Source: Isoetes taiwanensis (taxonomy: Eukaryota; Streptophyta; Lycopodiopsida; Isoetales; Isoetaceae). From it: a DNA stretch of 64,000 nucleotides. The translations under genes and the position numbers were made by a program. Position 1 is the stretch's first letter, and each line of letters opens with the position of its first letter. A model generated the notes under the pieces. The model was not told where the DNA came from. It ran no database searches and saw only the letters and a program-made list of their open reading frames with translations. Location of the stretch: positions 4,219,025 to 4,283,024 of the forward strand of contig JAJEKV010000062.1 of assembly GCA_021234155.1 (NCBI GenBank). The letters run 5' to 3'. This document shows, in pieces, positions 1 through 64,000 of the stretch.

Positions 1-3000
1 TACGGGGGCACAGACGGCGAGGTAGGTTGTCAATAGTCAGTATTTTCGTCAATCTCGCCCGACGTATTAAATTTCGGCAATATTCGCTCCGATTGGTTTC
101 ACAGATTGTTGTCATAACACAGATCTCTGAAATATTTGTTATAATATCGTCACTTGTTGTCGTTATTTGCGTCTCTGAATCCTTTTCTGTTTCTCCATGA
201 AAAGCGTCTGAAATAGCGGGCGTATCGCACAAAGACGCCAGACATCCGAAAGATGAATGCGCACGATCGATTCGGTGCCAGCCATTTGCCGGAGTTTCGC
301 CATCAAGGAACGCCAGGTCATTTCATATCCTCATTTATCAGTCAGCGTTGTGCTATGTTGATCTTCACAGATGATTACGAGGAAACAGCCAACCACCACA
401 GCAGCGAATGAATACCGGAAGATCAATTGGTCGGCACTTTACCGCGAATACATCAGAGCCTCCCACAAGAGTGAATGTTAACAACAGCGGCCCAGTTGTC
501 TGCGCCGTGACGTGATTTTTGCCAGTGCAGCGGGATTATGACGACTACATCTCTTATGTCGTTTTCATTGTCTGGTCAGCTGAAGCGAGATTCAGGCGTC
601 AGAGAAATATTCCGGATACGAAATGGAGACAGCAAATCGTCGCATATCTCAGGTTCATCAAATCTCTGTCTGGCCTCAGCCTTAAACTGCTTCTTTCAGA
701 ATGATGCGAAAGAATTAAAGTGTTAACTTTTCATCGTGAAAGCTGCAGACTCTCGGTCATAGAATATCCAAAGTCTTTTCGTGTGAGTATCAATATCTCA
801 AAACCTCAACATCGTGCTGTAGCCAGCGCATGCCATAATACTATTAATGACATGCAAATGCCAGTTGTCATTACGCTGCTGTGTCTTCGACGCGATATCA
901 GGTTAGTTTGCTATGCCGCGTGTCGAAAACTGGAATATCAAGTTTGCGCCACGTTATCACCAGAAAAGCGGTGTTCTTTGACCAAATCACAGAAAAGACA
1001 ATGGCTGTACAGCCGCGTGAACCTGGAAATGTTTTAGTCGACGGGCCGATTGCCTTACTTTTCGTGCCGCGTTAACAGTCGTACAGCTGTTGAAGATGCT
1101 CAGCATGATAAAAGTCTCATTCCTGCTTTATTCGTAATACAGTGAAGTATCCAGTTTTCTTATTACGGGTCGTTTTTCATTATTCGCTGATGTGCTGCAC
1201 TTTATCTGCATCTGACGGCAGTGAGCGTTAAAGATTGGAGCGATGCGTGCCGCGTTTGCCGGGGACTCACGGGGAGCGACTCAATGGGGAGTTTGCTGAT
1301 ATGCATGTGCCGATGCAAAGCAGTGCCAAGATAGATCAAAGAGTGAATAACACTACTGGCTAAAAATAAGACTCATACGCATACCGGTTCAGTTCGCTGG
1401 CGCGACCATTGAACACCAGTCGTTTTCCTCTCTGCGTAGATTTACCAGACATAAATTTCAAAAGAAAGCTCGCATTCAGCTTCGAAGCTGATTGAAATCA
1501 ACATTCTTTGAAGACAATGGAGTGTCTTCAGATAAAGTTTTAAATTTTAACACAGGGCACTTAGCAGCCGTTATCGTTTTTTCACGTTCATATTTTCGTG
1601 TTGTCGAGAGCGGGGATGCGCTGGGAGAAGGCGAAGGACATATTCTCTTCTGTTTCAGTGGCTGGTATTGCCGGTGCCGTTATAAGCGTCAGGTGCCGCA
1701 ACATGGGTGCTGGTCAGCAGACAACAGCAGCCCCTGTTTTCCGAGTGCTCCTTCTTCATTGGGTTACTTTTCTCAGTACTTTTGGTCGCTTTCTGCTATG
1801 TTCGCTATAAGCGTTTTAGCTTGCTGCTTTTGTTATATTTGAAGTTACCATCAGCATCACCGTAGCTGCCCGTTGGGATAAAGTCCATATGGAGATACGG
1901 AGTTCAGAAGAATCGTTAACGCAAAGTCGAGCGAATGAAGAAACCGTTATGCCAGCGTTAATGCCGCGTTTCATCAAATCTTGTCATTACGCTGCACAGG
2001 CCCATTGATTGTGTTACTGGCACGGGTGCCAGATACCGGAATGAATTGCTTTATGCGCCCCGACAGACAGTGCCTCCGTCTTCCAGTTATCGCAAAAATG
2101 TAAAGAGTAACTGGCTCAAATTGCCGTACCATATTATTGTCAATGCGATTGTTGCGTAGTCTTAAAAGCAATATTTATTTAAGGTGAATTACAGCCAGCA
2201 ACAAAGACAAAAACAACAGTATGACGAATTTTGCATACCAAACCCGCTGAGCAAACGGTTGGCCTTAAGCCCTTTCGCGGAGCCGGACGGCAGAAAGCGA
2301 TCAACAATGACAGCTGATTTGTCACGCCAAAAAAATTGCACGCGAAGTCTGCACTATCTCGAGACCAGATTTCAGTTCCCCACGTCCCCTGGCTGTGCTC
2401 AGAGTTCGTGCATCTTAAAGTTGCTCAACTGCCGCTGCCGTTAGCATTGTCATCAACCGTTCGTAGAAGAACCACCAAGTAGGTCTGCGCGACACAGCCA
2501 AGATAAATATGGTCAATCATATCAGATTGCATTTTTCATTGCAATTGGTAATTCATCTCTTCCGACTTTCACCATTTCAGCAACAAAGCTGTTACCTCAG
2601 CCCTGCTGTCAATTTTGCAGTAATACTCAACATCTGCTTCAACAGTTTCATATGCGTATCAATGGCCTCTCGCATTCCGCTTCTGCCGCACTTATGGCGA
2701 AAAACAAACCACCAGCCATCTTCCAGTCATCAGTGGTACTCAAACTGCTGCATATCGCCGGGTGCCACCATCCTTGCGCTCAGATGCTGCCGACAAGCAG
2801 CAGCCAGTTACCAGCACCTTCGAAATCTACCCTTTGGCGATTGCTGGCCACTCGAGTAGCTTATTCACCTTCAATAGTATCAACAGATATTTGTGAAGAG
2901 GCAGACATCATCACAATACTATAGCGCAAAATGGCATTCACTGCCATAGACATGTGCCGCACGCCTCTTTGGGTTTATCAGTTGCCGTGGTGTTGTCGTT

Positions 3001-3020
3001 CGGCTTCCGCTCTTCCCGGC
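1..3020. other. Outer end of noisy left arm; no partner inside window
   Basis: The left arm is a degraded reverse complement of the right arm, and base 3,193 pairs with base 64,000. Everything further left should therefore copy DNA beyond the right edge of this window, downstream of the kinase gene. I see no recognisable gene. The small open frames show no domain and no consistent frame. The text has the same broken quality as the rest of the left arm, with short plausible words interrupted by GCC/CAG-rich strings. That this is 3' flank of the kinase gene is inference. Confidence 0.5.
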
Positions 3021-3029
3021 AATAAATTT

Positions 3030-6000
3030 GTGTAGCTGCTGGCATGGAGGCCTGAGTAATGCAGTTGCCATTCGCTTCGACAACTCGCCTTCTCGAAATG
3101 CTTCATCACGCGCCTCAAGCTGAAAGTTACGGCAAGTCGCTGCTCAATAATGTTAAGTTGGGGACGCGATTACGTACCATATTAAAGCTCACCAAACACA
3201 AAACATAATTAAGCAGAGAGGCTCAAGCCGTTAGCTAAGAATTACTATATAATTCACTATGTCATAATAGCCGTGTTGTTTTCTACATAATTGACAATCT
3301 CGGAGTAGTTCAATCTTCGGTACCGCATCTGGTGATCGCGCCTCACAGCGGGAGTTAAACTGAATTTGATCAAACGGCTTGCTGCAGATATGGCAAATAA
3401 ATATTGCCGCTAGATTTATACAAAAATGGGTTGCGGCAAAGAAGAAACAGTTATCAATCATCTTAAGTAGCGTCTGGTGATGTCCACCGCATGACTGAAG
3501 AAGGCTTTTCGCACCTATTTCCCACGCACGTTACCACTTCCCACGCATGCCATGTGCGTTATACCCAAAGCTGTTACAGCTCAGCAATTGTCACAAGTAA
3601 ATTCAGGTGATTTTCATTCATTGTGACTTCAGCCTCACTTTCACGTGCATGGGCCATGTCGCTAAAGGCAGCTAATGGAGAGTTGTCGCGATAAAATGAA
3701 TCAAATGGTGAATAATCGCCGACAGCCGCTTCAGCTTGTCGTCTTCATATCTCAAGTACGCTGAAAAGTGCATTTAACACTCTGATGCCCATTATTTCTA
3801 GTTTTAGAAGAGATAATATGAACATAAGAAAAATGAGATACTGCCTGCGTATTTCGGTTGCGAGTTTGAGATGGCGAGGACACCGTTTAGCATTCAAGAG
3901 CGAATCAACGCTTTATGGCATTCGCACGCCGCAGAAGTTCATATGGGTCAGAAAGCCGTTAACATGCTGCAGACACAGCGGGTCATCATCGTATTTACGA
4001 TTTGAGGCATTACCCACCAGATAGAGGTTCGCTTCACCAACATGGCTGTGATCAACATATGAAGGTGCATTACGGACATCTTCACTATTGTACCGCATTG
4101 TATAACCTCAGCAATAAAGTTCGCCGTTTCTGTGTGTAATTTCGCAAATTTTCAGCTTAAAGACATATGCAGCAAAAGACCCGAAGAAGAAGTGTCTATG
4201 TCTCATTTCAACACCTCCTGACACCGAAAATCACATCTGCATCGAGATACAGACGCGGATGACGCAATATCAGCAACGCCCAGAGGCTTCGAGCATTTGA
4301 CGGATTTCCAGACCTTAAAGCCTGCCTGCAGATTCATTGCTCATCCTCGGTGAGTCCTTTCCTGCCGGGAGTTGAAGAAAATTCCAAGTCACTCTTCCGC
4401 ACGAATAAAGCAAAATATTGTACCACACAGCACAGTCAGACAGAAGGTAAACAGCCAAACTCCGCGCCATGCTGTCATCAACATTTCCAGCATCGCCATT
4501 AACCTTCACCTGAAGTGATTTCAGCGAGATGGTAAAGCCTCAACCTTCGCACACGCGGAAATGAAATGTTCAGATACAGGTCGACATTCAAACAGTTCAA
4601 GAAGCTGCGTACTGATCTGAGATTTAACTGACTACTTGAGATGATCCATTTGAAGCATTTATATGCGTCCTTCTTGCCGTTATTTACTTCAGCAAATCTC
4701 ATCATCTTCAAATTACCAAGGAAGTTTGCCTCCGTATTTCGAGCCGTATCACTCGGCCAGAAAGAAATACCGTGTTCAGGCACACCAATAATGCTGCGAT
4801 GGTCTGCTGACGTACCAAATTCCTCTCCGAGACACCCGAAAGCCTGGCGCATAAGCCAAAATTTCACCGTGACGCCGGTTTTACCGGCGAATATGAGCCC
4901 GCATAACGACGCCGCATGATCCAGCTGCAGAAGTTCGAAATGTTCTTGCCTTCGTATGTAATCTGAAAGCCACGTTCAGACGCTAACGCAAGCGGCAGCC
5001 AGTGCCAACTGGTACAGCAGCATTGGCTGGCTAAGCAAAGCTTGGCCAGCTTCATTGGTTCGGCGAAAGGGTACACTGGCCTTAAGAACACTTTTGCAAA
5101 AAATTTTTACAGTCGCCTCGCTTTTTATGTCACACAAATAATCAATGGCTGCGCACCATCTTCCCCGTAAAACAGGGTCTCACTGTGCCAATCACTAAAT
5201 GGGCTGCTATAAGGTTTCGATTATACCGCATTTGCATAGTCAGATTCTGACCGGCAGACGCCAGCAATGCATCATCCGCAATGCCGATGCACTGCAGCAA
5301 GAACATTGCACTGGGGTGATTATGCTGAATGAAGATTTTCATACTATACCGACCTTTGCCAGTGCTATCATTCGTTGCATGCAGTTGCATGCCATTTTCG
5401 GGATCTTTCGCCGCAGCAAAGTTTCAAGATACTGGGAATTCGAAAAAGAAGAGGCAGACGCGCAAAGTCTTCACATTGTAGTTTATGCGCCAAAAACGCG
5501 ATGTTTTGTATTAGTCATACCAGCGTTACGCATTTTCCGTATCTCTCATGCCGTTCCGAGTTGCTTTCAGTGTCAGCACAGCGGAATGTATCCACAATTT
5601 AAGCGAAACCCAGATCAAACAGAAATAAACAACCTTTCTCTACCACTGCCGTTGTTAATCTTCAGCATAGTATATTCACGCGGGAAGATGCGATTTTACC
5701 TCTGGAAAGTCACGAAATGGTCATTGTTCAAAGTTTTCGACATGCTGATATGCATCACCAGACCTCGTAGCCAGAAGTTCACGAGCCGGTTTTTCTGCTC
5801 GAGTCAGAATAAGCAAATTACGCAAACCATGGTTACAGGCGGCAAATTTACGCAAACAAAAGAGTCATAAAATATAGCTTACAATCGCGACATAACGCAG
5901 GTGGAATTTACTAACACGAAGCGATCATTGCCGAGTTCGCAAGCTGCTCAGTTTTATTTCTCGTTCATTGCATTATCATTTACGTTCGGTCAATCATTCG

Positions 6001-9000
6001 AGTACCTTCGAATTCGCCTTCAAAGATAACCTCTTGTCCAAGATGATGAAAAACTATATTATTACAGTCGTGACACGAGGAAACTCACATCTTCGCAATG
6101 CCTATGCTAGCACTGGAGCGGGGACCACGCCGAGCCCGCACTAACAATTCTTCCTGCTTCATTCAGATACACCTCTGGGAGATACCGTTCTTCCACAGTA
6201 CCCCAGCATTCCCGGACAGAGTTTACACCTGCCATCAGTTATTTCATGCACCAGCTCAAGATTCAAAATGACTCCTTGCCGAAATACTGAGCCGTATTGA
6301 AGGTTAACCCTTCACATAGGTTCTCCATTTAGTTGCACTGATACCTCAAAATGGAGTAAGCATCTACCTAAAATTTCATACCTCAAAGATGCCAATATAA
6401 AGTTTCCGTCAAGACCACTCATTCAATTGTTGTAAACATAAGGATGAGATAGTACTGTACTGTCTTCGCCTCTTGGAATATTTCCGAAAAAGAATAGAGT
6501 ATGGAACTAAGTATTCCGTAGTTTCATGCAAATGAATCATCGCCATTGGGGAGACACATCAATATAAAGATTGGTTTTAAATATGTTGGTTTCATATTGT
6601 CATTTCATATAGAGAATCTGCCAACTCAGTAGTCATGCCATTTTAAAGGCTTGTACGGCGCCTTCAACAAGCCGTTCTCTTCGCAATAGAGGTCGGTGAT
6701 AGTTCTCGTGCCAGAGAGCTTAGGTGCTGACGCCACCGACCAGTTATGCTGAAGACCTGCTGGTTCAGCAGCAAACCGCTCGGTAACGCATCTGCCAGTC
6801 ATGTTGTGAATGGCACGACAACCATCGAATAATTACTTTACCTAAATGGTTCATTTCCCGGAACAAATAACCGCCAGCTTACGTTGAAAACCGAGACAGA
6901 TAAAGGCCGCGCAATTTAAGACAATACTGAACATGAGTAAACAATCTTACAGAATCAGCAGTTCTCTTCCACCGTCTCATCAGACGGATGCCTGTCAACT
7001 GAACAGCGAAAAGATCGATTTCCGTTATCATCCCGAGAAAATCGAGTCTGTCAGTTCGGGCTGATGGCAGGCAAGAATGTCGCCAGTTGTCGATCTGTAA
7101 TTTTGATTACTGAACAGCTCCCGAAGCGTAATGCCATTACCTGCTAATGTACTAAGAACAGCAGTAAACTCAAGAAAGACAAAAGTTAATATCAGAAAAC
7201 TCCCCGCATGTCGCTAATGCCTGCTTTACAAATAAGACAGCCCAAATTCCCTCGCAGTGTCCACATAATTTGTGCACATACTGTAAAGAGCAAGGCCTTG
7301 TCTCACCAACAGTATCAGTCTTCCTCAATACCCCATACTTCTGTTCAAAATCACTCATTTTCCTTCAAACTTTTTTCTCGCTATCTTCAATCTTCGCTTC
7401 CTTCGTCCACCGCAATGGGCTCCATCTCTTTACCGGATCTGTAGTGAGTCCGCGAGCCGGGATTCCCTGCCCTCATCTTCTGTTCGGCCCACTGTAAGCC
7501 TCTTTCGAACAAATCATCTAAGATACATTCGCCGGTGTATTGATGCCGCCACTCAAGCTGGCCGCACGCAGCAATGTTGTCAGCAGTTATATGTCTTCTG
7601 TTAAATCATCACTGTTACGCCGATACCCGTTACTTCCATCAACCACCGACAAATAGCTCTGCTTGCCAGTACGCGTACCGACACATAACATGCCTGCCGA
7701 CTGGTCAACACGTCACCGCCTATCTCCGTAACACTAATACTACATCCTATCGCGCCGCCTTGCCAGCTCGAGCCACTTCGAGAGGCATGTCACAAAAATA
7801 ACGGGTGAGCGATGATTTTCATCTGGAAAGTTAACAGTTCTTTCCACCGGCTTCCGCAACAGCGTGAAGGTCTGTAATGACCTCAGACCAACTCTGCTGT
7901 TGGCTGCATCGTGAGCCGCCTGACAGGCCGGCAATACTCGCGCCCTGACGTTTTATTGCCATTACATTACCCGTTATTGGAGCGATTCAATGCTGCTTGG
8001 AGAGAGCTGCCATCGTCTCTAAATATCAAAGGTGACGAAGGTGTTGGTTTAAATAAGCGATAGAAAAGAGAAAAGAAAAATAAAAGTGTCTATCGCAGAT
8101 TCTCACGAAATCCAAGCTCATTCCTCAAAGTTACAGCACTGCCCAGGAGATCCGGTGACTTCCGACGATCCTCGAGCTGGCATTCGGTGAAGAAGTACTG
8201 ATGTCGCCCGCCAGCCCATTGTCCTTCAAAACGCGTAGACATCCCGAATACGCCGCAATGAAATCGACACTTTGTATAAACAGCGAGACTTTCTAGAACT
8301 TTGCGCGCTGTTTCAGAAAGCCACAATATCTGCGCGCGAAAGCCAGAATCGCTCACGCGTCGTCAGCCCCGGCGTAATTTTGCATGGCTCGACTCAGCAC
8401 AGTACTGCGCCGTTGATTCGGTTCAACTTCATCCCCAATTTTGTTGCACTGATAAAAGATATCCCATGCAGTAGACAAATCCGGTTTACTGGCGACAAGG
8501 TCAATACAGCATGGGATGTGCCCGATTATTTATACCCTCACTTACAGCGGTTAAATCAAAGTTTACTCGCTTAAAAGCATTGGTACAAAAGCCTGAATAT
8601 TCCAGATGGTGCTCAGGTAAGGGTGATTTGTCATCCTGGTTGTGCGCACATGTCAAGTTTGTCAAACAACGCAAGTGTTCCGTCATCCGCGTTGTGTTCA
8701 TCATGTTTACCACAACGCGACAGTGCCGGCACGGGGCCGCAGATCGGTTACGCGAGCACACATGTCGAAGTTTGTTGTCGCGTATCCACACTTACGCCCC
8801 ATTCGCACATTCATCAACTCCGCATATGTGACAAGTTGCACACTCCTACTATATACCACCGGCAGAAAATAAAGTTATTCCAGCGGTGCCTTCTACACGC
8901 CATGGGTTAAACCTCAACAATCATTTAGCGTAATAAGATGCATAAAGAAGCGAAAGAGAAGAAGCTGTGCCTATGTTTTCAAGAGCGACATGAGTGAGCC

Positions 9001-10447
9001 GATAAGAAGCATATTTCAGCTAAACATTGTGTCTAAGATAATGGCATCGTTCACTACTTCAAACAAGAGCCAAAACTCCTTTCATACCAAAGTTTTGAGT
9101 TGCCACCCTTAAAAATCGTTAGTAGCTGCCGGTTCAATTTCACGTACTTCGTCATCCAGTGCGGTGCCAACAACCGAATGTATCACATTCGTGCCAGTCA
9201 GCTGTGGCAACTCAAAATTGCAAAGCTTTACAAACCTCAGCACATCAGCTTAACGAAGTCCTTTCTGCAGCACATGTTATCTTTTCCTTACGCACAGTAG
9301 CGTCGCGATCAAGTGCCATTAGTTCACCACACAACAAAGGAACCGAGAAAATATTACAGCCGGGTTCTCTCAGAGATTTGCGTTGTTATGTTTGTCGTTT
9401 TTAGAATATTTTGCAATTATAATAAGATGAGTGATATAACATAAGATGAGGCTCTCGGTGCACTTCCTTAGCTTCAGATGGACCGACAAACATTCGCGTG
9501 TGGCAACCAGTATTGCCACTAAATCAACTCCATAATAGCGGGTCGCCTCAAGTATAGGCCAGAGAACTAATGGCCAGCTAAAGCTCAAAACCTCTTTAGT
9601 TGGGTGAGAATAGTCAGCACTCCCCGATATCTCTCTGTGCATAACTCCTTGCCTCAGATAAGCCAGCCTCTTCCAAGCACTCCATCAGGAGTTCAAAGGC
9701 ATGGCTGGCGATACAGTACAGAAAAACGCCATGTTCGTCGTGCCGCCATAATCTTGAGTTGTAGCGTCAGCATCTTCAGAATGCCCCGCCAGGTGCCGGT
9801 CGCTAGGCGACCATCAAATATACCGCAGTGAAAGTTCTGTCTTCGGTTATCCGTGCGAAATATAACATGTGATGTTACATCTGTGCTTCCGAACGCATAC
9901 CAAGCGACATATGTCGTTTTCGTTTTAAAGATCCCGGTATTAATACCGTACTCTGTGTTCAACTTCAAAACAGCGTTTGGCTCAGCGCGCAGTTTGCCGT
10001 TATGATCAACGACGTATACCTGGCAAGTTTATCTTCGCTGACATCAATGGGGACGAGCCACCATGCTGTTAATATAACATGTTTTGGCAGTGCCGGCTTG
10101 GTCTATGAAGTAATTATCGCTACGGTAAGAGTGAAGAAAACTACTGTTTCATAATGGGCGCTGGCAGTACTGTCTTAGTCAAAGCTTTTCCGTGCGAAAC
10201 TTCGCTTCACTGCGTCAAAGTTCATTTCCGTCGTTATCTTTAGCCGCTGCCAGCGTAATTTCTATTTCACTTCCCGGTCAACTGTTAAGTATTGCGCCAC
10301 CAGCGCGTGTCGGCAATGTCTTCATATGAGCAGTGTTTTAACAATAAAGTACAACAGCGGCTATTGTCAATGCCTTACATTACTGGAACGCCAGTTTATC
10401 ATTCAGCGCGACTTGCAGTGAGATGCCGATGAATGTCTTTTATTACG
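3030..10447 (-). pseudogene. Noisy inverted copy of the MAP3K-epsilon kinase gene
   Basis: On the minus strand this interval repeats exons and introns of the kinase gene at 55,367-63,892 in the same order. Clear matches: 3,400-3,450 with 63,730-63,780 (intron end and start of an exon); 5,142-5,400 with 61,440-61,690 (two exons and their introns); 8,440-8,530 with 57,580-57,680; 10,055-10,440 with 55,375-55,800 (first two coding exons). Near 3,040-3,120, reverse-complemented, it resembles the family's C-terminal segment (EERRDGQ...KQMAT), which in the right arm lies beyond 64,000. The counterpart of the start codon falls near 10,445. Reading frames are destroyed by deletions and substitutions, equally in exons and introns. 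It cannot encode a protein as written. I regard it as a low-quality second reading of the same locus; a true decayed duplicate is the alternative. Confidence 0.9.
6719..6815 (-). pseudogene. Noisy copy of the intronic atpH fragment
   Basis: This stretch aligns, reverse-complemented, with the plastid atpH fragment at 59,712-59,800. The flanks align too: 6,835-6,870 with about 59,620-59,660, and 6,880-6,950 with about 59,490-59,570. The plastid insertion is therefore present in both arms, so the arms were copied from each other after it arrived. Confidence 0.6.
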
Positions 10448-12609
10448 ATGCGCAAGTATGTTTATAACGCCGTTCAGATTACCTTCTAAATTCATTATTA
10501 CCAGGTAATCTCGTTCTCTTTCCAGACAATTTTCAGATATCGGTCGAATAAAATTTATAAACATAGCAAAATGTTGTCAATGCGTTTAAGACAGGAATGT
10601 TACAGCCCCGAGCAGTGTCGTTGCTCGATACCAAGTTCAGCTGTTTATTCAGATTCAACAGCGCAACAGGACTATAAAGGGCACAACAACCAGGCGAAAG
10701 GCATAATGTGTTTCAGCCAGCAGCCGACCACGATTTCGCCAGAACGAGTGCAGTTGAACCCCGAATTTCTCGAATAATTCGGCCTTCGAATTATTACCCA
10801 CATCCTTTTGTGCCGCTCAACCTCGCCTCTAATACAGTTGATCCGCAGAAAAATTGTCAGTAACTTCTGAATATTTGCGAACGGATCACCATCTCATTTT
10901 ACAGTTCACCAATGGCAAATGTCCTGTTAATCGCAGGTACCAATGCTTTACTGTCGTAGTGCAGGAAGCCACAGACGAATTTGCCGGCGCCGCTTCTGCG
11001 TCTCAACCATTTTCTGTCTTTTTTCAACTTGCGTCAGGCTTAAGAGCGCAGCCAGCAGTTGTTGGTCGACAGCCTACCCATAGTCTTTATCATTTCAGCA
11101 ACAACGCCGTCACAGGTGTTAAGCAGACGCAATGTTAAAACCTTATAATGGTTGACATGCTTCATTTGGTGTCATAAAGTGTGCCAACTGTTTTTACAGC
11201 CGCCAAAGCCGCCGTAGCCGCTGGGATCGCATCGGATGTCGGTTCGCCACTGCCCCATTATTAACCTCGCCGCATTGCGATTATGTATAATCGGCAGATG
11301 TCGATGTCTCATCGCTGCTGTTTTCCCAAACCTTGGGGCTGGGGCCTTAACTGCAGTAATACTGTATTTAAAACCATAGGCCGCGGGATCTATGCAAAAT
11401 CACATCTCCATTCATTCCACATTGGAAATGCATTTTAGCGACGCGAGCGCCATCATCTGCTTCAGTTCATTTTCCGGGGATACGAAGTGTTTACGTAAGC
11501 AGTCTGTAGCGATCACCTTTTATTTGTCAACGGTTGTTTTTCCACCGTGCTTGACCATTTCACAGGCCAGCATGCCACAGCCCCCAATGTTCTCGGTGTT
11601 TTCGGTTAAAGCGTATTCCCAAGTCCGTTAACAGACGAGATTTAGCGCAAATCAAGGCAAGTTTTAGCGTAGCCCGCCTACCAACACATTTCACACTTCA
11701 AGAAAATAAAGCCTGAGCAGATTTTACCACCACGCTACGGTGCGGCCAACCAAAAACAATCAACTCATTTCAATAGTGGCTACCTGATACTACCAAAACC
11801 CTCTCATATCCAAAGAATGATGGTCATCTTCAAATACGCATCCAGCTGGGCCTTTCAGCGTCTACCTGTAAACACACACTGTTTGCCGGCACGGTCAGCC
11901 TGACAGTTACGCGCAAATGCCACCGCGGGGCTCCAGCCTCGAGGCCAGCCCCGTGCCCTGTGCCGTCTTCATCAGTATAGTATATTTCTTCCGACCCATC
12001 TCCGGTTCACTGGGATTTTATTTGCATTCAAATCGCCATCTCTTCCTGTCAATATGCTTTTCATCGTCTCACTAAATCGTTTCATGGCTGGCATTCATCC
12101 AGCCTGCCGCTATCTTTTACAGTGGGCCTTAGCTGTGAGCATGATGCTTGCTTGCTTGCGATATATGTATGTCAAGGTGCGCATATTTATCGCCGCCCTT
12201 TGCCGCAGATGTAGCGATGCTGGCCGTAAACAGTTCCACGATTTCTCCATCTGCCGGTCACGCTGAGCAGTCGGTGCTGTGTTTTGCTGGGGAAAATGAA
12301 TGAAACAGAGTTTTCATGGCTCCCGACATTACAAAACCAAACTATAACGAGGCCGTTATAAACTGCCAACAAGCTTCACATAAGTGCCTTTTTTATCACG
12401 TGAGACGTCAGTGGGGGATTGCTTAAATGCAGTTTATTAACCACGGTGGCGAGCACCTCACATTGCTGACTCACCAGCAGATGGGGCACACCGCGAAACC
12501 GGACGACCGCATCTACCTCACCGCCTACCGACATTACTGGTCATCACGTCGCGAAGAGGCGTCATTCAAGCGCGGGTCAAAACGTATCGCACAAACAACA
12601 TCTTAATCG
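10448..12609. other. Noisy copy of the region upstream of the kinase gene
   Basis: By position this should correspond to about 52,590-55,366 in reverse. The interval is markedly shorter than its partner and I could not find clear word matches through most of it. It may be the most damaged part of the arm or contain a local rearrangement. I see no gene in it. Confidence 0.4.
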
Positions 12610-14058
12610 TTAAGGGCCTGGTTATATCTTGTGCCACTTTGGCTTCTCATAGCTGGGTTTCCATTCCCGCCATTTTTCAAAATATTAAAGCCTCCACTTT
12701 AAGCCTTCTGCCATGCGGGGACTTGAACTCAGGTAAGTTCTTTTGAAAGATTATTTTACTGCTAAAATTACTGGTGGGGGGTCCCGTCAAGACTGAGTCT
12801 TTATAGCAAATTTAAACTATTGAAGGCGCGAATTTTTCGGTAGTAGGAGAAGGGATAAGCCGCCAAAGGCAGCTGCACTTTGAAATGTTCGTATTTTTAC
12901 CATACTAAGCGGTATCTCTTCGCATGACGCAGTTACAATTCATAATTGGTATTGAACACTGCAAATTAGATGTGAATGCTCTTTTAAACAAGATTTATGC
13001 AAACGCTAAAGACTTTGTCGTAGCCACAGCACTGCCAGCTGGTAACAATGGCTTCTGTTACAATAATAAGACGCATACAAATGTCCACGCGCGATATTTA
13101 AATACGCAATCACCGCCGACGGCCGTGCGTCACGAACGCCCATTGACGCATAGCGCAATGCCCGTTGATACTGTTCCGTTACTTCAGATCGTTACGTTGT
13201 ATAATGAAACACGCCGTTGTTTTCGATGGCAGATGCCATTTCAAAGCGAAGTTACCGGCGGCGTGATTGATGCCGCCAGCCCGCCGAAGACGTAATGTAC
13301 TGGATGTTACATGTAATTTAGGTAGTCGGTGAATGCCATACGTAATATTGTTTCGACCTCTACGCGCCGCATGCGAGCATTTAGCCGTAAGTTTGCCCAG
13401 TTGTAGTTCTGCTGCTGTTAAGTCATGTGTCAATATGACCGCGTAAGCCACCGATATTTGAGGCCGTAGAGATAGACTGAATTCAGTGGCCGCGAGCTTA
13501 GTAATAGTAAGCTTGATCTATCGCAGCCGCATCGGTAAGTAGGAGCAATTAGCCTTGTTTTGGTAAAGCTGGCGTATATTTGTGTTGTTCTATATTTGAT
13601 GGTTTTATATGTTATCATGAATTTGTTAATGTTTTTCGAATATTTATTTTTTAAACAAAAACAAAATTAACATCTTCCATAATACAATCAAACAAAAATT
13701 TCATCACCTTCCGCCGTATCAGTTCGTAAATGAACAAGCCAACTGCTCAATATCGCAGCCAAAATAACAGAGGCCATTATTTTACTGGCGTAGAGATTGT
13801 GAAAAACACCTCAGCCCTCATTACGGTGCCAAAATTGCAACGCCGGCTTTGGGGTATATGCCATGCCGACTTGCGCCTCAAGCAGCGCCGCACAAATTGT
13901 ACAGCCGCACTGGTGCTGAGCATACTATAACATGGAATAGCCCGCCAGCCCGTGTCGTTTGAAAGCAACAATTATTAATGAAGTAAAACATAATGTGGCG
14001 ACAGTAGTTATGATGCCAGTGTCTGGCGCGAACAGAAAAGCCGCGATGAAGCGAAGTC
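12610..14058 (-). repeat. Noisy inverted copy of 51,012-52,585
   Basis: Reverse-complemented, the right-arm text is followed almost word by word: 12,610-12,960 with 52,250-52,585 (shared words include TTTGAAAGATTATTTT and GTCTTTATAGCAAATTTAAA), and 13,790-13,995 with 51,075-51,290 (shared words include ACTATAACATGGAATA and GCAACAATTATTAATGAAGT). Between shared words the left copy has missing or replaced bases. No gene is readable. Confidence 0.9.
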
Positions 14059-17000
14059 AACTATAGCGGCCGGCTCGCTGCATCAAATGGCTCTGGAAAA
14101 GATACACGTATTATATTATTAGTGACACAAATGGTTAGTAGGCATTGTCACTTATGTCACTAATGTTGTTCTCGTCATCATCGTTGTCATGCCATGACAC
14201 TATAGATGCCAGCACATCATATAGCATTGCTGCATCAAGATACAGCCGCTATCAATAATCTACACTAAAATATCGTTGGTCGGGGACTTGATGAAACAAA
14301 TCGCTTCCGGATAGCTGTAAAGCTCATCCGCCAGTATTTCTTAGCGATAGTTTTCATCCTCGCCAGTCACAGCACACGCACCTTACCTAAAATAAAGGTA
14401 GAAATCCACCATATCATCGACCTCAAAATACACGCTACGATGAGTGGTTTCCAGTACTCGCCGGTGCTTATCATCGATAACCTCGCTGCAGCTGAGGAAA
14501 ACCCTAGTGATAAGCCTTTCGCTTAGATAATGTATATATAGAATCGCTTCCTTATCCCTCAAGATGAAGTCGAACATGCCGCTACCACTCAGTATCAGCA
14601 TTAATCACCAACACAAACAAACGCAGACAACACAAATATACCGTGAGAATAGCATCACTCAAATGCAGGAAAAGTATCGACAAATGGTGGAAAACATGAT
14701 AAAATAAACTTGTACAAAAATACAATAAACAAAGAAGGGGAGGTGGGTTCAAAGAGAATAAGGTAATCGTTGAGAGAAGAGGAAGCAACATGAGACGGAT
14801 GCAAGTAAACGCCACCGAAATAGCTTAACTCCCAACCCAACGCATATACTACCAAGATGCATGCACGACATGTATGCTCGCCCCATTCTAGAAATGGCTT
14901 ATCCGGCTGTCTCGATCGACAAGCGCATTCTAGAATGGGGTAGAAATTAATAAAATCAGCCGACACAGAGTATTTCATAGTTCAGATTTAGGACGAAGGT
15001 TGTACAGCGTCGAAAGGATAAAGGAAGAACGCCAATTACAACCAAAGCCCTCCCGCCCGAAACAAATTAAAAGAGAATAAGGTACCGAAGAGGAAGCGCC
15101 CTTCTCAGCACTTTATTCTCTTTGATTTGTTTCCAAAAGCGTGGGAGGGGCCTTCCTCGCCTCGGGTTTGGCTAATTTGGCGCTAAGCTTTCCCACGGCC
15201 CTTTCTTTTAGCCTTCATCCTCGCGACCTTCGGCCCCCATCCTAGCTCGCTAAGGGTCCTTTTCGCATTCTTTGTTGGTTTCCATGCGAATGCAGCGTAA
15301 GAATGCTCTCGACCCGTAAAGGGAACCCAAGATTCTTGCTCACATCTATACATGCATGCATTGCATATGCGCCGCATGCATGCATCAGCATGCGCTTTGG
15401 GGCCGCTTCTTCAAAGTTGGGCCATACGGTCATGAGTTCTTCATCGACGCTTCATCTACGCCTTCCCCCGCCAGCATCTTTCATTCTTTGAACCCACCCT
15501 CCTCCCCCTCTTTGTTTATTATATTTTGTACAAGTTCGCTTTATCATGTTTTTCCACCCGCGGGTGATGCTTTTTCCACCTAACGGGTGATGCCATTCTC
15601 CCATATAAGCTCTCTCGCCATGTGTTGGTGGATGTGCGTGTACAAAAGTTGGCTTAAGTTTCATCCGCTTTGACTTCCATGGGGTTTCTTTTGGGAGCCG
15701 CATTCTATGCCTTACGCTTGTCTATTCTCGTCGTAAGGGCTTATCACTAGGGTTTTTCTCGAAAACCCTAAAGGGCTGGTTTTAATCCCTAAGTGATGTT
15801 TTCTACAGTACATCACCCACTCATCTATATTAGGTGACATTTGTTTCAGTCCAAATGATATACTGATTTTCCCTTATTTCCTTTCTCAGGTAGTCTTCTA
15901 TGCGCCATCCACCGGCCCAATTGCAGAAATCACGGTGATGAATGAGAAGTTTATTTCAGACTTTGCTTCATTCCGCCATTTTCTACAATGGCGGATAGTG
16001 GTGGTCAAAGATTACGGCTACCCATGTGTCAGTGTCCACTATATCATAAGATCGCTATACCGCCGAAACACGACGGTACCGGCCTCGTGTTTTCGGTGAA
16101 AACCCTAGTGATAAGCTCGCAAGAAGGGCTTGACAACGCAGGCATAACGCTTCAAAACTCATCTAACGGAAAACGAACATAAATAGCGCTGGTCAGTATC
16201 GCGATATCAATAACGTAAACAATTAGTTACTAAACTAAACTCCGCATAACACACGCTGCACACGAGCAAAAAATACACAATCAGTAGGGGAGGCGGGCAG
16301 TAATCGCCGGTAGTGCCGATGAAAAGTCGGCGCAGAACGCCTAACTCCACCGAACGCAGATATGCCGCCGCGATGCATGCTTAAACATGCATGTTTAGTC
16401 GGCGACCGACGTCTTCTATCGGCGACTTAATGGGACAAGATTGTTCAACAAACCGGGCCAAAGCGATCTTAACAGTTCAGATCGAACAGACGACGCGCAG
16501 CACAACATTTAAAGAAACCAGTTCGCCAAATGTGCAGTTTCCCCGAAACAATTCAAAGAGAATAAGTCGTCGGTAGAAGAGAGCCGATGATGCTGAAATA
16601 CGTAATTCACCCATAGCCAGCCAAGAGCGTAATAAACATGCATGTTTCGCCCCATTTCTGTATATCCGATGTCCGGACGATGATTCCCAGAATGACCAAG
16701 ATGAAATCAATGAATGCCGGTCATCAGCGATTTCATAGCCAGGATCGACGGCAAACACAAGATAAAGCGTCGGTAGACGCCAGCGAAGAAACGCCAGCTC
16801 GCCAAACAAGCAGAAGAAGCCTCGCCGAAATACCGCAGGCGGGTATCGCCGGTGAAGAGGAAGCGCCGCTGATGGGCAAAACAGCGTAATCTCCCCGGCA
16901 TGCGCCGCCGCATGCAAAAAACATGGCTGCCGTCTCATTATCGGCTATCCGGATGTTCTATCGACAGAGTTACACGTATATAAATAAAGTTAGCCTGTTA

Positions 17001-19518
17001 GTGTCACCACTTGTCGACGCAGCATGCCGCCGCTGATTATACGGCTACCGGTCGTATTGTTTTACATCGCTATGCATCACCGACACATCGGTTTTATGTC
17101 AATCATTATTAACGTTGTAATAGTTATCACCTGACGTATACCATATTGGTCAGCATTTAAGTTTTATCATTATCATATCATTAATATGTCAACACCTGTC
17201 AATGCTGTTATTGGATGTCGCCACTATAACATCGTCATATTCGCGGCGAGTGTCGCCTCGACATCAAATATTCGTTATATCAGTGAAGCCAAACTGTTAT
17301 GTCAGCCGCTGGTCATTTTTACAACAGGGCGTCAGCAGATGACTACACTTTTCGCATGCAATAAGATAGAATCGTCACACCTCATAGACTTCGCAGTTAA
17401 TGGAAAGATCATAAACTGGCGACGTTTGGCGATGGGTACTGGCGCCGCATTTCGGCGCATAGTTATTTGCGAAGGTATCGCGCACTCTGGGCAGCCAACA
17501 TTTAAAGCTGCATTACCGCCTTTCGTCGCCTAAGTAGATGCGTCTTCCACCATATTACAACCATGGGCCGCATAAACCGTTGTTATCAAGTCTCTATGTT
17601 TTGCACTTTCGCACTGCCTTCAATGGCTTAAAAGTCTTAAAAGTTATTGACGATTGGGATTTCGGAATGCATATCCTGCTTTTCACATTTTCTTTTTTGC
17701 TATGCAGGCATCAGCTGAATCATAAAGTTATTGGGTCGTGCGGCAAATAGTTCTCGGCATGTTTGATAACCGCTATTTTCTTTCTTTTTCAAAAACAAAA
17801 GTTTTCCATGATTTGCCTATCTTCAGCTCGAAGAAAATTAATTACGTGCATCTACGCATTTGTGCTTTATTGTTATCTATACCAACCGTGCTCAGTTCTA
17901 GTCTTCAGTTTTCCCACATTGCGCCACATACGACGCAGAATGCGCGCCTACTGGTCACACTGCCTTTGCTGGCGGGCAACCTCTTCGTACTGCTCCCCAC
18001 CAAAATTTCGGGACATAAGAAGATGAAGGTAACAGCTATGCCAGCCTTCTTTGCTTTATATCGTTACTTCTTTATATCAGATGTCTTAAACTTCGTTCAA
18101 ATAATGGTGCCAGTAAATATGACGGTAGAATATAAATTTGTTTGATTTCAAATTGCTCCGTGCCAATCTTATGTATACTCGTCGCGGTATTCGTGAGCTT
18201 CCGTTTAATAAATACAAAGATATTTTGGCATGCTGTTCTCGTAATATATGTATGAATTTGGTACTGCGAAGCCTATTTATCTGCCAACTGTGTCTGCTAG
18301 CATTCATCGGCTTATCCAGCTAACGGCAGAAAGCCGATAGCCAACGCTGGGGAGAAATTGCTTATGTCTTCGCGATTTACCGACTGCTAAAAGCCGCTTG
18401 GCTATGTCGTTTCCGATTTGCTTACGCTATAGCTCATCGGCTTATCGTTATCGGCAATCATTAAACAGTCGCTCTGGTTGGCACGTTTGCTTGCCAGCCA
18501 AATTATTGAATTCACGGGTTAAAAGTTTATGAAATTCCACGTCTGCCGATATCGCTTTTCATGTTCATATCAGCCGTAGCGTGCTCTAAACGCGAATCTA
18601 AAATTGCTGAATATAGTGACACAGCTGAAAGCGTATTCTGGGCAGATATAAAGTGCTCAATACAAAGTTAGTCAATACTATCGTCTTCAAAGCATAAAAA
18701 TAATATGAGCTCATGAAATGGCTGGGCTGTCAATGGGAGTGTTCCCATCTCAGAAAATGAGATCGGCATGCATTTCTGATGTCGGCATGTAATCTCATTT
18801 CAGTTTTTGTATAGCTTAAGTTTGTGTTTGATTCAATCAATAGATTGAAGATAAAAGTGAGTTTCAATGGTGTAAGCACCCTTTCACAAACTTATATAAC
18901 ATTAGTTGCGATTTTTGTGCTATGTGAACACATAACATATTACATTTGTTTTCACATATCTTTCTTTCTTTCTTTTTTTTCCTAGTGTCTCATTATTGCT
19001 GTTTTTAGTATTGTTGGTACTAAAATATACCGATATTTTAAATTAAGCTTTTCATGCTTGGGTGAGCACGGTATAAGGACATTACATTATTATTGACATT
19101 TTGGGGAGATATTGTTACGTTGCGGCCAGATGACACTATGGCTGTGCCAGCCAGCAGCTATTTATGTCGGAAATGTTGTGAGATGGCAATATATAAGCGT
19201 TTTTATTTGCATTAATACCTGTCGGGCAAATGACCCAGTATAAGTAACATGCGCATGATGTTATATGTGAAATCATATTACGATGCTAACGTCATAACGG
19301 TAACACTATAGCCGATGCCAGTAAAGTATCGTCATTGGGCAATATGGCGATCCTATAAGTAGCGCCGACGCGCCAAAGAGCACTATAAGCGACATTAGCA
19401 TTGCCACATTATTGTCAATGGCATGTGACACACCGTGCCGCTGTTACAGGGGCACTTGGAGTTGTGTTATTTTCAGCAAACGGCACGAGTGATATAACGG
19501 CCTCATGTTCTTTCAGTG
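14059..19518 (-). mobile_element. Noisy inverted copy of the CACTA-type element
   Basis: This is the left-arm counterpart of the element at 44,713-51,011. Both termini can be placed: a damaged AACTACAAGAG-like end near 14,058-14,068 and a TTTCAGTG version of the other terminus ending at 19,518. Interior anchors: 14,085-14,215 with 50,825-50,965 (subterminal repeats), 14,640-14,790 with 50,200-50,360, 16,990-17,250 with 47,430-47,690, 18,130-18,300 with 46,190-46,370, and 18,725-19,040 with 45,300-45,650. I see no transposase. Confidence 0.85.
14640..16950 (-). repeat. Noisy copy of the palindrome-containing array
   Basis: This is the counterpart of the array at 47,695-50,741. It keeps the signature CATTCTAGAATGG-like palindrome near 14,925-14,940, strings of CATGCATG near 15,350-15,390 and 16,370-16,400, and the conserved phrase around AACTTGTACAAA followed by a purine-rich stretch at 14,705-14,770, with its inverse at 15,485-15,540. 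The array contains its own internal inverted copies, so some segments match the right arm in both orientations. Confidence 0.75.
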
Positions 19519-22480
19519 CATGCCGTAATGTCAAATTGTGTTTACGCATGCTCAGTCACGGCGTTACCGCCGCTAATGTTGAAATATCATTTCACAGCAT
19601 AGACAATATCTCGACGCATCAACATGTTGTTTCATAGCGAGTATTTGCGCAAAGCGGCAGCTTGTAAATACCGCAGTTGAGAAGAGGCCGTCATGGCTGT
19701 TCTTCAGGTTTCAACAAACACGCTTCAATGCTTGTATTTAAACAGTTAAATGCATTTCCGTGGCGCCAGCATGTGAAACGCTTCTGACATTGTCAAGACA
19801 GCAATGTTGGCGTGGTGCGACAGCGAAGATCTTTATAAAGATGCACGCAATTACAGCCCCTGAACAATCAGTTGCCAGCTTACCCCGCCGCCAGTGCCTG
19901 GTCATTGAAATTGCCGCTGGAGCCGTCTGGTCGATCGCTGCCGTTGCAAAGAAATACATTACATAGCCAAGCTCTTCTTCTAGATTTAGAGTTACTGGGC
20001 ATAACGTCCGGACACACTTTGTATAGTGCATTCTTTCTCATTACTATTGCCTCAAATATTGTAAGAATTTTCTAGTCGCTTCAATGAGGAAGCTTTGTGT
20101 TCGGTCATGCCGATAAAACCCCGCGCCCGCCATATACCGCTCAACTGTAAAATGCTTCCAGCAAAGCGTGTATCTTACGACCGTATTTTGCCGCCCGCCG
20201 TCTCGCATCAGTTACGTCAATGCATCATCCTCAGCGTACCGAAATGCTTAGCTTCAGCCATCGCCAGCCATAATTTCGTATCTGCATATAGTGCTACGAT
20301 AGACACAGTCTTCCCTCGCTCTAAACAGACACATAACTCATCATAACTCATATCAATATCTTTTGTTCCAACATTCAAGTTGCGTCCATACAATATATGA
20401 CGGCATACTGCGTATTCATGCTCGGGGTCCGTGCCGCATCATACCATCTCATTCAAAAGTGTTTTGAAATTAATTAAAATCGCCATCCTGATTCGCAGCC
20501 AATGCCAACAATAGCTCGCGTTCATCTCGACAAAGAGAGTAAATACGTCACTGGCATCGTCTTTCTGTTGCGTTGCCATTTCAGCTGGTCGTTTCAGCTT
20601 TCAGGCCTGAAATTTTCGTCAACACTGATACTTTGTACAGCGACTGCTTGCCAATGATCTCAGCCACAGTGTCGTAACGTCCAGAAGCATACTCTTCCAG
20701 CCATTCATCGTTTACGCCGCGTAATTTCATAAATTCCTTGTCATGCAGCGATTTTAACCATTAACGACAATATTATTGTGAAAGCAAAGCCAGCCCACAC
20801 CGCAGAACATACATTTCAATATTGTCATGAATAACTGCCGACCCCTAAAATGACAGCAGTATCAATACAAAGAATTTCCGCGATATGACATCAAGTGAAT
20901 TGTAAATGGAAGATACCGAAGCCGAATTACAAAGAAGAGCCGTTGCGCTTCATAAGCGTGGTCGCCAGCGTTATTGTTGTCGTCGCCATTGCCTCGATTG
21001 TCGGGTAGCATTCTGTAAATAAACTCTCTTCGCAGCGTTTCGATAAACATTTTCGGGAATTCAGATCACAACACCATATTGCTGCATATTCACGAAAATA
21101 ATGGATTGTTTACGAGTGAAAGTTCAATATTTCGCATACCTCCCTGGCGAAAGGAAGGCGCAGCGACACTTTGCATCTGTTAGCCACCTTTCAGCCGGTG
21201 TCATCGGTTTGTTACGCTCGATTTCAAGACATGTCGCACCTGACGCCGTAGCTTGAAGGCAACTTCCTTGTTTGACATCGCAGTTGTGATCTGGTCACCC
21301 ACTATTTTAACAGCATAGCACAATACTCCTACGTACTGCAGCTCTGGGCCATGCTGAAATTCATTTTATCGCTATTCTTGGTGTCATTGTAGAGAACTCA
21401 TTTTCAAACCACAGAGTCAATGTTTATTAGCAATGTTGCACCGCTTTATAAAGATACACATGCAACAATTCACAAAGAATGCTTCGTATCCTCAGTAAAG
21501 TAGGGCGATGGCGAAGATGCGTACCATCTAAAAGCAGCTTAGAGCGCAAATCACCCGCAAAAGTACTCCAAACATCGGAAAATCGTGAACTTCGTTATAA
21601 ATGTAAACGCTAACAAACAATACCTGGGAGTTAACTATTTATCTTTGCCCCAAGAAGTATTGTTATCCTATACTGCAGATCGACATGTTACACCCACCGA
21701 AAAATTTACTGATTTCCACGAAAGAAAAACGCAGTACCGCTGTTACGCTGGGTAAGTGTTTCGAGTGTTCAAAGGCAATAACATGCTTTGCCCGCACACA
21801 TATATGCCAGTTTTGTCCAACGTGACTGGCGAAGCCGCATATGCGTCGGTGACGGATTACGGGAAAGCCGAACTTCGTTCAGCATACACGCACGACGATC
21901 TTTCACCATGATACTTTAAGATTAGGTAACTTTCACCATGCTGAAGCCAGGCATGCTGCTACCAGCAGCCACATAGCCTGCATGCCGCTGGAGATTCGCG
22001 CAGCAGAGTATATGCTGTGTCATCAGTGTCTTTCGAAGAATAGTTGTCTTCGGGCGACTCAAATGCAACTTCGCCATAGATCGCTTCACCAACATCACAA
22101 AAGCGATTTTTTCTCAAGCACATGAATTCAATCAGTAAACAACACAGAAGTTTTTGTCAGCTCACTGGTCTTCAAGAGATTAACTAACAGACAAGAACAC
22201 TAATAACATCTTGGTGCTTAAATGCGAGAGATGCATTTTATATACCACAAATTCCTTTCCCTAAGAAATTGCAATATTCCATCCGCCATAATCAACATAA
22301 ACTTTCTCGTTATTTAGTTGTCAGTCAGCCGCCATGTTGTCGTTCCCAGCCCAGTTAACCAGATTTCATCTTTACAAGCCTCTTTTCAAATATCATTCAC
22401 GCCTAAATGGTCGATACATTCTTCGTCAGGCCGCGATCATGGGATATCGCTACTTTCGGCTTGGGCAATGTTCTTCCCCG
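19519..22480 (-). mobile_element. Noisy inverted copy of the Ty1/copia element
   Basis: This is the counterpart of 41,454-44,712. Firm anchors are at both ends: 19,519-19,620 with 44,620-44,712 (the LTR start) and 22,190-22,390 with 41,560-41,770 (protease region; shared words include GAAATTGCAATATT and CCAGATTTCATCT). The middle is too damaged to show integrase or reverse transcriptase motifs. It cannot be coding as written. Confidence 0.8.
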
Positions 22481-25400
22481 CCAATATTTACACAGTTTGC
22501 CGCGTAACAGCCACCGCTTCATTTCGGGTCATCAAACCTGCGCTCATCTCATCCGCGCCTGGCGTTTCATAGCCGCCAAATTGTTTGTGTCAAATCACAG
22601 CACGTTTAGTGAGTCAAACAGTATCGGTCACGCCGATTGGGTAAAGAATAAAGAAGCGAAAAATAAAAGGTCGTAAAATACAAATGCGAAGAAAACTCCC
22701 CGATATATCATCGAGAATACATGAGTTTAACGGTAGAGAAAATGATGGAGACAAGAATCAAAATCCTCACTCCAAATCAATGCCAGTTTTACCATATGGC
22801 ATAATTTACCGCCTGTCATACTGCCGTATTGCAGTTTACCGAAGCGAGTGCTGATTTTTGCAGAAGGCGGCAGCGTCGAATGCTCTAAATACGCGAGATT
22901 TTCGCCTTCTTTGGCAACAATTTCGGCGTACCGCCGCTGGTCGCTGGCCGCGGATTTATACCAATTTACTAATACTGACCTCGGTGCCGACAGTTCGCAC
23001 CGCATTTATTAAAGATTCAATACCTCATCAAAGACACCGCAGTGGGGAAGTGTTCGCTGGGAACCTTCGAAAACATCCGCTGGCGAGCGCTGCCGGCGAG
23101 CGTTTGCACAAGCGTTTGTCGCGCGAGAGAGTATTTAGACGATTGTCGATTTACATCGGTCGGCAGTCCGTAGCGCAATCATCTTTTCGCATACATTTGC
23201 CAAATGGGACACCGTATTCCATGAGAAGCAGTGTTCGCAATGCCGCTCGCTGCAATGTTGATGTCGCAATTAACAAAGCGTTTTGTGCAAACATAAAATT
23301 ACTGACGGGCGAATCAGAGCGAATCGGTGCGCTTCCGCAGTATTGGGCGTCGACGCTGCGGCGTCGTTAACCACGCCATTGTGGATGCCAGGTGCAGTTA
23401 TCTCTACTACGTCAATAAACGCCGATCCTCATCTGGGCATCGCGGAAATCGCCAGAGTCCAGTCGCCATTGCCTTCCGATGACTTCAGTCCGTGAAGATA
23501 ACCGCCGCTGGAGACAGTGCCGTGCTACCTGCAGTTATTGTTGATATCGGCTGCTGTCGCCGCCTCGGCTCAAGAACAGCGTCTCCATCGGCAGGTTCAT
23601 CACCTTCAATGAAATGAAAGCATGGTATAAACGATTACCAACCTCGGCAGAGAAATTAATGCCTGCAGGGCAGCACGCTGTTACCTGTGTTTACGTAATT
23701 GTGCAACGGAGACCAGAGGCTGGGCCTTCACACGTCAGCCAAGCCCGCCAGTTACAGGTAAGATGGCAAGCCGTACGGCCTCGCGTAAAGAAGTGCTGGC
23801 GCGATGATCTCTCGAGCGGCCAGACAGTTTTGTGGGTTAAATGTACCAATGTACCGGATGTGGACGCCACCGCCCGCAGTATGAGCAAAATCATGAAATA
23901 GCGGTGCCGAACAACACGCGAAGATTTATCGTACCGATCCCGCGACAAAGGAGCGATCGACAGGTTGCAGTGCTCGTTCACGCAGCACCGCCGTGTCCGC
24001 AGTACCACGCGGTCATTTCAGCTTGTGTGCCTGTCGGTCAAATACCGCAAGATGCCGCGCCATCACATATTGTTCGCATAAGCTGAAGGCGCGAAAACAT
24101 CTTTTGTGAAGCCGCGAGAGCAAGATCAATGTATTCTCGCTGATTTGGGTGCCAGAGCTGGTCATGTTGATTTTCGTTTTATTCGACATTTTGTTTGCAT
24201 CATCATGGAATCTTCGCAGAGCGCGTTCGTGAAAGATGAAGGTTATTTCGAGTGGAGCGAAGCCGCACGCAGCCGGAAAGTTGGCTCGGTGATGCTACTG
24301 CGCCACTGTTCGGGAGCCGGTTGTCGTAATTAAAGCCGCGCCGTTTGAGATCATATGAGTTTATCCTTGTTCCAGCGAGTTTAATCTCATTCTGTTGGCA
24401 GCCACTCTGAATATGCCGATCGTAATCGGAAGTCGCTGATCAAATGCAGCAAACCGTCACTGGAAATACGCCCGTAGTATTCGAAATATCTCATTCAAGA
24501 CATGCGGCAGCTCCCGAACGGGCGAAGTGCTTGCGTGCTCCATGTAACCTGAATCGCTCACGAAATTTTTCTGGCCGACGCTGGGATGACCCAAGCTGCC
24601 GATAAAGAGCTTGTCGATTTTAGATGCAGTGACGCCGGAAATGTGATGAGAACGGTGCCGGGCTGGTGAAACAGGGAGACGTTCAAATATGTTCTGGTTT
24701 TGAAAGATGATGCTGCCGGGCGCGTTTTCACGAAGCTTCGCCGGTCGCGAATGGGGATGAGTACCAGCGTTGATGAAATCCTCGACCGAGAGGATAATAA
24801 CGAGATGGCTCGTAGGCACCTGGCGTGATTTCAGCTGTCGCATTTTATACCACTACGAAGTAGCATTGTCGTAGCCTGGAGGCCAATCACATCGGCGGGG
24901 ATGGCCACGCATGCTCAAAATATGTTAGCCAAGTCCTCAACGCACGCATCGCCGCCACATTAACGCCACTTCCGACGCACGCCGACGATAGCCGTGTATT
25001 TTAGCAATCTCTGCTGTGTATAACACACATGTTAGCACGCACTTCATGCACATAATGTGGGTTAATACTTTTCATGTAGAAATATTTTCGTTACTCAGTA
25101 AAGTGTCTTCTGACACCTCAGCTCTAAATCCATGTCTATTTGTGGTGAAACCCCTGCTGCCAGTTCTGCTTAGGAGTTGTGCTTACGCCCCGTGAGCCGT
25201 GGCCCCATCTTCCCGTGACGTTGCTCCGTTAGAATAGCGCCGACGTTTTCTACTGAGCCAGTCAGCAGATAATAACTGTGTCAGGGAGCCACCCAGTGAG
25301 CCCAGTATTTGCTTAAAATCGCTTTCTATTATAGAACTGGAAGAAAGTTTGCATTCATTAAATTGCTCATAGTTATTCCAGAGTCTTATCTCGACACTAA

Positions 25401-28400
25401 CTGTGCCATTCCATCCTGGCGATAGATTAGATTCAGCTCCTTAGTTCTTTCCCGCGATGCAAGGCGGACGATGTATCTGAACCTTGTTGGGGAAGGGGTG
25501 AGGGCCCCAGCGGCTTGTAGCAATCGGATTGCCTGCATAAGAATTAATACTGCTGTGTGAAGGCCGTACCGCATGAAGAAGGAGGTTCATGCCCTATTTT
25601 AGTCCATTGCGTGTGTTACCGTGGTGACTGGTGCCCACGGTTACCACGCGCGTGAGGTATGCCGACACTCGCCGGCTGCGCGGTTCTTTCCAGTTTGGTC
25701 GCTGATAAGAGGCCCGGAGGGAAAGTGAGTCTTACTATATCGGAGGATGATCTCCAGAATTTCAGCGTACCGCCAGCGGGCCAGTCCCCGACACTTCGCC
25801 AATGCCAGTGCGCACAGAGGGCGATGGAGGGGACACCCATGCCGCTGCCGCCGCCGCCATTTCCACGCTTACGAATTCTCGTCGCCATGACCGGAATTCG
25901 TCAGTCATACCTCTTTGAGTCGCCTTCAGATTCCATGCGATAAAGCACCGGCAATTGGCGCGTATTGCCGATAATACCGGCGTCGGAGAGTTCGCTGGTG
26001 TACCTACTGGCTGGCGTTTACGCTTCCCGCCAGTAGTTCTGCTAATGTGGTAGAATACCACCACGCCACGCGCAGCGATATGAGTGCAGGAAGTCGCGTG
26101 GGGAAGAACTGCTTAACGGCAGAAGGTCGAATACCCAGTAGGGGATCAATAATGGCAACGTTATCGCCATGTTCCAGCAGTAACGACTTCGGGATAGGAA
26201 CGCGAAATTTTCCTCATTTCCTTGTAATATGCAGCCAGTATCACGCACTGGATTCGACAAGACAAAAATCTATCGCCCAAAATTTTCCAGCGAGGAACTA
26301 TCGCCGTACCAAATTGTTTTGAAATGGCACGCCAGTCGCGGACATCGGTCAAAAAACATTTATTTAGCCCCATAATGTGGTAGTGCTGATAAGTAGTGAA
26401 TTACGAATAGCATGCTTTACTCAACTCCAAATGTACTATATTCGACAATGTCGCTCCAAAAACTAAACTTTGCTTGGAGTTTGCATGCCAGTCGCGAGAT
26501 CAATGCTGTGTCGGAAATAAAAGCGCGTAGATTTTGGCCCGCAGGTGTTATTGTTAACAGCAACCTCGAACTTCGCCTTCGTTGGCGGGGCCGATAAATC
26601 AGTTTTTCGCCTGTTCTGAACGCTGGCAATGAAGCTCATTTATCCGTGCGCATGGTCTCTAACCAAACGGCCGCTCAGAAGCGCCGCCAAACCACCACGC
26701 GAAAAGTCGGCTGGCCGTATTTTCATGCACGCGTAGTGTCGCCGCCTTCTGACGAAGCAAGATATCGACCGTATCGCATCGCCAATCGCCCAGGCGTATC
26801 GGTCACCTTCCACGGGATCTGTATATCGCGAGGCATGAAGAAGAATGGAAGAATCGTGAGCAGCAGAAGAATACTGGCGCGTTCATCTTGTTATCTGCAT
26901 AGTGACAGTACCGGGAGCCAGGAAAGCAGTATCGCAGCAACACATTACGAACGCCGTGAGAAGAGGAGGAAGACAAAGCAAAGCGTAAGAAAGAAGGGTG
27001 CTCGCCGATAGCTGTGAAAGTCGAATGCTTCACCAGTTCACCCGTCGCCGTCATGAGCCGTCACCTTCCCCGGCTCACTGTCGGTCAGACTTCAACTGTC
27101 GCCGTAGTGGAAGTTTCAAATACTCAAAGTATCGCGTAGCTCTGAGCGGGAGTTGTAGGGCCTAGCCCGCCGCTGGCTGGAGCCGTCACGTGCACGTCAA
27201 GATATGCTAAAGCGAGGCCACCCAGGCGCCATGCAGTGGGAGCATGCAGTACATGAAGAAAACGTGTCGTTCATCGGTAGGCGCATCATCCCAGCGCCGA
27301 AATTTAAACAATAAAAGCTCGCCAATGCCAGCCGAGCGTAGAGAGCGCACGCGGGACAGGTTACTCCGCCAAGCTGCCTGCCTCTGGTTTCACGCGTTCT
27401 CTTGCCGTTAGTCGGTGATGCGCTCACAAGATTGCCTCACCGCGATGAGGCGCCGCCGGCAATGCAAGAGGTTTTCCGGCCTGATTCAACGTTCGCACGC
27501 CACGCCAAGCGATCTCAATGCGACAGCGAGTCTGCTTAAGTCGCATAAAGGAGAACGCTTCTAGAACCTTTTGAATACTGAAGTACCTTTTGTATGGGTA
27601 TACTTTGTGTACCCACTGTATTTAGCCGGGATTAATTAGGCAGTTGCTCGCTTTATCAAAAGAACAGACACATATCGAAAAATCCACCACAAAATGTCAA
27701 GAAATCCAAATTTTGTTTGAAGTTTGCGTTAGAGTTCACAAACTCGACAATAAAGTGGGTCAATTTATTTGAAGAAATCATCCTTACCACTCATTGGACG
27801 CTGATCAAAATGGGACGACAAAATTCATACCGTCGCAGAACTAAACTTTGCCGGAGCCGGTACGCTAAGTCGCGAGACTTCCTTACTATTTCTCTCACCG
27901 CACTTCGTTCAACCTCAGCATACACTTTGCGGTTTCAGTTCGTTCAAACATCTTCATTTCAAATTCATTTTGACTCAGACACTGAATTACCCGTCTCTTT
28001 CGTCACCACAAATAGGTTTCCCCAAACAGACCATTCTTCGCATAGCACCCCTGTATAAATCTTCCCGCAGTTTATTTTCACCGGCGCCGCAACCGCTTGT
28101 TACCTTCAGCAATAATCGGTAACCTTCATCGGCGGCTGCCGCCAACGCCATACGCCGGTGGTCGACGTCGCACCGCCTTCCACATCTTCGTGCAGCGAGG
28201 TGATGTCCGTGCAAGGTAAACCTCAGCCATGCCTGTTCAGCCTGCCGCTAAAATTCTCTTGCGCCTCGACATCCCCGCAAAAGTGCCAGACGACGCTCAA
28301 CATCGCCAAATGTTTCAACAAATGTTGCCAGTCACACTGTGCCGCGGTTCTGCAACCATCAATAGACCGCTTCGCGCTGCTTGTCGCGGCGAACAATCGC

Positions 28401-30790
28401 GGGGAAACCTTCATTCTTCGAGGCCAGACTATTGCCGCGAAGCGAACAACGTCAATACAAGAGCGAACAGAGCCGCAGCGAAGATTATTCATCAACAGAA
28501 TCGAAGAAGAGGAAGATATGTCGGCCGACTCGCCGAGCGCTTACGCAGAGTGGGCAAGTCTTCGAAAGAAAGTCGGCAAAACTCAGAAATGTCTCGCCAG
28601 TATCACAAAGCTTCAGCTCCCATTATTGCCGCCGCCTGGGAGGTCGGTTCTGAATGCCTTTACTGGTCTCGGGTTACGATTTTACTTATCGCCCGGTTTA
28701 TTTCAGTGTTACGTTGTTTACCGGATATCTGCTTTTTGGCTGCTGTTATCGTGTATTATGGGAGGTGTATTAGCGCCGGTAAATAGTTTAATTTGTGAAA
28801 GAAGCTACAGCAGTCATACGCTGCTCAAATACCTTTGTCGCGAAGCTCGCTACTGAGTACTCACTGCAGGGCTGCTACTGTGAGCCTACCACGCGGGTGT
28901 TATCGCCGCCTTGCCCGCCGCTTACCGCTGATGTACGGTAGTATCGCTAGTTTCACTTCTCGCAGGCGGGTTAGCGAGTACGCACTTCAAAATTCTGCCA
29001 GCATGCTGGGCCAACACCGGCAGGTTATCCCGTGAATAGTAGCGGCATTCTGACGCCGATTTCGCCAGGCGTTTGCGCAAGCAGTAAAGATCGGCTAATA
29101 CAGCTTTATAGCCGCACGCGTATTGTAAGAGCTGGGCGGTAACTGTACCGTCTGGCTGTCATTTCGTTGGGGAACACTTCGCGAAATATTCAGTTTGCCG
29201 GGCCGGCAAATGGACGAGTTAGCAGTTTATCATTTTTGCGTAATTTTGTATTAACATATGCCGGTGTTGAGCGAATATAATGCCGCTTACAATGTTTGTT
29301 GATATAATAGGTCTCAACTTACGTCAACAAAACATACACGCAAGAGAACAAGTAAACCGTCCGATATGAATGGCTAGATGTTCATTCAGCGCTTATTAAC
29401 GCCAAAGAGGAAATACGCCGTAATACCTCTCGCCAGCGAACTTAGCCTCGAAGAATGGTGAGATCCCGCCCCTCAAAGGTTTGACAGTCGCCAGCAGAAG
29501 CACTTCCTGGGCACGCCACCGTCAATAGCACGCCGTAAAATCTTAGCGACGTTGAAGGAAAGCAGCAGAAGTGAGACGCGCCGGCCGGCCTCGTTTACTG
29601 CATTTCACTCAGGAAGGTTGAGCAGCCTGGGTCAGCGGGAAGGCGTAACGGGCAGGGCTGCAGAACACTTCGTACGGACTAAAGTGATGCACCGTGTCGT
29701 TGTGCTGTGGCATCTCGCCATCGGCACGCAGCGCTCGCGAATCGAATGCTTCCTGGGGAGAACAAAGTCAAAGACAGCGTAGGCATGTCGACGGTTTAGC
29801 GAGCGACTAATGTTTGGCGGCATGAAGCGACAAAGACAGCACTTCGGAAGTGAAATATCTTATTTCCAGCATCATGTTTCGCTGCGATGCCGTAAGCCCG
29901 CAGCCGCCATCCCCAGGGAATATGTCGCGCGAAGCGCAAAGTTTCCGGTCAGGAAATAACAAATTCGCAAATATACGTAGTGAATTATCGCATGCGCCGT
30001 ACTGCGAGAAGCAGTTGAATATCAGGGGTTTAATGGGTCAAGCCGCAGTGCGTCAGCCCGGGCATGTTATGCGCCGTTGACCAGGTTGCGTTGTAAGGGA
30101 ATGCACTGGTGCGTAGGCGCGTCAAAGAGCTTCAGCAGGCTGGTTTAGGGCAGCCAGCCAGTTCAGCCAGAGCCCTAAATCGAAATGTAAAGCAGTAGTT
30201 AGCTGTGCGTTCCTTCGCGACAAAGGTATGTCAGCCCAGCGGGGCAGCTGCTTATCTCTTGCAGGCCATGCCCGCTGAAAGAGACGCGATGCAGGCAGCT
30301 CAGCCGTGCAAAGCTTCCAAACAAAGGATTTTAACCGCTTCATTAAATGCTATGAAAGGCAAATATTGGGAGATCGATCATCTACCAGCATCTCAGGCGA
30401 AACAGCATTCTCACCAATAGATACAGCAGTCGCTATAAGGTGAGCCTTCACGTTGGGAAGGCTGCAGAAGTCTCGAGACGAGTAGCCATAATTCAGATTC
30501 CCCAGATGGTTCAAATGTTGAAGTTGAAATTCACTGTAGTTGTTCAGCAGCGGAGTAGCAGGTATCGCGTAAAGAGAATCAACTTAATATCGCATGCCGT
30601 GATTGCAATTGATGGGGGCGTAAGGGTATCGGCAAGTACGCGTATTTCCAACAAATATGGCCACATCTAGGTGACCTTTCATGCCTTCGACGCACGAGTT
30701 GAGATCGTAAAGAAGCTGTCTCTGGGCCATGCAAAGGTATGCCCCAAACAAATTGTCCAAGTGCATCAAGAGTGAGCGCGGTACATCTTC
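22481..30790 (-). repeat. Noisy inverted copy of 30,821-41,450
   Basis: Anchors run continuously to the fold: 22,630-22,760 with 41,060-41,170; 25,030-25,190 with 38,030-38,200 (shared word CCATGTCTATTT); 25,440-25,530 with 37,640-37,700 (shared word GGGAAGGGGTGAGG); 26,450-26,560 with 36,330-36,440; 27,800-27,890 with 34,560-34,660 (shared word GAACTAAACTTTG); 30,250-30,300 with 31,420-31,470 (shared word TGCAGGCCATGCC); and 30,480-30,640 with 31,020-31,190 (shared words CAAATGTTGAAGTTGAA and AGAATCAACTT). No gene is supported. Confidence 0.88.
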
Positions 30791-30856
30791 TTTGTTTCTT
30801 TCCTCGACCTTCACCGGATTGAAGATGTATGCCACCCGCCACTCTTGATGCACTTG
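30758..30856. repeat. Fold point of the giant inverted repeat (hairpin)
   Basis: Bases 30,758-30,774 and 30,840-30,856 are perfect reverse complements (CAAGTGCATCAAGAGTG). The pairing continues imperfectly inward to about 30,790 and 30,821, leaving a loop of roughly 30 bases. Outward, the arms keep pairing for the whole window. This is the centre of symmetry, at about 30,807. Confidence 0.95.
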
Positions 30857-33800
30857 AACAGTCAGCTAGGAAGACATACACCTATGACTCCGAACAACTT
30901 TACCCGTGATTCAATGATCTTGCACGCTGGGAAGGTCACCTTCCGCTTCCACAATTCCGATAATGGCCTTAGCAGGTCGTCCAAGGTACCCGCATACCCA
31001 TGATCAAATCAGACTCTGCCAATACCCATTACTGGCCTCATCCGATTTTAACTGGTAAGCCCCATGTCAAGTTGATTCTTCTTACCCGCCACTTCATCAG
31101 CCCACTTACAAGACAACCGCCTTGGCTGACTTGTAGTGGCTTCAACTTCAACATTTGGAAATCCATCCCGGGATGCAAAGTTATGGCTACTCTGACCCAT
31201 CAGACTATAAAATGACTTGGCCTTGGCCTTCCTAATCGTGAAATTACCTTATACCGCTTGCTCAGATCTATTAAGTAAAGATATGACACTCACCCCTCAA
31301 TGTAGTCGCTGCCCTCGGCCAGTTGCTGGGCCGCAGTGTCCTAATCTCCTAAACTCGCTTAGCTACTGCATCATAACGTGAGGCGCCGCCCCAGGCGGCT
31401 CCGCCAGCACCAAGCAAAGTCGCTTTTCTATGCACTCCTCGCTCTTTTCCTGGCATGGCCTGCAAAAAGGATCAGATCACTTTGGAGTAGTTTGACTCCT
31501 CCTCGCTTGTCCTGAAGGACACCTCGCTTTTCTCCTTCGGCTGCTTCCCCCGGGTTGCTGCCTATATACTCTAAATACCCTGATCACGCCTCTAGGACTA
31601 TAGCTTCCGCTTGCCTTCCATTCCGAAATAACAAGGCCCCGCCTCGCCATTCTGAAAATCCCGCCTCGTGTGCTTATAGCCTGGACTGATAATCGCTCTT
31701 ATAGGGTTTATTGCCCCACAGCTTATGGATTTTCCCCATTCACCAATATAGCTTTCACCGCGATGCTTCTCACCCAAATTTTACACATACAAATTTCATG
31801 AATTCCTCCTCAGAGATATTTCGACCGATTTGTTTCCGTTGGAGCCTATAAAATCAGCCGAGATCATGTCGGACTTATGTTCCTCTGACGTAATGGCTTT
31901 GAAGGCCTTTGCTAACTCCCTAATCCTACAAGCATCCCCGCTTAAGCCATGTGCCTTTGTGAACTAACCCCTTCCACCAAATCAAGTATGGCCCCTTCCC
32001 AAGCTGGTCGCTGCCACTCTTCCTTTGTCTTTATCCTTCATGCCATAAGTACTGCCGCATCTCACTCATCTCGCAAGTGCCCATGCCTCTCAGCTTCTAA
32101 TCTCGACTGCTCTCCTCGAACCGCTCCAGCTCGCCCACGCCCAAAGCAAGGAATCTACCTTCTTCCTCGCAGTCGCAGGGCCCCGTGTCCCTTTGTCAGC
32201 CCATCCGGGGTGTAAGTCAGCCTCTTCCCTCTTCCGCTCCTTTGCCTTCCATCCGCTCGCCCCGCCCGCTTTTCCTCTTCCTGAGTCGAAACGAGTCCCA
32301 GCTTGAGCTCCAGGAATCGAAATGGGACTTCCTTCTCTTGCTCCTCTCATTCCTTCCGCTTCCGCTGAAGCCGGGATGCTTGTGGTATCTGGAGCATTGC
32401 CCACCAACCTCGCTTCCTCCTCGCCAGCGTGCTAATAGAGCCTTTATCCTGCTCAAGGTTGGGATATCTCCTCCCTCCGGGGTCAAGGGTCCCATTTCTT
32501 CACAAGTTCCTTGGCCGGGGTGGTCTCTGGCGCACTGCTTCTTCCCTAAGGTCCCCAAGGCTTGCCGGCCAGCCTCGGCCTAGGCCTCTAAACCCATTCA
32601 CAAGTAATTCATGGTTATATGGTTAGTTTTACTTGTTCTCTCTTGCATTATTTATGCTTTGCTGGTATGTTTGGGGATACAAAATATATCAACAAAACAT
32701 TTATAGAAAGCAAAAGAAATTATATTCATATCTTATAATATGTTAATACAAAATTACACTTCCGATCAAGATCAAGTAATCATTCCAAACCGTCAGCCTA
32801 AGAAGATGGGATTATCCTTCTAGAACTTTTTCACTTGGGCCGCTCCTAACAATGGCCCAAGTTCCTAAGGACATTGGTCAAGATCCACCTGTGAAAAGCT
32901 CTCTCGCCAAGTCTTCTATTCTCACGGCCGAGGTATAAGTCAGCCAAGCACGCCACTCGCTCACACCGTAAGGTATATGGCGGTCGGCGGCGCCGAGTGC
33001 TACCGCTTCTTCACCGATGGTATACTCGTTGAGGGGCAACCGCATGCCTACTAACTCAGAGTAATCACCGACACTTCTTCGCCTCAGTGAACTTACAGGA
33101 ATTACCGCTAATCTACCATCCATCAAAGGTGGGGAGGTACAACAAGAATGACCGTCGCTAAGCAGACTCCGGGCCTCGCCACCTCTGCATCCAAACCGTG
33201 GTCTCGCTAAGTGCTTCATCAACCTCCACCGTGGTGAGCTCCCCGTAGTCTCCGGACCGCGGCCGGGGTTCTCCCCAGGTCAATTCTCCTCTCCCCAAAG
33301 GCAAGAGCCACGCTGATGTTTGAGGTCGCCAGAGCTGGATCCCCATCTGCTCCTCGTGAAGCAAGAAACTCTCCGCTTGCAACTTGTTCTTCGCCTTGTC
33401 CATAATCAGCCTCGATGTCAGCCAGAGGCTCGATGCTCAGAGGTATTCTCCCGTAAGTGCTCTGGGCTTCCTTACTTGGAGGGGAAGTCGATAAAGTTCT
33501 CTGGACGATGAAGTCGCGTTTAAGTCCGCTCTTCTGAAAGGCTGGTGCAAAGAACTCTTCGTGCCCAGACTTTCCCCGCACTCCTGAGGTTTCGATGCCG
33601 CTAGGAGCGTAAACTCCTCACCTTCTCCGACAATGGGAGCTAGGCTTGTGATGCCTAACCCAAGGGGTGGTATGCGGATCGAGAGTTTGCCGCTTTCTTT
33701 CTCAAGACTTGCTACTCCCCGCTTGTCGCCAGCTTCCTCCTACCGGGTCGAGCCTCACATAGTCTTCCCCTTCTTCCTCGATTCCTCGCTGATCTGAAGT

Positions 33801-34260
33801 CTTCTTCCTTCCCTTCCCCGCCTCCTGCTCATACCGTGTGAGGAGCCATGGTTCCGCCGCTATGGCTAATGGGTCTGCGTCCAAGGGGAATGGAGGTTTC
33901 CCCACTGCAAGTTCTCGCATCTGGCAGGAGAAAGATTGCCGCGCAAGTTGTTGAAAGAGAAGTACTTGGTCCCATTGATAGTTAGGACCATTGGTTTCGT
34001 GTGCTACCAAGCATGGTTTGTTAGGTATTTCCATGGCGTTCGGGACGCCGCCTAATGTCACCGCAGTGGATTGTCTAGGAACAAGGGGGAGTCAGACTAG
34101 CTACTGTTCTACCCTAGCTTGGAGCTCGCATAAGACTCCTACCAGAAGTCGGGGTTATGTGCAAGGTTGCCCGACATCACCTCCCTTCCCGGTGATGTGG
34201 AAGATTTGGTCGACGCTTCTGGCCAAGAAGCATGAGCGCATACCAGAATTAATCTCATAA
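30857..34260. other. Unclassified, probably retrotransposon-derived DNA
   Basis: No domain is recognisable. The stretch 31,950-32,600 is rich in C and T on the plus strand. On the minus strand several medium-length open frames (for example 33,702-34,061, 33,219-33,581, 32,878-33,222 and 32,217-32,558) encode charged, low-complexity peptides rich in E, R, K and G. These could be remnants of a gag-like polyprotein broken by frame changes, but I find no zinc knuckle, protease or reverse transcriptase. The minus-strand frames begin just beyond an LTR-like block at 34,370-34,980, which fits an element read on the minus strand. Origin is inference. Confidence 0.35.
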
Positions 34261-34369
34261 ATCAGAGGTTGCCATTGTTAATTGCGTATGAGGGTAACAA
34301 ACGGGTTGCAAGAGCCGCCTGTGGAGTTGAGAAATCGGCTAGAAGGGCAGATGCATCGAAAGGTGCTAT

Positions 34370-34980
34370 CCGGAGAAATGAGGGGTCTATTTATGTAAAA
34401 GGGGAAAACCCACTTTTGGGTGACTTTGGAAAATTCCTAGGTTGGGTAATTCTATTATCCGAGGTCAAAATGGGAATTTTGAAGACTAGATGAGATGTTT
34501 GAACAAGGCTAAATTACTAAAAAGATGCTATACAACAAAGTTGAGGATGATCCGACAAGTTCCCGTGAAGAATAGAGGAGGTCTCATACCATACCGCTTC
34601 AAAATCCAAAGTTTAGTTCTAATGCACTGCCGAAATGTGAGACATCACCCATTTGATCAAAATGCGGTCCAATTTGGGTAAACTAAGGGCGAAGGATGAT
34701 GGGCTCTTCAAATCGTATTTAATCGAATTCCCTTATTTAATATTCCATTTGGAGTCGCTTTGTCAAGTTTATGAGGTCTTCACAAATTACCGCTTCAAAA
34801 ACTAAAATTTAGGTTTTGGCGCACTGTGCAGCCGTGAGACATCACGCTGTCCGCAGAATTGTCCTATTTTAATTAGCCAAAACTTACTAACTTGCCCTAA
34901 TTAATTCCAGCCTATGCAATTAAGGTACACAAAATTGCTCTATATTACAAAATCTTCACTATTTACAAAAAAGGTTCTAA
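34370..34980 (-). repeat. LTR-like block A with internal subrepeats
   Basis: Two subrepeats begin near 34,588 and 34,786, each with ACCGCTTCAAAA, a variant of CTAAAGTTTAG, then a phrase resembling GTGAGACATCAC. The phrase GAGAAATGAGGGGTCTATTTAT near 34,374 resembles one near 36,250 in block B. The two blocks are thus related and could be LTRs of one element, or of two related elements, read on the minus strand. Exact termini and target duplications were not found. Confidence 0.45.
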
Positions 34981-35506
34981 GGGCGCTTCTCCCTTTATAT
35001 ACTCAGCCAAGTAAGACTCATGTCTTGTCGCATTAGGTTATCCGCTATGCAGGAATAAAGGTAAGCCGTTGAATCTTCAAAATGTTGTGACTATTCTTGC
35101 CTCAAATGGGCTTCTTGCATTGCCAAGTAGCCAGCCATCCTGACTCTCAAGTTCTGGCCCCAGAGGGCCTCGCATCACTTCTCGAATCCAACTGGTTAAA
35201 GGGGCACGTGGAATTAGAGATCAGAGTTTCTCGGCTGAAGTGCCTAATCTCCTACAAAGGGCTTCCTCCTCTTACCTCCTCCTTCCTCACCAATCTTCTT
35301 CTTGGGTGGCGCTTTGGGGGTCTTGGCTTGCGGTGGCGCGCTTTGGGCGTTTGCCGCTGGTCGCCTCCTGGCGAAATCTCGACCCTCGCTTTCTCTTACA
35401 AGACTTGGCCGCATCGCTTCCACTTTCATATACTGCTCCTCATCTTCCTTTCAGATACGGACCCGTCTCGCGGACGAAGCTTCACCGCGGTGTCGTGGTC
35501 GCTTTC

Positions 35507-36180
35507 CTATCCCATGCCGGTACTCGGGGCTTCGTGACTTGATCTTGCCGCTGCTCGCGCCGTACTACCTGCTCGTCGCCTGGTGTTTAGAAGAGCTTCC
35601 ACCGCAGCATTAGGTTGAAGTCCTAATGCATGAAGCCGCCGAGGGGTTCCTGAGGTTCGTCGGGTCACGCCCCGGATGACGCATCTGGGGTTAGGGGCCT
35701 CTCCTCGTGGGCATTCTTCGCCTTTTCCTTTTGTGCTATCGAATTTAACTTCCCTTCGCCTTCTTTTCTCTTCGCTGCTTTCTGCCTTCTTCCTCCTTTT
35801 CCTCTTTTGTCTTCCTTCCTCTTCCTGGCTGCTCAGATTTGCAGGTAATGAACCTTCTAAGGTTCTGCTCGACGATGATATTGCACTGCCACCGCTCGCC
35901 GAGGATCTCCGTGGCCTTCGCACGGTCTTCTCGCTTTTCCGCCTCCCTGATCTCCCGCTTCTATTTTCATAAGCCTTTGTCTCCTCGGCCCATGGAGGTT
36001 GGTGATGTTGCTCGCCCTCGCCCACCGCCGCTGAAGACGCCGACGACGACGTGTTCGTTTCTTCGCCCGGCTTAATCCACCCCTCGCAGCCTCCCCGCCA
36101 AGACCGCCGGTCGATCTCACCGTGGGCCGGGGTGGTTCTCACGACACGCCTCCCTCGGGTCAGTCATTTGGTTCGCCATG
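35507..36180 (-). pseudogene. Gag-like frames behind LTR-like block B
   Basis: Reading the minus strand away from block B, an ATG at 36,180 opens a short frame (MANQMTDPREA...) that soon stops. An adjacent frame, 36,142-35,507, continues for 211 codons and is rich in R, E, S, K and G, with a strongly basic stretch. The layout of LTR-like block, short leader, then basic low-complexity polyprotein resembles the start of a gag gene carrying a frameshift. No diagnostic motif is visible, so this may be fortuitous. Confidence 0.3.
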
Positions 36181-36189
36181 CTACTGGGA

Positions 36190-36812
36190 TCGTGAATCGC
36201 AAAGGTCAAAGATCTTCTAAGTGGGGAAGTATTTAATTTAGTCGAAACGAGAAAAAATGAGGGGGGTTTATATCTATTTATAGCTTGGGAAATTTTAGGC
36301 TCAAAGTCTGAAGGTTCTATTTAAATATGCCAAGGCACCTACTTAGTTAAAAATCTACACTTATTTCGACTTTTCTATTTATTATTCACGCTCATACCGC
36401 TTCAAAACCAAAGTTTAGTTTGCACTAAATGCAGCCTTGAGATCTCGCATATTGCTAGGTTATTTAGGTAATTTCAAAAACATGCTATTCTAATTAATTC
36501 CTACTTCTAGAACTAGCTTACCACATTACTTTCCTCAAATTCATCATGTTTTGCGTGGTTTCGATGTTCATACCATACCAAAAAACTAAAATTTAGTTCT
36601 CATGACCAAAGGAAGTCAGTGGAGACCACCCTCACTTGGAAAAATTTTGGGCTTATTCGCTTTTTAATCTTATCAAATTCCACCGCTTAATTGTTACTAG
36701 TTTAGCATAACTACAAAAATGAGAAAAAATTTCCTTTTTCCTAATTTTCGAGGCTCGAGGATCCTATCAAGTCGGCATTTCATCGAACATGGCCGGCTTT
36801 GGTCGAGCTCAT
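36190..36812 (-). repeat. LTR-like block B with internal subrepeats
   Basis: Subrepeats near 36,390 and 36,569 share the phrase (ACCGCTTCAAAA or ACCATACCAAAA, then C-TAAA-TTTAG) with block A at 34,588 and 34,786. The sequence is AT-rich and carries no open frame of note. The spacing of about 180-200 bases between subrepeats is similar in both blocks. Confidence 0.45.
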
Positions 36813-38230
36813 TGTGACGCCCCTACCGTAATGGGCTCACCGTGATACAAACAAAAGAGTTCTTCCCCCACACCAAACCCATGTCATAATGGTGCCCTCC
36901 ACATATCAATCGCGACCTCAGAACGGTCCCAAAGGGGAAGAGTGATAAAATATTCACCGCCTCCCCGTACTAATGAAGCCGCGAAGCGCAAACACAGCCA
37001 TGTCAAGACACAACAGGACTCCAAACCTACCCGTAAGGGTGTATCAACATCCCAGATGCATGACCGTTAGCACATCACATAGGGAATCCTACCCAAGGCC
37101 TTTAGATTGCGGGAGTGATCACTACTGGGCCTCCAGAGTTCATGGCATAATTCATGGCAATGGAGCTAATGGCATGAGAACACATGGCATAGGTCCACTC
37201 CATCCGCCTCCCAGGTAATACACTTTGCGAGTAGGGTCAAAAAGTGTTCGACCTCGATCAGACGGATGCATAAATGAAGGGTGGTCTCGGACTCATCCCT
37301 CCCAGCCCGATGGGGCAGACCAATTCTCCGCAGAGATCTACATGCCGACCTCAAGCAGGACTAGAGGACCACGCCTCGTGAGTCTCGGGACCGAACCCAT
37401 CGAAAGTGTACACCACTACCTGCAAGCCTATCTATGCCTCACCAAGACCTCAGGAGCCATTAGACCTAGCTCACCGTTCCCCGTAGGCTTTACACACCGT
37501 AGGGATCAGTTTCCAAGAGTCGACATGAACTCCTTCTTAGCTGGGCCCGGCCCCTTCACCCACAAACTGTGTGTGGTTCTAGACACAGCTCTAATCTACA
37601 AAGTGGTGCTAGAGAGGCTACCTAGGAGCATCAACTACAAGCCCTAGGGCCTCACCCCTTCCCAACAATACAAGGAGTTCCAAAGATACATCATCCATAT
37701 AAGACTGGTAAGAACCAAAGTTGTTCATCTAATCTAAATCATGGTTAGCCCTTGTTAGTGTCCCAGATCTAAGATCTAGATAGTTAGCCATGGCAACAAT
37801 AGTCTAAAACTTACCGGGTTCTATGACTAGAAGACGGCTGCTTTCATTAAATTGACCAAACACCGACCGTGGTGGTTCTCCTCCTCGACCGAAGTTCAAC
37901 CATCCCATGAGTCAACAATTCGTGGAAACCCCATGCATGCAATTCTCTTGGCAACGCTCGAGGTGGTTTTGGCTCCCCGGGCAGCCACAAAAACAAAGCT
38001 CTAAAAAACCCTAAGGACTAAAAAAAAAACTAGCAAGCTAGGGTTTTCCTACCCTAAATAGACATGGGTTTAGGGTTAGTTTCCAATTATCCCTTGGCAT
38101 GTATAATTGGAAAGGGCCCAATTTGCCATTAATGGCTAGGTGGCAAATGTGGCTCCATGGAAAAGTGTCTACATTAATGTGCATAAGTGCACATTAATAA
38201 CATGTGAACATACCTAGCAAGTTGCCCCTA
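36813..38230 (+). repeat. Probable LTR of a Ty3/gypsy-type element
   Basis: The sequence starts TGTGACGCCC, a start I associate with LTRs of chromovirus-type Ty3/gypsy elements. Overall it reads like long, compositionally even LTR DNA. A 140-codon open frame at 37,225-37,647 has no recognisable domain and is probably chance. No second copy of this LTR is in the right arm; the only other copy is the noisy one near 25.0-26.3 kb. The right boundary, target duplication and internal domain were not found. It may be a solo LTR. Confidence 0.4.
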
Positions 38231-40990
38231 GGGCTACTTACCCGCTATCCGTCGGGCGCATTATCGCCGCCTGAGTGGCTGTACGCTGCGGATTTCCAGG
38301 CAAGACAAAGATAATGCCTGACCGTGAGCACCGCGGGCCGGAAAATCAGCTACATTGGCCATCCACTCCACCCATTCTATTGATTGGCCTCAAATTTTGT
38401 TCCTCCGCCTCCTTCATGAAATGATCGTGATCCGCAAATTCTTCGGCCTTGAATCTACCATAGTGCCACCTACAGCCATCCTCCGTTATTGTCCCCTCGG
38501 TTCACCCACTCCATCCAAATACCTATGTCTCAAGCATCCACCAAACAGCCCTCCAATCCTACCCCTGACCAAACCTTCATGAAGAAACTTCACGCCTCCC
38601 TCCCTCCTCATCATGCTCAAAACCAAGAAATATATTGTGACCGCTCCTTTCCTCCATCAAACTTAATTCTCCAGCCTAATACATTTCTCAAAGGCCATAG
38701 CCTAATTCCATGAACCTGACCCTGATATCTACCGGCCCGTATAAACTCTTTATCAATACCAACAGATGTCCAAGCCATGCTCAAGCCAAGACTCTCTTTA
38801 AAATTTCCCCAAGGAAACGGAATTCAAGGTTACATGGAGAACACATAAGCACTTCATAGAGATTTCCGTGCCACCATCAAGATTCAATCTCTTCTTGAAG
38901 ATAGTTCCCAACAAAAAGCATGAGGCTCTTTTACGTGCCCTCAGGACTCTCTGGGTCAACAGAACATACTAGCCTCGCCACGGGATCAACAGCTCAAGCA
39001 TACTAACTATTCAAGAATTGTTGGCTACCAACAAGGATAAGGATAAACTCCTGCGCATAAGGATAAACCTTTGCAGACAAATGTTACCTGAAAGCTGTAA
39101 TTACAAACAACCAGCCCAAGACCTGGTGAGCGAATAAAGCGATCACTTCTCTCCTCGGCGACCAACTCCTTCCACGCCCAAGACCAGCCACGCCTTCGTG
39201 CTCAACTCGAAATCTGTTCTCAAGTGCCTTCATCTTCACGTGCCACCAATCGAAGTTCCAGATGATCACCCCGCCTTCACGACAAAAGATAATCAGATCC
39301 GGAAAGACCTGGGAGAACAACGGGCAAAGATGATGTTCAATCATAAAGACGCAAAATCAAATGAGGTATACATTGATCTTGCTCTGTGATTCCTAAAGAT
39401 GTTTCTACGCCCAGCTATCCGATTATGTGACAGCCCTACTCATCTTTCTTCCTCAAGTGGTATTCGCAAACACAAGCTTAAAGTGGAGCCCCCGGCAAAG
39501 GAGGGAGCAATGACCGCCATTCTTTCCACGCAGCGACAAAAGGGCCATCGTGTCTCTTAGTCTTTTGATCAACCTTAATCGGTATGGATCCCATTTTGTC
39601 ATCTTCTCCGTGTTGTTCGTACCCGCGGCCGGTATTTTCATGATTTTTATCCTGGCCGATACACATAAATTCTGAAGACGCCCATCGGATTTTTCAAGGC
39701 AACCCCTATGCTCATTGGTCGCTATTACAAAACACCAGATCTCCTGTGGATCCCGGGCCACTTCACACTCTTTGCACGGAAAGTACATGCCTCGAAGCTT
39801 GCTCATCACCTACCTCTATGGCAAGCCGAGACGGGCCAGTGCTAAGAATTTAGCTCATCTCGGTGATCTTCCACAGAATAAATTTACATGCAAGACTCCG
39901 GGTGGCTATACCACCCCGCCGTGCCTCTTTCTCTCGACAAAGCACTTCATACCCAGTTGCTAATCCTCCAGTTTATACTGCCGTCCTCGATTGGGACTGG
40001 AAACGCTTCGATGCGGACTTGCTCATGAATTCAGGAGCAGCTCAAGAACTCAATGCCAACCGCGATTGCTCAATCTCCATGCTTCTTTAGGGTACCATGT
40101 ATATCTCAACGCTTTTGGATTGGCGTTTCCTTTGGACTTAAAGTCATGGAAAGGCCATGTCACCGGACTCGTGCGCATTTCCACCGATCTTAGATGGGAT
40201 CCGCTTTGTCTGGACACGCCTAATTGGTAGAATGACGCCTACTGGGAGCACACTAAACATTCACATCCCTAATGAGCGCGTCATGCATCTACCCAAGCCG
40301 CTCGCCTTACCCTTCTGGCGCCGCCACCTCCCATCGCCATCCGCTCACCGCCAAGCCGTTTTGTGTCGCTTTAAAGCGCCTTTTTGTTGAGTTCGCCCCA
40401 CATCGCCCTATCTATTATTATTGCAACCCACGCCAGCCGTTTGGTACCTTCGTCTTCGACTTCATGGAATACCGCTTGTCCTCACAAGCACACCGCCCCT
40501 TTGAAGAGATGGTAATTCGGTTTCATTGATGCTCATCCAAAGAATCTGGCCTAAATACTCGCTTCCTCACGTACCCACAAGACCTTATTGCAACTATCAC
40601 CTCGCAACCGCCTCATACACGCAGATGACTTCTTGCTGTTTGCTGTTTCAACACTTCCCCTTTTCTCATCCCCGAAAGTGTCGCTTTGGTGGGGGAGTAA
40701 AGATCCCAGACGCCCCGGTACGTGACTATTCATGCACACCTCGGATCAGGTCAGAACAAGGAGCCACAAGCCGCCAAGGTCAGCCAAAAGCCCAGCCAGA
40801 AGACCAAGCAAAGGTAATTGCCAGCACCACGCTGGTAAGGCCACGCACGCTAAAAGAAGAGGCCGAGAATCGCATGTATGACTCCGCCAATGCCAACGTT
40901 GATTTCGTGCATTCTTCAAGAGGCACCGCCAAGATTCCTCAAGAAATCGCTCCTTCCGTGAGCCCAAGACCGGTGATCCGGCTGTGAGTG
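38231..40990. other. Decayed, unclassified sequence
   Basis: Short interrupted frames occur in all phases, for example plus-strand segments at 39,198-39,389, 39,863-40,090, 40,157-40,390 and 40,526-40,987. None shows a motif I recognise. The first ~110 bases (38,238-38,350) look as choppy and GCC-rich as the left arm, so local consensus may be poor there. It lies between a probable LTR and the truncated copia element, so old transposon sequence is the likely origin. Confidence 0.3.
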
Positions 40991-43873
40991 TCTATATCAC
41001 AGAGGCCATTGTACTATATATATGAGTAGAGCTAGCATTCGAAAAGTTTAGATGAGTTTTGGTTCTTTGTCTCATCATTTTCTCTCTCTCGACAAGTAGA
41101 GCCTTATGTATTCTCATTGATATCATGAGTTTCTTCACATTATTTGTGCTTCTCATGCCTTTTGTTTTTCCTTCTTGTTCTTTTGCAACTTCAAGGTGAC
41201 ACAAAATTTTCTCCCGCATTCTCCGCTTGATCCAAGGGTCCTCACAGAGGGTCAGCTCATGGGAGTTCCCCAACCTGCACTCCCAAACAATTTTAAGTGT
41301 GGGAATTTCTATGAAGCATAGGCATGCCATCCGCAGGATGAGGATGAGCTCACATAGGTTTGGTGTTGAAGTAGGCAGGTGAACATTCCTCACGAGCTTA
41401 GATGGTGTAAAATATGTGAGGCAGGAATGCTTGAAGACGAGGAACATGGACTTCTACATTGCCATGCTTACAAAGATATTCGAGAGAAGTATGATGTATC
41501 CATGATCACGTATTGGGAGATGTATCATTGATATTTTAGAGCGTAGGGATGATGTTTGAAGAACCTTAAAAGTAGATGAAATCTGGTTGGTAGATTCGGG
41601 TGCAACCAAACACATGGCAGGAAAATTTGAGGTGTTTGAGCAACTAAAATCTTTTGAAAAGTTTATGATTAAAATGGCGGATGGAAATATTGCAATTTCT
41701 TCAGGAAAAGGGACTGTAAATTTGAATACACCATATCCGAATACATCATTTTTCCTCACATTTAAACTTAAAGATGTTATTCGTGTTCTTGATCTATTGG
41801 TTAATGTTAGTGAATTTGATAAAAAACTTGGTTTCTCTGTGTTGTTTACTTGGGGATTCGTTCATGTGCTTCAGAAAAATCCTTTGTGATGTTGATTTAG
41901 AGCTTGGCCAAGGGATATTTGAATCATGAAGACTTGTATATTCTTCAAGAAAAGTTACTAGGTAGTACAACATATGCCTCTCTTACTGCAGCAATACAAT
42001 AGACACTTGAATCTCCATGGCATGCAAGGTATGGCCATGTGGCTACTTTGGTTGTAGCACATGCCTCAAAACTCAACATGGTGAAAGGATTACCTAATCT
42101 TAAGTATCATGAGTTGAATCATCATGCATGTAGACTTGGAAAACAAGTTCAACTCCATATCCATCTCAAGCACACTTTCATGCAACTTCACCAATCCAGT
42201 TGGTTCGTTCTGATATATGTATCTGCCTACTGCTTCTTTGGGTGCAAAGAGGTACTTCATTCTTTTTGTAGATGACTTTAGTAGGTATACATGGGTGTAT
42301 CCTATAAAACTGAAGTCTGAAGCATTTGCTTGTATAAACTATTCAGCTCTATGGTTTGAAAATGAGTTCTCTACAATGACCAAAGTCTTAAAGACTGATA
42401 AATGAATTTCAAGCATATTTAGAACACAAGGGAGTACATTAGGAATTAATTGTGCCCTATGCCCATTCTCAAAATAGGTAGCAAAGCGTAAAAATAGCTC
42501 ATTATTAGATCTAACTTGCAGTATGCTCAAGCATAAGGAGTTGCCTTCAAATTTTTGGGCAGTAGTGGTAATGATTGCAGCTTATGTCTCAAATCGAGCA
42601 TCAACTAAGCCATTGAAAGATATGACACCATTTGAGAAATTGTACAAGGTCAAACCAAATATATCTCGTCTAAAAGTTTTTGGATGTCTTGCATATGCTT
42701 CATATCCTAGGGAGATTATGCAAAAGAATGGTAGACTCTCTCATAGAGCAATCAAACTAATTTTCATTGGATATGCAACTAATATGAAACATGGAGATGT
42801 TGTGATCTAGTTCAAAGGAAAGTGTTTGCATCAAGGAGTATTCACTTTACAGAAGAGAGTTTATTTACAAGAATGCTACCAGCCAAGTCAAGTGGATTAT
42901 GGGCAGACAGTATGCAATCTTTTCTAGACGATACATATATGGAAAACACAACAACATATATCTTCTTTGCTCATGAAAATTCAACTCAGGTATCTTCCAT
43001 TTCTATTCCACTTGATGTCATATAAAAACTTGCAAGTTCTTTAGCTCAATCTGTGTCTACTTTGTCATTTACCTCTGCTGAAGCTTTTGCTATACAGGTT
43101 GAGCAAGTTATTCATGACAATAGTTTTCAAATGTATGATTCTCTTAGGAGATCAACACGTTTAGCTTTGCTTCCTAATGTAATTATGCATTAATGGTTAA
43201 AATCCTTCATGACAAGGAACCTATAAATTACCTGCAAGCAGCTAAACATGAACATTGGATGAAAGCTATGGAAGAAGAGTTAGATATGCTTCACAAACAA
43301 GGGACTTGAGAGTTGTTACCAGCACTATGTGGTAAGGATGTCATTGAAGCAAAACAGATCCTTTGTACAAAGTATCAATGTTGATAGAAATTTCAAGGTA
43401 CAAAGCTAGGCTGGTAGCTAAATGTATACACAACAAGAAAGATTTGATTATAGTGACGTATTTACTCCTCTTGTCAGGATGGACACCTTAAGGGTTGTGT
43501 TAGCATTAGCTGCAAATCAAGGATGGCCAGTTTTTCAATTAGATTTCAAGAGCACTTTTTTGAATGGGGATGTAGAAGAGGACCTATATGTGCAACACTC
43601 GCCTGGATTTGAGCATAAGGATACACCTGAGTATGCTTGTCATATGTGAAAGTGTTTATATGGACTCAAATAGGCAACTAGATGTTGGAACCAAAAGATA
43701 TTGATATGGGTTATGATAGGTTATGTGTAGATCCTAATCTTTATTTAAATTTGAGGAAGACAATGTATCTATCATGCTACTATATGTAGATGATACAATT
43801 ATGACTGGGCAGTGGCTCTTCTCTTATAGAAGGCACTAAGAGGAAACTTAAAGCTACATTTGAAATTACACAC

Positions 43874-44575
43874 TTGGGATTGATGCATTATTGTCTTGGT
43901 CGGGAAGTGTGGCAGACGAAAACAAAATCAGATCATAAAGATGTAGATTCTACACTTTATAGCCAGCTGGTTGGGGCGTTATTATATATTGAAAACACGA
44001 GGCCTGACATTCTTTATATGCTGAGGGTTTTATCAAGATTTATGACCAGACCTAAAGCTCCTCATTGGAAAGCAGCTAAAAGGATCTTACAATATTTGAA
44101 AGGTATCAGTAATGAAGGTCTGCACTATACAAAAGTGAATGATCCGAAGTTAAGATTATACTCCAATTCTAACATGGCTTCTACAAATCTAGAGAGGAGG
44201 AAATGTTTGACTGTATATGTGTATTTCTTTGGCAATAATGCAGTCAATTGGACATCCAAGAAGCAAGGCTCCAATAGTATCAACACTACTAAGGCAGAAT
44301 TAAAAGCTCTAACAATGATTGTTCAAGAGTTTCTATGGTCAATACATCTTTATGAAGATCTTCATATCACTATCACACCAACTTATTTGTATCTTGACAA
44401 TAATGGGGTGATTTCACATGCTAAATATTACAAAATGCATTTACTGTTTAAATATCTAAGCATTAAGCTGTGTTTTGTTCGAGAACCTCTAGAGAAAGAC
44501 AATATGATTTTGTTATATTGTGCTTCTAAAGATCAACTTGCAGATGGTTTTACAAAACTGTTAGCACGCAAATAG
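43874..44575 (+). pseudogene. Copia RNase H domain, catalytic Asp lost
   Basis: This is the longest intact frame of the copia element, 233 codons. It starts after the YVDD region of reverse transcriptase and runs through the RNase H domain to the pol stop codon. Recognisable family landmarks are LYSQLVGALLYI, RPDILY, HWKAAKRILQYLKG and SKDQLADGFTK. In active relatives the first catalytic acid lies in a YSDSDWAG-type motif; here it reads YSNSNMAS, with Asn in both Asp positions. The TKAELKA and LYLDNNG motifs retain acidic residues. Loss of the aspartates argues that the protein would be inactive even if expressed. Confidence 0.85.
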
Positions 44576-44609
44576 TTTTCTCATATGAAGAACAACTATG
44601 TTGGTCATC

Positions 44610-44617
44610 AAGGGGGA
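44610..44617 (+). promoter_or_regulatory. Copia polypurine tract
   Basis: The purine run AAGGGGGA sits 35 bases after the pol stop and immediately before the TGTTAATC start of the 3' LTR. This is the plus-strand primer position in LTR retrotransposons. Confidence 0.75.
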
Positions 44618-45240
44618 TGTTAATCTATGCTATTGTAGATGATGACTCAACATTACTGACTGTGTAGTGACTAGGCATGTACGTATAAACCTAGTTTGAC
44701 ATTCTGAGCATGCACTACAAGAGAACATGGTCGTTTATGTCACTCATTGTGCCAATTTTAGCCTAAAATAACAACTCAAAATTTCTTAACAACTGACACA
44801 ATTGGTGTCACATACCAGTGACAATAATGTGGCAAATATAATGTCACTTATAAGGTCTCCTGTAGCGTCAGCGCTAATGCCACTTATAGGATCACCTATA
44901 TTAGCATAAATTTCAACACCCAATGTGTCACCTATAACATCAACTATAGTGTTACCATTATGGCCAGTGGTAGAGTCGCATAGCATCATGTATAGTTTCA
45001 CATATAACATCATGCATGTTGTTATATATAAGGTCATTGCCAGCAAGATTATTGTCACAAATAAAGCCATATATATTGCCATCTCTAACCCCAATTTCCA
45101 TGTCACCCATAGAGTCATAAATAATGCTATTTTGGCAATAGTAGTGTCATCTAGTACTAGCAATGGTAATGTCAGCTCTAAGCCACACAAGGAGTGTCAA
45201 TATTAATGTCATCGTGTCAATACTAATGTCATCTCGTGTT

Positions 45241-47339
45241 ATGCACCCAAATGAAAGGGAGTTTTAGGGGAACTTAGTTTAAGATATCAGAGGTTATGTT
45301 TTAGTGTACGGTGTGTGCTAAAAAAATAATAATAATAATGGGGCCCTTCGAGGGGGAAAAAAAGAAAAGAAAGAAAGATGAATATGTAGAAAACAAATGT
45401 AATATGGTATGTGGATACATAGCACAAAAAATCACCTTCTCTAATGTAGGTGTTATATAGAGTTTGTCTGAAAGGATTTCAAACACACCATTGAACTCAC
45501 ACTTTATCTTCAATCTATTGATTCAGATCCAAAAACTACAAACTTAAAGCTCTTCTAGCTGAAATAGGATTACATACTTAGGCTTCTACATCAAATGCAT
45601 ACACCAGTCTCATTTTGCACAAGGGATCAGACACTCCCATTGGCAACTAGTATTTCATAGGCTCATGTGCCCTGTAACAGATTGATAGTATTGATAGCTT
45701 TGAAAGTATTGGCACTATATCATACTAGAGTCATAACTGTGTCCTTCATATATTCAACAATTTTAGATTCACGTTTCGGTTTTAGCTCTGGCTAGACAAT
45801 GGTAAGCATGGTCAGTATGGACATAGAGCTGATATACAACAGACATTAGATTCCATAAGAGCTTTTTAACCAGATATTGGATTCAATAATTTGACTGCGC
45901 AAATAAAAGACGTGCCAAATAGGCGATGACAATTGATTGCCAGTAACAATGTCGTGGAGCTATAAGCGTAAGCAAATCAAAGACAGGCATAAGCTAAGCA
46001 AACTGCAGACAAATATCCCCAGAGGGTCTAATACCATGTTTCCTAGTAAATCAAATAACATACAATTTCCAGTCGTGATATTTCCATGACAAGGATACAG
46101 CCTCTATAGGACATATTAAGCTGGATAAACCTTGCAAAACCAGTAGATGCCTTAATTTTAGTTGACAAAGAAGAAAATATAGGCTTCACAATTTTCAAAT
46201 TCATACATATATTACCAGGGCAAGCATGCCAAAATGTACTGTAATTTTGATCGTAGATGCAATGTTGAAGATACCTACACATTTGAGTATACATAAGACC
46301 CAACATGAGACTAATTTGAAAATCAAACAAGTTGTTTATGATTCTACCATCATGGTACCTACAACCAGTATTTGACAAGTTTAAGACTATGCATACAGAT
46401 ATAAAGAGAAATGTAATATAAAGCAAAAGAAAGAGACTGAGAGAGCGCAAAGCATGAAATGTTCCCCGAGGAAATATTTACCTTCATCTTCTTTATGTCC
46501 AAATTTTGGCTGAGGCAAGAGAGAAACCACGAAAAAGAAGAGGGTTTGCATGAATTGCCCATGAAACTAAAGAAGCTTTTTAATGTGGCTCAAATCCGGC
46601 CTTACCATGCCACCTGATTCTCGTCAATATGTAGCACAATAATGCCAGAGCTTGGAAGAAAGGATTCCGGAGCCTGAGAGACCGGATTGTCGATCTCCAT
46701 AAAAAGCCCTAGAAATGCATAGGTCGAAGCTCAAGATGAGCCTATCTTTTCTTCAAATAAAAATAGTATAGCAAACGGAAAAAACTTTGTTTTGAAAAAA
46801 AAAATGTAAAAGAAAATGCAGGTTATCAAACCATATTCGAATTGCTGCCACTTACATTTAATGCTTGCTATGATTCCAACTGGTGCCACCATAGCTTAAA
46901 AAAAAAGGAAATGTAAGAAAACAGGATGTCTGTTCAAGGGATCCAATCATCCAATGCTTTTAAAGGCTTTTAAACCCATTGGAAGACGGGGTGCAGAGAG
47001 TGCAAAACATAGAGACACAATAGTAACTTGAAGTTTATGGAATCTGTATGGTTTATGTATGGTGGAAGACACATCTACTTAGACAGCAAAGGGCGAATTA
47101 TTTTGCCTTTAAATATTTAGCTACTAGGTCTGCAATGCCTTCACACCATCATATACGCCACTGGGGATCGAACGCACCAATGCCCATCATAAACGTCATA
47201 GTTTTATGATCTTCCATTAACTTACGGGGTCCACGTCTATGGGTGTGACGTTCTATCTTATTTGTGCATGCAAGTGTGAGTCTATTCACTCTCTACCTTG
47301 TAAAACATATGTTGAGTCCCATGGGAGTTTTCGGACGCA
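45241..47339. other. CACTA interior with no recognised gene
   Basis: AT-rich sequence. The plus strand has homopolymer and purine runs near 45,325-45,380. On the minus strand a stretch ending near 46,490 (coding-like phrase LDIKKMK followed by GTAAAT) could be a captured exon fragment with its splice donor, but I cannot name it. Nothing resembling a transposase is visible. Confidence 0.4.
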
Positions 47340-47694
47340 TTCATGCACACATAAAAATGTTAAGCAATGACATAATAGTTTAGCTTCACGATATAACGAA
47401 TGTTGATGTCAAAGGCGACATAAAAGTACGAATATATATTTGATGTTATAGCTGCTGACATCCAATAACAACATTAATAGATGTTGACATAATTATTGGC
47501 CATAATGATAATGATAATGATAAAGGAAACTAGATCTTGTTAATATGGGTATACAGTAGGTGATGCTAATTTTAACATTCATAATGATTGACATAAAGAT
47601 TGATGGTAATGGTGTCTATAACTGATGCTAAGAGCAACATCTATTGTGCCATATAATATGGCAACATACCGTCGACAAAATTGGTGACACTTGT

Positions 47695-50600
47695 GATGCT
47701 ATTATATCTGATGCTAATCCCATCGATCCGAGACATCGGATCGCCATTCTAGAATGGGACGAAAGTACATAAGCTGCATGCATGCTACGGCGCATGCCCA
47801 TTCCGTTGGGGAGTTCGCTATTTTAGGCGCTAAGCTGTGATCAACATCTCTACCGGCGCTTCCTCTTCCCCTCGCCAGCATCTTATTCTCTTTGAATTGT
47901 TTCAGCAGGGAGGGCTTCTTCCGCTTGGTTTGGCCAATTTACGCTTTTCTGTCGCCCTTTTCCTACTTTTTAGCTCTTCGGCCCCGCGGACCTTCGGCCC
48001 CCATCCTAGTTTGTGCGAAGTCCTTGTACTGGGCGTTTGTTTTATATGTAGTCCCATTCTAGATCCCATCGTATCCGAGACATCGACGCCATTCTAGAAT
48101 GGGACGAGCATGCATGTTTGCATGCATGCGGCGCTGCGCATGCCCATTCGCTGGGAGTTCGCTATTTTAGGCGCTAAGCTGCGATCAACATCTCATCAAG
48201 CGCTTTCCTCTTTCTCTCAAATAGCATCTTTACCCCTTTCTTTTGTGATCTGTTTCCCGTGCGTGGGAGGGGCTTTTCCTCGCCTCGGTTTGGCCAATTT
48301 GGCGCTTTCATGTCGCTTTCGTTTCCTGCTTTACCGCTATCCTGCGGACTCCTTCGCCCTCGATCCTAGTTTGTTGGCAGTCCTTGGTATTCTGGCGTTT
48401 GTTGAGCCTGATAAAGAGTCCCATTCTAGGGACTCAATGATCCGAGACATCTGACGCCATTCTAGAATGCGGGGACGAAAGCATGCATAGCCAGATGTAC
48501 AAGTGCGCTGTGATGCCCGCTGCTGGGAGTTCGGGCTATTTGAAGCGGCTCACTTCATCGGCGCTTCCTCTTCTCTCTCTCAAGACCTTATTCTCTTTGA
48601 ACCCACCCTCCCCTTCTTTGTTATCAGATTTTTTACCGCGGTGGCACGCTACAGAATCAAATTTCCACTGGAGGTTTTGGTTTGTCTTGTTGTTTTGTTG
48701 GTGATGTGCGTACAAAGTTAGCGCTACACATCCGCTTCTTTGTAATTTTCCATTCGTGGGTTTTGGGAGCGCATTTCTTATGCCTTTACGCTTGTTCAAG
48801 CCCCTGCCGGCTTACTAGGTTTTTCCTCAAAAACCCTAAAGGGCTGGTTTTAAATCCCTGATAAGCAGTACACTAGCCCAAATTCGCCAGCATTGTATTT
48901 TTGTTGGGGTCCAAATGATATAATTGGATTTTCTTTATTTTTATGGGTAGTTCGCGATGTGTGCGCTACCCACTCATCTTGCACTATCAGAGAAACTGGC
49001 TGAGATGACGAGAAGCAAGTCTGCCGCTTCTCATTCATCTTCGCGCGATTTCTACATATGATAAGGATAGCCGCTATATGGCACCACCAACAAAAAGGGC
49101 AAAACTAACGGCATCATTTTGGACCCCAAAAACAAAATACAACGCTTAATATGAGTGGCCGACGTACCGCCGAAGCTGGTCACCCGATTAAAACCTCACT
49201 CTTCGGTTTTCGGCGAAAACCCTAGTGATAAAGCCTTCTCAAGCATGGGCCAAATGTTCCAAGGTAACGCTCCCAAAACTCCCCGCATAGGTTTCAAACT
49301 ATATGCTTTCACATCTCCAGACTGCACATCACCAACAACAAGCGAAATATATCGGGGAGAATAGTATCACCAAAGTTGGTGAAAGTACCCAATCGGTGGA
49401 AAAATACATAAAATGTAACTTGTACAAAATATAATAAACAAAGAAGGGAGGGAGGGTTCAAAGAGAATAAGGTACCGCTGAGAGAAAAGGAAGCTACCGG
49501 CGAAACGCCGCATGAAGAACTCCGCAATAAGCAGCAAACGCTAACCCGGGCGAACGCCCAAAAACGCGCGGCGTATGCATGCGACGCGTATGTACGTGTA
49601 TGCATAAAAGCTGCTTTGAGAAGAATGCCGACGCACCGCATATTTTGCATCGGCGCGATTTCGGTATGAAATTAAAGCGCATTAAAGGGACTTTGGTCAA
49701 GGGATTGAGTGATGGGCGTCAAGGTGGGATGAAGGGGTTAAAAGGCCGTGGTGCGATGTAAAGTAACGCTAGCTCTGCTTTCAGGGTGAAGAGCCCTCCC
49801 CGCCTCGTGTCAAATCAAAGAGTAGCTAAGGTACCGCTGAGTAGCGAGGAGGCTTTCCTCTCTCAAAGAAGCATCTTATTCTTCTTTTGGAATTGCTTCG
49901 TGCGTGGGAGGGCCGCCTCAGCTTACTAATTTGAAGTTTCTTATATCCTTCTTTTCTCGCCTTTTTGCCCGCCCCGTGACTTCGCCCCATCCTAGTTTGT
50001 GTAAGGAAGTTCTCAGAAGCCAAGCGTTTGTTGAGCTACAGTCCTCTAGAATCGCGACGATCCAAGACATCTGATCGCCATTCCAGACGTGGGACGAAGC
50101 ATGCATGTCGCGGCATGCATGCGTGGCGCGATGCCCGCTTGGGCTGGGAGTTCGCCATTTCAGCGCTGCCGCGATCCACGCCCTACCTGCTTTCCTCTCT
50201 CAACAGCATCTTTATTCTCTTTGAACCCACCCTCCCCTTCTTTGTTTATTGTATTTTGTACAAGTTTCTCGCGATCATAAAGCCCACCCGCCGGTCGATA
50301 TAAGTTTCACCACGCGATTTATTCTCTCTGGTGATATTTTGTGTTGTCTCGCTTGCTGTGTCAGATGTACGTGGGCGAAAGATCGCTTCGACTTCTTCAT
50401 GCTGTGGGTTTTGGGAGTCATTCTATGCCCACGCTTGTTCCAGCCCCTTGGGCCGGGCGCTTACCAGGGTTTTTCCCAAAACCCGAAGGGCTGGTTTTTA
50501 ATCCCTTGATAAGCTGCAGTACATCACCACTCATCTGGCTACATTGTATTTTTGGGGTCCAAATGATATAATTGATTTCCTTTATTTTTCGCGGGTAGTT

Positions 50601-50741
50601 CAAGGTGGCTGCTTACCCACCGCCCACCATTGTAGAAAATCACCGAGATGAATGAGAAGCCTATCTATAAGAAAATCAACAGATGAATGAGAAGCCTATC
50701 TATCTAAGGCTTGTTGGTTCTTTATGCTTAGTCCCATTCTA
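47695..50741. repeat. Tandem array with 14-bp palindromes, inside the CACTA end
   Basis: Units are bounded by GTCCCATTCTAG or close variants, at about 47,695 (variant), 48,051, 48,418, 50,042 (variant) and 50,731. The first two units are about 360 bases; the third (1.6 kb) and fourth (0.7 kb) are enlarged and contain inverted copies of shared segments, for example 49,405-49,475 against 50,205-50,265. Each unit start carries the palindrome CCATTCTAGAATGG (47,744-47,757; 48,089-48,102; near-copies at 48,457 and about 50,083) followed by CATGCATG strings. The array separates two blocks of CACTA subterminal repeats, so it is either a nested insertion or an amplified internal segment. No coding region is seen. 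Confidence 0.75.
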
Positions 50742-51011
50742 GAATAGCAATATTTTTAGTGTCATTATTGGGTACTGACGCTAATACTGATGCAACAAGC
50801 AACTAGTGATGCTATATATGATGCTAATAGCAACATCTATAGTGTCATGGCATGACACTGATGATGACAGAAACAATGACTTCATTAGTGACATAAATTG
50901 TGTCACCTATAGCATCACCATTTTGGTAATGTCACTAATAATGTCATCGTGTATCTTTTCCAAAATTATGGTGACATTTTGATACACTAATTGACCCCTT
51001 CTCTTGTAGTT

Positions 51012-51113
51012 ATTCCTTCATACGAGCTTTCTATTTCATTCATATAGACTTGTATCTATCTTCATTTCTTCATACATTGTGTTTTACTTCATTAATAATT
51101 GTTGCTTTCAAAC
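51012..51113 (+). repeat. Probable remainder of the copia 3' LTR
   Basis: This lies directly after the CACTA right end. Its character (repeated TTCATTTCTTCAT-type text ending in TTTCAAACA) fits the downstream half of a copia LTR, continuing the LTR interrupted at 44,712. No intact LTR is available for comparison in the right arm, so this is inference from position. The same segment follows the CACTA end in the noisy left arm. Confidence 0.4.
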
Positions 51114-51402
51114 ATTTGTTTGGCAGGATATTCCATGTTATAGTATCCTCCAAGCACCAATGGTTCAAAACAGAGAGCTCAATATACAATTTGTGCATCA
51201 AAACCTTGAAACAAAGTCAATGGCGCAATGGCTACCCCAAAGCCATGAAGCGTTGCAACAATTTTGGCTCATGTGAGTTTCAGGGTGTTTTCTAATCTCT
51301 CTACATATTTGAAGGGGCACAAAATATTGGCCTCTATTTATTTTGGCTACATTGTTGAGCATAGTTTGGCTTGACCATTTTTTGAATTGTTACGGCAGGA
51401 GG

Positions 51403-52119
51403 TTATAAATTGGAAATTTTGTTTCGGTGTATTATGGGAGATGTTGTTTTTGTTTTGTTTAAAAAAAATAAATATTCAAAAAACATTAACAAATTCATGA
51501 ATAACATATAAACCATCAAATATAGAACAACACAAATGCCATAACACACCAAAACAAAAATTTCTAAATTTTTTTCTCCCTCTCTCGACATGTAACACTG
51601 CCAAACACTTCGATAGTAATATAAGCGGGCTTCAGCTCCTAGAACTAAGCCATAAGAGGTTGCAGATCTATCCTCTGCAGAGAGAGCCTCAAATATCAAT
51701 TGAGCTTGACACACTGGTCATATTGAGCACATGACTAGCAACTTAGCTTCAGACCTACAACTAGTTCGCTTCTGAACAAATGCTTCACGCTCTACGACGC
51801 CTTTACTGGTAAGAAGTCCGAAACCAATATTGCTCTGTGTAACAGATTCCTCAGCTACCTCAGATTCCATGTAACATCCAATTCTGTTGTGCTGGTGGGC
51901 TGCGGCATCCAATCCTGCCACCATTGCTCCTTTGAAATAGCAACATCCTCTCCCTGAAAAACAACAACATGTTTCGTATACAATAACAATCCTAAATAAA
52001 CAAGAACCAATTAAGTAGACATTGCATATCGATATGGACAGTTCATGTTGCCTTTTGTAGGCTTCTGCCATCGGAACTAGGGTGGTGCATGGCCCTAAAT
52101 ATCCTTGCACCGTGGACAT
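51403..52119 (-). pseudogene. Unidentified gene-fragment-like region
   Basis: The minus strand has two consecutive open stretches, 52,119-51,718 and 51,714-51,403. Between about 52,012 and 51,955 there is intron-like text ending in a good acceptor (TTTTTCAG followed by GGAGAGGATG), after which one frame reads EDVAISKEQWWQDWMPQP before stops appear. This looks like the remains of a spliced gene, perhaps captured by a transposon. I do not recognise the protein, and the frames are broken. Confidence 0.3.
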
Positions 52120-54080
52120 TTGTATGCATCTTGATTATTGTAGCAAAGCCATTGTTATAGCAACCGGAGTGCCTCGTAGAATTCTACAGAGAACAAAGTC
52201 TTGCGTTTACATAAATCTTAATTTATAAAACATTCCACATGTTCAATTTGCAAGTGGTCAAGCTCAGCCTCAATACCAATTATAGATTGTAACTCAGTCA
52301 TGCAAGAGATGCCACTTAAGCAAAGTATGAATATTAAATACAGAACATTTCAAGTGCAACACCTTTGTTGGCTTCTGTTTATCCTTCTCCTACTACAAGA
52401 ATTGCGCCTTCAATGGTTTAAATTTGCTATAAAGACTCCAATCTTCAGCCGTTTCTGTGAATTTTGCTTATCAAAATAATCTTTCAAAGAGGCCTTACCT
52501 AGGTTCAAGTCCCATGGCAAAGAGACAAATTGGTTTTGTGCCCAAGAAAATGGCGCATCCTACCAAAAGCTATGGCCAAAGGGAGTCTCATATAACCCCT
52601 AAATTCTGTAAATGTGATCCTCGGCTCCTTTTTGAGCTCGGCCTCCCCGGCTGCAAGTATTTTCCCTGCTTTTACCCCTACTACCACCGCCCGTTGGCTT
52701 GATATACTCTTGCAGCATTCCAGTGGCCAAGTAATTATGTCGGCGCAACTTGTGCTGGCCTGGCCTCGCTAGCCGCCCTCGCACTCCACGTAGAGCCCGG
52801 CCATCCCCGGCTGGTGAGTCAACCAATGTAAGGGTGCTCACCCTTTTTTCAATGGTTAATAAACCATTTAAATAATCCAATGCTCCCCCACCTCCACTAT
52901 ATTTATGCCAAATCTTGTCCTCACGTGTCTAAAAAAACTTATGTGAGAGCTTGTTGGCGCCTAAAAAACTTAGTTTATAGCTTGGCCTCGTTTATAGTTT
53001 GAGTTTTGCTCAATGGTCCAGGCCATAGAAAACTCCTCTTTTTCATTCATTTTTTCCCCAACCAAAATTTTGTAAAAAGCATTTAGCAACGTAATAACTT
53101 AGATGGAGAAATCATGGAACTAATTTTTTAACCAAAAAATCAAATTGGCCACATCCATACATCTAACATGTAAAGTTGGTAGCCACGTCAATGTCTGCCT
53201 ATGATGCTCTATATATTATCACAAACAAATGCATGCTATGCTTCTCTAACTAAGATTACTATAAGATCAAGCAGAAGCACAAATGGATAGGATGGATCTC
53301 TCAAAAACCATATGGAACATAACCTTGATTTGAATTGGGACGATGAAGAGCATATTGGGATAGGAGGATGAAGAGCAGATTTGGGATGCAAATTGCAAAT
53401 CGAATCAAGTTAAACCAAGTCGTCAGAAGGAAATATACTATACTATTAGAAAGACCTTTAGAATTTTAGGGCTAGCCTCGAAACAAATTCTAGAGTCCCC
53501 CACAATTGGCGATATTATATCCCTACACATGGCTAATAAAGAGCTTGGCCATGCCCTTAAAAACTTAAAATTATTGTATTTTTTAAATGGCTGCCCCAAG
53601 AAATTGCTAACGTGCACGCTATTTTGAAATGGCCATGTTCTTTGGATGAAGGTTTAGTAAATATCAAATTAGCCACTTACGATGTGAAAATAATAAGTTG
53701 GTGTTTTGAATTGGCCACTACCATTTGGTCGTAGTGAGAATGCATCCTACTCCGACTATTTTCTTAGAAAATGTAAATGTGTGGAAATTGGCCCGACGGG
53801 GCCACTAAAAAACACCTTGGAATTTGCCTTCATCCTCAATCTAATTGCTTAGACTTAGGAATCACTTCCGCCAAAACACTCAAGGAACTATTAACAATAG
53901 CATACTAGTTTCACCGTGATACCTCAAACGAATGTTTCTCCGAAAGCCTGAAGAGCAAGCCACCAACCATCCGCGGTCCCTTCTAGACTACTACATCGAT
54001 ACCCAAATTCATATCCCAAAGAGGAAATAAGACCCCAAGCAAGACAATTGCGCACTCCACGTCATAAAAATGCATTTCAA
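52120..54080. other. Intergenic DNA, no gene seen
   Basis: Mostly AT-rich. A GC-rich patch at 52,680-52,815 has no coding signal I trust. GGTTCAAGTCC at about 52,502 matches the box B consensus of RNA polymerase III promoters, but no tRNA cloverleaf or box A at the right distance was found. No other structure was seen. Confidence 0.5.
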
Positions 54081-54083
54081 ATG

Positions 54084-54557
54084 TAATAGAATAGAATAGA
54101 ATATGATTTTATCGTCTGAATGGTGACCAATCGCCTATTGACCCAAGTGATAAAGAGAGAGCAAAGAAAGCGATAATACCAGATTAAACCCCCCAAAGGG
54201 TTTTGGGAAAACCTTAGTAGCAATAAGGATGCCGACATATCGCAGACAGCTTATATATACAATCACAAGTACAAATTGAGGTTACTGCCTGATGCGGGGC
54301 ATAATCGAACCACAGATCCATTACCTCCCTGAGGTAACATCCTTAACAGTTCTACAGAAAGTCGTGGCTTTTCAGAAATGCAAAGTGCCCTCGGACATGT
54401 AATAGAAACCAAGAATCATAGCCCAACCCTTAACATTATTAATACACTCAAAACATAAAAAAACAAGTTGGCACACTTTATGACTTCCCAAAATGGGCAT
54501 GTCAACCATTATAAGACTATAACGTTGTAAAAAATCTATTCTATTCTATTCTATTCC
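54084..54557. mobile_element. Possible MITE
   Basis: The ends are inverted repeats of a pentameric run: TAATAGAATAGAATAGAATA with GATTTT at 54,084-54,110, and AAAATCTATTCTATTCTATT at 54,531-54,550 with one further unit following. The interior of about 420 bases has no coding potential. Size and structure fit a small non-autonomous DNA transposon. Simple-repeat ends could also arise by chance, and no target duplication was confirmed. Confidence 0.35.
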
Positions 54558-55366
54558 TATATTTAATTGCTCCCGATTGGACCTTTACAAAGATGATGTA
54601 TAAAGATATAAGAATGCGTACAATGATACATATACCAATACGTATACTAAGCCTGGCCGTGGGACAGAAAAAAAAGACAGAAAATGGTTGAGACCTTCTA
54701 AGGACGGCACCGGCGGACAAGATTCGCATCTACTGCTCAATCGACCCAACTCACTACACTACGATTAGTAGAAGCATTGGGCTGCCTATGCTAGTTAACG
54801 GGACATTTGCCCGTGAATTTGGACTATAAAATGAATGGTGAATCCGTTCCGCAAATGTTAAGTTACTGACAATTTTCTGCGGATCAAACTCTGTATTATT
54901 GTGTTGTGGGTGGAAATTAGGGTTGGGTTGAAGCAGCCACAAAAGGATGTGGATTAATAGTAGCTCAGAAGACAGATTGTTCGAGGAAATTCAGGGGTTT
55001 CAAACTGCACTCGTTCTAGCTGAAATCCGTGGATGAGCTGCGTAGGCAGAAGCAAGAACACATTATATATCTTTTCCTTATAGTTATTTATTACCCGCCT
55101 GGTCTGTTTGCGCTGTGGGTCTGTTTATAAACAGCTGAACTAGTTATCAGGTACTTATTTTTCTCAGGGCTAATGGCAATTTCCTGATCTTAAACCTGCA
55201 TTGTGCTTTCTGACACTACTATGTTTGAACTATAGGAAATTTTATTCGGCCAGTGTCTCTAGAAATTCTTAATCTGGAAAGGAACGGGTTACATATCAAT
55301 AATGTGGATTTCGAGGTGAATCATGAGGGCGAGCAGACTTTGTTCTCATCAGCATACTAAAGCATC
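54558..55366 (+). promoter_or_regulatory. Upstream and 5' leader region of the kinase gene
   Basis: There is no open frame of note. The leader of the kinase mRNA should lie here. An acceptor-like GAACTATAG at about 55,234 and short upstream segments suggest a possible 5' UTR intron, but I cannot fix its donor or the transcription start. No clear core promoter was singled out. Confidence 0.35.
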
Positions 55367-63892
<8,526 letters not shown>

Positions 63893-64000
63893 GTATGTCT
63901 CTGAGCTCTTTGGCTATTATGACATAATTAATTCTCTCTAAAATTTGATTCTGGGTATTCTTGGCAAACCTTCTCTGTAAATTTATGTTTGTGTGTTTGG

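Follow-up and report, generated by a model that had tools for sequence, protein, structure and literature searches.

The window analyzed here, a stretch of 64,000 nucleotides from contig JAJEKV010000062.1 of Isoetes taiwanensis, was taken in a preliminary description as one giant inverted repeat folded at about 30.8 kb, with a left copy that had degraded within the genome. The question raised by this locus is whether the two arms truly pair over their whole length and, if so, whether the left arm is an old copy carried by the plant or a product of sequencing.

The window was compared with itself by blastn and 27 minus-strand matches were obtained at E ≤ 1e-5, 23 of which fell on a single antidiagonal running from 3,379/63,780 to 22,305/41,658; the remaining four were repeats of the segments 14.7-15.6 kb and 48.6-50.3 kb, either within one of them or from one to the other. 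At E ≤ 10 the line extended inward to 30,790/30,821, its innermost match being weak taken alone (E = 0.11), thus bearing out both the whole-window inverted repeat, with its innermost part resting on weak collinear matches, and the fold at about 30.8 kb. Once reverse-complemented, the left arm (3.4-30.79 kb) matched the right arm (30.82-63.78 kb) in the same order, whether the sequence was exon, intron, copia-like element or intergenic. The exons, introns and transposon said to be paired do pair, and the antidiagonal expected from a comparison with the reverse complement was found to be continuous and not confined to transposon segments. Ten previously proposed anchor pairs lying within the aligned part agreed with the alignment to about 40 bases, as interpolated by eye, and the outermost pair, 3,193/64,000, agreed by extrapolation only, as pairing is demonstrated from 3,379 inwards and positions 1-3,378 would mostly pair past the window edge. 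Shared repeat content was ruled out as the origin of the pairing, since exons, introns and intergenic sequence pair too.

In an anchored alignment, a procedure that inflates matches, all 38 blocks exceeded their own shuffle in identity (one shuffle per block; shuffles 0.43-0.53). Identity in the 30 blocks with a right side past 42,333 was 0.60-0.70 in 16 cases, 0.456-0.598 in 13 and 0.957 in one. The seven innermost blocks, corresponding to the inner 11 kb or so of the right arm, showed a slight excess (0.53-0.59 versus 0.49-0.52 for the shuffles), and the block between these two groups reached 0.535 versus 0.520. Pairing of the inner part was therefore accepted because the weak matches are collinear, not because of their identity. 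Control comparisons at E < 0.01 returned 38 matches for the real left arm, 28 of which fell on the expected band and added up to about 15 kb with overlaps counted double, and none for an arm that was only reversed or only complemented. Three trials with the left arm shuffled in 50-base blocks still gave 46-50 matches, because the blocks themselves still match, and only 3-4 of these (130-183 bases) were on the band.

The gene content of the right arm was then evaluated. A reading frame of 452 amino acids at 61,652-63,007 found its best relative in the fern Ceratopteris richardii (E = 6e-86, 44% along its full length), followed by seed-plant proteins, several of which are named MAP3K epsilon protein kinase; out of 7,997 candidates scored, 108 proteins, many of them unnamed, fell below E 0.001. 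Six of these homologues were searched against the window by tblastn and all six gave good matches in the right arm, one of them (P0001) in three stretches at 61,535-63,895; four of the six had no tblastn match at all in the left arm. Because the MAP3K-epsilon-like matches sit there, the right arm is, as judged from its sequence, plant DNA. The coordinates of these and the other features are collected in Table 1.

Table 1. Features of the window, with positions counted from its first nucleotide.
Feature	Positions	Strand	Basis
Right arm, plant DNA as judged from sequence	30,821-64,000	+	CpG depletion; MAP3K-epsilon-like exons by tblastn; 33/33 1-kb windows from 31,001 on not E. coli-like
Left arm, proposed second, badly base-called pass in reverse complement	1-30,790	-	Collinearity with right arm; E. 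coli-like 4-mers overall
Hinge, about 30 bases separating the innermost paired stretches	30,791-30,820	.	Self-matches and anchored alignment
Left-arm text without right-arm counterpart, about 0.3 kb	21,430-21,900	.	Self-matches and anchored alignment; expected partner at about 42.1-42.3 kb
Left counterpart of the repeat-rich right-arm segment 47.8-50.8 kb	14,200-16,900	.	Not E. coli-like (4-mer correlations 0.05 and 0.11)
MAP3K-epsilon-like exons	60,936-61,121; 61,184-61,273; 61,347-61,448; 61,529-63,190; 63,283-63,690; 63,770-63,895	+	tblastn, 6 of 108 homologues
Further MAP3K-epsilon-like match	58,755-59,045	+ (right arm)	tblastn, E = 3e-8, one protein
Sole MAP3K-epsilon-like trace in left arm by these proteins	3,565-3,900	-	tblastn, 2/6 proteins, E = 0.003 and 0.015
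Copia-like retrotransposon pieces	41,560-44,572	+	Motifs

Domain and RNA searches added little to this picture. At E 0.01, only one of the 10 longest of the 100 right-outer reading frames (at least 60 amino acids) matched Pfam, namely 63,265-63,693, with ARM_ARMC5 and Arm both under Pfam's cut-off; no match was returned for the 10 longest of 113 left-outer frames or for 10 of 66 right-inner frames (three longer overlapping ones being passed over). The element at 41.6-44.6 kb, which from its motifs we take to be copia-like, had its longest reading frame (43,805-44,572, the only piece scanned) matched to no Pfam family. The 452-residue frame matched no solved structure, and neither Rfam at gathering scores nor ARAGORN returned anything in the window. 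Reading frames of at least 100 amino acids are not rarer on the left (9.9 versus 8.6 per 10 kb on the right), so that their length does not tell the arms apart.

Some further traits of the right arm were recorded. At 60,491-60,869, immediately upstream of the first MAP3K-epsilon-like exon to match strongly, lie short direct repeats, 48 and 104 bases long and about 87% identical. The segment 47,717-50,660 (left copy 14,634-15,949) contains repeats in both orientations, about 70-680 bases long and 68-89% identical, is richer in GC and CpG than its flanks and may be a mobile element that is nested or non-autonomous. The inner right arm (30,808-41,500) has a G+C content of 0.49, is C-rich on the plus strand, carries CCGCTT 18 times and its reverse complement not once, and could be either a GC-rich repeat element or the result of a strand-specific calling error. 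It is low in homopolymers (2.8 runs of five or more bases per kb, versus 4.7 in the right outer and 2.9 in the left outer arm) and is not E. coli-like. The right arm is well read from about 42 kb, and the inner part, up to 41.5 kb, is of uncertain accuracy and may contain noise.

The collinear pairing of a gene, its introns and a transposon speaks for the reading of the preliminary description, in which the arms are an old inverted duplication with a left copy eroded by mutations. The left arm holds 0.848 bases per right-arm base in its outer part and 0.781 near the fold. At sampled points of the anchored path the outer part was straight (r = -0.9999, largest residual 145 bases) and the inner part deviated by 66 bases at most, with residuals of up to 340 bases for a single line through both parts and the unpaired block. 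The alignment contained about 81 left-arm deletions per kb in the outer part, the longest of 58 bases, and about 102 per kb in the inner part, the longest of 19 bases. Over 27 kb, evolving plant DNA is expected to carry lumpy indels and inserted transposons. The compression found here is instead even, and the long indels expected of an ancient inverted segmental duplication were missing, the only case noticed being the unpaired left block of about 0.3 kb.

Mutation of double-stranded DNA is near symmetric between complementary classes, whereas base-calling of a single strand is not. Substitutions were read along the right strand, with the right side taken from 42.5 kb and the repeat-rich 47.75-50.75 kb left out. 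In this set A>G occurred at 530/4288 sites (12.4%) versus 248/4373 (5.7%) for T>C (p = 2e-27), G>A at 285/2934 (9.7%) versus 66/2739 (2.4%) for C>T (p = 7e-30), and four of the six complementary pairs were unequal at p < 1e-4. With nothing left out, the corresponding values were 818/6942 (11.8%) versus 442/7443 (5.9%) and 489/5340 (9.2%) versus 268/5593 (4.8%), and five of the six pairs, all except A>T/T>A, were unequal at p < 0.001. The asymmetry was weaker in the inner part alone (G>A 8.3% versus C>T 6.5%, p = 0.04). The equality of complementary classes expected of an ancient inverted segmental duplication was thus not found, and the strand asymmetry speaks against such an origin.

Exons were kept no better than introns, which also argues against a decayed gene copy: arm-to-arm identity was 0.663 in exons (2,551 columns), 0.72 in introns (421) and 0.654 in the non-coding 54.75-58.7 kb (4,172), and the three codon positions matched at 0.715, 0.710 and 0.688 (452 each). 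CpG more than doubled, from 21.6 per kb at 42.5-63.78 kb on the right to 55.4 per kb at 3.38-21.3 kb on the left, with CpG odds of 0.53 and 1.11 respectively. Errors introduced at random, at the rates measured, gave a mean of 0.83 over twenty simulations, and would explain part of the rise. An unselected copy in a methylated plant genome is expected to show no such rise, and the gain counts against decay because decay there would lower CpG. The differences of the left arm are marks of a base-calling failure, not of evolution. The preliminary description was accordingly right on the antidiagonal, on the fold and on the pairing of all kinds of sequence, but its degraded genomic copy was not upheld, given the even compression, the strand-asymmetric substitutions, the CpG gain, the exons no better kept and the E. 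coli-like oligonucleotides reported below; an old duplication is very unlikely, and the left arm is most likely an artefact instead.

The oligonucleotide composition of the left arm, which also stands against decay of a plant sequence, was compared with that of reference sequences. Taken as a whole, the left arm resembled E. coli most in its 4-mer usage beyond dinucleotides, with correlations of 0.65 and 0.69 for two stretches of that species, followed by Azotobacter (0.47), Rhizobium (0.45), KVP40 (0.37), Vibrio (0.33), Priestia (0.25) and phi29 (0.16); as the reference set was made up of plasmids, phages and a single bacterial chromosome, "E. coli" may mean enterobacteria generally. The correlation with E. 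coli was -0.09 and -0.08 for the right outer arm, -0.14 and -0.09 for the right inner arm, and at most 0.14 in 20 simulations of context-free errors. E. coli was still the best reference for 5-mers (0.59 and 0.62) and 6-mers (0.46 and 0.48). Divided into thirds, the left arm gave 0.68 and 0.70 at 3.2-12.75 kb and 0.65 and 0.68 at 22.3-30.8 kb (next reference 0.48 in both), with an unspecific middle third at 12.75-22.3 kb (E. coli 0.38 and 0.42, KVP40 0.41, Rhizobium 0.39), which changed to 0.46 and 0.49, others at most 0.41, once 14.2-16.9 kb was removed. Likelihoods were also compared in 1-kb windows, with E. coli set against a rival model trained on right-arm sequence other than the 1-kb window being scored, a design that favours the contrast between arms. 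E. coli was preferred in 25 of the 30 such windows lying entirely to the left of the fold, in one of them by only 0.0002 bits, and in none of the 33 from 31,001 on. The character of the sequence thus switches at the fold.

Individual words behaved similarly, as six of the eight counted, partly picked from those already seen as frequent, shifted clearly towards E. coli; CTAG, for instance, occurred 0.14 times per kb in E. coli, 0.68 in the left arm and 3.30 in the right outer arm. CAGCGC hardly shifted (left 0.49, right outer 0.33, E. coli 1.52 per kb) and GATC moved away from E. coli (2.17, 3.53 and 4.34 respectively). Of 38 occurrences of GCCAGC/GCTGGC in the aligned part of the outer left arm, only one was shared by the right arm; the right outer arm contained 10 in total. 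Contamination of the left arm was ruled against, as positions 1-24,000 had no E. coli genome match by megablast and positions 1-8,000 no phage match by blastn.

Taken together, we consider it very probable that the left arm is a technical artefact, namely the badly called second arm of a nanopore fold-back read that was retained in the assembly. One strand and then its complement would have passed through the pore in a single read, the right arm before the fold and the left arm after it. During the second pass the strand would have re-annealed to the portion already through and moved too fast, giving a poor signal. The base-caller would then have missed bases, with a net loss of 15-22%, and supplied others out of learned E. 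coli-like habits, and the assembler would have kept the bad tail as genome sequence. We infer the nanopore platform, the read direction, the library origin of the fold and the training data of the base-caller. The second segment is indeed a collinear reverse complement across a hinge of about 30 bases and is shorter through missed bases, by the two ratios given above (0.848 and 0.781). Counterpoints to an artefact are the five of 30 left windows that are not E. coli-like and the unpartnered left block of 0.3 kb. As a separate observation, the 48-base stretch 3,379-3,426 / 63,733-63,780 is 96% identical between arms, within blocks otherwise about 53-68% identical, and so base-calling was locally good at 3,379-3,426.

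This failure has a published counterpart. As described by Spealman et al. (2020, PMC7229812), low-quality sequence in nanopore reads of inverted duplicates starts at the junction, and the bad arm tracks the length of the preceding arm yet is consistently shorter; the second arm has raised current and faster translocation, which those authors ascribe to re-annealing behind the pore, with a signal lying outside the base-caller's training. In the window the text likewise changes character at the fold, and the left arm is shorter than the good arm through missed bases. Compression is stronger near the fold, and the sequence-level signs of the effect described in PMC7229812 are present. From the published onset at the junction and these signs, the right arm would therefore have been read first. 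Unlike in PMC7229812, the case presented here concerns assembled sequence rather than a read, and its bad text has E. coli-like statistics; the terms "E. coli", "k-mer" and "composition" are absent from the main text of that paper. Foldback artefacts are given as about 0.55-0.6% of ONT genomic reads in PMC12870357, where, as in the window, the second segment aligns to the opposite strand at the locus of the first; in the published reads this is often without intervening sequence. Those reads were flagged by alignment to a reference, whereas the present artefact is seemingly part of an assembly. According to the same source, such artefacts can tangle assembly graphs and several assemblers, e.g. 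Canu and Flye, look for them, so that an artefact in a contig would need an oversight.

The main competing explanation is a true plant palindrome with near-identical arms of more than 27 kb each, the second arm of which was mis-called by nanopore likewise. The same failure was reported for inverted duplications in yeast and human samples (PMC7229812), and a fold made in the library and one carried by the genome are indistinguishable from sequence alone. A genomic palindrome would however be read from both sides, leaving each arm good in about half of the reads, and here one arm differs nearly throughout. A palindrome with such long arms and such a short hinge is also expected to be unstable in cells. 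A fold made in the library rather than in the plant is favoured because only one arm is bad and fold-back artefacts are common (PMC12870357), and a true palindrome is considered improbable. A fold-back with a short hinge would also be produced by a PacBio read with a missed adapter, holding both passes in one read. The two passes of such a read should be about equal in noise and length, but only one arm of the window is compressed and bacteria-like in its statistics. Moreover, virtually no foldbacks were reported in PacBio HiFi data, among few PacBio samples (PMC12870357), and we regard this origin as highly improbable.

What surprises most in this case is the E. coli-like accent. Its simplest account would be a base-caller taught on E. 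coli-rich data and reverting to it under poor signal. Such a training-data accent has a precedent, because systematic over- and under-calling of k-mers by neural base-callers, including over-called GC-rich k-mers in an AT-rich genome, is reported in PMC5816649, with training data named as one possible cause. That study concerned ordinary bacterial reads and not the loss of signal proposed here; its E. coli runs yielded miscalled 5-mers containing CTAG, a word rare in the left arm. Models trained on E. coli and on human data err differently according to PMC6591954, the relevant part of which deals with accuracy and Dcm sites and not with learned text replacing a lost signal. In the parts of titles and abstracts surveyed on base-caller training bias no such imprint is described, PMC5816649 being a partial precedent, and its absence is not proven. 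We lean towards the view that, past the turn of a fold-back read, a signal-starved neural base-caller replaced plant DNA by some 30 kb of text with an E. coli accent, that this text entered the genome sequence, and that the accent may be detected without reads and used to screen public assemblies for invented stretches of this kind. The unspecific middle third of the left arm and the opposite shift of GATC weaken this reading.

For Isoetes taiwanensis, the analysis removes a striking genomic claim that is most likely false. Even compression of one arm, strand-asymmetric differences, CpG gain and an oligonucleotide switch at the fold provide a cheap test for the artefact that needs no reads. 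Such stretches in public assemblies could pass for ancient duplications, pseudogenes or bacterial contamination.
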